From the NCBI GenBank assembly GCA_950295325.1, contig OX485808.1:30338527-30402526 (forward strand): a stretch of 64,000 nucleotides of DNA. The letters are read 5' to 3'. Positions 1 through 64,000 of this stretch are shown one piece after another. Below the pieces are notes generated by a model. The model was not told the origin of the DNA, searched no databases, and saw nothing but the letters and a program-made list of their open reading frames with translations. Every line of letters begins with the position of its first letter. The stretch's first letter is position 1. The translations under genes were made by a program, and so were the position numbers. Origin of the DNA: Polytrichum commune. Taxonomy: Eukaryota; Streptophyta; Polytrichopsida; Polytrichales; Polytrichaceae.

Positions 1-176
1 ACCCATATTTGATACCTTTGAAAGTTCATGAGGGGGTATTTAACGTCCGCCCATGTTAATTTTTCTTTCAAATAACTGGATTAGTAGTGATAGGTTGGCA
101 ACACAAGATGCCCCCACTTGCTTCTATATGAGGCATTATTTAATTTTTTATGTCTATACCCCTTTATATTGGTGCC

Positions 177-208
177 TTAAAACACTATATTCGTTAAATT
201 GAGACTTT
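177..208 (+). repeat. Left TIR of element 1 with TTAA target duplication
   Basis: TTAA at 177-180 is followed by a 28-bp terminal inverted repeat starting AACACTATATTCG. It is identical to the reverse complement of 16415-16442. Confidence 0.9.
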
Positions 209-341
209 TTGGGCATTTTGAGACATTCACATAAATAAGAACAAGGATAAATGGAACACATATTGGAGAAAGTTGTAAGATGCGAACACTTTGAAGCAGG
301 TGTTTAGACCAAGAACCCCATAAATAACTCATATTTGTGAT

Positions 342-563
342 GGTTTAGGGTGGGCAATCCAAATCTTAGACCACATTTAAGGGGAAACCTTAAAACATTC
401 ATATTATTGCACACAAAATATTAGAGCTTGTATGAATATGGTTTAGGTAGGGCAATCCAAACCATAGATCTTATTGAAGGGTTAATATGTTAACCAATAT
501 AATATTGCATACAAAATATTCCAAACTCATATTTGTGATGGTTTAGGTAGGGCAATCCAAACC
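342..563. repeat. Degenerate copies of the element-1 palindrome near the left end
   Basis: Three related 24-bp stretches lie at 342-365, 440-463 and 540-563. Each begins GGTTTAGG and ends TCCAAA. They match the intact palindrome at about 19 of 24 positions (G to A and C to T or A changes) and no longer fold perfectly. The surrounding 100 bp is also repeated, including the phrase 'catatttgtgatgg', so this is a decayed tandem subterminal repeat. The derivative at 32277 keeps one such copy. Confidence 0.65.
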
Positions 564-766
564 TTAGACCATATGGAAGGGGAAATCATGTCTAACTTGT
601 ATTATTGCAAAAAAAAAACATACAAAGTGTGGCATGTAAAATGCATATCATGCTAACACCACACATGCATTGGATAGTGCGACCCAAAATGTTCTTGCCT
701 ATGGCCCAAAACCCTACGCCTACTATGGCCTATCTAGCCTCGGATACTACCTCTTTTTCTTTTGCT

Positions 767-1568
767 TCATTTTCTTTTGCTTTTTTTTTCTTTTGCCTCT
801 TTTTCTTTTGCTGCAGCTTCTTTTGCTCGCATTGCTTCAACATTCCTGAAAATCTCCGCCCCGCGACTATAGCCATTCTTGGGGTGAACGCCATCAATAA
901 CACATTTTGTATTCCGTCGGCCGCCCGAATTATACGACGAAGAATTCGAATACGATGAAGTGGACTGTCTTGCATTTCTGGTCATGGAGTAGAAACGCTC
1001 CAACTCGATGGACGCACTAGACCGCATAGGTTTACGGGTGGGAGCAACCTGCAACGCGTCAACGCACGAACACATGTGTTAGTTTAGGGAGGAAGACCCA
1101 AACGTGTCACACATTCATTTTTTAAGTGCAAAATGATTGTAATGCGCGGATAACCATGTTTTTTTGGGGGGGGGGGTTCACCTTGTCACCGGGGGCGTTC
1201 CCGTCGGAGTTGGCGAGGAGGGGCAAGGCATCCCGCAAAGGAATAGGAAGGGTTCCACTCTTCGTAGGCCGAGCGTCCATCCGCAGCCGCCGTTGAGGTG
1301 TACTACTGCCGCCGGGCCGAGAGGGGGATGTCCGGACGCATTTGCGATTTATGCCTTTGAGCGGTGACGGGGACGCAGATCGCCGGAAGATTTGCTTGGG
1401 TGGGGGGCTATCGACGACGCCGGCGTCAAGAGGCTCCTTGGAGTAGTCGATGGTTGACGCGGCGTCGTAAACGGTCTCGTAGAAGAAGCTCCCCAAGTCT
1501 GACTCGCTGACGACGTCAATCGAGGGCTCCAAACGCTGGAGCCAAAATTGGAACAAAACAAAACCCAA
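767..1568 (-). CDS. Small conserved two-exon gene of unknown function (element 1 copy)
   Basis: I do not recognise the family. Exon 1 runs from about 1568 to 1182 and ends AAG|GTGAAC. Exon 2 runs from 1048 to 767 after a TTGCAG acceptor; both junctions are phase 0. Exon 1 contains a conserved stretch with DAAS, DYSK and GVVDS-PPK. Exon 2 is Ser/Arg rich, contains GYSRGAEIFR followed by an Ala/Lys/Glu helix-forming tail, and stops at 767. The homologous gene in element 2 (53120-54004) keeps the same motifs and the same exon-1 donor position, which is good evidence that this is a real gene. The 133-bp intron holds a degenerate palindrome near 1085-1106. There is no clear ATG for exon 1: either it starts at a codon I cannot place or a further 5-prime exon joins near 1530. 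It lies just downstream of the fusion gene on the same strand. Confidence 0.6.
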
Positions 1569-1678
1569 GGAAAAGGGGGGAGATAGAGCGCGTGAAAATC
1601 AAGATACATATGAAGCGTAAATTACACAAAATGGGTAGGCGCATATACACACACACACATACAAACACACGTACTGTC

Positions 1679-2491
1679 TCAAATGAGCTTGTTAAATTTC
1701 GCGTGAGATAACAACTCTCTGTACAAATGGTCTCGTGGATCCAAGTATCTCTCGCCTATGGGATTATTCCTAACAAAATTGTTTACGGGAAGTCCACTTC
1801 CCCAGAGCGCCTGGAGGTATTTACTAAGGTCTAACAAAAATCGGTCCCGGACCTTCTCGACCGTCCACGTAGGGCACACTATGAAGTTGGCCGTCGGGTT
1901 CAACATGTTCTTTGCGGCGCTGTCGTCCACCATGAGCGTGTTCTCGCGGGTGGGGCGGACGTCGTAGGGGACGCCTATCAAGGACGGTCGCTGGTCCCAA
2001 AAAATGGGCTTCAAGACCTTGAGGTATTGGGGGGAAGCGGGGTTGTTTGGTTTTTTGACGACTTTGCCGTCCTGTGTGTACAATATTCTACAGGCTTCCT
2101 GTGCTAGGACCATGCAGGGGGGCTCGATGCCCTTGAAGATGAACTCCACGACCGCATTGGTGTTCTCGGCCGTCATGGAGCTCCACACGACCACCCACCA
2201 TCGTTGTTGGGCGATCTGGAGGAAGGTCCGAAGCCACGGGCGGAGGTGAACTAGTTTGCTCTTTATGAACGTGGGCGGCCCGTCGTAATTAGCGTCCTCG
2301 GGCTTGCAAAAGGGCACTGTGGGGGCCCTAGGGCAATGAACGCACTGCACGAGGACACCGTTCAGGTCTAACACCAGGAATCGTTTCTTCGGCAGCGGGG
2401 GCGGGGCGGGTAAAACCGGGGGGGCCGCCGTGCTGCCCTCTGCGCTCCTTGGAGAAGAGCGTCGGGGAGCCGCTACGCTATGCTCCGAGCC
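1679..2491 (-). CDS. Fusion gene exon D: HAD / FCP1-NIF-like phosphatase domain
   Basis: This exon has 270 codons and a TGA at 1679-1681. It follows a pyrimidine tract and ATCCGCAG acceptor. After a Pro-rich start comes LDLNGVL (motif I; the second Asp of DxDx[TV] is Asn here), then WSSMTAENT (motif II Ser/Thr) and MVDDSAAK (motif III Asp pair). The order and spacing fit the FCP1/Scp (NLI-interacting factor) HAD family. Such proteins dephosphorylate Ser/Thr, but replacement of the second motif-I Asp, the usual acid/base, suggests weak or no activity. The C-terminus (NPIGE, DPRD, NKLI) is conserved in element 2, which confirms the stop. Element 2 has DLSGVL, so the same Asp is lost there too. 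Confidence 0.65.
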   Translation of the reverse strand, partial: GSEHSVAAPRRSSPRSAEGSTAAPPVLPAPPPLPKKRFLVLDLNGVLVQCVHCPRAPTVPFCKPEDANYDGPPTFIKSKLVHLRPWLRTFLQIAQQRWWVVVWSSMTAENTNAVVEFIFKGIEPPCMVLAQEACRILYTQDGKVVKKPNNPASPQYLKVLKPIFWDQRPSLIGVPYDVRPTRENTLMVDDSAAKNMLNPTANFIVCPTWTVEKVRDRFLLDLSKYLQALWGSGLPVNNFVRNNPIGERYLDPRDHLYRELLSHAKFNKLI

Positions 2492-2950
2492 CTGCGGATA
2501 CGAGCGAGAGAAAACGGGGGCGACTTATGTCATGCTATGTCCAAACGAAGCATTAAGGAAACGAGCGTTCTCGGTGCAAACACAAAAGCATTTGATTCAT
2601 TTTGGAGGGGGTGCAACAAGGGATACAAGGGATACAAGAGCATACAAAATACATTCAAACACAATATACAAGTATATAGGAGTCAAAAATGGTGATTATA
2701 TTATATACAATGCTCTATGTACATCTTGATTGGGGGAGCCGCGTTGAACGATGCGTTCAAACTAGCCTACTTCTACATCTAGAAAAAATTGAAGAGACGG
2801 GCCGCCGTGATGAAGACTTCGTTGCAAAGCCGGGGGTAGGTGGACGAACGAATGGTCGCTGGGGGTGACGAAGGGCGCGAGTGCCGGGGGGGGCCTAAGT
2901 TCGTCCTAGCTAGGGGACACGACCAAGGCAAGAAGTCAAAGACCCAGGAA

Positions 2951-3345
2951 GTTTGGGTCGGCCGACCCAAACTGAGTGGGGTCAGTGCATTACCTCGCCT
3001 TGGTCGTGCCTTGACGACGTTGATGCCGGCATCGCGTGCGCTGCCCCACCTCTGTCACCGCCGCCTCCGACGACGCCGTCAGCCGCAACCTGCTCCTGCA
3101 AAGGCTGACTGTCAGGCCTTTGTCCCAACCCAACCTCCGCATGCGCATCATGCATTGGTTCATCGACTGGGTTAGGAGTAGAGGTATCACCAGGCCCTTG
3201 CGGGCCTTCAACATCTAGCATAGGCTCGTCGACCGGGGTCTGATGGGGGACGGGGTTTGGGTCGGCCGACCCAAACCCTGCTGCTTGGCGAGGGTCGCTC
3301 TGCGACGCTGCAACGTCGGCACTGTTTGGGTCAGACGACCCAAAC
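2951..3345. repeat. Element-1 palindromes in the last intron and the end of exon C
   Basis: Three copies lie at 2951-2972 (in the intron between exons C and D), 3255-3276 and 3324-3345 (in exon C). The first two have centre GC; the third has a changed arm (TCAGA). All are 22 bp with ten-base arms. Confidence 0.85.
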
Positions 3346-4473
3346 ATGTGGGGGTCGTCCCGCTGGTGGTGTGGGGGCAAGAGGATGGGAGGCCGGAGCG
3401 GGGGGGGGTGCCAACGAGCTGGACGCTCCGGGGACGCGCCAAAGGTTTGGATCATCCACCTGCTGCACAGGCGCGTAAGGACGGGCGTGCGGCTGCAGCA
3501 AATCCGCGAAGCTGAAGGAATGCTCCAACGCCGGCCGCGGGCGGATATCCTGTGGAGGGAAGCCTGCGGGCAAGTGAGGGAATGAACTCGGGGGAGCCAT
3601 CACCAATCCCTGCGCCAGCATGCCCTGGATCACTTGCGTGATGAGGTCCGCTTGGGACGGAGTTTGGGACATCGCCCTTTGCCGCTCCTGCTCCAACAGG
3701 AGAGCCCTCAACTCCGCGACTTCGTTGCGGACAGAGGGTTCCTCGGCGGCAGCCCTCTGCAGTCGCACACGCTGCTCCTCGTCTCGGAGCATTTTTGCGT
3801 TCGCCTCCTCCACGGTGAGGACCTCCGGTTTCACCCTCACATTCCCGGCGAACGCTCTGGGGGAGGCAGGATCAGACCTCAGCTTCTTGGCGAGTTCCAT
3901 GTCGTCCTCGTCCTCGGAGCTTATTGCGATCGTCTCCTCCACCGCATAGTCCCCGTACAGCTTCTTCCCCTTCATCCTTCTACGCTCCCTGAAGGTGGCC
4001 GTCGCGTCCCTCGAGTACATATCCTTGGCGTCGTCCACCGTCAACGCGGGCACCAGCCTGCTCTGCGGCGTGGCAGGCCGCATGGCCTTCTTCCGCTGAG
4101 GGGCCTCGGATTCTTGAGTGAATCCTGTTGCCCCTTCCTCCACCTCCCCCTCCACTTTCTCTGCTTCCTCCTCCGCCTCCTCCTCGTCTTCCTCCCCCTC
4201 CTCCCCAACCCTGCCACCTGCTCCCATAGACGGATTGCCCGGATGCAACCCGATGAGCGGCTCTGGCAATTGAACGGGGGCCCGCATGGCGAATTCACCC
4301 GGGTTGATTCGCCTCGCAATATCCAAAGGATTCTCGCCCCCCTCGACGATCTCTTCGACGTAGGATCCGGGTATCTAGTCGAGGATGTCCATTCTCTTGG
4401 CCAGCGCCTTTTGGGTCCTGTAGAATTGAACATCGGCATCCTCTACATAGGAGTAGATGTTCAACCCAGACAT
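2994..4473 (-). CDS. Fusion gene exon C: acidic and coiled linker with palindrome-derived residues
   Basis: The acceptor GTGCAG precedes ATGTCTGGG at 4473. The exon begins with the acidic strand of the methyltransferase-like fold, then carries an in-frame TAG (4375-4377), a Glu-rich tract, a conserved basic-to-acidic block (FRERRRMKGKK followed by SSEDEDD), a Glu/Arg/Leu coiled-coil-like stretch and a Pro-rich tail. It ends GAG|GTAATG. Two intact palindromes (3255-3276 and 3324-3345) lie in the predicted reading frame and encode FGSADPN and FGSSDPN. A nine-G run at 3400-3408 shifts the frame by one base; with eight Gs the exon is exactly 493 codons. Element 2 exon C (49109-50524) is fully open and has the same order of features, including a palindrome near its 3-prime end. 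Confidence 0.55.
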
Positions 4474-4556
4474 CTGCACAATCAAAATCAATACTATTAG
4501 TAACACCAAATGAACATATAATGGAAAATGACTTCCAAACAAAATAAGAATAGTTA

Positions 4557-4650
4557 GTTTGGGTCGCTCGACCCAAACTATGCATGGCCCTAGTTTGGGT
4601 CGAGCGACCCAAACTGTGCATGCCCCTAGTTTGGGTCGTTCGACCCAAAC
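4557..4650. repeat. Three element-1 palindromes in the intron between exons B and C
   Basis: Intact copies lie at 4557-4578, 4593-4614 and 4629-4650, exactly 36 bp apart, with different centres (CT, AG, TT). They are separated by a short TATGCATG / GTGCATGC spacer. The intron spans 4474-4684. Confidence 0.9.
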
Positions 4651-4684
4651 CGAACGTATAGGGACTTCTGGGTTTTCTGCTTAC

Positions 4685-6016
4685 CATGGCTGCAAAAATC
4701 GGTTTGGACCCCCCGAAAACGTTGAAGATGCAGTCCCCTCTCTTCGTGAGGGTCCTCATCATCCGCAGGTAGAACTCCATGCGCAGCTCATCCGCGGGGT
4801 AGTTGGCGTACTTCGCCTCGTCATATAAGCTCCTGCTGGTACCCAACCCTTCTTGGACTTGGAAGAGCTTTTCCATCCTGGCTATGGGATGGTTTGGCAC
4901 CTTAAGCAGCTCAGCTTTGTACACGAAGTACAAACACAGCACGTTGACGATCTTCGTCTTCTTGTCTTTCAGCGTGCTGTACACCCCCTCCGCCGGTGCA
5001 GCAACGTAGTGAGATTTCGAGACGGCATACTCCGGCTGCAATTTGCGCACGATCTCGTAAACCTGCTCTGCCCTTCTGTCCTCGACAATCCAGAGCCAGA
5101 CGTCGACCTCCCTGAATTTGGGGCTGGCGTAGTCCACGAACTTCGACAAGAAAGGATCGTAAAAAGGGGTGCTCATAGTCCCCTCGAATGAGGCTCCAGG
5201 GATGTTCCTGAAGTCTATCATTCCGAAGGGGAAGCGGTCCCCGGCTCTAGTCCTGATCGCCTTCCTTGACTCAGAACCCGGCCAACCCTGGATCCTGAGA
5301 GGTTCGACAGTGACCATGTTGAATTGCGCATCGCCTTCGAAACTGACGATCTTCTTCTCCTTTATGAAGTTGGAGAAGGCCCGCACTGAGTGTTCGGGAA
5401 GCGCCCGGTTCCTCCCCCCCTTCACGAGCTTGGATCTGAGGAAGTCGTCTCCCGCCTCCCTCATGAGTGCCGCCATGGACGCACTGGTAAACTTATATTC
5501 GGCTTTGAAGGCCCTCCAGTGCGCCTCGTCGACCTCTCCGTCCACGATGAGCTTCTTCTCTGGCACAAGCTTGTGCAGCTCCTGGACGATGGTCGTCTTC
5601 TTCTTCCTGTTCTCCGTCCATTCCTTCATTGTGTAGCATGAAGGGACGAAGATCTTGGGTTTGGTGAAGACGATCTTAGGGTGGACCCAGCATCTCTTCG
5701 CCGTCGTCTCCACGTGTAGGATGTGGGACGCCGCTTTTCCCATCTCTGTCTCGGAAAGACCTTGAAGCGCTCTGAAGAACTCCCTCACCAGAGGCTTCAT
5801 TTGCTTGAAGCGCGTAGTCTGGTTGAAGAGCATGCCGGTGTCGGGGTCCATGAGGTCCCCCGTCTCGTGTTTTTCAAAAACACTCTTCCATCTTGCCCAT
5901 ACGGAATCGGACGCTGTGATCAAATAGATTTCTCCTCTCAGCTCGTTATACTTTTTCTGCTTGTGGCTAGCATTGTCGATCGAGGAGAATTTATTGATCA
6001 TTTGATATTTGAAGTC
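4685..6016 (-). CDS. Fusion gene exon B: methyltransferase-like region
   Basis: This exon has 444 codons, is open throughout and starts after a TGTGCAG acceptor with DFKYQM. The last part reads DCIFNVFGGSKPIFAAM and then, across the intron, continues as MSGLNIYSYVEDAD. That matches motif I (F-x-GS) plus the following helix and acidic strand end of N6/N4-type DNA methyltransferases. The usual DPPY catalytic motif is not evident; the best positional candidate is FGMIDFRNIP, which lacks it, so catalysis is doubtful. Element 2 keeps NVFGGTK and a DFRAFPG equivalent. ParB-like plus methyltransferase is a known prokaryotic pairing, which makes the call more plausible. It could instead be a Rossmann-like binding domain. 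Confidence 0.5.
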
Positions 6017-6078
6017 CTGCACAGGAAGACATTAGCACATGTTAGACAACACATAATGGAAAAACAAATGCAACAGCA

Positions 6079-6271
6079 GTTTGGGTCGAACGACCCAAAC
6101 TATGAACCTGGCGAAAACATCTTAACAATTTCAGAGTTTGGGTCGACCGACCCAAACTATGAACCTGGGGACAATATCAAAATAATTTCAGAGTTTGGGT
6201 CGACCGACCCAAACTATCAACCTGGCGATGACAACAAAACAATGTAGGAGTTTGGGTCGATCGACCCAAAC
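6079..6271. repeat. Four element-1 palindromes at 57-bp spacing in the intron between exons A and B
   Basis: Copies start at 6079, 6136, 6193 and 6250, each 57 bp from the next, with centres AA, AC, AC and AT. The spacers are near-identical (TATGAACCTGG followed by TTTCAGAG), so this is a small tandem array inside intron 6017-6279. Confidence 0.9.
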
Positions 6272-6279
6272 ATACTCAC

Positions 6280-7605
6280 CTCCCATTTGGGGTTCTTGTC
6301 TTTAGCATTCTCCCTTTCCTTGGGAGGCCTTCCATAAAACTCCCACACCTCCCTCGAGGCCATGATGTTTCTGATCCACGATGCCTGATAGGCCCTCTTT
6401 TTGTTCCCCATGTTGAAGAACCTGGAGATGTCGCTGAGGACCGTCTCGTTGTCCGACCAAACCACCAAAGCCTTCCAAACTTTTAGCTTCTCCTTCTGGT
6501 TGTTCGGGTCGTCCCACTCGGTCATCAGCTGGATTTTTTTCGAGGCCTCCACACTGTGCTGCCCGTCAATCAGCCAGAAGTCTCCTTTAGAGATTGCCGG
6601 CCACATCTCAGGCGTCGGCATTCTTTTCAGCCCTTGTGGCATGACAACAATTGTCTGCCTGTCGTCCTTGAACTGCCCGCCCAAGATTTGAGCGACCATC
6701 CAGTCGACGTAGGCGTCCTCCTTGGCTCGGACGCACTTCTCTGGTGGCGCAAGGTGGCACTGCGCAATGTTGACCTCGAATTTGAAGTCCCTGCCCATGA
6801 AGAAGCAGTGCAGGCATTTTGTCTCGAAGTTGTTGTTTATTTTTTGTATTTCGCCTGCATCCACCTCTTGGCCAGGCTTCGGCATGCGGAGCTCCGGGGA
6901 AACAGGCTCGTCAGTCATCCCCGATGACTCTCTTCCCCTCTTGGAAGGGGTCGTCTGACGGCTTGTTGATGGCGTTGGCGTCTCGCTGTCAGCCGGCGTT
7001 GTTGTAGTGCTCGTCCGTCTCGAGTCTGCAGGGACCGCCCGCGGTTTCCTCACAGTTTGTGGTCTTGAGGACCCTGCGCCTTCTTCCGTCGTTGCCTTCC
7101 GCCTCACAGGCTGCTGCGTCTTGGGTTTGCTTTGCAGCGCCTTGTTGAGAACCGTGATAGCCTGTTTTAACTTCGTGAACCTGCTCGCAACCTTCGTGTT
7201 CGTTACACTACCATCTATGAATATGGCCTCTGGTTTTATGGTTTCAGGGTCGACGCAAGTCTCCTTGGCGTACAGGGGGTCGAAGGGCTCGGAGAACTGG
7301 TGCATGAACATGTGGACGTTCTGCACGGCGGAGTTCTCCAGTATCACGTCTACGTAGTCCCCGAGAGACTGGACGGACGCAACCTCCCATCCCGTCAGCG
7401 TTGCCTAGGTGTGCTGCTCGTGGGTCCCCACCTTCACCACGAATAGCAGCTTGAACATGGATGCCTTCACCACCTGAACGGACCATGCCAAAACGACGCC
7501 ATCTTTTGGGACGTAAGAATCGTCCTGTGGAGTTTCATACTCCTGCCAAAGGTGGTCTGGCGCGAGCATGAACCACCTTTCACCTGGTCTCTTTTTAGGG
7601 GCCAT
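6280..7605 (-). CDS. Fusion gene exon A: N-terminal region and ParB/DGQHR-like domain
   Basis: This exon has 442 codons with one in-frame TAG at 7405-7407, about residue 67. After a basic Ser/Thr/Pro-rich stretch (about residues 120-220) comes a globular part with WLIDGQHSVEAS at about residues 344-355. It is preceded by a strand-forming IVVMPQG stretch and a P-rich segment. The pattern hydrophobic-DGxH-x-x-x-A is the signature of the ParB N-terminal / sulfiredoxin-like fold (DGQHR class). The usual Arg after His is Ser here and also in the element 2 copy. In prokaryotes such domains often precede DNA methyltransferases. The domain call is motif-based. The exon ends in a GAG|GTGAGT donor, and the intron that follows carries four palindromes. 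Confidence 0.6.
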
Positions 7606-7632
7606 CTGCAATCCAAGAAATCGAAACTGTGA

Positions 7633-8413
7633 GTTTCGGTCGATCGACCCAAAGTATTGCAATGTGCATTTAACATTTGGAGGATTGACCCAAACATTTA
7701 CTTAATTTTCAAAGTCGTTTTAAAAGATCTTTTAGATTTTAAAGTGTGGTTTAGGTGGTCACCCTGTAATGTTTGGGTCGAGCGACCCAAACATGATGAG
7801 GCTGCAAATTTAGGTATCTCAACACATTCATTTCAGACTGCAATGTTTGGGTCGAACGACCCAAACAATTACTTAATTTTGGAAGTTCTTTTATATTTTA
7901 CAATGTGGTTTAGTTCTTCTCCCTGTAATGTTTGGGTCGAGCGACCCAAATATGTTAGGCTGCAAATTTAGGTAGCTCAACCCATTCATTTCAGACTGCA
8001 ATGTTTGGGTCGAACGACCCAAACATTCACTTAATTTTCAAAGTTCTTTTATATTTTACAATGTGGTTTAGTTCTTCTCCCTGTAATGTTTGGGTCGAGC
8101 GACCCAAACATGTTAGGCTGCAAATTTAGGTACCTCAACCCAGTCATTTCAGTCTGCAATGTTTGGGTCGAACGACCCAAACATTTACTTAATTTTTGAA
8201 GTTCTTTTATATTTTACAATGTGGTTTAGTTCTTCTCCCTGTAATGTTTGGGTCGAGCGACCCAAACATAATGAGGCTCCAATGTTTGGGTCGCTCGACC
8301 CAAACAAGAGGCTGCAATGTTTGGGTCGAACGACCCAAACATTTAGTTCATTTTAGGCTGCAATTCAAATATTTATTATATTTTAATATGAGTTTGGGTC
8401 GTCTCCCCAAACT
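7633..8413. repeat. Palindrome array upstream of the fusion-gene start
   Basis: Ten good copies start at 7633, 7771, 7845, 7930, 8003, 8088, 8161, 8246, 8284 and 8319. Decayed copies lie at 7674-7695 and 8392-8413. From 7771 to 8267 the centres alternate AG, AA, AG, AA. This shows repeated duplication of a unit of about 158 bp holding two palindromes. The array lies between the pyrimidine-rich leader and the CAG|ATG at 7605, so it is probably within a 5-prime-UTR intron. Confidence 0.88.
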
Positions 8414-8869
8414 ACTGTGTTTCCAGATGCATGTTTAATGCTTGGGCAACATATACAATGCTTATGCATTGTATATGTAACAGGAACCTAAAGGGAATGA
8501 TGCAAATTGTGTGCACTGATGCAAATTGCTTACCTTGTCTTTCAAACTCTTGAAAGCTGCTCTCACAATCTGCTTCTTACAACCAGACTCAGAAACTCTG
8601 TTGTGGCACTAAAGAACAACTCTCACAAAGATCTCAGAAACACAATGAATCTCTCAAGCACCCTAAAACTTTCTCACAAACCCCCTGATTCTTGCAAACT
8701 CAGGCCTAATTTGAAAGACCTCTACATTTCTATCACACTCGACCGTGCTCACTTCTACTCAACCTAAAATCACTCCATGCATGAATTTTACAAAACAAGT
8801 AAGGAGTTCAACACAATAAACCGCTCCGAACTCACTCAAAGCTAACACTCTGGACCAAGAAGAGAGAAT

Positions 8870-9150
8870 AAGAAGAGGAAGACAATAACACGAGGAATAG
8901 AATGAGAGAAGAGGAGGAGAAGCATCAGAGAGGAGGAGAGGAATGAAGGAGAAAGAAGAATGAAGGGAAGCGGCGCGACCAAGACAAAAGCAAAAGGTGC
9001 GAGAGGAAGCGCTTGGCGCGGCGCTATGGAAAGCGGCGGCGGCGTTTCCAAGAGCGGCGCTTGGCGCGGAGGAAGAGAGGAAGAAAAAGAGAGAAAGAAA
9101 AAAGAGGAGGGGAGAGAAGGAGAGAGCGGAAGGGGTCACCCTAAACCCTC
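8870..9150 (-). promoter_or_regulatory. Predicted promoter/leader of the fusion gene: telo-box and pyrimidine tract
   Basis: On the minus strand a GGGTTTAGGGT telo-box-like motif (plus coordinates 9138-9149) is followed by about 240 bp of CT-rich sequence (9120-8870). The same pair stands upstream of the element 2 fusion gene (44318-44610, plus strand). Telo-boxes and pyrimidine leaders are common in plant promoters. The position and the parallel support a promoter; no TATA box was identified. Confidence 0.45.
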
Positions 9151-11517
9151 GAATCCGGGCCATTAGATTGCGCCGGGCCCATCAACGGCTCAGAAGCCTC
9201 GCGGGCCAACACCTTGCCAGGTGTCGACACCTCCTTGGTTTAGGTGGTTGCCCGCGAGGCTTGTGGTGTTGACACCTGCCACCCTAGGGAGATTGCCTTC
9301 CTGGTTGTCCTTGCCCCTAGGTGCGGGACATAGGAGGGCCGGCGCCTCTCTTGGCCGCCCGGCCCCGGCCTTCTAACCCGCTATTCATTAGCGGCAATTC
9401 AATACCAGTCAAAAACCTACGTGGACTAAGGTATTCCACAAAATTAACACCATCACCAACTCATATTTTAATGGTGTTCAATTGAATGATCACCCGTTGG
9501 AATTGATAACATCGTTGAATGTAGCCATTATCGTTTTGGTGTATGAATAATGTAATTTATGGAATCATATGAGAGTGTTACAAAGTCTAAGAGGAGTAAG
9601 TCATAATTATATTGCAATCCACAAAGGCAATTACACGGTGCAATAATATAAATATGGTAACCATTCACATGGTTAACAGTTTAGGATTATGTATTGTAAT
9701 TTATATGATGGTTGTTGGTAGAGGACAATGCTCTAGTCTATAATGGATACCCTAACAAGTAGCATTAGAGTGAACATTAATATATGTACTTAGAAGTTCA
9801 CATTTGAAGTACATGGGAGAAACAAATGATTACAAATGTATCTACTGCAACCCCATGGAGTTCACATATCATATGAAGTCATTTAAACATTCAGTTTGAT
9901 GTTTGATGATGCCTGAACCCTAAACCCTAAACCCTAAACCCTAAACCTTAAACAACACAAACCATAACTGGATGGCACATAGGTCAAATGACATGGGCCT
10001 TGGTGCTTGTAGTTTCCAATACAAATGTATATTGTCATCACAACATCCTAATTCACAAACGTGAAAGATGGATGTGTGGTTTTTCACGAATGAACGCACT
10101 AAAGGAAATAAACGATATTGTGCTCACAAGTAGGTGATACAATATTAACCTATAACCTTGTCACCTGGTAAGAAAAGCATAAGAACTAGATTATAATGGA
10201 TAGGATGTTGTTCATGTTAACATGTTATTTGGAATAGTGAAATATTATATATTAATTTAAAGTAGATTTCATGTTGTGAATGATATGAGGACATACCTTT
10301 TGAACTTTGCATGTTTTGCTCACACACATTGGTAGAGTTCAAGGGACTTCACGATAGGTTCAAACATCCTTGGAAGATTGAACGTGCCAAATGTCATTTG
10401 TGGTTTAGGGTTCCATTAATGACTTCCACATAGGTACTAGGTTATTGTCACACTTGGAGTCTTGAGGATGAAGCAATATTGGGTGCACACATTACAACAC
10501 AACATATGTTCTTTTAATTAGCAGAAATTGAAAGTTGGCCAAATTATTCAAGTTTGTCATGGCATTAATTATTTGTTTTCAAAATATAAGTCCTCATGTG
10601 AGAGTCTAAATAATAGCATTAACTATTATATTTAGTGACTTTTAGTATATGAAGTTTTATAATACATGCACATCTTTTGTCAATATATTGTTTGAAATAT
10701 ACCATAATGTTTGACTACAAGTAGAGTAAAACCCCTTAATAGATATAATCTTACATATTGTCATAGGGTTATTGGTATTTAGTGTATGCGTTCATATGTA
10801 GTGTATCAAAACCTTTATATCCTTTTTAGTTATATGATAGTTAGTGTTTGATACACTTAAAACGAACGCATACACTTCCCATTACTAACCCTATGAGAGT
10901 AAGTAACATTAAATGTAAACTCAAACACTAAATATCCACTATGGTGATATATGGAAGTTACATATAGGGATTTAGTATTAGTAAGGATGTGAGAAAAATA
11001 TACAACAATGATAAAAGGAGAAAGGAGATGGCAATAGGGAAGGTGGTGGTGTATTCATGTATAAAACTAATTATGAAAGAGTTGAAGAATAGTGTTGACC
11101 AAGTTAGGGTGGTAACAACTTTAAATATATGTTGAATTATTCATTTGGTGGTTGGGGCAACGAAGAGCCAAGCTAAATATACATTCTCTATTATTGACAA
11201 GAAGCGGGAAATTGAGTCAGAAGGTTTGAATTAACATCCAAAGGAGACCAGGTGGGAAAGGCATCCAAAGAGGATGCCCAAAGCGGAGGCGGGTAGTATA
11301 AAGAGCCCAACCCCCCCAAATGCTGGTTCTTTCTTTCATGTCCCAATCCTGAGATTGCTGCAAGCTCTCTAAGTTGGAGCTGTAATACACGGTTTGTATA
11401 CGCTTCCATTCATGAGCAGCTAATTACAACAAGCATCTATGAGTTCAGTTGTCCCAAATAGGTTATAAATAGATTAATAGAGCATCACCCGAATAAATAG
11501 GCGGATTTTGCGGAATT
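9150..11517. other. Non-coding centre of element 1 between divergent genes
   Basis: It begins with a GC-rich patch (9160-9390) and becomes AT-rich. No convincing coding frame was seen. It holds the CCCTAAA block at 9918. A TATAAAG at 11297-11303 lies upstream of the palindrome array and in the direction of the transposase gene, so it is a candidate TATA box. Confidence 0.5.
9918..9952 (+). repeat. Interstitial telomere-type repeat, element 1
   Basis: Four perfect CCCTAAA units lie at 9918-9945, followed by one degenerate unit. Element 2 has an equivalent block at 42266, also in its central non-coding part. Confidence 0.9.
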
Positions 11518-12632
11518 GTTTGGGTCGGTCGACCCAAACCCAGCCTTACAGTGTGGGTGCTCTCTGTATTGAGCCAGAACCCATCCTGCCTCAAGGTTTG
11601 GGTCGATCGACCCAAACCCAGCCCTACAGTGTAGGTGCTCACTGTTGTGAGCCTGAACCCATCCTGCCTCATGGTTTGGGTCGATCGACCCAAACCCAGC
11701 CCTACAGTGTGGGTGCTCACTGTTGTGAGCCTGAACCCATCCTGCCTCATGGTTTGGGTCGGTCGACCCAAACCCAGCCTTACAGTGTGGGTGCTCTCTG
11801 TTGTGAGCCTGAACCCATCCTGCCTCATGGTTTGGGTCGATCGACCCAAACCCAGCCCTACAGTGTGGGTGCTCTCTGTTGTGAGCCTGAACCCATCCTG
11901 CCTCATGGTTTGGGTCGATCGACCCAAACCCAGCCCTACAGTGTGGGTGCTCTCTGTTGTGAGCCTGAACCCATCCTGCCTCATGGTTTGGGTCGATCGA
12001 CCCAAACCCAGCCCTACAGTGTGGGTGCTCACTGTTGTGAGCCTGAACTCATCCTGCCTCATGGTTTGGGTCGATCGACCCAAACCCAGCCCTACAGTGT
12101 GGGTGCTCACTGTTGTGAGCCTGAACCCATCCTGCCTCATGGTTTGGGTCGGTCGACCCAAACCCAGCCTTACAGTGTGGGTGCTCTTTGTTGTGAGCCT
12201 GAACCCATCCTGCCTCAAGGTTTGGGTCGATCGACCCAAACCCAGCCCTACAGTGTGGGTGCTCATTGTTGTGAGCCTGAACCCATCCTGCCTCATGGTT
12301 TGGGTCGATCGACCCAAACCTAGCCCTACACTGTGGGTGCTCACTGTTGTGAGCCTGAACCCATCCTGCAAAAAGGTTTGGGTCGCTCGACCCAAACCCA
12401 GCCCTCTAAGTGTGGGTGCTCCCTGTCGTGACCCAAAACCCATTCTGCCAAAAGGTTTGGGTCGCTCGACCCAAACCCAGCCCCTAAGTGTGGATGCTGT
12501 CTGTAGTGAGCCTAAACCCATCCTGCCAGAAGGTTTGGGTCGCTCGACCCAAATCCAGCGCCTAAGTGTGGGTGCTCTCTGTATTGAGCCTGAACCCATC
12601 CTCCCAAAAGGTTTGGGTCGCTCGACCCAAAC
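11518..12632. repeat. 78-bp tandem array of 15 element-1 palindromes upstream of the transposase
   Basis: Palindromes start at 11518, 11596, 11674, 11752, 11830, 11908, 11986, 12064, 12142, 12220, 12298, 12376, 12455, 12533 and 12611. Spacing is 78 bp with one 79. Each repeat is the 22-bp palindrome plus a 56-bp spacer (CCAGCCCTACAGTGTGGGTG and on). Centres are GT, AT or CT and are arranged in blocks. The spacers diverge most in the last four units. Because 78 is divisible by three, several frames stay open across the array without being genes. The array lies 214 bp before the transposase ATG. Confidence 0.92.
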
Positions 12633-12845
12633 CCAGCCTCTAAGTGTGGTTGGGATCTGGGTGCCGGTGTGGCCACTGGCCTTCCGAAACCTTTACAAGC
12701 CCAATGGCATAGCAGTCATATGAACTTGTATGAGCACTGAGTATTTGCAATTTTGTTTATATATGATGGTTTTTTTGTTCTTCGATTTGAACCTACAATT
12801 TTTGTGATTTTAAGACAATGTTCAATGTTCATGTGTGTAGGCAGA

Positions 12846-15800
12846 ATGGATGGGTTTAGTGAAATAGGGGATTGGTCATCTGATGACATGGCCACTTGGC
12901 CATCTGCATCTGATGATGACCTAGACATTGTCGGGGAGGCTACTATGGCTGACAGTGCGGATGAAGATCATTTGGATTTACCTTCGTCTTCCGTACCGCA
13001 GTGTCCCATTGTTGAATGTACGGGACTTTCAAGGGCTTCGTGGGTGAATTTGGAGGTGATACTTCTTAACGATAGTGGAGTTGTTGTGGCGGAGGGGATT
13101 TGCCGTAACACCCATCCGCAAGATTGCATTGATGAAAACCCGCTTGGCACTGAGGACGTTGGGGTTGTCATATTGGAGTCGGTCGTTCATTCCGAGGTGG
13201 ATCCCACTCATAGGTTCTCCCTCCGCAGGTGGCCATTGAGGAATGTCACAATTGATGGAGTTAGCTTGCGTGAACATGAGCAACGACACATGCAAATCGA
13301 AAAGGAGGTGCAATCAAACATGCGGCCGCGCAAGGGTCAAAGAAAGTACGATACATTGGCACGTCCTGCTCCGTCTGCAACTGATTGTAAACGTCAAAGG
13401 TTGCTCGGGGAGGAGTCCATTAGAGAAGTTGCCACAAAGGATTGTTGTGTGCATCGTTGTTGCCAATTGTTTCCAAGGGATAAATTGAAGGTCATCCGCG
13501 AAGAAATGTGGCTTGGAGATTTCCGTCTAAGATCCACAAGAAAACTTGATGTCCATAGGGCGATACATGTGAATGGGACGGGTCGCAAGGTCATCACCAT
13601 TGAAAGCATAGACGTGTGTTGTAAGGCATGGTACACCATTCACGGTGTGTCGAAATCGGACTTTTATAGACAAGCTGCTTATGCCAAGGAAGGCCGCCGG
13701 TCCCGTCACCATGGTAACGTGGGTTTAAAGAAGCCTAGGGAAGCAACAAGGCAAGCAACGGCCACTCTAGCAACCATCATTGTCCCTCTTGCCGATGCAA
13801 TGCCGCACAAAACACGCACACTCACAACCGGTGAAAAGGTTGTGGAGAAAGTTCTTCCCACAGGCACAAAATGGAAAGACATATTGTTGGACGTTAATGC
13901 AGTTGGCGAGAAGATTGGGTTGGAGCCAATTTCATTGTCAAAATTGAGTGCAATCAAGAAACAAAACTTTAGCGAATACATTACAAAAAGACGAGGGGAC
14001 AAATTTGCCAGGTGCTCTAATTGCGAGAAGTTGAAGCGCCTCCGGGATGCACACACGATGGGCACCGAGTCATATGCAGCGCATCAATTGAACTATTTCA
14101 AGCACGTAAACATGCAAGAGGCACACCGTAATGATTACTACACAAATAGAGCTTTGTCCATCTCCAGGCCCTTGGAGGTTCTTACGGTCATCCATGACAA
14201 AATGGACCATGCCAAAACAGCCTCCCCATGTTTTGCAAATCGAATCAAGGCCACGGATGGGTTTTTCAAGTTGCCTGTATCGGTTACAGGTGAACTTCGA
14301 AACAATGTCATGACATACCCTAAATGTTGTTGTATTTTATTCCGTGATGTACTGGAGAACATGGATTCCTTCATAATGGTTTATTCATACATAGATGCTA
14401 ATCACGTTGGGTTGGCATTGCAGGAATGATTGCACATGGACACGGTGATGTCAAATTTGCTCATTATGCTCTTGATTTGTATCCAGCGGATTCAAACCAC
14501 ACGATAGGATCATTTGCAAGGCTTTTACGTGATTTAGAGAAACCACCAGCCTATTCTTCAGGATTGTTATTTGAGAACACGGGTTCAACACCTTTATATG
14601 AAGCGGTGTTGGATGGAAAAGATGTATGCTTGCATTCGTTGCCCGAGCCACCCAATGAACCCGTGATTGCCAAGAAGTTGCCTCCAACTTTGCGTGTCCA
14701 ATTGGACAATTGTGCCAAGGACAATAAAAGCAGATATGTATTTGCATATTGGTCGTTGTTGGTTGCGAAAGGCATTTTCAAGGAGGTTTTTGTGTCCTTC
14801 CTATTGGTAGGCCACACGCACGATGATATTGATGCATCTTTTGGGCGGTGGAGCATGAAGTTGCGGGAGGAGGATTTCCCTACAATTCCATTATTGATGA
14901 AGTCGTACATGGATTTGGAGAACGTTCCCGTCATCCCCCATATGATTGAGGAGGTGCCAGACTTCAAGGCATTTATAGAACCTTATATTCGAAGTGGAGC
15001 TCACCGATTGATCGGGCATACGAAGGCACAACAATTCCGCTTCTATATGCGTGACGATGGTGTCCCGGCCATGCAATACAAGTTGTTGTGCACGTCACAA
15101 GACTGGAGCCCGCCGGAGGGTCTTCTTGTGTGGCGCGTGGATGCGGATGGAAAGACCATGTTACCGGATGGGGAGCCTAGGCCTTGTAAGCCAATAGCCA
15201 TGAAGAATTTGGAGGATATTTTGAAAGGTATATCAGGCTTCATACAATATTGGGAGACTTTGAAAATAGCGGATGTTGGCGGATCATGTTGGCATCGTTA
15301 TGGGAGTTGGATACATTATTGGACACGTGTTCGTGCCGCCTTGGCAGACCTCCACCAAGATAGCCCTCATACTTTGAGGCATGGATTTTGGCCACAAACA
15401 CGAGTCGATGTACAAGCTTCAGAGCCTAGTCTTTTGGGAAATGGAGAGGTTCGAGAGGAGTTTGATGTGGACGACCATTACGTGGGGCCTGCTAGTAGTC
15501 GTCCCCCACCATCTTTCCGCATTGCAGTGGATTGTCATGAAGGTTATATGCTCATTTTGCGTCCTGGAGACGAGACATATGCGAAGCCAGTGTGGGTGGC
15601 AAGAGCTTTGTCCAATCCCAATTTTGTAACTTCCAGCCCTCATTTTCGACAAATACAAGTGGAGTACTATCGACCGACAGCAAGGAATGAAGATGTGATT
15701 CGGCATTATACAGGCTGGGATACAAACCCTAACTTTCGGTGGAAGGTGGATTCTGAGCACGGTCCATCTTGGGTAGATACAGATTCCATATTCATAGCAT

Positions 15801-15910
15801 GGAAACCACGGAAACACCATAGTGGATCAGTGTCCATCCCTCAAAAGTACATAACTTTTGCAAAAGACAACCTTGCTCGGATTGCAGAAGAAGCAACCCA
15901 CGTTGAATGA
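12846..15910 (+). CDS. DUF7869-type transposase-like protein (element 1)
   Basis: This gene encodes about 976 residues in two exons, 12846-14289 and 14424-15910. The donor is ACAG|GTGAAC and the acceptor ATTGCAG, with a phase-1 junction. I chose the ATG at 12846 because element 2 starts at the matching place and both have a splice-acceptor-like GTAG five bases upstream. Features in order are an acidic N-terminus, TKDCCVHRCCQLF (about residues 195-207), a CxxC pair (RCSNCEK, about residue 390), then an RNase-H-like core: VIHDKMDHAKT (about 450), VQLDNCAKDNK (about 575) and GHTHDDIDASFGRW (about 611-624). The conserved acidic residues could form a DDD/E catalytic triad. I know this layout as the DUF7869 family; its transposase role is inferred from the fold-like spacing and from its place between matched TIRs. 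No stop or frameshift was seen, so it may be active. Confidence 0.75.
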
Positions 15911-16414
15911 GAAGTTGGTAGGATTGTGTTAGCATGATTATAGTTTAATACGTAATTATAGCAATATAAATTACACATATGTGTGCTCTTCAAAATTGGG
16001 GCAGAGTTTGGGTAGAACTTACGAATACTATATTGTTTGGAGTTGGATGAATATCCATTTACTATATTTCAAGCTGCAATTGAAGTTCATCTTATTATTA
16101 TGCTTGGGACTATATTCTCGAATGAAGAAACATGCATTTATTACATGCACTTTGTATGTTGCAATGTCTATATTCTATTGAACATGCTAATAATAGAAAT
16201 CATTTTATATATATTTTTGGGTGAAACTTGTTTGAAGTGCTCTACCCAATGTGTTTTTGTTGATGAAGTTGGTGTCGAGTGCTCTACCATATGTGCTTAT
16301 GTCCGCACATCATAGATTTGGGATATTAGAACATATAATATAATTGAGATTGTTGACAATATAGTTTCGGGCCTCTTCAAGTTCTTTGATCCATATATTA
16401 ATTTGAGACTAGAG

Positions 16415-16446
16415 AAAGTCTCAATTTAACGAATATAGTGTTTTAA
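16415..16446 (-). repeat. Right TIR of element 1 with TTAA target duplication
   Basis: 28-bp inverted repeat 16415-16442 ending CGAATATAGTGTT, followed by TTAA at 16443-16446. A small GAGACT...AGTCTC hairpin lies just inside. Confidence 0.9.
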
Positions 16447-19400
16447 GTATTAGATTAGACTAGGATTTTTAAAACTACTAAAACTTGGTATTTTTGAAAC
16501 CCTTGAGACAAGGAACTGACGACGTATGGAAGTATCTAAAGTGGTTCATCTCATCCGCAAAGATGAATGAACTCTCACTAATGAGAATACATGAGTGCCA
16601 CGAATCCCCGGCCAATTCCAACACTCTTCTCACACATGCCAAAGTGCAAATACATACAAAAAGACCTAACTCATACATTTTGCAAAGACAAACAAAAGCC
16701 ACACTAAGTAAGGTTAAGGTGGATACTTAGGTTTAAGGCCAAGAAGCCGCCACGAATGAATAAAAAAAACACCAACCTACTTTGAGTACTATTGGACCTT
16801 ACCCAAAAAACGAATTAAAGTTTTTTAAATCACAAGATTGACGAGGTTTCATAAATTATATTTTTAGTCGACGAACCTTATTCAGAAAATAAATAAATGT
16901 TCGTTTCGAGGTGCACAAGCCAACTATGGTGCTACAGTAGTGACCATGCTGAGCTGCTGGAGAATAGCACCGCCACAAGAGGAGGCCGAGATGATGCCCA
17001 TCATGTTTCACTGAGCTCCAAACATCCTCAGAATTCCATTGCACGCGTGTCTCCAAAAGAATCAGAAAACGGGTCACAAGCGGAGGAAACCTCAATTCAT
17101 CCTAAACAAATCCTTTGAACATCAACTTTTGAGCATTCAAATTTTGAGATGCTTTGGATCTAGTCAATGTGACCAAAGATGAACGTGAGTCTCTTAGCGA
17201 ATCTGACAGGAGAACACATCTAGAAACGAGAGCACAAATCAATACACTAAATATGATGTTTAGGGTGACTTACTGTTTGGAATTACGCCATGCTATATCT
17301 ATTTACTATACATCTCATGTTTTATCACAACTGTTGAATTGATAAGTTGGACATTATAGAACATTGACAACATTACTTGGTAGAAAATTATTTTAACGGT
17401 AAAAAGATATAGCACCGTGTAAATCCAAATGGTAAATCATCCTAAATATCAAATTTGTTGTATTGAAGTTCTCGCTGCAGTAACACAAGACACATTAATA
17501 AAATTACAACCATAGTGTGTGTGTGTGTGTGTATATATATAATTATCTTCATGAGGTGTAATTTAGGAAGACCAAATTTTGGTTTTAGAGAAAGCGGCCT
17601 TGTTTTGACGGCATGTTAGCAAACATGTTCATTCGATGTGGTGAGTATATATGAGATAATTTTGGTTGAAGACCTTCAAAGACCACTAGGAGAACCAATC
17701 ATGTTAGCTAATTTTGGATGTGGATAGTGTATCATGGTCAATGAGATTTAGTGCATAGGCACTGCTGTGGCGACAACAACACGTTTGCTAGTTTCTTGAT
17801 GTATTGAAAAGGTTTTTTCAATCAACACAGTCTTGGCAGTCCCAACTTAAGAAACCAAGCTTCAAGCTTTGGTTCAACCTTGAAGCAAAAAATAAGGTCC
17901 ATGAAGGGGTGTTTTGGATCCCGAGATTTGTCCTTGACTTAGTTATCAACAAGAGAAATCCGTTTGACAAATTGGACTCAAGCTAGATTTATCCATAAAG
18001 TCCTTCGACTCAAAGAGGCACTAAACAGTGGGTTTAATCCTTCTTTAGATAAACTTTGTATAAAGACTTTGAAAAAGTTTCAAAAAGTTTCACCCAACTT
18101 CAAGGAACATAATATCCCACAAATTTCACACAAATGCTCATAAACTCAAGGTTTGGAACTAAACCCGTGGTTTTATATGCTTTACTTTGCACCTCGTCAT
18201 TTTCAAGTGTCCGAAAGGGAAAAGAAAAGGCTAGAGCATAGGGCAGCACGGCACATAAGCTAGGCAACTGCATGATGCAATTTGACCTAGCCCTCGAGAC
18301 TCACCACATTAGCATGTATATATGTAAGTGCTTATATGTATGTGCTTATGATCATGCAAAGATTCCTCTGAATTGGGCCCTCAACACCCTCGGGTATTCA
18401 AGAAACATAATATCCCCACAAGACCCACACAACATTGGAGGTGTGAATGCCGGTCCATGTTGTTGTTGTTGGGTCGCACTTGTCAACAAGTGGGAGTGTT
18501 TTGAGCTTCGAGCTTTGAGTTATTTGTTAGGTGGAAGGTCGTTTGTTGTGGTTTGGTTTGGTTTGGTTGTGGTGCGGTGCTCTGTCTTTTGAGTTGGAGT
18601 TTATTTGACACGTGAAGTTTGTGGTGGACATCAACCGCATGCAAGTCGACCGAATTTGTCACCACTTGAAGCAAAGTTTACGAGAATCGGATGCACTCAT
18701 GAAGTGCCTCGTTAGGGCGATCCCATTCATTTTCAAAGTACTTACAACCCTTCTTGTGACACTCTACACGAAAGTTCTCAAATGAGGTAACTATATTGAG
18801 GGCTCAACCTCCTCTTTATGGTGTCATATAGGTGACATTAGCCTATCTCTTGGGGAGGCTACTACACTCCGCCACTCTAGGGTATTAACTCATTTGAAGC
18901 CATCATGGTGTACTTTGTGTCCCATTAGCCTCTTTGGTTACCAGGACTTTAAAATCAATTTCGCTTCATATGAATCCATCATTTGATCCTAAATAATATT
19001 TCAAAACTTTCCATGCATTAATTCACATACCATTTACATTATAAGCAAGTCTTACAAATGTCATTAAGAGTAGACACACTTAAAATCAACATTGAACCTA
19101 AAATGATCATTAGTTGCCACAATTGTATAGTTGAATCTCCTAAACATATCAATTTGGTGCATAGTGTTGGATTTTGGTAAGTACACATACCTCAGCCCTT
19201 AAATGCTTAAGAAGCCAAAAATGGTTGCGAGCGTTTTTCAACAATATTTTTCTCAAGGAAAACATGAATTTTGTGTCCGGTTTTTCCCCACTTTGAACTA
19301 GTAACATTATGCATCATGTGTAGCAAACTGATTCAAATGAATGTAAGATATGCACTTTGAAAATGATGGGAATTGAAAGTTCCTTTGTTACAAAATAAAC

Positions 19401-20583
19401 AAGGTCAACACCATCAATAATTTTTATTTTTTCCACTAAGTTATGAAATGCACACTTTCAATCAGACCACAAAAAGATGCAGTGATTCTAATTCATCCAA
19501 AAAATTAACTACCATGTTTTAGAGGGATATACAGTTAAACTGCTTTGGCGGAGATCAAGGATAATGATCTTTATTAGAACCATGTGGATGTGGTCTAAAA
19601 TTTTCTCTTCAAATTTTTTCCTCCAACTTCAAATATGATCCTTATTTCTTATTTCATGATACATGTTCGGTTTAGGCTTTTAGGGGTCTAAGCCATGCCT
19701 TTAGGGATATGATAGCCCAATCAATTTAACCATGAGGCATCACTTAATGAACGATTCTAACATGGTTATAAAAGGTTTCCAAGTTCTTAGGGAAAATAAC
19801 AAGGACAAGTAAAGGTGTATGAGTACAACTCTAATAAGAAAGGGTCAACTTCTAAAGGAGGTGGTCCCCCAAATGGGTCAAGCAACATATAGTAACACAA
19901 TAGACAAGAGTAGTATAAGCCCAACTTGAAAAATCTAAACCTGAGTGATCCCATTACTCAAGACTCAAGAGCATTGCATTGGTCCCTTTGTCTTTATGCT
20001 AGGATCCCAAGACCAAGATATCATGAAGCAAAGTGTCTCCAAGGCGGCACAATTATGGCGTGTCAAGGTTTCAATATGGCCTTGGCCCAAGAAAGTATTA
20101 CATCTAGTAAATTGTACCTTGTCCTTTGTTTTGCATAATATGTTTCTAGAGAAAATGGAAGATTTTTATGATGTTTCGGGTGATTTGGTTTCCCAACATC
20201 TATCGAGGGGCTTATAATAAAAATAGACCCCCTATAGGTCGGTTGTTGTTGATTCACCCCAAATTAACTCCTAGACTTATTTGGGACCTTTGAAACCGAA
20301 TTAGGGGTTAGTTTAACCAAAAATAATAGTTACCAAAATAGGATTACTAAGGTTAAACCTAATTTTCAACATGTTTTACCTCCCCTCCCCTTATTCGTCT
20401 TCCCCCCTTGGTAGGTGTTGTGACGTTGTAGTCAAATTTTTGGTCACAAATAAACCCAAGGAAACACTCAAGAAAGACTTAAAAGGTGAATTTGGTATCA
20501 TCTAGGTGTCACTGATAAGCTTTGTTAGGACAAACACAAGGTGATTTCACTTTATTTTTGGGTTAGACTGACAATAAGATTAT
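16447..20583. other. Unassigned AT-rich intergenic DNA
   Basis: I see no coding frame with recognisable motifs. A GT/TA microsatellite lies near 17517-17541 and short GGTTT runs near 18550. Confidence 0.5.
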
Positions 20584-20588
20584 GGATG

Positions 20589-22416
20589 TGTGAGGCCCAA
20601 CCCCCCACCCTTAAGCGTCCGTAGTCCGAGTAGTGGGTTTGGGCTCACATTCCTCCGCGGTATTGGATTTGGACTTGGATGAGTTCATAGTGCAATGTTC
20701 ACCCTTCAAGTGGTCTTGGATTTAATTGGTGTCTCCATACCGTACATAAGCCTTTAAGTATTAAGAAATACTTATGTGACTTATGTCAATCTCTCCCTCG
20801 CACCTTTGGTCTTTGCTTCCTTTGTCTTGTCATCGCGAGAGTGCTCCACATTCTCCATTAAGTTGTGCACGTGGTTTATTTTTAAAGAGAGGATGCAAGT
20901 GTTAAAAAAAACACTATTCTCTATAGTCAATCTCAAATACATTTACTTGTGAAAGCCACACATAACACTAACTAGCATAATGTAACTAACTACTTGTCTA
21001 TGAGCTAATTAGGTAGGCTATCTACTAAGCTCCTTCATGAACCCATCTCTTTACTTTCTAATTACATAAACCTAGCTCCTTCATAAACCCAGCTCCTTAG
21101 CTTCTAACTAAACAAACCCAGGTCCTTCATAAACCCAGCTCTTTACTTTCTAACTAAACAAACCCAGCTCCTTCATAAACCCAGCTCCTTCATGAACCCA
21201 CAACTTTGTAGTTGTAATCCCCAACTACCTCACTAATTATTCAAGCCCTTAACTAATCTTCCTACCTAATTTCCCTAATTCTACTAACAACCCCTTTCTA
21301 ATCACACAATTCTTCTCTAATCCTAAAATCCTAAAATCCTAGAGAGGAGAGGGGGAGAGAGAATTTCCTAACTTCACTAAGACTAACTAATCCACACAAG
21401 TATATTTTTGCACTCATCACAACATCAAGTGCTCAACTCTTAAACATGGAACTTGCAACCACGTGTGTTCAAAACATGAACTTTAAGTACCACAAATTGG
21501 AATCATGAATTAAACTTAAAATCCTTCACGTCAACACTAATTCTACCAAGAGGTCAAGCCCTCTTCAAGGCTAACAAGCCTTGGCTCTCAAACTAAAAAC
21601 TAAGCACACACATGTGCTCCAATATGGCTTCCCACACCCACACTTATAACTCGTGGGGTGCCTTGGAGCACAAAGGAAAGAGAGGATGAGTGAGGGAAGA
21701 ATGAGGGATTATATAGTAAGCTTGAGGGGGTGAGCACCCTCAAGGCTCACGATAAGCCCTTGAGATTTCCTCCTACTTAGTAGGCGCCAATCCTATCTTC
21801 TAAGCCTTCCTCCCTCAAATGATCAACAAGGATCCTAATTCGAACATTTAACTAGCCTTGGCTTTCTACCTACCACACTTTACCAAACTTGGGATGCTTC
21901 AACCCAAACTTAGCCTCCTTCGCTTTCCGCCGCCATAACTTTCTCCCCTTACTTTCCCAAATCGTCGCTCACCACTTAATTCAAACCACGATGCTTAGCT
22001 CGTGATTTGATTGGTGCTTTGAGAATTTGCTTATCCTCCACCTTGCATTCTTCCTTGGGCCTTCCCCATTAAGTGGCCATGATGAGGTGGTCCACTTGTG
22101 CGCTCCATGTGATCCTCCATTCATCCCAATTCGAATGCACTTGCCTCTTGAGTCACTTTGGTTGTCTCCATCCATTTGTACTAGCCTACTCACTAACTAC
22201 TCAATCCAAGTTCTCCTTACCTATCCTCATTCACTCAAATCCTTCCGAAGGTAAAAACACAATAACAACTCACATCCTAGCCTCTTACAACATGGTACTT
22301 CTAAGACTAACATTTCACTCTTTTTATATTTTTGTGAAGTAACATGCTACTTCAAAGTGCATCAACTAACGTTTCAAGGGTCTAAGACTAAATGTGGGCA
22401 CCCTTTTGGGCTCACA
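20589..22416 (-). repeat. 3-prime LTR of the Ty3/gypsy element
   Basis: 1,828 bp, TG...CA ends. It contains a short tandem repeat of a CTCCTTCATAAACCCAG-like unit at about 21025-21210. Its inner junction continues TAATTGGCGACC. Confidence 0.93.
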
Positions 22417-22477
22417 TAATTGGCGACCATCGGGGGATGAATCCAAACATCTCTTGCTCCAAGGGTAAGTTGCCTAG

Positions 22478-25400
22478 TCAAGCTCGGTACTCCTTACATC
22501 TACTTCCCGATGTACGGGTAGGAAAGAGCTCACCATTCAACGTTTCCAATTGAATTGAATTATTAGGAAAGACCTCATAGACAAGGTAAGGTCCTAACCA
22601 TACCGCATTGAATTTCGCCGGAAATTCAAGCTTTCGTGCGTCTTGAATCATGACCATCATTCCCGGTGTTAGGGCCCTTCTCTTATGTCGTTTGTCGAAA
22701 GTAATCTTTCTCCTTCTTTGGATTGCCTCAATATGTTGAGCCGCCATTCTCCTCCCTTCGTCAAGTGCTTCCAAATCGGTTAGTCGATTTCGTAAGGATT
22801 GACTTTCGGTAAGTCTCGTACTCACGGCCACCCTAAGTGACTCGACTTCATATTCGATTGGTAGTGTCGCTTCAAGACCATAGACTAAGGAAAATGGTGT
22901 AGCACGCGTAGTTACCTTATAGGTTGTACGGTATGCCCAAAGTGCCGCCGTTAGTTTCGTATCCCAATCCCGCTTCGAGTCTATAACCGTCTTGCGTAGT
23001 ATACTCACCAAAATTCCGTTAACCCTTTCCGTTTGTCCATTGGTTTGTGGGTGGTAGGGAGTAGTCTTCCGGTGATCAATTTTAAATTTCTCTGTCATCT
23101 CTCGAATCAAGTCATTCAAAAAGTGAGTACCCCTATCGCTTACTAGGATCTTCGGCACCCCGAACCGCGAAATTATGTTTTCGTACATAAATGTTGCCGC
23201 GTGTTCCGCCGTGTCGGTCTTCACCGCTTTGGCTTCCGCCCACTTGGTGAGGTACTCGGTTGCCAGCACAATATATTTCATTCCTTTTGAAGATTGGGGA
23301 TGGACCTCACCCACATAGTCGATGCCCCATTTTTCGAAAGGAATTAAGGGTAATGATACATGTAAAGGCATCTCCATTCTAAGGTCGTCTCGGGCATACC
23401 GTTGGCAAGCGTCGCATTTCCTTACATAGTCATGGGCGTCCTTAAATAGTGTAGGCCAAAAGTAGCCCGCTCTAAGTATTTTTTGCCCGGTGAGTTGACC
23501 CGAGAAGTGACCGCCGCAAGCGCTATCGTGGCAAGCGATTAAAATCGCTTCAACCTCCGTTTTTGACACGCATCGTCGTAAAATACCATCGGACCCCCTT
23601 CTAAACAACCTATGGCCCACTACAACAAATTGCCTACTATTTACCCTCACCTTCCTTCTCTCTTCTTTTGTCCACTCTTTGGGCAACTTGTGGGTTGTTA
23701 GAAATTCCACTATGCCCGCATACCACTCCGGTGTAGAAGTGACCACAAAGAGGCTATCATCTACTAACATATCATTTACCGGATTTTTTCCTATCTCCTC
23801 CGACAACCTAGACAAGTGGTCCGCTTGTAAATGCATACGACCCGGTTTATATTCCACCGTGTAGTCGAATTCTTCTAATAACAAAACCCACCTAGCTAAC
23901 CTACCACTTAACTCCGCCTTGTTAATTAGATACTTGATAGCCATGTGGTCAACAAAAAATACAACCGGGTTGCACATGAGGTAATGCCTAAACTTTTTAA
24001 CGGAAAACACCATGGCTAGGCACTCCCTCTCCGTTGTAGAGTAGTTTCTTTCGGCGGGGGTCAATTGCTTACTCGCATAAGCTATAGGTTGATCCTTCTC
24101 TTTTTCTCCCGTTGCTTGACAAAGCGCACTCCCTATTGCCACATTACTAGCATCACAATAGACGTGAAAAGGTTTACCCCAATTGGGTGGTATCAACACC
24201 GGATAGGTGCTCAACCTATCCCGCAATTCCTCAAAGGCTTTTTGACAAGCATCCGTCCACTCGAATTTGACATCCTTTTTGAGCAAATGGGTAATGGGCA
24301 CCGCTATCTTTGAAAAATTAGGAATAAGTTTCCGGTACCATCCCACATGTCCTAACAACTTAGAGATCCCCTTGGAATTGGTTGGAGTTGCCAAGTCGCT
24401 TATGGCCGCAATCTTATCCGGATCGGGTTCTCTACCTTTCTCACTAACAACATAACCCAACAACACTCCCTTATTCACTCCCAAAAATGTCTTATCCGGG
24501 TTCAATGCTAACCTCATCTTCCTACACCTAACCAATGCCTCCCTAACACAATGTAGGTGATCATCCACATTACTTTGTGTGCTAAAATCGTCCACAAAGA
24601 CGGTCATGGATTTGAACAACAAGTCGGTGAAGATATACATTACTAATCGTTGGAAAGTAGCCGGGGCATTACATAACCCAAATGGCATCACTACCCACAC
24701 AAAAGTACCCCAAGGTGTAGTAAAAGCCGTTTTATGGATATCTTGGAGGGCTATGGAAATTTGATTATAACCCGCATACCCATCCATAAAGGTATATCGC
24801 GAATGACCTCCAACCTCCTCAAGCAACAAGGTGATAAAAGGTAAGGGGAAGTGATCCTTTTGTGTGCACGAATTCAATTTCCTATAGTCGACACAAACCC
24901 TTAATTTCCCATTTTTTTTCTTTACTAAGACCATAGGAGAAACCCAATCCGTGATTTCCACCGGCTTGATAAACCCGGCCTTCAATAACCTTTCCAATTC
25001 CGCTTTCACCAACAATTGCAATTGAGGATTCATCCTCCTCTCCTTTTGTCTAATTGGCCTCGCCCCCGGAATTAAAGGAATCCGGTGCTCTACCATTTCC
25101 CTAGGAATTCCCTTAAGCTCATCGTAGGACCATGCAAAAGTATCACTAAACTCATCCACCAAATTGCTATACTCCCTAACCTCTTTCTCCCCCAATTTGG
25201 AGCCCATCTTCATTTGTCGGGTTTTTCCATTCTTTAATTTCACATCCACGTACCGCCAATCCGCTTCCGACACATGTGCTTGCTCCTCTTTGTTCCGATA
25301 CCAATCGGAAGGCACATTGGGGTAATCTTTCACATCTTGACCTACAACTATCCCCGTAGACGTGGTCTTGAAATGTAAAGGCTCCTCCAATTTCGATGAC

Positions 25401-28400
25401 TCAATAATCACATCCTCCTCTTGAGTCCCATCTACATGAATTAAACTAACCTCACCCTCTTCCACGTCATCTACCCAAGGTGTTAACCCACCGCTAACCC
25501 ACTCTTCCTCGGTGAGCACCTCACATGGCTCCAACAATGAGCCCTCTCCTAAACTAACACTAGGAAATTCACTCCCTAAGCCTACTTGGTGAAATGTAAC
25601 CATTACATCAACCTCGGACTCGGGGTACTCCCTTAGCCATTGGGCATAATCCCCATTATCCCCATAATTGTAAAAATTAGGACCTAGACTTCCCGAGCCC
25701 GAATCTATAACAACCCTTTGACCTTCGGGATGGACGACTCCCACCAATGCCTTGCCAATCTCATTCTCGTTTAAGTCATCAATTTCCTTCTCCAATGGCA
25801 AATACATCTCCTTCTTCATCCATCCTTCTAATGAACCAATGGACACTATGACCCTATTACCCTCCGGACCATAAGTGATGGATGGTTTAGGTCCACCCCA
25901 ATTGACCATAGCATTCGCCATCCGCAACCAAGGCCTACCTAGCAAAATGGGGAAGGTGTCCTTGTTGGAGTGCATTTTAATGACATGGAAGGTGACCAAG
26001 TACTCCTCACCTCCCGTAGTCATTCTACAATCCTTGATCATCCCCAAAGGCGTAGTCGAACTTTGATTTGCCATATTTATGACCAAAGGTGAAGGCCCCG
26101 TGAGTCCAAGTCCCAATTTTTTCATAGTATCCTCCGGTAGTATATTTAGACTACTCCCTCCGTCGACTAGCACATTAGGAACCACCTTATCTACTATAAC
26201 AACTTCTATTTCTATAGCTTTCACGTCTCTTCCACCTTGTGATTGGATCCTAGCGGCTATTTTAGCTTTCACCTTCCTCATCCTCTTGTGTACCGGCATT
26301 CCCTCCTTTAATGTTTTCCTTGCCGTGGGTGAAATTTCCAATAGTTGGCCGAAAGTAATATCCGCCTTGAGTGTACTAAGGTCCGCCCACAAGTCGTACC
26401 CGGTAGATCTTTCCACCTTAGAATTACCCACTACGTCGAATTCGTCTACGGGAACCCCCGGTCCTTCCCATTCACCCACATCGCTATTATCCAAGTCATG
26501 TACCGCATTAGTCCTCTCCCTATCTTGTAAAATTATATTTTCCCTCTCCACATCCTTAGTAGCTCTTCTAGCTACCCTATCCAACTCGGAGAGATTAATC
26601 TCTTCATCCGAAGAGTAATTTCCTTGCTCTCCTATTCCTACCTCCAACGGGGCATCCCCTCTCCTAGCCCTAGTAGTTACCGCTAGTGCAGGTGCTTCTT
26701 CAACCACACCCTTACCCTTCACTAACTCATATGTAATAGCATTGGTGTGAGGAGGCCATTGACTTTGCTCCTCTCCAATTCTCGTTGGGAGAGGAAGCAT
26801 GTCCTCACATGTGGCCTCCAACACTCCATCCATGAACCTAACATCTTGGGAGTTAGATGGTCCCGGATCCGTTGGAGGCGCTTGTCTCCCGTTACTACCA
26901 TTAGGTGGAACTCCTTGTCTATTTTGTATTGGAATGTAACCGGTTGTAGTTTGCAAGCCCGCCGGTGGATGAAAAGTTTGCCTAGCATTACTATGGTCAT
27001 AGTATAAGTTAGGTGGCCTAAGTTCATTGGCCGGTACTCCTTGTGGCCTAGCACCTCGCATATTATCCCTTGCTTGTTGTTGCGGATTAGCCACCGGGTA
27101 AGGGACATTAATTATTTTGTCCGGTTGGCGACACGTATCCGAGGGATGACTTCCTCCACAATTGCTACAATTAAACTCTTGACCTTCGGACCAACATTGT
27201 CCTTGAGCGTGCCACCTTCCACAAAAGGGATGAAATTCCTTCTTCTCTAAATTTTGGCCACCTTGCCCTCTAGGTTGTGGTCCTCTATTGCTTCCATTTC
27301 CATAGTGAGGTGGCGCTTGACCTCGTTGATTTTGTTGAGGTGGGTTACCGTTTCCTCTTTGGTCACGGTTTTGTCCACTTCTACAAAATTGACGCGTGTG
27401 GCCCGGTTGGCCACATTGGACACACCATAATCCGGAAGAATGCCTACCCGACTCAACCGGGGGTGGAGGCCCCGGTTGTTGACTCCGGATCATTAATGAC
27501 ATTTGATCCGTGAGGCTTTGCATTTGTTTTATCATAGCCTCTTGGAATCCTAGTTGGCTAGCACCTAGTCTTCTCTCAACCTCCTCCAAGTGTGGATCCG
27601 TTCTAGGGGCCGGTAGTGCCAAAAGAGGTGCCGGTTCCCTAACCGCTAAAGGTCGGGGACCGGTGTCCACAATGGCATATGGAATTTGGTTCTCATACTT
27701 AGCGGGTTCTACCGCTACCACCCTAGGGCGTATGGGGATGAATTGTGGGATCAATTCATCCTCCCTTCTCCATAGCCTTTCGTGATCTTTATCCAAGTTT
27801 TCAATATCTCTAGCCGCACGCTTGGCATCCGCCAAGGTCAAGGGATTCCTTTCTAGAACACCCCTAATAGTTCCGGACTTAAAAAACCCTTGAATGAAAA
27901 ATTGCTTTAGCGTGTCGTCGTTGAGCATGGTACCCACAAATCTAGTGCACACTAAATCAAACCTCCTAATGTAAGCCGAAATTTCTTCCTCCCTTCCTTG
28001 CTTCAATGACGACAATGCCCTTAATGCGGTACTTTGACCCACTTCCGGCCTAAATTCGTTAAGAAACTCCCTTTGTAATTGTTCCCATCCCCTAAAATGT
28101 CCCTCGGCATGATCCCGATACCATTCATAGGCTTCCCCCTCTAGAGTGGTAGGAAACCACACTAACCAATAACCCGGGTCGGTTATGAGGAAGCTAGCCA
28201 ACCGTTCGATATACCGTTCCATGTGCCGAGAGGGGTCCTCATCCTTGGTCCCATAAAATTTAGGGAGATGAGATGGCATATCCATCGCCGCTAAATTTTG
28301 TGGAACCACAATTGGTAGGCCTCTTGGCCTAACCAATGGGTCTATTGGAGGTATAGGAGGTATGGGCGGAATTGGGGGTATGGGTGGTGGATCCATCCCC

Positions 28401-28717
28401 CGTTCCTCGGCCATGGTGACCGGTGAACTATTCAACAATCCCCTATCAACTTCTACCGGGAATTCTTCTCTAAGTGTGTAATTTTCCGAAGAAGTTTCAC
28501 CACTCAATTTGGAGGGAGTGATCTCCTCTTCAAGTTGAGCTCCAAGTTCTAAGGTGTCTAGAATTGACCTAGTCCTAGGTTCGACGTTCAAACAACTCTC
28601 TATTCTAACATTATCTTGTTCTAATTTATCACTGATTTTAGAGGACCGCCTCTTTCGAGTAGATTTCTCTAGTCCTACTATCAAACTTGGTTTTTGTGAG
28701 CGAGTCCTACCTTGCAT
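22478..28717 (-). CDS. Gag-Pol polyprotein of a Ty3/gypsy retrotransposon
   Basis: One open frame of 2,079 codons. In order: a retrotransposon Gag core (about residues 150-250), a CCHC zinc knuckle CVQCGQPGHTRQFC (about 432), an aspartic protease VDGGSSLNIL (about 855), reverse transcriptase with MPFGLCNAPATFQ and FVDDF in place of the usual YxDD (about 1375), RNase H YCDAS (about 1520), and integrase with an HHCC finger (about 1730-1770) and D, D, E residues in GIDYVG, VSDRGTHF and NGQTERVNG (about 1800-1895). The PR-RT-RH-IN order defines Ty3/gypsy. The FVDDF box and the long Gag resemble the plant Athila/Tat side rather than chromoviruses, and no chromodomain was noticed. The protein ends only 61 bp before the 3-prime LTR. 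No separate env-like frame was recognised. Confidence 0.95.
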   Translation of the reverse strand: MQGRTRSQKPSLIVGLEKSTRKRRSSKISDKLEQDNVRIESCLNVEPRTRSILDTLELGAQLEEEITPSKLSGETSSENYTLREEFPVEVDRGLLNSSPVTMAEERGMDPPPIPPIPPIPPIPPIDPLVRPRGLPIVVPQNLAAMDMPSHLPKFYGTKDEDPSRHMERYIERLASFLITDPGYWLVWFPTTLEGEAYEWYRDHAEGHFRGWEQLQREFLNEFRPEVGQSTALRALSSLKQGREEEISAYIRRFDLVCTRFVGTMLNDDTLKQFFIQGFFKSGTIRGVLERNPLTLADAKRAARDIENLDKDHERLWRREDELIPQFIPIRPRVVAVEPAKYENQIPYAIVDTGPRPLAVREPAPLLALPAPRTDPHLEEVERRLGASQLGFQEAMIKQMQSLTDQMSLMIRSQQPGPPPPVESGRHSSGLWCVQCGQPGHTRQFCRSGQNRDQRGNGNPPQQNQRGQAPPHYGNGSNRGPQPRGQGGQNLEKKEFHPFCGRWHAQGQCWSEGQEFNCSNCGGSHPSDTCRQPDKIINVPYPVANPQQQARDNMRGARPQGVPANELRPPNLYYDHSNARQTFHPPAGLQTTTGYIPIQNRQGVPPNGSNGRQAPPTDPGPSNSQDVRFMDGVLEATCEDMLPLPTRIGEEQSQWPPHTNAITYELVKGKGVVEEAPALAVTTRARRGDAPLEVGIGEQGNYSSDEEINLSELDRVARRATKDVERENIILQDRERTNAVHDLDNSDVGEWEGPGVPVDEFDVVGNSKVERSTGYDLWADLSTLKADITFGQLLEISPTARKTLKEGMPVHKRMRKVKAKIAARIQSQGGRDVKAIEIEVVIVDKVVPNVLVDGGSSLNILPEDTMKKLGLGLTGPSPLVINMANQSSTTPLGMIKDCRMTTGGEEYLVTFHVIKMHSNKDTFPILLGRPWLRMANAMVNWGGPKPSITYGPEGNRVIVSIGSLEGWMKKEMYLPLEKEIDDLNENEIGKALVGVVHPEGQRVVIDSGSGSLGPNFYNYGDNGDYAQWLREYPESEVDVMVTFHQVGLGSEFPSVSLGEGSLLEPCEVLTEEEWVSGGLTPWVDDVEEGEVSLIHVDGTQEEDVIIESSKLEEPLHFKTTSTGIVVGQDVKDYPNVPSDWYRNKEEQAHVSEADWRYVDVKLKNGKTRQMKMGSKLGEKEVREYSNLVDEFSDTFAWSYDELKGIPREMVEHRIPLIPGARPIRQKERRMNPQLQLLVKAELERLLKAGFIKPVEITDWVSPMVLVKKKNGKLRVCVDYRKLNSCTQKDHFPLPFITLLLEEVGGHSRYTFMDGYAGYNQISIALQDIHKTAFTTPWGTFVWVVMPFGLCNAPATFQRLVMYIFTDLLFKSMTVFVDDFSTQSNVDDHLHCVREALVRCRKMRLALNPDKTFLGVNKGVLLGYVVSEKGREPDPDKIAAISDLATPTNSKGISKLLGHVGWYRKLIPNFSKIAVPITHLLKKDVKFEWTDACQKAFEELRDRLSTYPVLIPPNWGKPFHVYCDASNVAIGSALCQATGEKEKDQPIAYASKQLTPAERNYSTTERECLAMVFSVKKFRHYLMCNPVVFFVDHMAIKYLINKAELSGRLARWVLLLEEFDYTVEYKPGRMHLQADHLSRLSEEIGKNPVNDMLVDDSLFVVTSTPEWYAGIVEFLTTHKLPKEWTKEERRKVRVNSRQFVVVGHRLFRRGSDGILRRCVSKTEVEAILIACHDSACGGHFSGQLTGQKILRAGYFWPTLFKDAHDYVRKCDACQRYARDDLRMEMPLHVSLPLIPFEKWGIDYVGEVHPQSSKGMKYIVLATEYLTKWAEAKAVKTDTAEHAATFMYENIISRFGVPKILVSDRGTHFLNDLIREMTEKFKIDHRKTTPYHPQTNGQTERVNGILVSILRKTVIDSKRDWDTKLTAALWAYRTTYKVTTRATPFSLVYGLEATLPIEYEVESLRVAVSTRLTESQSLRNRLTDLEALDEGRRMAAQHIEAIQRRRKITFDKRHKRRALTPGMMVMIQDARKLEFPAKFNAVWLGPYLVYEVFPNNSIQLETLNGELFPTRTSGSRCKEYRA

Positions 28718-29603
28718 TCCATAAGAATCGATCGACCCTCACTTGACCACACATAATCCTAGCAATTCCCCTCTTAATATTTTCACTTGTCTTGGTGTGG
28801 TTATAATTTTTTTAGGAGGTGAGGAAAAGAACCTGCAAGCCCACTTAGGTGAAAGAATCCCAATAGGGGATAGGCATGTTCATGTTAATTTTTTGGTTAA
28901 GTCGGAGCATCACCTCCGCACCTTCCCGCAAATTAACACTCACCACAATACCGATTGTGAGGGGGTGACCTTCCGAGTAGATTATGTTAAAAGTCGAGGC
29001 TTCACCCTTCAACTTCTCACACCATCCACAATTCGGGAATTACCCTCTACAACGGATAACAACAATCACGAGTACAAAAGGCATTCCTTAATTAGTTAAT
29101 GAGTTCACTTTGAAGAAATAAACATACCTTGAGCAATCGCATCCCCCTGTGAGTTAGCACTCCCCTCAATCGTGACTCAATGTAACAACACCATAAACTT
29201 TGTGAAATATTAATTTAATCTAGAGCATGAAATGACAACTCCCAAAACTTTGAGACTCACCCCGAGGTGAGTGTCAAAGTTCAATGTCCTAAGGTGAATT
29301 TACCCTCTAATGTTTTAATGAGCTACTCGGTTATAGGTTCCTTTTAAGTTCTTAGCAAATCCCCAAAAAGGTTGAGGACGTACCTTCGCCGCGCTCCTTC
29401 CTCAAAAATGAATTTGCGTAATTGACAATGCAATTCATTCCAAGGAATAGTTGAAATACAATGAATTCAAATGTAACCCAAAGAGAGAATACTTACCGAG
29501 TTTCGGGTGCTCCTTCCCTTCTCTCAACTTTGCGTCTCCAATTTTTCCTAGTTGCCTCCAAGTCTCCTAGTCGCCTCCAAGTCTTGTAACTACCTTCCGC
29601 TTC
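28718..29603 (-). other. Untranslated leader of the Ty3/gypsy element
   Basis: About 0.9 kb between the primer-binding site and the gag start. No coding frame was recognised on the sense strand. A 118-codon frame on the opposite strand (28743-29099) shows no motif. Confidence 0.6.
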
Positions 29604-29622
29604 GCTTCCGGCGGACGCACCA
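29604..29622 (-). other. Putative primer-binding site
   Basis: On the minus strand, after the LTR end and a TAAT spacer, the sequence is TGGTGCGTCCGCCGGAAGC. Its complement ends GGACGCACCA, as some plant tRNA-Arg acceptor ends do. The tRNA identity is from memory and not verified. Confidence 0.55.
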
Positions 29623-29626
29623 ATTA

Positions 29627-31454
29627 TGTGAGGCCAAACCCCCCACCCTTAAGCGTCCGTAGTCCGAGTAGTGGGTTTGGGCTCACATTCCTCCGCGGTA
29701 TTGGATTTGGACTTGGATGAGTTCATAGTGCAATGTTCACCCTTCAAGTGGTCTTGGATTTAATTGGTGTCTCCATACCGTACATAAGCCTTTAAGTATT
29801 AAGAAATACTTATGTGACTTATGTCAATCTCTCCCTCGCACCTTTGGTCTTTGCTTCCTTTGTCTTGTCATCGCGAGAGTGCTCCACATTCTCCATTAAG
29901 TTGTGCACGTGGTTTATTTTTAAAGAGAGGATGCAAGTGTTAAAAAAAACACTATTCTCTATAGTCAATCTCAAATACATTTACTTGTGAAAGCCACACA
30001 TAACACTAACTAGCATAATGTAACTAACTACTTGTCTATGAGCTAATTAGGTAGGCTATCTACTAAGCTCCTTCATGAACCCATCTCTTTACTTTCTAAT
30101 TACATAAACCTAGCTCCTTCATAAACCCAGCTCCTTAGCTTCTAACTAAACAAACCCAGGTCCTTCATAAACCCAGCTCTTTACTTTCTAACTAAACAAA
30201 CCCAGCTCCTTCATAAACCCAGCTCCTTCATGAACCCACAACTTTGTAGTTGTAATCCCCAACTACCTCACTAATTATTCAAGCCCTTAACTAATCTTCC
30301 TACCTAATTTCCCTAATTCTACTAACAACCCCTTTCTAATCACACAATTCTTCTCTAATCCTAAAATCCTAAAATCCTAGAGAGGAGAGGGGGAGAGAGA
30401 ATTTCCTAACTTCACTAAGACTAACTAATCCACACAAGTATATTTTTGCACTCATCACAACATCAAGTGCTCAACTCTTAAACATGGAACTTGCAACCAC
30501 GTGTGTTCAAAACATGAACTTTAAGTACCACAAATTGGAATCATGAATTAAACTTAAAATCCTTCACGTCAACACTAATTCTACCAAGAGGTCAAGCCCT
30601 CTTCAAGGCTAACAAGCCTTGGCTCTCAAACTAAAAACTAAGCACACACATGTGCTCCAATATGGCTTCCCACACCCACACTTATAACTCGTGGGGTGCC
30701 TTGGAGCACAAAGGAAAGAGAGGATGAGTGAGGGAAGAATGAGGGATTATATAGTAAGCTTGAGGGGGTGAGCACCCTCAAGGCTCACGATAAGCCCTTG
30801 AGATTTCCTCCTACTTAGTAGGCGCCAATCCTATCTTCTAAGCCTTCCTCCCTCAAATGATCAACAAGGATCCTAATTCGAACATTTAACTAGCCTTGGC
30901 TTTCTACCTACCACACTTTACCAAACTTGGGATGCTTCAACCCAAACTTAGCCTCCTTCGCTTTCCGCCGCCATAACTTTCTCCCCTTACTTTCCCAAAT
31001 CGTCGCTCACCACTTAATTCAAACCACGATGCTTAGCTCGTGATTTGATTGGTGCTTTGAGAATTTGCTTATCCTCCACCTTGCATTCTTCCTTGGGCCT
31101 TCCCCATTAAGTGGCCATGATGAGGTGGTCCACTTGTGCGCTCCATGTGATCCTCCATTCATCCCAATTCGAATGCACTTGCCTCTTGAGTCACTTTGGT
31201 TGTCTCCATCCATTTGTACTAGCCTACTCACTAACTACTCAATCCAAGTTCTCCTTACCTATCCTCATTCACTCAAATCCTTCCGAAGGTAAAAACACAA
31301 TAACAACTCACATCCTAGCCTCTTACAACATGGTACTTCTAAGACTAACATTTCACTCTTTTTATATTTTTGTGAAGTAACATGCTACTTCAAAGTGCAT
31401 CAACTAACGTTTCAAGGGTCTAAGACTAAATGTGGGCACCCTTTTGGGCTCACA
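29627..31454 (-). repeat. 5-prime LTR of the Ty3/gypsy element
   Basis: 1,828 bp, almost identical to 20589-22416. A TATATAAT on the minus strand at about 30748-30755 is a candidate TATA box; the copy in the left LTR is the same. Confidence 0.93.
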
Positions 31455-31459
31455 GGATG

Positions 31460-32272
31460 AGGAGTAAAAACCTTGAAAATCTCTCCATGTTTGTACATAC
31501 AATTGTGACAGTCACTCACCTCAGTTTAAAAACCCGGGCAATAGTATGGCAGTGAGTTCATTCTAATTGGACCAAATGCGGTGCACAAGCATAGGCACAA
31601 ACATGGACAATTGTCTTTTTGAATGTATCTCATGTCCGCCTTATTGCCAAAGCCAAGGGTATTTTGGGGTCAACAATGGTCTGGTTTTAATTAATCATTT
31701 TTAATGAAACTTGAAAGGACAGTTCAATCATCCTTAGAAGATTGTCCATCTTTCTTGGTTAATGATAAATTCAATTATAGTGTCGGGCAATAATCTTTAT
31801 TTTAAGTTGATCATGTCACTCCTTAATCACAATGATTAAAAAAAAATTTGATATACTCGTTTACGGTCATCTTAGGTTAAGGAACTTTGCTAAGGTTGAG
31901 GCTTACATGATCATAGCCTCTCATAAGTCTTGAGCTTCTCAAAGATGTTTGAAATATTATGGTCTCACTTGTCCTTTCCATAACCTCCTTAGACTATTGA
32001 CCTTTCGCCTTCTCTTTTCTACCAAAAAGAACGTTTATGATGGATCAGTCCATAGCACGCACTTCTTTACACAAGATATAGCACTAAAAGCAAAGAAGTG
32101 TCAGAGTCACAAATTAATAATTTTTATTATCTCTTGATTACCTTTCAATTGTGCCATTGTCTGTGATGGAGAGTATAGGCTATGTGGACTCATGAGTTCC
32201 TAACCTAAAGTCAATCCTAATTGACTCAGTCGGCAATCGTGATCATTTAATCACTACATCCCCATAAGGTCT
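31460..32272. other. Unassigned intergenic DNA
   Basis: AT-rich; no gene, repeat or RNA recognised. Confidence 0.5.
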
Positions 32273-32276
32273 CCTT

Positions 32277-32533
32277 ATCACTATATTCGTTAATTTGGGA
32301 TTTTTTCGACATTTTGAGACAATTACAAATATAAGAACATGGATAAAATCACACAGATATTGGAGAATGTTGTAAGATGCAAACACTTTGAAGCGGGTGT
32401 TCATATCAAGAACCCAATTAAGAACTCATATCAAGATGGTTTAGGTAGGATGACCCAAACATTAGACCATGTTGTTGCGATCCATATATTAATTTGAGAC
32501 AAGAGAAAGTCTCAAATTAACGAATATAGTGAT
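32277..32533. mobile_element. 257-bp MITE with element-1-type ends
   Basis: Ends ATCACTATATTCG...CGAATATAGTGAT form a 28-bp TIR with two mismatches. The target duplication is CCTT (32273-32276 and 32534-32537). The first 190 bp resembles the left end of element 1 (181-370), and the last 55 bp resembles its right end. It is therefore an internally deleted derivative of the same family. It keeps one degenerate palindrome (GGTTTAGG...GACCCAAAC, about 32437-32462). Confidence 0.88.
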
Positions 32534-32537
32534 CCTT

Positions 32538-34926
32538 GTAATCTTTTCCTCTATCTCTCAATGCCTACACAATCATAGTAGGATTATACTCAATTTTTTC
32601 TCAGTCAATAGTCTCAGTGATAAACTAAGGTATTTTCTAAGCTTAATTGTTAGAGGTTATTGTCTTGTCCTCGCTTCAGGTTTTCTCTTATTTACCAGAC
32701 TATCGAATCCTGCTATTTTCCAACACACTAGTCTATTCTCGGCTCTCGGCTTCATGCATTAGCCTTACCCTCTCATCGAAGGATGGCTATCCATTCAAAC
32801 CTATTGTGAGTACTTCCACATGCATGTGTGCACTGAAGGATATAGTTCACTCCACAAGGCTATAGCTTGACATTCATTCTTATTTTAATTAAGTTTAGTA
32901 TGTGTATAATTAGACAACAAGCATATACAATAAGACATTCATAGGTTTGAAATTCTCAGGCTATGGCCATTACACATCCTACTTGAGCATCACTACTACC
33001 AGAGACAATTGACTCAACCGTGGTTGCAAAGAAGCTAAAAGTTTTGGTATTAAATACGTGGGCAGACAATGATCCAAGGAATTGCTCCCAAACAAACATA
33101 TTATAGAAATAGACTATGATCTAAGATAATTTCAACTTCAATCTCAGATCCATCACTGATTCGTGAAATCTCAAAAAGTCTATTGTTCTTCACATGAAAT
33201 CACTCACACATTATATCATCACCATCTCCCATTCTTCCTATATCCCTGCCCCTTCGGGATGCAACCTCCCATATCAGGCTTAACCCTCTCAATTCTAATT
33301 TTCTCTATCTCCTAGGCCATTATTTATATTCAACACATGGCAATTAATAATCAACTCTTTAATTTCCTTTTAACAGTACATTTCCAATTCAACCAAAGAA
33401 TCCAAAAATATCTATCACAAATGTTTTGATAGATAAGTTAATGTACAATTTCAAGTGGAAATTACATTTAGTGCAAATTATGGCAAACCAAAGAGTAACA
33501 TGAATTAAAGTACATTTTATGGGGGTCCAATGTGAAAGAGTTCTCTCACATCCTATATGTAAGGGTCTAACATGGAGAAGAGTGCTAGCCATGACTTTAA
33601 GGTTAAATATATTTAGAAAAGAGAACATTTGAGAGGGTTCAAACACTTTGAGGTAAGATCTTGCGGAGCCTAAACCTTCTAGACAACGATTTGCTTTAGA
33701 GGTGCTAACTTCCTTGAGCACAAAACAAACAATTCTAAGTCATTTGACCACGAGTTCATTTTTTTTAAAAGGCGTTTGCGATGAGGTGAGAAAGCAACAC
33801 ATTTGTATGGCACTGGTTAGTCTTTAGTTCCGTGGCCTCCACGGTTTTAGTTACATGTTTGCCTTAATACCTCATTGGGGGCCCCGGCTCTCGAGAATGG
33901 TGGAAAATATATAAGTCTATAGTGGGGTTGCTTCACACATGAATGTTTTGAATAGGCCAACTGGAAAGAAGTGGTCTTCAAGTGTTATTCCTGGCTAGTT
34001 TATCATGAGAATTTCTTCTATCATTTCATTGAGGGCCAAACTCATTTTGGTATGTTAAAAGATGTTGAAAAGGTTGAGGAGTCTTTTGGTAGTGGCAGTG
34101 TGTTTGGATCCTCGTATACAAGTTGTACTTATTATTGGTGGAAGAATCTATGGGGTATCAACCTTGAACGAGTATTATGTTTTAAGCTATTCTTTTATTT
34201 TGTTACAAATGTGTTGAACATTAATGTGAAAATCAATGAATGGTTTTGTTGGTCGAATGCAATAGAGATATGGAATCATGAAATTTTTTATACAAATTGG
34301 TTTGTACGTCCAAATTTCATTTCTTGATTTTTGTCATAACAAACACTTAGAAAAGAAAGTTATGCAATGTACGTATGAATTAGCATCAATGTCCAAAACT
34401 TATTTGAACAAATTTAAATGTTCATAATGAATAAGAAATGCAGTTCAAATTACAATTGAATTACAGTTGTTACAAATACATTGACCATTGTTAAGTACAC
34501 CATTAATTAAATTCACTCATAATTTTCTTTTATTAGGTCATTTCGATTTGTGATCATGTTTGTCACCAAAAGTACTCCACCCTTTGATTTCGTCCTAGCC
34601 CGAGTGGAATAGTATTGATGACACTTAGCAAACTCCTTCCTTAGTAACTCAATGTATCATTCCAATATGCCTTTGGAATATACACAACGTTAATGACTTA
34701 TGATTTAACCCCCAAGGCTACATCCAGAATAAATTTCAGAATAGTGTAACTTTCCCATTACTTCTCGGAATGTCCTGAAATGTTATCTGTAACTAGGGAG
34801 ACAAAGCAAAAAACATCTCACCAATTTGTGAGCCTATCCCATTTTCTGTCCGACAGTTATGACCATTTTCGTGTGTCAGTCTACCCAGATTTCAGAATGT
34901 CATAACTTCCTCTCACAAGCTCCACA
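32538..34926. other. Unassigned intergenic DNA
   Basis: No supported gene. An open frame at 33971-34327 (118 codons) has no recognisable motif and no second copy here. Confidence 0.45.
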
Positions 34927-35360
34927 CTTATAACACACCCACACTTATAACACGTGGGGTGCCTTGGAGCACGAAGGGAAGAGATGATGAGTGAGGGAAG
35001 AATGAAGAATTATATAGTGAGTTTGAGGGGGTGAGCACCCTCAAGGCTCACGATAAGCCTTCGAAATCTCCTCCTACTTTGTAGGCTCTCATCTTATCTC
35101 CTAAGCCTTCCTCCCTCAAATGATCAACAAAGATCCTAATTCAAACATTTAACTAACCTTGGCTTTCTATCTACCATGCTTTACCAAGGTATGTCCTCAT
35201 ACTACTTAAATCCACTCCACACAAGCCTAATGCTTTAAACTTAGTTTTTTTCAAGCTTCACTCTTTTTATATTTTTGTCAATAATCATAAATCAACAAAA
35301 CACCACTTGTAATGTTTTACAAGTGTTAACAACACATGTGGGCATCAATTTGGACTCACA
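34927..35360. mobile_element. 5-prime-truncated LTR fragment related to the Ty3/gypsy LTR
   Basis: The stretch from about CACACTTATAAC to GGACTCACA matches the second half of the 1,828-bp LTR with many differences. Shared text includes CGTGGGGTGCCTTGGAGCAC and TGAGCACCCTCAAGGCTCAC. I could not find its start or a target duplication. Confidence 0.7.
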
Positions 35361-35415
35361 ATGTTTTTCCCAAATCAACCTTAAATAATCATCATCAACT
35401 TTGGAATTTTAAAAC

Positions 35416-35447
35416 ACCAAACATTATATTCGTTAATTGGAGACTTT
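35416..35447 (+). repeat. Left TIR of element 2 with ACCA target duplication
   Basis: ACCA, then AACATTATATTCGTTAATTG. One base differs in the CACTA core (CATTA). Just inside, GGAGACTTT and AAAGTCTCC form a hairpin. Confidence 0.85.
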
Positions 35448-37680
35448 GGAAAGTCTCCAAATAAATTCGACCCATAGTTTCGGATGCGAATATTGTGAAC
35501 GTAGAGAACATGGGGCATATGGGGAACAATGGCAACATAATGTTTTAAAGATCCATATGTGATGAATATGTATGTTTCTAAATATAGCAATTATTTAGTT
35601 GATAATCAAAACTACACCAACACAATATTCCAATGACACAAATTCACAATTATTTTTTATTTTTTATTGAATAAAATTAACGAATCTATAAATAGACATA
35701 TGATTTTATATCTATAGACTCTTGGATGCGTATCCCAAACATAAAGGTCTTAGCCAATTGTGGGTGAATTGAACGGCACATCCCAAACGCAACAATATTA
35801 AAATAATTTGACAATATGTATAAAAATTGCAAATTAGCATCTGCAATATAATTATATGCTATAGACTCTACATCCGTAAAAATAAACATATAAAAAAAAA
35901 TTGATAGCGCATGGGAAATTGGATTCCACATCCGTAAATCAATACAATCATGCAATCTAATTGTAATCTATAAATTGCTATAAAATGTGTCTAATATAGT
36001 ATTCGACCCCAATGTCATATATTTCATAAAAAACCAAGACACATTTCAACTAACTTTGGTCCAAACCTACGTCAATATCATTCTCCATCTTCATCTTCAA
36101 CTTCATTTCCATTCTCGACATCGTTTTCTGCAGTAGCAATACGTGCCAAGTTGTCTTTGGCAAAATCTATATGTTTTTGGGGGATGGTCATTGTCTCTGA
36201 TTTAGAACCTTTGCATGGTTTCCAAGCACAAAGTATGGTATCCGTGTTTATCCAAATTGGTTCGTATGCTGAGTCCATTGTCCATTTGAAACTTTTTTTC
36301 GTGTCCCACCCTAAATATGTGCGGAGCACATTTTGATCTTTGGTGCTTGGACGGCAATATTCCACCTCAATTTGGGCTAGTTGGAACAAAATTTGGTGAT
36401 GACAATGCTTTCACCAACCAAACCGGTTTTGGATGCTCCTCATCTCCAGGATGTACGAGGATCATATAACCTTCGTAGCAATCAATAGCCACACGAAATG
36501 ATGGAGCCGGGCGATTACGAGCAGGGCCAACATAATGGTCGTCCGCCGCGAACTCTTCACGGACGTCCCCATTGTTGAAGAACATGGCCTCAAATTCCAC
36601 GATTGTTACTCGGTTCAGTGGCCAAAAACCTTGTGTCAAACATGAATGTCTATCGACATCGGGTGCTAGCAACGCTGAGCGGATGCGATCCCAATACGCA
36701 ATCAATGGTTCGTGGGTATCCCGAACACGTCTTGTGATGTCTTCCTCGCACAAATCTTTCTAGTACTGGATGAATCCAGTTATACCTTTGATGATTTCTG
36801 GTCCATTCCTCATGGGGTTGGGTTTGCAAGGCTTCGGCTCCCCATCAGGTAGCATACATTTGCCATCTTCGTTTTGGCGCCAGACGAGTATCCCTTCCTC
36901 TGGACCCCAATTCGAGGAGGTACACAAAATTTTGAATTGCATGGCCGACAGACCATCATCACGCATATAGAACCATAATTGTTGAGCCTTGGTATGGCCC
37001 ACTAAGCGATCACCTCCCTTAAGAATGAATGGTTTGATAAACGATTTGAAATCGGACACTTCTTCAATCAAATGCGGTATGACTGGCACATTATCCAAAT
37101 CCATGTACGATTTCATGAGAAGAGAAATTGTGGGAAAATCCTCCTCGTGCAACTTCATACTCCAACGTCTGAATGAAGCGTCAATGTCATCGTGCGTGTG
37201 GCCAACCATAGAAAAAGACACAAACACTTCTTTGAAAATGCCCTTGGCTACGAGCAATGACCAAAAACAAAATACGTATCGACATTTGTTGTCCTTGGCA
37301 CAATTATCAAGTTGCACGTGTAGAGTTGGAGGCAAAGGTTTAGCAAGAACGGGTTGTTCAGGCGGTTCTTGCAGTGAAGATAGGCAAACCTCCTTCCCCT
37401 CTAGCACAACCTCATAAATCGGTGTTGTTCCACATCCAACAAAAAGAGCACGAGAGGATGATGTTGGCGGACTCTCAAGATCTCGTAGAAGTTTTGCAAA
37501 AGACCCTATGGTATGATTGGCGTCGCCAGGACTGAAATCCAAGCCATAATGTGCATATTTCACGTCCACATGGCCATGTGTGATCATACCTGCATTTAGC
37601 CACAAAAATGAGATGTATATTCCAAAATCGTATATATGAATGAAATTCAAACTTTCCGCAAGCAAGCCAAAAAATGTACA

Positions 37681-37704
37681 GTTACGGACGTACATCCGTA
37701 AATC
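37681..37704. repeat. Element-2 palindrome in the transposase intron
   Basis: GTTACGGACG, then TACATCCGTAAAT: a slightly decayed family-B copy inside intron 37590-37755. The matching intron in element 1 has none. Confidence 0.6.
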
Positions 37705-38053
37705 TTAACAATGAGTATGTGGGCGCGCAAAAAATAAATGTGAAAACCAACAAACTTGTGACAGATATTGGAAGCTTGAAATATCCATCTGTAGCCTTTA
37801 TTTTCCGCGCATAACAAGGGCATGCCGTCTTTGCATGGTCCATTTTGTCATGAATGATTGTCAAAACCTCATTCGGCCTCATTATCGATAATGCGCGATT
37901 CTTGTAGTACTCTTGACGGTGTGCCTCTTGGTTGTTGACATGCTCAATGTATTTCAGTTGATGTCTGTTGTGCGATTCAGTCCCTATGGGATGTGCATCT
38001 CGAAGGCCTTTATATTTCTCACAAGCAGAACACCTGGCAAACTTATCCCCAGG

Positions 38054-38995
38054 CATGGTTGTCTATTGTGTCGTGACGGAGGGTAATCCCGACATAATGT
38101 CGTGCCGTCACGACATTATGCCGGATGATGTCTTTATCCTGCCGGACTTGAATTTTACCGAATTTTTTGTGTATTTACATTACTCCATTGCGGACACGTA
38201 GGAGTTACGATGTCCACGTGTGATGACATGTCAGCAAAGTAGAGGTAAAGTGGGGAATAAAATTACTAGCGCCCGTCCGCCCTCCCGTCCGCCCCCGTTC
38301 CCCGTACCCTAACCCCGCTCCCTTAGCCCATTAACATGTTCCCTAACCCGTTCCCTACGATCCCTCCCGTCCGACCCCCCTGTCCGACATTTTCCCGTCC
38401 TCCCTTTTCCCGTCCGACCCTCCCCCCCGTCCGACCCCCCGTCCTCCCTCCCGTTCCCCTCCCCCGTTCCCCTAATCCCGTTCCCATCCATCCCGTCCTA
38501 TCCAAACCTCCTAAACCCGCTCCCATCCCCCGCTCCCCACGTTCCCACACGCTCCCCGCGTTCCCCCCCGTTCCCACTTACCTTCCCGTCCTCCCTCCCC
38601 GTCCTCCCCCCGTCCTCCCCGTCCTCCCTCCCCATCCTCCCCCCCGTCCGACCCCACGTTCCCACACGTTCCCACACGTCCGCCCGCGCTCCCCACCCGT
38701 TCCCCCCGTCCGACCTACACCCTCCTTAGTAATATTTTATTACTTTGATTTTAACAAAATGGTAAACACAATGGCAAAATGGTTTACATGCCAAGGGAAA
38801 TATGCACATCCACTTCGGCATTTTTTGCCACATAGGACGCCACCTTGGCAAGAAGGTAAGTATTTTACCCACCCTACTAGGTTGACCCTAGTTTGACCCT
38901 ACGAGGAGCCTATTGTGTCGTGACAGAGGGGTCCGACCCGACACGACGCGTCATGACGGCACGACCCCGTCATGACGTCGCGATAGACAACCCTG
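38054..38995. mobile_element. 942-bp hAT-like non-autonomous insertion
   Basis: It is flanked by an 8-bp duplication TCCCCAGG (38046-38053 and 38996-39003). The termini match CA, then T or G, then GGTTGTCTAT on both ends. Removing it rejoins transposase exon 1 in frame (RPGD then KFARC). The 8-bp duplication and the CA start fit hAT elements. The interior has a C-rich tract (about 38270-38720) of repeated CCCGTCC / GTTCCC units, and a TATTGTGTCGTGAC motif near both ends. It has no transposase. Confidence 0.85.
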
Positions 38996-40253
38996 TCCCC
39001 AGGTCGCTTCGTAATGTATTCTTCGAATTGTTGATTCTTGATCACACTCAATTTTGACAACGAAATCGGCCCACATCCAGCATTTTTGCCAGCTTCATTA
39101 ACATCCATAAGTATGTTCTTCCATTTTGTCCCTGTAGGCAAAACCATCTGAACAACCTTTTCCCCCGACGGTAGAGTCCGCGTCTTGTGTGGCATCGCAT
39201 CTGCCAATGGCATAATGATGGTGGATAGTGTTGCAGCCGCTTGGAGTGTTGCCTCCATGGGCTTCTTTGTGCCAGAGTTGTCATGGAACCGAGAACGGCG
39301 TCCTTGCATCGAGTATTTCCGGAACCTATAAAAATTTGCTTTTGAAACTGCATGAATAATGTACCATGCCGCGCAACAAACTTCTATATTCTCCAAGGTC
39401 ACCACCCTACGACCTTCGGCATCAAAGTGCATGTTGCGATGAACTTCAAGCTTCTTTGCAGATCGCATACGAAAGTCCCTAAGCCACATCTCTTCTCTCA
39501 AAGATTTGACTTTGTCACGGGGAAATAATTGGCAACACCTCTTTGCACAACAATCCTTTGTTGCTACGGCCCTAATAGATGCGTCTCCCAATATTTGATC
39601 TCGACGACGTTGCGTGGGTTCACGAGGCAAACGAAGGGAATCATATTTACGCCGACCTGTTCTAGGGCGCATTGTGGCGAACAAAACCGATTGCATTTGA
39701 TCAAAACGGCGGGCATGATTCCACAAGCTGACACCATCATGAAGAACACTGCGCAACGGCCATCGACGAAGAGAGAATCTCCAACCATGAGGCACTTCCA
39801 ACGGATGTAAGGAATTCAAAATGCACACTCCCACATCTTCTTCCCCAAGGGGATTTACATCAATACAATTTGTAGGATTCAAGTTCCGACAAACACCATC
39901 GGCCACGGAGACGCCACATCCATTGACTAGGACAACATCAAGATCAATCCACTGCTCCCGCGAATAACCCTCACATGGTGGAAGGAATTCATCCTCTACA
40001 TTGGCGACACCAATTGTAGTTTCTTGTTCCACGACAACTTCAAACTCGCTATCATAGCTTAACGCTTCCGAAGAAAAATCAAACCCACTATCACCGATGT
40101 TGGAATCCATGGCCACTACAAGAGAGCCAAATGAAGAGTATGTCAAAATATCCCATTCAATAAATGTCATGGATAGCCCTAACGCTTATTATTGTCAATG
40201 AAACACAATGTGAACAATAGTGGATTTCATGGCTTGGAAACAAAGACACATTG

Positions 40254-41067
40254 ATATACGAACGTGCGTCCGTATACCTCCATGTAACAACATTAGCAAC
40301 GCAAGCACTTGCGCATACGGATACATTTATGTGTTCATAGTCAGCCGAAAGGTGCAGACAACAAAAACATCACTGGTTTATGCACGCGTATCCGTAAATC
40401 GGCTCGTGCACAGAGTTCAGTATCATGGTCAACCACAACATAGGTATACGGACGCATGTCCGTAAACATCCGTATGACAAACATCAATGTAGTCCTAGAC
40501 ACAGAGGTTTAGGGAACCAAGAGGTCCTGGCAACACGGCCATATATATCCAGGCCTGACGACTCATGAAATTTGAAGAGGTTAACATACGCGTTTCCTAC
40601 TACGTTTTATCAATGTCAAAATATTATACTATGACACATAGGATGATGTAGGCTAAGGGATGCGAGCTCCCAACCCTTCATGACCGTACAGTCTCAGTGC
40701 AATCCCCTACATAGCACATGGTGAACATTATGGCTACAAAGGTTTCCAGGTTTACGGACGCTCGTCCGTAGACCTCTGTGGACCTCATTACTAGTATAAA
40801 TACAGTGCTCGATGGAATAAAAGTCCAACACGCCAAGGGGTTTACGCTTTACGGACGTGCGTCCGTAAACTTCCATGGAAATATATTATCTTTGTGGTAC
40901 TCTACACGACGTGGTTTAGGTGACATACAGAACCAATGTATGGCACTTAAGGTCTACAGGTTTACGGACACGCGTCCGTAAACCTCAATGTACATGAGTA
41001 TTGGCTCTAATAAATAAAGGATCAATGAACCAACATGTTCAAAGTTTACGGCCGCGCGTCCGTAAAT
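40254..41067. repeat. Element-2 palindromes upstream of the transposase
   Basis: Copies lie at 40254-40277, 40444-40467, 40750-40773, 40847-40870, 40960-40983 and 41044-41067. The form is GTTTACGGACG, two free bases, CGTCCGTAAAC, with some decay. Half-copies are near 40312 and 40379. They occupy the same position relative to the transposase as the 78-bp array of element 1, but are dispersed at about 100-300 bp rather than tandem. Confidence 0.85.
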
Positions 41068-44000
41068 ATCCGTGATTTGCGGCGTTAAAATAGGGCATTG
41101 CACCATAAAAGGATATCTGTCCGAAATAAAAAATCCAACACACTACAAGGATCCGGAGAGTGCAACCCAAATACAAATTGTCTACCCTAATGGGTTCAGG
41201 GCTTGGGGTTTAGGGTATAATAGGTCCATTGCAATAGGATCTTTACCTGCACAAAATTTGTACCACGAGCACACTACAAGGGTCCAAGGAGCACAACCCA
41301 CAGCTGAGATGCAAAAAGAGTCCCGACGGTGGGGGGTGTCCCCTTAAGTACTGATCGCTTTCCCTTGGATCCGTTTTTCAACATAGGATACCAGCCACCA
41401 ACTATGTCCTATAAATACAAACCTAGCATTACTACATTCCATGTGCCAGCCTTACAATGGAATGTGTATTCATGTGGACAACATGCATAAACCATGAGTC
41501 CACATAATGACAAAGAAAAAGGCATCTATGTATTTGTGGTGTACAACAAAGTAAATTGGCTAATATTTTATGAGCAATAAACATTGTTGAGGGGTGGTTT
41601 ATAATATTGGAGTACCTAATATGAAGAGTACATTTAAAAAAACGTAAACAAAAAATTATAGAATCGTGTGAAAAATCAACCACAACAACAACAATAGTAC
41701 ATGGAGTATAAAAATACATGTAATCAAAATTAGATTAGCAACTACTTTATTGTTTTGCATACAATGTAATGGTATTGACCATAATATCATGCTATCTCCT
41801 CTCATCTTGCATTTCATATTATAATTACATTGGCCACCACCTTACCATCCAACATGTTTAATTTACCCACCTATACACACCTATACATAATTGTATTGAT
41901 ATCGGATACACAAACTTTGATTTCCGTAAGGCCATGATAGTAGCACATCTATTGTCATAGGTAATATGGGTTGCATTAAATTCAATATTGTGAATTTTCT
42001 CTCTAAACCTTAGGGCCCCCTTCCGTACATCAACATTTACTTCAAAAAAACTAATTATACTAGCCTTCTTCATGTACTATACGTGAGGAAAAACATTTTT
42101 TAGTACCTCATGTACATTACCTACATTAATTAATACTCAAACAATACCAATTGTTGCTCCAAGTAACATTATTAGCCCAAAAAAACATAATGGAGAGAAA
42201 GGGAGGGTAGGGTATCCAAATAGTAATAAGGCAAGCAATATTAAGTCGGTGACACAAGGGGGATACCCTAAACCCTAAACCCTAAACCCTATAAACGACT
42301 CCCGACTCATGTCAAGGCCCAAAATTCTCTAAAATAAAACCATAAACATTTTAAAAGTCAAGCAAATTTATGTTCACAAATTATACTTCAAGACAGTAAG
42401 TGGTGAAAAAGTAGGTGACATAGAACAAAGATTTATCAAATTGTCAATGGCAATCCTAATTACCCTATATGCGTAACCTTACCTTTCATTTTCTTAATCT
42501 TTATTTGGCTGGGTAAAATATACCCCTTAGAGGCAAGTACAAGATTTAGCCGGGACTTGTTATCCTTTGATGTGACCTCAAGTTTATAATGAAATGAAGG
42601 CATACAATATGAAAACAATTAAGCCTTCAAAACATTTAAGATCATCAAAGTTATGTTCTAAGTCATATTTATCCATTTGCTTTAAACCTTTACTTTTGAA
42701 GATAGGTTTTGAACATCATATATTGGTATTCTATAATCGAATACTTAACACAACCATACATGTCACCATCATGGAAACAAAACTCCAATATAAACAACAA
42801 TTTGCTACTACTTATAGGCGATAATACAAGCTCTTGCCTAGGTTTGGAAGGATTGGATGAATCCTGAAGGTTGTTTAATGTACAAGAGGGATGTAAATTC
42901 AACACCTACCCATGCCTTTTGTTTTAATACAAGCTTAGACCTATGTGCAGAGGGATTTAATTAACCCCTAACGTTGTTTAAGATTTTGATCTTAACCCAT
43001 ATTATCTCGATGTTTGGTTTTGTTAATTGTGTTTCAAATGTGCTTAATTTAAATATCATTAACAATGATATTCGCATCAAAGCATCCCACGTGTCCAACT
43101 TCAATAAAGTTTTCAAGTTGTTATTGATAGTATAATTTAGGGTTGAAAATCCCCTTACACAAATTATTGCGATAATTGAGGGATTCATAAGGGTGTAGGG
43201 GCAACGTTTCATGAGAATTTGTGGCCAATGGGTATATTATTGTCCCAATTGCATTAGAATCCCACCTTTGTGAAAAAAAAATTATACTTAACTTAATCAA
43301 GAAGACATCCTTTATATTCAATATTATTACTATTCTCAAAATATAAAGTCCCCTCCATACTTGCTATACTAGAAATGGTATAATTTAGTTTCACTCATTG
43401 TTTGGAGTTACAAAATGCTTTATCTTTTTTATTATTGATGTTATTTAATTGATGCCAATGACATAATATACAATGAATAGTTAATATAGCAATCCATAAT
43501 TCTAAATATTAAGCAATACTACTTATAATAGTTAATGTACTAGTAATTTAAAGCCCACTTACCTTCATATTACAACAAGTCCACAAAGAAAATCTTACAC
43601 TTGAGTTACTCAACCTCAACCTATACTTCAAAATTATGTTTCCTATTGGGCCTAGATGGTTATTATACTTTGAGCATTGAGATTCCTTTATTTTTGGTCA
43701 GCAATTGTTTTTGGTATCCGTTCTTGGACTCAAACCACATACAGTCCATCCTCTATAAATGTTAGGCTCTAGAATATAATGTTCCTAACATTTATTGTGA
43801 GTTGACATTGTAACAATTATAAAGGGAGTTTTTTGAATGCTTAACAAATTTGATTCATTACAATTCTGGAGGGAGAGTTTTGCAAAATTATCAAACATAA
43901 AATATGTGTATCAATCACAATATAACCCATATTAATAATTTGATCACAAAAGTCATATTTGGTGGCTTTTGCCACTTTGAAAGGTTGTGACTCAATGTAA

Positions 44001-44310
44001 TGGATGTCATCTCACAATATTGGATGTAGTTTGTAGGTTAACATTTATAAGTGGCAAATTAACAAAGAGGGGAATAAATTATTCTTAACATTTAACAAAG
44101 TTAACATTCTAGTTAGCAATATGAGAAGAGTGCGAATTTGTTAACAAATACAATTATGAGTTAACATGTGGAAGTGTAACATTTATCGAGGGTGGACTCT
44201 AGCACTCAAATATAGACCAATAGACATATGCCACGTAAGGCGAACGCGTGGCCTTTGGGCGCGGGGTGATGGGACGTCTAGGTCGGGGCGTTTGGGAGGG
44301 AGTGAATGCA
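41068..44310. other. Non-coding centre of element 2
   Basis: AT-rich, with no supported coding frame. It contains the telomere-type block at 42266. Confidence 0.5.
42266..42292 (+). repeat. Interstitial telomere-type repeat, element 2
   Basis: Three perfect CCCTAAA units (42266-42286) and a broken fourth. It parallels the block at 9918 in element 1. Confidence 0.88.
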
Positions 44311-44317
44311 ACGTTTT

Positions 44318-44610
44318 GGGTTTAGGGTTTCGTGCATTCGCCCTTGCTCTTCGTGCTTTCACCCTTTCGCTCCTTTCCTCCTCGCCCACCATCGCTCCTT
44401 TGCTCCTCGCCCTTGTTGGTTGCCCTTGTTGGTCCTCCTTCTCCTCCTTTTCCTCCTCCTCAATCTCCTTCTACTTGTTGTTTCTCCTCATTCTCCTCCT
44501 TCTCCTTCTACTTGTTGTTTCTCCTCCTTCTCCTCCTTCTCCTCTTACTTGTTGTTTCTCCTCTTTCTCCTCCTTCTTGCTCTTGCTTTGTTGCTTCGTA
44601 TCTTAGTTCC
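44318..44610 (+). promoter_or_regulatory. Predicted promoter/leader of the element 2 fusion gene
   Basis: GGGTTTAGGGTTT (44318-44330) is followed by about 270 bp of CT-rich sequence with repeated CTCCTTCTCCT. This matches the telo-box plus pyrimidine tract at 9150-8870 of element 1. Frames across the tract are low-complexity. Confidence 0.45.
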
Positions 44611-45492
44611 ATAAGAGCGCCAGGAGCTCTAGCCAGGTGTTTTTTTCTTTCCTTCACTCCAAGATGTGTTGTTCCAGGTGCTTATTAGGTGATTTGAGTG
44701 TATGTTTTGATGCCCAAGAGGAGGATTGTAAAGGTGCAAGCTATGTAGCTGGTTTAGGGTTTCTAAGATAATGTATGTGACGAAATGTGAGTATGCAATG
44801 TTTTGTTGCACTCACAATTGCAAGTACCATTAGAAATTGAGTAGTTTTTTGCTTGCAGTCTCATTAGGACATTATTGGAGTAGTTTCAGTTGTTGCAAGG
44901 GTTTTAGGGTTGGAGTAGTTTTAGTTGTTTCAGAGTGCTCCTCCCTTCAGTTTGTAATTGTCTTCACTTCACTTCAATTCACTTTGTCCAAGTTCTAAGA
45001 AATCACATGTTTTGCTTTGTTCACTTCAATCTAATGTCCATGTTCAATCCAGTTCAATCTTTGTAGTAGGGTTTTTTTGTGGGTTTGATGCATTTTAGGA
45101 GCAACACACAGTTTAGTTGATTCTTGAATGTGCACATTGCATTACCAAAGGTTTCTAACTTCAATTTTATTGTTAATTTGCAGTCTCTCCTAGCTGCAGC
45201 TGTGGTTTAGGAGCAAACATTGTACAAAGGTAAGTGTTTCCTACAACATTGCAATTCTGAAATGGTACATTCTTCTTAGTTTGGAGTGTAGAATCTGCTA
45301 TTGCAATGCAACACTTGATACATTCTAATTTGGAGTGCAAATCCATGTTGCATTCCAAGCTAAGATGAACATTGCACATGAATGGAACGCACCAAAAAAG
45401 TCGTTCCGAAAATTTCAGAACAATATCCAAAAACACATCAACCGCAATTGTGCAAAGTAATTAAATTCACAGTAATTAAAAAATGGAGTGTA

Positions 45493-46116
45493 GTTTACGG
45501 ACGCGCGTCCGTAAACTTCAGGGAACCCTGGGAATAAGCATCGCACTATGTGAACAGTTTACGGACGCACGTCCGTAAATTGTAGAGATATTTAAAAATA
45601 ACTATTTAAAAACATGAATGAGAAGTTTACAGACGCACGTCCGTAAACTTGAGATATCTAAGTACAAGAAATCTAATACATGATACATGTGCAGAGTTTA
45701 CGGACGCGCTTCCGTAAACTAGGCAGAGAAAACATGAAAATCTCATAACATAATACATGTAATTGGTTTTCAAAATAAGTTCTACAAAATATACAAGTTC
45801 TACAAAACAAAACAAACTTATTTTCCAAAAATTTACGGACGCACGTCCGTAAATTAGGGCTACCTAAGAATAAAAAACCTATTATATTCATAAAATCTAG
45901 AAATAAAGACTTTTGGATACTATATCCGCAGGAGTTTACGGACGCGCGTCCGTAAACTCTGCACATATATCATGTATGAGATTTCTTTTACTAAGATATC
46001 TCAAGTTTACGGACGTGCGTCCGTAAACTTCACATGTATGATAACATAATACATGTGTAGAAACCACATTCTATAAGAGGTCGTACGCAAAGGTTTATGA
46101 CCGCGCGTTCGTAAGA
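45493..46116. repeat. Element-2 palindromes upstream of the fusion-gene start
   Basis: Copies lie at 45493-45516, 45557-45580, 45625-45648, 45696-45719, 45831-45854, 45934-45957, 46005-46028 and a decayed one at 46093-46116. Centres vary (CG, CA, TG). They lie between the leader and the GCAG|ATG at 46170, as in element 1. Confidence 0.9.
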
Positions 46117-47475
46117 TAGGCTCTGCATCCCTTGACCTTAATACTGACTTGTATATTTTACATTTGCAGATGGAATCTACAAAAAGACCCGCTATTGATA
46201 TATTCGCAGAGCTTCTCCATCCTCCGCTTCCAGACGCCATCAAAGATATCAGCCACAACGACCATTACAAGCCACGCGATGACATTGTAGATAACTGGAC
46301 AATTATTATAGAAAAATATGAAAATGAAATATTTGTCCTTAGATTTGCCTATCAAATAAAAGCAGATATAGATGAATCCGAGAAGTGGATCAAGGTTAAA
46401 ACTTGGACAGGAGAGTGTGCGGTAGCCCAAGGTGATTATGTTGTCATTGACCTTGAAAATAAAAATGATAGGATCACATTCATTTTGCACGAGTTGTACC
46501 ATCCGTTCAACAAAAATGAATGTGAGAATGCCAACCCAGATGCGTCTTGATTCAATCTACAGAATAAATTCCAAGACTATGCATGCAATGCACCCAGGAC
46601 AGGTAAACGGCTTGGACGTCTCTTGAACAATGTGACAAGAGTAAATGAGGCATTACTGGAAGCCAAGAAAGGAAAGGAGAAGAAAAAACTAGTTCTTGAA
46701 CGACCTAAACGTGTTCTTAAACACGTGCCAGAAGCCTCCAGACCCTCACAGAGTGGAGCATCAAGAGGGAGCAAGCAGGCCAGTAAACGCTCCCACTCAC
46801 AGATGGAGTCGTCTGGGCTAACAGAGGGTCCAGATGTGAGCTCTACTCTTACTGTTGCACCACTCCTGAAGAAAGGACAACGCCCTGACGCCGAACTTTT
46901 TACAAAAAAATTCCAAGAGTTCGACGAGAAGACAAAGGGCTACTGGCCATTTGGCAAGTATTTTACGTTTGATGTGGATGTCTACAAATGCCACAAGGGG
47001 ACGGAGAGTATGAATACTCATGCCAAAAAAAAGACCGGGGTGTGGTGGCAAATGAATAACATTATGAACAACCCCAAATTTGATAGGCAAACGATATGTG
47101 TGACACCAAAGGATCATGTGGTTAAAGTCACAGCGCAAAATTGGCCAATTCTCAAAGATGGAGAGTTCTACATAGTCGACGGCTAACATAGTGTGATGGC
47201 TGCAAAAACTCTCCTCGAGGACGATGAGTGGAAGAGCCCTTTGAAAGAGACAATCCGATACTGGAAGACATTCGTCGTCCATTCCAAAGACTCAAACCAG
47301 CTCATCGCAATATCTGCCTTCATGAACTAAGGGAATAAAGTGAGGCAGTTCGAGGCTTCATGGGCAGCCAACATCGTGGCTGGAAGGACCTTGTAGGTGG
47401 AGCACGATTATCCCCCAAAAGAGAGGGAGAATGCAGTCATCAAGAATCCCAAATGGCAGGTATGTCTCAGTATAA

Positions 47476-47499
47476 TTTTATGGACGCACGTTCGTAAAC
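47476..47499. repeat. Element-2 palindrome in the intron between exons A and B
   Basis: A copy with two changed arm bases (ATGGACG and TTCGTAAAC) inside intron 47460-47575, the intron that carries four family-A copies in element 1. Confidence 0.75.
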
Positions 47500-48959
47500 C
47501 TCTTCCTTCTCCTTCCAATTCTTTAATTCCTTCAATTTAAACTCTGTTGATTTCTTGTAATACATGGCTTTGCAGACATTCAGCAATGACATCTTGACAA
47601 AGTTCTCCAGCATTGACTTGAAGACAAACGGCATGAAGATGGTGCATGAGCTGAAGGGGGAACTTAAGCTCATCACTGCCACAGAAGAGACATGGGCAAT
47701 TTGGTTGCGCCTATTCGATGCCATAACAACGGAGACCTTATCAATCCGGATGCAGAGAACACGTACAAGAGCGACTCGAAGGTTAAGGTGCCACCTATCC
47801 TGAGAGAGTTCTTTCGTCCCCTCCAAGGATTGCTCGACTCCGAGCTGTACAAAGCGGCACAACACATCCTATTGGAGACTCCGAGGAGGACACTGCCCTA
47901 CTCCAAAATCTTCTTGAAGCGGCCGAAGCACATGAAGCCTTCTACGTACCACATTAAGGAATGGTGCGAATACAAGAAGAAGAAGACCATGGCTATAAGG
48001 GAGATAAGCAAGCTGCTGCCCTCCCACAACCTCACTAATACAGATGGTGAGATAATGTGGGAAAACTGGAGGACGCTCAAGGAGGAGTATCATATCAATG
48101 GGGTCTCCATGCGATCATTGATAAGAGACGCATCTCCCTTCTTAGCCCAAAGATCTAGGAGGAACGAGAGAAAGGGTCTATCGACGAAAGAGAGACGGCC
48201 GGCGTTGTACGTTCATTTCATTGACAAAAATAAAATAAAATAAAAAATAAAAAATAAAAAATCGGAGGGGTCGTAAGATTTTGCATTGTGACAACGGCCT
48301 TGAAGTTTGGCACATGTGACACCCATGCTTCAAGAGCCTCTGTGAGAGATGACCCCCGGGGTTGTCCGTTCGCAATATTTGATTTCCGTGCATTTCCCGG
48401 ATCTTGGAGACAAAACTTTGGCGGGACCGCTTTCTATGACAACTTCTTCAAGGCCTTCAAGAGCTATCGGTCGCCTGCCCTCTTCGAGCCAAATGTGTGG
48501 CTCTGGATCGTAGATCAAGAGAGGTCTGCATCGGTCGTCCAGCTGTACACATCGACGATGAACCTCCAATACGATCTTTACCACAGTACATACATCCTGC
48601 GAAGACGGAAGGGATTAGTGTTATTGAAGAGGCAAGAGGGGTGAAGCAGGTCGGGGCTTTGGTACTTTATTTCTTGACACACAAGTCTTCACCAAGTGGG
48701 CGGATGCCTATCAAAGCGCAGAACGTGTTCAAGAAAATATACTAGTTGCCACCACCACACCCCAAGGAGCTTGTCGCGGAGACTATATATGCAATCTACC
48801 CGGCGTACGAGCTCCGAATGGATTTTTATATTGGAGTCTTGAAGGCTGTGACTGTGATGAGTGAAACAGTTTACAACGTCTTCGGAGGCACCAAATTGTT
48901 TATGCGGCATTCGTAAGTACGTGTATGCACCTCTTTCCATGGTTCATCTGAATTGAACC

Positions 48960-49029
48960 TTACGGCCGCGCGTCCGTAACATTGCCCAACAAATCTGCAG
49001 TGCAAATTTACAGCCGCGCGTCTGTAAAT
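48960..49029. repeat. Two element-2 palindromes in the intron between exons B and C
   Basis: Copies at about 48960-48980 and 49006-49029 with GGCCGCGCGTCC and AGCCGCGCGTCT cores. They lie inside intron 48913-49108, the equivalent of 4474-4684 in element 1. Confidence 0.8.
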
Positions 49030-50439
49030 TACACTGCTTCATGTTTATATTTGTCCTGATACTTGCTTGCAACAATGGAATGACTATAATTTCCTTGTTT
49101 TGGTGCAGATGCTTGGGTTGCAGGTAAATTCGTTTGTGGAGGCTCGCGACATGGATGAGGCGAATACTCATAGGGTTCTTGCCTCCAAAATGGATGTCAA
49201 AGACATCATTGATGTCTTAACCCCCCATCTTGTGGTGCCTCTTGCCTCAAGAGAAGCGGGAACTCCTGCGACGGAGTGGGACAGTGACAGAGACCAAGAT
49301 CCCGTCTCCCCAAGAGAGCAGCCCGCCAGACAAGATCACGTACCCGGCCTTGTTCGTGATCTTGTTCATCCACATCAATTTCTCTTGGACGAAGGCCACA
49401 TGGATACAGAGGAGGCGCATGAAGACTTCACTCCAATAAGGGTCCATCCTACCCCTATTCCCTCACCCTTTGGGACTCCCACTTCTCGAGTTGGGTTTCC
49501 TTCCACTGCGGGTCCATCACGTGTTGCTAGGCTTATGGCAGAGAAGGATGTGGACGTTGCGACAGAAACCGGATGCACAGCCTCATCTGGAGGGGGCTCT
49601 GAACAGGAAGAGCTACTACCTATGGAGGGTAGAGATGTGCTAGAGTTGATTTTGAGGCCGGATATCGCCTCATACCGTGAGAGTCGTCGACAGAGGAAGA
49701 AGACTCCTTACAACGAGTACCCTGAAGGCGCCGTCTTGGAACTCTCGGATGAAGATGAGTATGAGGTTAGGATGTACAATGCCATCTCTGCGTTGCCTTC
49801 TGAACCTGGCAAGGTGAAGAAAGAGCCGATGTTTGTGGCCGAATTGGACGAGAAACTGGAGAAGAGAATGAAGGAAGAGCTTGACCAACGGCTTCGAGAA
49901 GCTAACGAGGAGCACGCCAAAAAGATGGCCGCCATCCAAGCTGAGATGGAGGAGGCTAGGTTGGAGTCTGCTCGAAGGCACGCCGATCTCATGGCTCAAA
50001 ATCAACAATTCTTGGCCCAAAGCCAACAATTTATGAGCCTCATGCAGAGCTTGCAAGCAAGACTCCCAGTAATGTATGCAACTCCCGATGTCGGCATGTC
50101 GATGCCTCCCACTCTCATGCGGCCTCCTTCTAGTAGCCATACGGTGTACATACCTGAGCATGCTTATCCAGCCCCCGCGTTGTATGTCCTGCCCTCTCCC
50201 CAGGTTGTCGCCACCCCAGAGCCCTCCTCTCATACGATACGAGAGGAGGAGAGACATGCACGTTGTACGGCAGGTGCCCACGAGAGAGGCGCCATTGAAG
50301 ACAACACAACCATTGGCAGCCAAGAAGATGAACATATGCGGGGCAGCCAAGACGCCACATATGAGGATCAACCTTATGTCGATACCCAGGGGTCGCAAGC
50401 GGCTGGAGACGCCTTGGTGGTGGAGGATAGCTTGCACAA

Positions 50440-50574
50440 TTTTGCGGACGCGCGTCCGGAACTTGTGCCCACGATGGGGCCTGGTGAGGGAGGCACTGCT
50501 GGCAAGGGCCTTGCCGCTGAAGAGGTAATCCACCTTTGAGCTTGCCTCCCACGTTACGGCCGCGCGTCCGAAAC
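50440..50574. repeat. Element-2 palindromes at the end of exon C and in the last intron
   Basis: 50440-50463 lies in the open frame of exon C and encodes part of NFADARPE. 50553-50574 lies just inside the following intron. The same exon-plus-intron pairing occurs in element 1 (3255 and 2951). Confidence 0.8.
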
Positions 50575-51493
50575 TTCCTTGTCTGCCAACTTCGTGGCGT
50601 GTGTATATTGTCGAGTTCGATGCTCGACTTCGCCCGGCGGGTGGATGCAATTTTGCCAGCATAGATTCAATTAGTTTTAGGGGAGACCTTTTGTGACAAT
50701 GTAAATTATTCGTGAAATGTATTAAACCAAGCACATTAATACAAATTTTTTAAACTGGGTAGTTTGTATTCTTTTTGCCTTATATTTGTTTGTTGAGTTT
50801 GTGCATGCTTGTCAATTGGTTTTCCTGGGTAGTACCATTCACCTAGATAGTATGTTCCATCACAGGGTCCGTCGGAGATATGTCGCAACCCCGCTGAAAG
50901 ACCAAGCCGGCCCATGAGGAAACCGTTCATAATATTTGACCTCAGTGGGGTGCTTTGTCATTCCATGCATATTTCCAATAGTGCGTCGAAGGGTCCCTTC
51001 CGTAGTCCACAAGACATGGATTACGGCGGACAGTTCGATATTCTCATTAACAAGAAGGTTGTACGGGCCCGGCCGGGGTTGAGGTGCTTCCTTCGTGAGG
51101 TCCTTGGCTTGGCCCATGTCATCATCTGGAGCTCTATGCTCATGGACAACACGAAGGCCATCGTCGGTTTCCTTTTCCGAGAACTCGCAATGCCATGCTT
51201 GCTTCTCGGTCAAGAACACTGCAATGACCTTTATGACCGTAGTGGCAACATTGTACCCAAGGTCGGAGGAGGCCGAGGGCCTCAATTCCTAAAGGTACTG
51301 AGGAAGAACCTCTAGGTGGGCGTCCCTATGTTGGAGGGGGTGCCCCACGGTTGTTGGCCCACCCCGGAGAACATGCTCCTCATTGACGACATCCCGGCAA
51401 AGAGTATTCTCAATCCCCCGGGCAGTTGCATATTCCCGGATCCTTGGGAGAGTGATAGAAATGACAACTTTCTAGAGAATGAACTAGGACCCT

Positions 51494-52886
51494 TGTGAGG
51501 CCAAACCCACCACCCTTAAGCGTCCTAGTCCGGGTGATAGCTTTGAGAATCACATGCACTCCATAGAAACTTGTGGTAGCGTGAAATGTAACTTCCATCT
51601 CATTGGGCACCCACCTTACTTAAAGTCGTGTCATTTTATTAATGCTAGCCTCATGAATGGGTGGAGCGTTGGCCTTCTCAAGGGTCCAACCTTCGGCCTT
51701 CGCTACACATGCCCTTAAGGATATTCTTCTTGAAACCCTAACTTTGGCCAAGGCTTTCTCATTAGTGATCTTAGCCTCCGTGAGGCTATGGCTTGTAGAC
51801 TCCATGTGGCAATTAAGTTTCTAATGTATTAATCCCCCATTGTCAACCCAAGGCCATTCTCTTTGTGTGGAACCACACAACCCACCCTGGTACTTCACAT
51901 CAAGCTTAGCACTTCAATTTATTCCATAACAAAGACACAAGTGTTAAAAAACACTCTTCCCTATTCTATTGCCATCTCACCCCCTTGGACCATTGCTTAA
52001 CTACCACCCTAGTCTAAGGTATGTAAACCCGCTAATAAATCCCAGCTCCTTCAAACCTTAGTCGGCAGTAGCTAATACATCCCAGCTCCAGTTGGCTGCG
52101 GCAGTGGCTGGTACATCCCAGCTCCAGTTAGCTGCGGCAGTGCTAATACATCCCAGTTCCAGTAGCTGCGGCAGTGCTAATACATCCCAGCTCCAGTAGC
52201 TGCAGCAGTGCTAATACATCCCAGCCCAGTTAGTTGTGGCAGTGCTAATAAATCCCAGTTCCTTCAATCATAGTCTACTTAATCTCTAACAAACCCCCCT
52301 AACTAATTAATCTAACCAAGCCTTACTAATCCTAATAAACTATTAACTAATTCCCACCTTAATCAACTATATTCCTAAGTTCCCCCTAATCAAAATATTT
52401 TCTACCACACTACAACACACACGCACACACCCACACTCACACACCACACTCACACACATGAGAGAGGAGTGAAGAAGTGAACAAAAGAGAGAGAGAGAAG
52501 ATTGAGAGTGAGGAAGATAAAGGGTGAGGGGATGAGAGAGGTGAGCTCACCCCCAAGCCCTCAAGCTCCTGGATCCTCTCCTACTTAGTAGGCTCTTATC
52601 CTATCCACTAAGCTCTCAACTCCTAAACTAACAAGATGGATCCTAATTCAAACATTTAACCCAAAGGCTCTTCCTCTTGCCTCCTCAAACACTACTCCTC
52701 TAATCAAACACTCCCTAATGTCACTAAGCTTCTAATTAACCACACAAAATAGGCTTAAGGCCTAAAACATAAACCACACCAAGCCTCACTCTTTTTATAC
52801 TTTTGATTGTTTTAATAACACTCCAAATGCGATTCTAAATAAATTCTAAACATAAAACAAATATGAGCAACCATTTTGGGCTCATA
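51494..52886. mobile_element. Solo LTR inserted in the phosphatase exon of element 2
   Basis: 1,393 bp, TGTGAGGCC...GGCTCATA, flanked by ACCCT on both sides (51489-51493 and 52887-52891). Excising it with one ACCCT restores an open frame that matches the C-terminus of element 1 exon D. The first 40 bp and the end resemble the 1,828-bp Ty3 LTR, so it is a related family. It contains about six copies of a repeat with GCTAATACATCCCAGCTCC and GCTGCGGCAGT (52060-52260). Confidence 0.93.
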
Positions 52887-53119
52887 ACCCTACATTAGGA
52901 GGCTTGCCTATCACCCCGGAAGTGTCCCGGATTTTGTCCTCTCCAACCCCATTGGCAATAGGCCTCTAGGCCCAAGAGATGAGGAATTTAGGAGGTTGTA
53001 CGGCTATGCCAAACTCAATAAATTAATATGAGAACTAATTTTTGGGTTTGTACTTGGACTCTCCATGTTTATATCTAACATTTCTCCCCTTATTTTGTAA
53101 ATGTATTTTTGTGTCTTAG

Positions 53120-54004
53120 TTGCCTCACCAAGCATCCCAAAGTCTCGTCAATGGCATGTGTGCATCTAAGCCGGGCCCCAGCTCCCCTTCCATTGGTGTG
53201 ACCGACATTTCAATGCCTTCACTATTTCAATTTTCAGTCGTTGATGCCGCCTCTGCTGTTGATTACTCCAAAGACTCGGGGTTTGAAGACGGAGTTGTCG
53301 ATAGCACTCCTCCAAAGGTTGCAAAACTCAATTACGCTCCATCTCCATCTCCATCTCCCCTCCGCAATGAGAAGCACGTTCGAAACCCGCGGTCGACTAG
53401 ACGCCTTTGTATGGATGAACCCCAAATTGATGTCCTGGCGTTTACGAACGTCCCTGTTGTCCTTGTGTCCCCCCTCAATGTCCCAGAAGGTCAAACCACC
53501 GCCCCGCAGGCCAAGGTGCCCAATTATTAGCATTCTCAAGTTTTTTCTTCATGATTTTCGTGTATTAGTGTATTTCATATTCTTGGGTTTTTCGGACTTC
53601 CATCCGTAACTTATACTAACCCACGTCATTATATGTATTTATGGTCATTGTTTCATACCCCAATATACATGAATGTGGGCCGTTCATCCTCGACTTCGTC
53701 ATTGGATAGGCGAACACTGAAGATTGCTTCTTGCGAGTCTGATCGTTGTTTGGCCCTACGGAAGAGTGCAAGACGTTTGGTTTCCCAAACGCATTCGTAT
53801 TCCACTTATTCGGTAGGGGGTCGGCAAATATGGGCAAATGGCACATATTCGGGGTCGAGAAATAAACAAGGTTACAGCCGCGGACCCGAGATCTTTAGAG
53901 CCATGGAGGCCATGAAAGCAAAAGACCGTGAAACGGCAGTAAATGCTAATAATAGTATTGCAAAAACAAAAGTACTGAGTCGTAATCATGATCCGAACGT
54001 ATAG
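53120..54004 (+). pseudogene. Small conserved two-exon gene, element 2 copy
   Basis: Exon 1 runs to 53515 and ends GCCAAG|GTGCCC. It contains VVDAAS, DYSK and GVVDSTPPK. A possible ATG is at 53156; alternatively, a CTTAG acceptor at 53119 would make this an internal exon. Exon 2 ends at 54004 and contains GYSRGPEIFR plus a Lys/Ala helix. Motifs and donor match 767-1568. I could not find an AG acceptor at the expected place for exon 2, so splicing may be lost. The intron has a decayed family-B palindrome near 53590. Confidence 0.6.
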
Positions 54005-54284
54005 GCTATATTAACATACATGTAGTTGTGGAATTATGTTTCTAGGACTTTGGCCTAATATTGGATATTCCACTTGCATTTTGTACTTCAACCCTATTCA
54101 ATAAATATGATATTGATTTTCCATATGCAAATGTTTTCATATATCCCATTTTCTTATTTTTATGTGTAGTTCCATGCATTTGAGTCTCTTATTTGTTTCC
54201 AAAATTGGGAACATAGCATATTTTTAGTGTTTTCCTTCCTACAAATGTGAAAGCCACGTCCTTAAATAGTCTCAAAATCAACAA

Positions 54285-54316
54285 AAAGTCTCCAATTACC
54301 GAATATAGTGTTACCA
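54285..54316 (-). repeat. Right TIR of element 2 with ACCA target duplication
   Basis: 28-bp repeat ending CGAATATAGTGTT, then ACCA. Confidence 0.87.
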
Positions 54317-55918
54317 TAAACTAGCATGCGGTCATAACACCTAAAGGTTATACACTAAAAGTCATATAATTTTGATTGAGGACATATCTATCTTAACAAC
54401 CATAACATGATGTGAACTTGAATCAATGTCCACAAGTCTGGGGGGGGGGGGGGGGCACTAGCGGTATTTCAAAAACGACGTGCGATAAAATATAGGGTAT
54501 TTAACATTCATTGGAGGTAAAATTTTGAATAATTCTATGTAAAATATAAGGGGCGAATTAATGTGGAAAAAAATTATGAAAAAAATACTATGCAATATAA
54601 GATGTGTAAGGGACCACATTTTGATTCATCAAAGAAGATGGAGGGCTCAATTTTATTCCATGAAGGTTTCTCTTCATTAAGGATACTTTGAACTTATTTA
54701 TGTTTAAATGTTGACGGGAAGGGGTATATTTGAGACAATATTTGATGTTTGAAATTCTTTTGTAAATATTGTACGTACTCTTGCTATCTTGCTAATGTTG
54801 GATAGTTGTGTTTCTTAGCACATTAAATTTTAATATTACACTCTACTTGCATTCTCCATTACAATTGTGTTGGTGTAATTCATGTCTATTATGTTTTCTT
54901 CTTGCCATACCACAACAATGTAATTCCGTTGTTAAAATGCCATTTCACAATGCACCAACCTCCCCCCCCCCCCCCTCTCAGCTGAAAAATTGTAGGCTAT
55001 TAGTAAGAAAAATAGGGCATTTAATATTGAATGCATTTTAGATTTTTAATTACTAATAGGATATTAAAATTTTAAGCTCGGTAGAATTTTTTTCTACTTT
55101 AAGGACTCCTAATATTCTAATTCACAAAGATAATACCCCCTTGAAAATAAGTGGTTATCGCATGTCTCTCCAAAATTTTACTATGAGTGCCCTACCACCC
55201 CCCCGCCAGGTCCACAAATTTGCTTCACAAATTTTTTGTTTGGTAGCCTTATGTGGTGCTTTTGGGCACCCCCCAAGGAGGGAGCCTAAAAGTATCGCAC
55301 AAGCCTTTCAATGAGGGTGCCCAAGCCGAACCTGGATGTTATGATATTTTATAAGTGCTTCGGTTTGTCGAGGAATTTGGCAATCATGTCGTATCATTTT
55401 GGTAGGTTAAACCTAGATCTTAAGTACCCAAGGTAATTTATCTAAGCTACATCAATTTTCTTAACTTAATGCCTAGTCTATCCTAGTCTACGCGCAGACT
55501 CACCAACCTTGAAATCAAGGCAACCTAATCCTAATGTATGAACTAACCTAGCCTACACATTTTGTGTGTGGCTTTTAGTTATTTTTCGCTCGAGTTGACG
55601 GAATAACGAGTGGACTTGCTTAATCAATTGGGCCATATTTAATTCCTTACCTTTTATGAATTAAATTCTCTAAACGGAGGAACCGTAATTAAGTCCCACA
55701 TTCTCAACCTTCATTCTTGGTTTATGATTGATTAAATCAGGGGTTGTACAAATTTTATTCGTTGTTAATTAATTTAACACGGTTTGACCATGAAAATTCA
55801 ACTTGATGGGACCGGAAAATAAGGCAACTTGTGTGTTCAACCTATTACATAATCTTCAAGAGTTGGGGCTTTCACCTCCGACTATTGGGGCCAAGAACAT
55901 GATGGTGGTTTCGTACAT
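54317..55918. other. Unassigned intergenic DNA with homopolymer tracts
   Basis: It has a run of about 17 G near 54440 and a run of about 15 C near 54962. No gene recognised. Confidence 0.5.
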
Positions 55919-55921
55919 TAT

Positions 55922-56869
55922 TACCGTAGTTTAATAGCAGGTTCGGCACAAACTAATTCTAAAAATAGATGCCTAAAATTTTGGAATATTATTGGCATTT
56001 TTTGCCGAATATAAAATTAATTATTTTTCAAAATTACCTAAAAGTAAGAAATTTTTACTTCTCACTAGAGTTTTACTTATAGTGGAAGCATATGTGAATT
56101 TTGAAGGAGAGAAGGTGCTCCTTTTGTAATCAAGCTCACTTACATTAGTCCACAAAGAATATGGGTTAAGAAGTAGCAACACTCTAGGCGAGGCTTTTCA
56201 AATGTGTTGTACACAAATTTTTGGAGTCCAATTGAGCATAGAAGATGAAGTTTTATAGAATTTTGTCCAACTAACAAAAGCTGAGAAATCAATCCTTCTT
56301 CCACCTCCAACAAGTTTTGTGTCAAAATAAGTCTTTATGCAAAAGATATGGACAAAACATTGCAGCCGTGTAAAGATCAAAAAATTAAAATGCGTTCATA
56401 ACAGTTTTTTGGAGCTCATTTGTGCATAGAAGATCAACTTTTTTGGAATTTTGTTGGTCTAAGAAAAGTTTACTAATCAAGTAATATTTCACCTCCAACA
56501 AATTTTATGTCATTTGAAGACTCTATGCAAAAGTTATGCGTGTTATAAAAATGACGTCTAACTAGGTGCTTCACCTCAAAGTTTACATATCCCATATGCA
56601 TTGTTGAACACAATTCCACACTACTTGCATAAAGCACAGAGCATTCTCAACTCTTCACTCACATCTTACTTGTCATTCAATGCAAGAGAGATGTACAAGA
56701 TATAAGTTGAAATAGAAAATTAAAAATGAATGTAAGCCGAATTTTTAAAAATTAAAAGAGAAAATTGCCGAAAATATGAATATACTATTTTTAGGTGCCG
56801 AACCTACTTTTTGAACTTTAATTAAATATTAGGCAGCAAGTTGCCCAACCTGCTAGTAAACTACGGTAC
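55922..56869. mobile_element. Possible inverted-repeat DNA element, about 0.95 kb
   Basis: The left end reads TACCGTAGTTTAATAGCAGG. The right end, reversed, reads TACCGTAGTTTACTAGCAGG. Similar GCCGAA-containing sequence follows inside both ends. A TA duplication is possible but cannot be told from the repeat itself. No transposase; short internal frames look random. Confidence 0.5.
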
Positions 56870-57913
56870 TCCCATCTTACCACCTACGACACGTAGAGTA
56901 GTCATACCGGAGATCAACCCGACTTCATCACACACGAATGAAGTATGAATAGAAAACCCACTACTTCAATACTTATACGAGAAATTGCACATACATAAGA
57001 GTTGGAGCCTCCCTTCGACGGCTAGGTAGATGCAAACCCCCTAGCCTTACATGGATATTTGAGTTGGGTAACGATTTTACTTTTGATGTGTTCCCTCCAC
57101 TCTTAAATTGAAGAATGTAGGATTAAAGAATTTACCGGTTGACTTCCATCTTGGTTTGGCAATGATTAGTACGGAACGTCTACTCCAAGCAACGAACGTC
57201 AACCCCCACTTCAACTCTCGGCCACCCGCGATATCTACTTGTTCATTTCCACCTTGAATGCACGAACTTCTTCTTAATTGGATGAATGAAGAGTCCATAC
57301 ATTCCTCAAATATCGAATATTAACTTAGTTGTAAGAACAACTTCGTAGATGGGTATCCAAGTGGCGATATGCCTTCTTGTGCCTAGACCTTTATTTATCC
57401 ATTAAACATTCATTTAAGTAATTATTTATTTATTAGAAAATAAAAAATTCACAAGAAAACATATTGAAAAAAATGCAACTTAAACATTCAATGGTTTTGG
57501 AAAACCGGCCTTGGCGACTCTAAGGCAGTTGACACCCTTCCATTTAAATACCTACAACTTTTATTTACAAGCTTTAATTGAAATAAATTTTGGTTTTTTG
57601 AGAAGCTAACAACAAGACCTAGAACTCCCTTAAATATCAAAGCAACAACATATTTTTCTTTAAGATATAAGCCTACAAAATCAATACTTACAAATTTGAA
57701 GGCAACTAAGACACCTTCATTCAAATATTAATAACATTTATTCATTAGTTTTGATTTCAACAATATTATATTTTCTAAAAACCTCAAAACAAGATCTACA
57801 ACTCTTCTAAAAATTCAAGCAACTACATATTTTTTCTTATGAATATGAACTTATAAAGTCAGTGCTCGTAATTTAGGAGGTAGCTGAGATATCTTCATTC
57901 AAACACTCATAAC
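56870..57913. other. Unassigned intergenic DNA
   Basis: AT-rich. Two loosely similar stretches near 57510-57720 and 57725-57900 (shared phrases on T/A-rich background and CATTCAAA) suggest an old duplication. No gene recognised. Confidence 0.4.
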
Positions 57914-60090
57914 GGGGAGTGTTATCATGTGAGCGGTGAGCGGTGAGCAATGAGCAGTGAGCGGTGACATGTGAGCGGTGAGGAGGAAAAGGATGTTGGT
58001 TTTATACATACTTGTATCCTATAACCGTGGATTTTTGACATGAAGTATATGAACACTATCCATGAAAATATAAAGGGGGATGGAAAAAATTGTCTTTATT
58101 TTATAAATCTTCATTAGTTTAATTATGTGCAAATGCTTAGGTTGTTTTTTAAATTCAAAAGTCTATAGAAGTGGCCAACACGTTGTTAAATAAATGCTAT
58201 GCCAATAGTGGTACCTTAATGGATAAATGATCTCACTTACAAAAAAACTTGAATCCATGAAAACCAAGTTAGTTTAGAATTTTGAAAACAAAACCCATTT
58301 ATTGCAATCATCTAGCAATTTCCACATTACGTCCAACAAAACTGATAATTTTTTCGGAATTCTCAAAATCAAACCAATTGTCAAATCAAATAAAAAAAAC
58401 CCCCAAAACAAATGTATTCATATACTACGGTTTTTTGTTGCCTTTAGGAGGGGAAAAATCTTCACTTGTGACGAAAACCTCATTGTTCTCGTACGATGTA
58501 TGGGTTTGGACATGGCTGCCTGTGCAATAGCAATAGTCTCTGCATATACAGGAAGCGCCATTGCTTTCGGAGGGGAGTCTAATGACTCCATCAACTCTCC
58601 ACTGTAAACACCAATTATCATATGAGTGAGAAATGATAAAGAAATGCCAATGAACAAATAGAAACATTAAAAGAAAATCCAATGAGAAACTCACGTATTC
58701 AAACGAACCTTCCTAGCCACTTTTTTGACAGGTTCTTCATCATCCTCCATGATCATGGATTGTGTTGGTGTTTGCACTCTAGAACGTTGAGCGGATAATG
58801 CACGAAGTGGAGCGAGAATGGTATTAAAGATTCGGGAGTCCGCTTCATATGCAACAAGGTGACGACCACTGTTCAAACACGCATAAACAAAAACACCTGC
58901 GAACACCATTGAAATAGATTTCAATATGGTAGACTCAAAACTTAATTTGAACAAATGCACATAATTTTGTTATAGTTAAAAGAATGAATCTATTGATGTA
59001 GTGACATTCACAACTACTCCGCCAGACTTAATTAATGATTCGATAAACATTTGATGTATGTCTCAATCTTTTTCTTGAGCACCCCGCCACGACACTGAAC
59101 CATCCATCAATTGGTATTTTTCTAATGTGTAGTTGAAGATCATATCATCATCCTTGACACTAATTCTTTTTTTGATGTGGACTTCATTCTTGTCAAATGA
59201 AATGGCCATATTACATTTTTTGGCTCGGCGGTACAGAAGATGCTAAATCTCTTTGACTATAAAACCAACAACATTATGGATATTAGTATATGAGTGTTTC
59301 TCACGCCAACATTGATGCTTTCATGTAAGAATTTGAAATAATTATCAGCTACACATACCATTGCAGATGCATCCACATCGGAGCATAGATGGATGGAGGT
59401 GATGCCGCACCAATTTCTAATGTGATCAAATTCGTAATTTGTTGTAAATATTCGAACATCAAGTCGAACATTTTTGGATTCTGACACGAATAAGAGAATG
59501 TGTGCATCATCATGAAGAAAATGAAATACAAATTCAAAAATTACTTCTATCTCATCACTATCGTGTTTATTCTATTTTAGAATAACAGATGGTAAGAGAA
59601 GTGGCACGGAAAGTCTTACAGGATAATCAACGATCAACTAGTCGAATTCTTTGTGCGGGCATGTATTGTTTGAAATTTGTGTTGTATGCACATCATCAAA
59701 TTGCATTCGCAAACAATAAAACAACATTAGGAAAAATGATAACAATTTTATGTGTGGATAATAAACTAACAATTAAATATAATTATTGAATCGTCTAATA
59801 AAGGATGTGTTCACTTGCTTTACAAAGTCGTGAGTCTTTAATAATAAATGATGTGAGAGAGTTGATATCAATCCCATAATATAGGTGTTTTCCAACAACA
59901 TTTGAACCAACGATAAAGAAGGTTCTGTAGGTTGTTGAAACACAATCGGGAGTTGTTGCAAGAAGGAGAAATATTTGTCTAGGTCAATAGAAGTAGATAT
60001 ACATGTTGCATCATTGGTGGCTACATTTGGAGGTGTAGGTAGAATATCAACCTTCTTACTCCTTTTATATTTTCCGGTTTTTGTGACCAC
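57914..60090. mobile_element. Transposon-like unit, copy 1 (left terminus and gene)
   Basis: It begins GGGGAGTGTTATCATGTGAG and then repeats of GAGCGGTGAGC. A second start of the same form lies at 62957, and each is followed about 500 bp later by the same spliced gene on the minus strand. That pairing suggests two copies of one transposon. The right end of this copy was not found, so the end given is only the last exon-like stretch. Confidence 0.5.
58430..60090 (-). pseudogene. Unknown multi-exon gene fragments in copy 1
   Basis: I do not recognise the family. The best-supported exon is 58896-58695: acceptor TTCGCAG, donor AATAC|GTGAGT, containing GRHLVAYEADSRIFNTILAP and MEDDEEPVKK. It joins in phase 2 to an exon from 58601 (TGELMESLDSPPK, VYAETIAIAQAA). 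Both exons have homologues with the same junctions at 63862-63659 and 63558 downward. Other likely coding stretches are 60090-59773 (Asp/Leu/Pro rich), about 59500-59350, and about 59250-59060 with ISFDKNEVHIKKRISVKDDD, which ends in a stop. The mixture of open and broken pieces suggests decay, but the real exon structure is unknown. Confidence 0.45.
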
Positions 60091-60882
60091 ACCTCCTACA
60101 TGAGTTGGAAATCGACATTATTAGTTTCAATTGTATCTTACGATGCATCAATGGGCATACTTCCGATTACAGCCTTACGTTCAACATTTTTTCTGCTGGG
60201 AAGAAAGCAACAAAACAATTCACAAACGAAGTATATTCTTGAAGAAATTAAAAATACCAAAGTTTCAATTGTGCAGAAATGTCAATGAAATTTCTGTGAA
60301 TTTTGTCTACCCAAGCATTTAAGAAAACAAGCAAAGAGATAAATTCTATTGCTTTCTTTGCGAGCAACTCCCTTCGCAGGTACTTGTATTAAACAATCAC
60401 ACATACTTAGTCTTTGCATTGCAACTAGCAAAATTGTAATGAAGATATTCAACAATTTAAATGCGGTAATAAAGTTCAAATTACATGTATAAAACTCTCT
60501 TCATAGCTATCTCTCCGAAAGAAAAGTCTAAAAGTTTGGTGCCTTTAGAGAATGAAGATATTACACGTATTAAAGTGAAGAATGTTTTATCCCAAAGCAT
60601 AATATGTCATTTCTCGACATAATTAGAGGCCTTGAGTATATTATTCCTCCAGTTGACTTACCTAACTCTTTCTCAATATTCTCGAATTATTTTACAACCT
60701 CCTCCTCCAAGTACACAATGGAAAAAATATAAACATACATAAAATAAATATATGAAAATGAAAATCACATTAAGTAATTAAGCATCTACATGTGACATGA
60801 AATTGAAATATTATGAAATACCTACGCTCATAGAGATGCTTGAGCAACAAATGAATCCAATTTTTTTTCCTTTGCTAGAGAA

Positions 60883-61856
60883 TGTCGCAACCCTTGCTAG
60901 CCCCCTTTGACAATCTTGTCAATTTTCATTTCTAGCAAAGGTTACGAGCGCTAACCCTTCGCATTCCGCCATGCTAATGGTTAGCTTCTCTCACCCCGGA
61001 CCTTATAGTTCATAGGAGGGAACCAACCCTCCTACTTTGCTTTCGGGACTCAAACCTTAATCGGTAACCCATTTCTTAGATGTGCACTTCCATTCATGGA
61101 AGTCCAATCATATGTTGATCATCGCGTTGCCGGAGCAACACTGCAACAACCCGAACCATACTAGGCAACTATGGCCTCACATTGGGCCAATGCCCATGGA
61201 GGCCGTGCCGTTCGGCCTCGGGTGGGTGAGGCCACACCAATTCACCCATATAAGCCTCTAGGACTCTACGCGGGGCCCCTACCCCACCGTCAAGAAACCT
61301 CTTGTCTCTCTACCAAGAGTTGGGGCCAAGTGGGCACTTTCCCTTAGCTGCTGGGCCTAGAAGCCCCCAGCAGCTTCATACCATCATAACTTCCTTGTAT
61401 GATACCTGATGCTAACAACCAACCACTCCATCTTCATTTACGCTTCACATAGATGTCGATGCACTCCTCACTTGCCCCATTCGGGCAAGTATTGAGGAAG
61501 TTATGCCTGTTCAAACCTTGGCAGTCCCGGGAATCACTCCCAGGCACTGCTGTACCAGGGCGCTGTCCCGGGACAACGCCCCACTCAAATTGCCATAACT
61601 CTTAGCTCACACCTCCGATTGAGGTGATCTTGAGCATTCTAGAATCACCACGCCATGAGCTACGCATAGCTTATGGCCTTACCCTTGTGCATCCTAGTCT
61701 CCGTTGGTGGGAGGCGTTCCCAACGGCCGGGGCCCTCGCCCACACTAGGATCACTTGGGCCCTCTCACCAACAGCGCCACAAGTCCCGGGTGTCACTCCG
61801 GGGTCCCCCTTGTGCCCATGGTGTTTTGGGCACTCCTCATGGAGAGGTGCGCGACA
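60883..61856. mobile_element. Solo LTR, 974 bp
   Basis: It begins TGTCGC and ends GCGACA. It is flanked on both sides by GAGAA (60878-60882 and 61857-61861), a 5-bp target duplication. It is GC-richer than its surroundings and unrelated in sequence to the Ty3 LTRs above. No internal domain remains. Confidence 0.85.
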
Positions 61857-61861
61857 GAGAA

Positions 61862-62955
61862 GGTGGAAAATGATTAGCTGTACGCAACATTGAGCTTGAA
61901 TTCCACTACCTCAACCACCGCATTTTGTATGTGCCATGAACTGCTGATGTAGCAATTTTCTGTAATTTTTTCAATGTCATCTTTAGTTTTAGATTGGAGC
62001 TCCAATGGGTATTTAGCTGGATAAATATTCAAATGATGAATATGTATGAAATTTATAACATTAATGTATGTAATAATAAAAGTATAAAGAAATCAAATAT
62101 TTAATCATGCAAGAACTTAAGTACAAATGAATTCAAGTATCTAAGAATAAAAATGTAAGTATTCAAAAAGTTAAGCACATAAAAAAATAAAGTATACAAG
62201 AATTTAAATATTTATAAAATCAAGTATGCAAAGTTCAAGTATGCAAGACCCAAATAAGTGAACATTAAGTATGTTACAATCTAAGAATATAACAACCAAG
62301 AGTCAAGTTTGCAAACATTTAAGTATGTATTATTCAAAAATGCAAGAAATCAAGTATGTAAATATTATAATAAATAACTCATAATGAAAGGCAATATAAA
62401 TTAAAATTAAAATTTACCTCCTCTAAAAATTCCATTCTGTTTCTTGGATTTGCAACTGCGAGAAATTTCTCAAATTCTGTGGTTCTGATACTTTTGATGA
62501 GGACATTGATTTTCAATCAAATTTAGAAATTTTGTTCATGATTGCTCAAGATCTTATCCTATCCAGAGACCCCTCCCACCCATCATTTGTATTTGAGTGG
62601 TATTTGGTTGTGAGTGAACCTTAGATTGGACATTCACAAGAAATGTTACTTAGCAAAGCTGGTACTTATGAACAAACACCAAAAAGATACGTGTCTTGTT
62701 GAATTTTGAATATGCGCGTGGTATATAGAAATCTTAACAAGAAAGAGAATCTTCACTTTGATCTTTGATAAGTTTCACACCTCAACTCCACTTCTAGACT
62801 TTAAACAACAATCTTTGTGATAACGCAATTGTTAACTGGATGAGACAATTCCCAGTTGATCCAACGGCCAAAACTTGCATGTAGATTGCAAAGTGTCCAC
62901 ACTACGGCCACTTTTCTAGGGACCACTACAGTGATTATTAAATATGGTGTCACGT
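61862..62955. other. Unassigned intergenic DNA
   Basis: It contains many short repeats of the phrase AAGTATNNAA (about 62050-62360). No gene recognised. Confidence 0.4.
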
Positions 62956-62956
62956 A

Positions 62957-64000
62957 GGGAGCGCTATCATATGAGCGGTGAGCAGTGAGCAAAAACTAAT
63001 GAGCGGGTTAGGGTGAGAAAAAATCAAGAAACATACCCATCATCGTGGGTTTAGTATCCTATTACCACATACTTGTAGCTCAAATATCAACACATGTTAC
63101 ATGCCGAAAACTAACTTGCCAATTGATTGCTCCAATCCATATGAACATTTGAAACAATGATGAAAGCTTTAAAATAATGATGTTGTGGAAATCATTAGGG
63201 TTTAGGGATTTTTGACAATGCTTACACAAATCAATATCCACTCTTAGTAATTATTTTATAAAAACTAGATAATTGCCACCAAAAAAAAATGTGCACATAT
63301 ATACCAAGTCATGTGCAAGACCTCTTCATGCACCTATATTTTATTTTATTTTATTATTTATTATTCTCCTTATTACTACAAACACGAACATTACATTCCT
63401 CTGCCTCTATATCCATGAATGTCAAGATACGAAGAGCATAATGTTTAGATCTACTTCGCCTTGGAGGTGTAGTGACGGTTGCTAACCGTATCGCCTCAAA
63501 CTCGGCATACACAAGGAGAATCAATTGATGAGGGGGGGACATCGCTTCCTTCATTTTTCTACATACAATATCTAAAAATGTTAGAAAGAATTGGTGGAAG
63601 ACTAAGTAGTCCACAAGAAAAACTAAAATTTTAAAATCATTCAAACCAACAAACTTACGTACTCAAGTGAGATTTCCTTGGACCTTTCCGAATAGGCTCG
63701 TCATCATCTTTGCATGCCATGTTAATTGATTGCAAAGCATGGACAAATGGAGGTGGCAATGAATCACACAAAAGGGCTAATATTGTGTCGAAAATTGCCG
63801 AGTCTTTTTCGAATGCAACAAGGTGTCAGCCATTACAACGGCAAGTATGAATAGATGTACACCTGCAATAAATACAATCATGCATATCATAACATATTTG
63901 TTATGTACAAAAGACTTAAATTCTAAAACTTACAAAAATAACAAAAAAAAATTGTTTCTAACCTGTAGATGCATAAGCATCAAGGACAACATCTTCTAGT
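62957..64000. mobile_element. Transposon-like unit, copy 2 (truncated by the window end)
   Basis: It starts GGGAGCGCTATCATATGAGC, then repeats of GAGCAGTGAGC, like 57914. The gene below follows on the minus strand. Confidence 0.5.
63400..63862 (-). pseudogene. Unknown spliced gene in copy 2 (partial)
   Basis: Exon 63862-63659 (acceptor TTGCAG, donor GAGTAC|GTAAGT) contains HLVAFEKDSAIFDTILA and DDDEPIRK. It carries one TGA where copy 1 has an Arg codon, consistent with CGA to TGA. It joins in phase 2 to an exon from 63558 with KMKEAMSPP and VYAEFEAIRLA. The exon lengths (202 versus 204 nt) and junction phases match copy 1, which supports a genuine shared gene. Function unknown. Confidence 0.5.

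Follow-up and report, generated by a model that had tools for sequence, protein, structure and literature searches.

Private palindrome families distinguish three lineages of related TIR transposons in Polytrichum commune and suggest an element-encoded address system

The DNA analysed here, a stretch of 64,000 nucleotides from Polytrichum commune referred to as the window, contains two full transposons with terminal inverted repeats (TIRs); strand is given below for genes only. Element 1 (E1, A lineage) occupies positions 181..16442, is flanked by the target site duplication (TSD) TTAA and has its initial 28 bp identical between the left and right ends. Element 2 (E2, B lineage) extends over 35420..54312, the left boundary having been corrected from the initial annotation, and has the TSD ACCA; it is decayed, with stops and an insertion. 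Both are genuine insertions with TIRs in common and 4-bp TSDs, and these TIRs are nearly identical though the palindromes described below differ. A third copy of the family in the window is a MITE of the A lineage (32277..32533, 257 bp, TSD CCTT), which is 81% identical to E1 at the left end (192 bp) and 96% at the right end (53 bp) and holds one A-like site at 32439-32460 with 3 mismatches. Among the 15 full elements analysed in the genome, the TSD is 4 bp long in 14, the exception being C1_5765. With TIRs, TSDs and a DUF7869 protein all present, the family is a TIR (class II) DNA transposon, and its TSD length is that given for the Sola2 superfamily in the relevant part of PMC3627910, which also has 4 bp.

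The E1 transposase gene lies at 12846..15910 on the plus strand, with Pfam DUF7869 (PF25273, E 1e-42) in exon 2, an uncertain start codon in exon 1 and an intron near 14292-14419. Its E2 counterpart (36114..40110, minus strand, DUF7869 with E 3e-37) is interrupted by one stop and by about 930 bp of inserted sequence. No Pfam family other than DUF7869 matches this protein above the cut-off; it bears no curated name and is taken as the transposase from its location and the number of its copies. The second gene, called the fusion gene, is found in E1 at 1679..7605 on the minus strand, with exons A (7605-6280), B (6016-4685), C (4473-2994) and D (2491-1679), whose borders were set by visual inspection with E2 as a guide; exon D encodes a NIF/FCP1-like phosphatase domain (PF03031, E 4e-15). 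Two in-frame stops interrupt the E1 copy, which also has an apparent frameshift, and in other A copies the exon A and B stretches are open. The E2 fusion gene (46170..53028, plus strand) is decayed, with several stops and frame breaks, and retains the NIF match (E 4e-6). A third coding stretch in E1 (818..1511, minus strand) is conserved with 53198-53926 (plus strand) of E2, in two pieces of 52% and 42% identity. Pfam scans of the fusion protein covered E1 exons A-D (C partly), pieces of E2, the first two exons (A and B) of a C element and, from a B element, exon B; they gave only NIF above the cut-off and identified no DNA-binding domain.

Each element carries its own palindrome. Palindrome A, GTTTGGGTCG-NN-CGACCCAAAC, occurs in E1 in 35 copies at ≤2 mismatches, 31 of them exact, and palindrome B, GTTTACGGACG-NN-CGTCCGTAAAC, occurs in E2 in 22 copies at ≤6 mismatches, 13 of them at ≤3; the copy at 53588, with 6 mismatches, was left out as chance-like, which gives a count of 21. 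The initial annotation had reported about 35 and 20 copies and neither palindrome in the other element, and both statements agree with our counts, as no A site was found in E2 at ≤4 mismatches and no B site in E1 at ≤7. Ten dinucleotide shuffles per element yielded no sites at ≤5 mismatches, and among further palindromes in the window whose 8-bp arms match exactly across a gap of 0, 2 or 4, none reached three copies. The two-base centre had been described as freely varying, which applies to A (9 dinucleotides in 35 sites) and fails for B, where it is almost always pyrimidine-purine (CG, CA, TG or TA), in 20 of 21 sites in E2 and in 66 of 67 across four B elements. B had also been given as a 24-bp palindrome with outer G...C; the palindrome stands, and since the outermost G...C is poorly conserved, being present in 23 of 42 half-sites, the core is TTTACGGACG-NN-CGTCCGTAAA, with 22 bp like A. 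Counted from the dyad, A and B have 6 of 10 half-site positions in common (p = 0.028), or 4 of 8 without the inner CG (p = 0.20). A third, new family, C, was found in other elements of the genome and differs from B at one half-site position. For the earlier view that the palindromes were replaced as a set, 'diverged in concert' is the better wording.

The sites recur at matching places in both elements, as the initial annotation had also noted. Upstream of the transposase gene, E1 has an array of 15 A sites in 78-bp units (11518..12632) and E2 has seven B sites (40254..41067). Upstream of the fusion-gene ATG there are 10 sites in E1 (7633..8340), built of 158-bp units with two sites each plus additional copies, the nearest lying 27 bp before the ATG with 2 mismatches and an extra degenerate copy lying beside the array at 8392, and eight in E2 (45493..46116, ATG at 46170). 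Fusion-gene intron A-B contains four sites in 57-bp units in E1 (6079..6271) and one in E2 (47476..47499), and intron B-C contains three in 36-bp units (4557..4650) and two degenerate ones (48958..49029), respectively. At the variable end of exon C there are two sites in E1 (3255 and 3324) and one in E2 (50440), followed in intron C-D by one each (2951 and 50552); these stretches span 2951..3345 in E1 and 50440..50575 in E2, both E2 sites being degenerate. The transposase intron has no site in E1 and one in E2 (37680..37703, 4 mismatches). Coding sequence conserved between E1 and E2, amounting to 45% and 38% of their lengths, holds at least half of a site in 0 of 35 and 0 of 21 cases. Subterminal 98-bp repeats in E1 (326..585) contain degenerate A-like sites at 343, 441 and 541 with 4-6 mismatches. 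The array units of E1 thus measure 36, 57, 78, 98 and 158 bp, and spacings differ in other A elements.

Within the arrays, the arms are more constant than their surroundings. In the 78-bp array (14 of 15 units used), changes affect 1 of 280 arm positions, 6 of 28 centre positions and 55 of 784 spacer positions (p = 1e-6); in the 57-bp array (3 of 4 units) the figures are 0 of 60 for the arms versus 13 of 105 for the spacer (p = 0.002), and in one half of the 158-bp unit 1 of 80 versus 17 of 64 (p = 3e-6). The difference was not significant in the 36-bp array (p = 0.17) or in the other half of the 158-bp unit (p = 0.34), nor in the whole 158-bp unit, where the spacer includes the second site (p = 1). 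Among 284 A sites at ≤2 mismatches, and partly selected thereby, all 10 half-site positions show one base in at least 95% of cases, and the same sites have 13 different centres.

In the 408-Mb P. commune genome, exact TIR words occur 1,583 times (13 for the reversed control), exact A sites 9,731 times and exact B sites 1,147 times (0 for either reversed pattern). Sixteen elements were analysed, 15 full and one partial (8 A, 4 B and 4 C); the first 11 genome elements were chosen by paired TIRs with their palindromes still unseen, and three extra B elements were chosen for B sites already known at their loci. All 353 exact sites with 9-bp arms (230 A, 37 B and 86 C) belong to the home family of their element, and a single palindrome dominates in each of the 16. 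Five of eight additional element pieces carry a single family (1 A, 4 C) and three have no sites. The B elements examined for this show one to three C-like sites each at 1 mismatch, because only one base in each half-site separates B from C. Besides E1 and E2, the six elements whose layout was traced (3 A, 2 B and 1 C) have sites upstream of both genes and in fusion introns A-B and B-C. Two 9.5-kb C elements are non-autonomous copies that have lost most coding sequence and kept their sites (37 and 31 at ≤1 mismatch); tblastn with E1 and C queries found in them only a piece of the NIF domain. Besides AT-rich runs, one short repeated palindrome with three copies was seen in C1_25750. The initial annotation had named mixing of families, or scattering of sites away from the elements, as speaking against its proposal: mixing is absent from the exact sites of the 16 elements, whereas some A and B clusters do lie away from listed TIRs. 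Among the matches listed, 81 of the first 100 A sites are in or beside exact-TIR elements, and the remaining 19 form six clusters with no exact TIR listed nearby, one of which adjoins an open frame unrelated to the transposon family. For B, 35 of the first 50 sites among the matches listed are in or beside exact-TIR elements, three form one cluster with no exact TIR listed nearby, and 12 lie in a contig part outside the TIR listing.

Palindrome type coincides with protein clade, so that the covariation with encoded proteins anticipated in the initial annotation was found, across only three independent lineages. Between E1 and E2, 610 of 973 transposase residues are identical, compared with 444 of 1,211 in the fusion protein. 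Transposase identity is 61-69% for A versus B/C and 74-86% for B versus C; for exon 2 it is 91-100% within types, 65-69% for A versus B/C and 82-86% for B versus C. Most of fusion exon A gives 33-39% for A versus B/C and 40-43% for B versus C; identity in this stretch is thus 33-43% between types, compared with 79-100% within them, and divergence between types is far greater in the fusion protein than in the transposase. Palindrome A stays the same among fusion proteins whose exon A identity falls as low as 79%, so most of the protein change is not specificity change.

The fold of the fusion protein was approached by several means. AlphaFold models reached a pLDDT of 37 for exon A and 44 for exon B, and a fold search with the exon B model gave weak matches, with Alba at the top and a mixture of DNA methyltransferases and acetyltransferases below it. 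By eye, the motif order is similar to that of prokaryotic ParB-domain DNA methyltransferases such as phage AcaML1 gp25: DGQHSxxA stands at the place of GHxRxxA in gp25, and a D-F-R segment stands where DPPY is expected, followed by FGGS and a helix-like tail. Unlike those enzymes, the fusion protein has an added phosphatase-like domain and lacks the catalytic DPPY, the place of which aligns to DFR in E1, E2 and a C element and to YFR in one B element. When its profiles were compared with those of phage ParB and methyltransferase domains, the scores exceeded 15 column-permuted controls and the register was the expected one; exon A paired wrongly with methyltransferase scored as high, the comparison was not significant and a deeper alignment was no help. 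Because wrong pairings score equally, the idea of a ParB and dead-methyltransferase protein is a lead only. PDB sequence searches gave nothing credible, no relatives were found in viral contigs or prokaryotic genome contigs, and phage tblastn gave four weak matches in one search and none in another. Literature searches found no paper for DUF7869, none for NIF with terminal inverted repeats and transposon, and no description of this palindrome system, for which absence from print is not claimed.

Several features recall the VANDAL transposons of Arabidopsis, whose transposase (VANA) is of the Mutator type, unlike the DUF7869 protein and 4-bp TSDs found here. According to passages of two papers, the VANC protein acts on VANDAL transposons as a sequence-specific anti-silencing factor, each lineage has its own short motif tandemly amplified in introns, intergenic and upstream regions, the motif differs among related lineages, and divergence is greater in the companion protein than in the transposase (PMC5735166, PMC10398659). 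The P. commune elements share the anatomy outlined in these passages (PMC5735166), with motif arrays in noncoding parts (introns and upstream regions), a motif that is lineage-specific and enriched in its own lineage, and a companion protein evolving faster than the transposase. A arrays outside these elements parallel the VANC6 motifs described there in the unrelated element AT9TSD1, whereas the VANDAL motifs are 8-9 bp long, with those of VANC21 arrayed in one orientation, and ours are 22-bp palindromes with a variable centre (PMC5735166, PMC10398659). Unlike VANC, the scanned fusion exons contain neither DUF1985 nor DUF287.

Taking these observations together, we lean towards a reading in which private palindromic addresses are recognised by a lineage-encoded dimeric reader that counters silencing. 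The address of each lineage would consist of arrays of one 22-bp palindrome, with two 10-bp half-sites and a 2-bp centre, placed beside both gene promoters and a short way into the introns of the fusion gene. The reader would be a protein encoded by that lineage, with the fast-evolving fusion protein as the likeliest candidate. It would bind the palindrome as a symmetric dimer and, by coating the lineage's noncoding regions, would keep the lineage transcribable, as a sequence-specific counter to host silencing like that of the VANC proteins, which bind their motif and remove DNA methylation in their lineage. When the specificity of the reader drifts, the arrays would be rebuilt from new tandem units, all sites would change together, and the lineages would become mutually blind. 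Judged from sequence, the palindromes are very probably protein-bound DNA, and the fusion protein is probably their reader; that the effect would be anti-silencing, suggested by analogy, and not repression or other control, has about an even chance.

Repeated binding sites of an element-encoded protein are familiar from Ac and Spm, in which the sites of the Ac transposase and of Spm TnpA are subterminal, serve the element ends and control transposition or the element's own promoter. The transposase of the present elements might likewise read the palindromes as internal and subterminal sites controlling transposition or its own promoter, which we think unlikely. In its favour, the biggest E1 array precedes the transposase gene, degenerate A-like sites occur near the E1 left end and in the MITE, and the transposase varies over its initial 54 aligned residues, with 20 of 54 identical. 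Most sites, however, are distant from the ends, in promoters and in introns of the fusion gene; of the two proteins the transposase is the more conserved, and E1 and E2 have nearly the same TIR despite different palindromes. On this last point the other genome elements add nothing, because they were chosen by that TIR. The likeness to Spm and Ac thus extends to repeated motifs with a proposed element-encoded binder, TnpA being linked to demethylation and so to de-silencing in a passage of PMC10398659, while the sites here, mainly in promoters and introns, differ between elements with near-identical TIRs. Similarly improbable in our view are operators of an autoregulatory, element-encoded repressor that limits its own transcription as copy-number control. 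The symmetric site with a free centre is as expected of dimeric repressors, and the site nearest to the fusion-gene ATG of E1 is 27 bp upstream of it; however, 15 sites over 1.1 kb and the intron sites exceed what a promoter operator needs, and non-autonomous copies with more than 30 sites would not obviously be favoured by a repressor.

Much less probable still is an action of the palindromes as RNA hairpins, for instance in splicing control. By eye, E1 and E2 each have a site within about 45 nt after all three fusion-gene donors, yet most sites lie upstream of genes and what is conserved in the arms is their sequence, rather than their pairing: among the 43 half-site positions that changed in E2, 36 are one-arm or unlike changes and seven are alike on both arms. 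Palindromes that have no function, either as small mobile repeats or as by-products of tandem duplication, would account for tandem arrays and for A arrays outside recognised elements, but not for arms fixed while centre and spacer vary in three tested arrays, for positions recurring across three lineages or for the lack of family mixing, and we regard them as the least probable of the alternatives named so far. The binding site of a single host factor likewise has a low probability, as such a factor would need no three sites; three families in one genome would thus favour an element-encoded reader.

Beyond the anti-silencing reading, a more tentative and rather doubtful proposal is a self-recognition code independent of VANC, in which a dimeric reader, possibly a catalytically dead ParB-methyltransferase with a phosphatase-like domain, would mark or protect its own kin through private palindromes, address and reader would co-diverge, and non-autonomous and unrelated elements with the address would free-ride. 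If this is right, one genome would hold three cognate pairs, and the joint change of recognition site and reader would be directly testable because a single half-site position separates B from C. Pairs of a short symmetric target and its matched reader might also find use in locus-specific control of silencing. Sequence-specific self-recognition by transposons would, if the proposal is right, have arisen more than once, with unrelated proteins.

Three DNA transposons lie in the window, namely two large, related elements, E1 (181-16442) and E2 (35420-54312), and a small MITE of 257 bp (32277-32533). Variants of one terminal repeat (TIR) motif, A[AT]CA[CT]TATATTCG, form the ends of all three, which are flanked by the 4-bp target-site duplications (TSDs) TTAA, ACCA and CCTT, respectively. 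E1 and E2 each contain two divergently oriented genes, a transposase with the Pfam domain DUF7869 and a fusion gene of four exons (A-D), which terminates in a NIF/FCP1-like phosphatase domain. In a blastn comparison (E 1e-3), only the element ends and gene exons of E1 and E2 aligned, beside short telomere-type (CCCTAAA)n repeats between the divergent genes (9912-9953 in E1, 42265-42291 in E2). Repeats of this type would fit a plant or green alga. The fusion gene of E1 is interrupted by two in-frame stops and apparently also by a frameshift, but the stretches of exons A and B remain uninterrupted in other copies of the same lineage. E2 is degenerate, with stops and frame breaks, and its transposase exon is split by an insertion of approximately 930 bp (38062-38993) with apparently inverted-repeat ends. 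A third coding stretch, downstream of the fusion gene, is conserved between both elements (818-1511 and 53198-53926; identity of 52% and 42% in two pieces). Between E1 and E2 lies an LTR retrotransposon (20589-31454), putatively Gypsy-like to judge from its open frame of 2,086 aa; its LTRs are 99.945% identical over 1,828 bp, and it is a very recent insertion.

Palindrome A, GTTTGGGTCG-NN-CGACCCAAAC, where NN is the two-base centre between the half-sites, occurs 35 times in E1, and palindrome B, GTTTACGGACG-NN-CGTCCGTAAAC, occurs 21 times in E2 in graded states of decay. When both elements were scanned, A was not found in E2 and B was not found in E1, in agreement with the initial annotation, which had described mutually exclusive sets of about 35 and 20 copies at equivalent sites. 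These equivalent sites were likewise recovered, as both elements carry palindromes upstream of both genes, in three introns of the fusion gene and at the end of exon C, and none (0/35 in E1, 0/21 in E2) overlaps conserved coding sequence over 50% or more of its length. The flanks of E1 and E2 in the window are free of A and B sites, with the sole exception of one A-like site in the MITE.

The arrays of E1 have five unit lengths (36, 57, 78, 98 and 158 bp). In the 78-bp array, changes affect 1 of 280 arm positions, 6 of 28 centre positions and 55 of 784 spacer positions, and the same arm constancy is seen in the 57-bp array and in one half of the 158-bp unit. In the other half of that unit and in the 36-bp array, arms and spacer do not differ significantly, and the A-like copies of the 98-bp array are all degenerate. 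Nearly frozen arms around a varying centre would be expected of a symmetric site that is read as sequence and not contacted at its centre. The freely varying centre proposed earlier holds for A but not for B. Of 67 B sites in four B elements, E2 included, 66 have CG, CA, TG or TA at the centre, a pattern that looks like decay of an ancestral CG through cytosine deamination and is unlike that of A and C.

In the 407.8-Mb genome containing the window, there are 776 + 807 exact matches to the TIR word, against 3 + 10 for the reversed control, which suggests that such elements number in the hundreds. Genome-wide site counts were made for A and B and gave 9,731 exact matches to the 20-bp core of A and 1,147 to the 22-bp core of B, with 0 for either reversed pattern; the third family, C (TTACGAACG-NN-CGTTCGTAA), is known from sampled elements. 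The sample of 16 elements from three lineages comprised E1, E2, 11 elements of contig C1 of this genome chosen by paired TIRs alone, and two full and one partial element added later because B sites were listed there; 14 of the 15 full elements have a 4-bp TSD. A de novo palindrome search revealed a single repeated family in each element, A in eight, B in four and C in four; the only other repeats that it returned were AT-rich runs in two C elements, one of which also has a palindrome in three copies. None of the 353 exact sites (9-bp arms) belongs to a foreign family; the expectation of one dominant palindrome per lineage was borne out in all 16 elements. One B element has two B/C hybrid sites, and each of the three B elements added to the sample shows one to three C-like sites at one mismatch; both are expected from single changes, because a single base per half-site separates B from C (consensus position 7 only, counted from the dyad outwards). 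Eight further element pieces contained A (one), C (four) or no site (three). The six additional elements whose layout was mapped (3 A, 2 B, 1 C) repeat the arrangement of E1 and E2, with palindromes upstream of either gene as well as within introns A-B and B-C.

Two non-autonomous C elements of 9.5 kb (C1:639070-648560 and C1:31473167-31482645), gave no match to the transposase or to fusion exons A-C in tblastn searches that used E1 and C queries. They nevertheless carry 37 and 31 C sites, either kept or amplified. Three elements, of which one is recognised by a single exact TIR, account for 81 of the first 100 A sites listed; the remaining 19 form six clusters at other places on C1. Among the first 50 B sites listed, 29 fall within elements bounded by paired exact TIRs, 6 are less than 12 kb from a single exact TIR, 3 have no exact TIR nearby and 12 are located beyond the stretch with listed TIRs. 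A cluster that lacks exact TIRs may represent an element whose ends have decayed, or some other sequence. Of the A clusters outside recognised family members, two were read: one (C1:2154000-2155199), whose 1.2 kb showed no similarity to the transposon family apart from the array, adjoins a 230-aa open frame that has no Pfam match and gives a transposase-like impression, and the other (C1:476600-479199) adjoins an LTR of the same retrotransposon family as the insertion between E1 and E2. Both could be remnants or else other elements carrying the address, in the way that AT9TSD1 carries that of VANC6 (PMC5735166). Such A clusters keep the claim of lineage exclusivity short of absolute.

For transposase exon 2, identity is 91-100% among elements of one type, 65-69% when A is set against B or C, and 82-86% when B is set against C; the corresponding values for the compared stretch of fusion exon A are 79-100%, 33-39% and 40-43%. 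Therefore, the fusion protein is far more changeable than the transposase and the site type tracks the clade; the suggested covariation of palindrome and encoded proteins is seen across these three lineages. The half-site consensus positions T2, T3, G6, C9 and G10 are common to A, B and C. A and B agree at 6 of 10 half-site positions (p = 0.028) and, when the outer 8 alone are counted, at 4 (p = 0.20); this is a hint, short of proof, that the sites have a common origin.

Published accounts of the Arabidopsis VANC/VANDAL anti-silencing system describe motifs that are tandemly amplified in introns and upstream regions and differ between lineages, and a companion protein that evolves fast while the transposase is better conserved (PMC5735166; PMC10398659), features shared with the elements described here. 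However, the transposase, TSDs and companion protein of the moss family are unlike those of VANDAL, and it is not a member of that group. Only in the order of their motifs do the middle exons of the fusion protein resemble ParB-methyltransferase fusions, the catalytic motif being lost. A single host factor might read the palindromes, but three sites coexist in one genome, which argues for readers encoded by the elements. Because the anatomy matches VANC/VANDAL, the fusion protein is the most likely reader and would bind the palindrome of its own lineage as a dimer. The sites could also act in repression or in transposition control; by the same likeness, the most likely role of the palindrome-bound fusion protein would be to keep elements of its own lineage active against host silencing.
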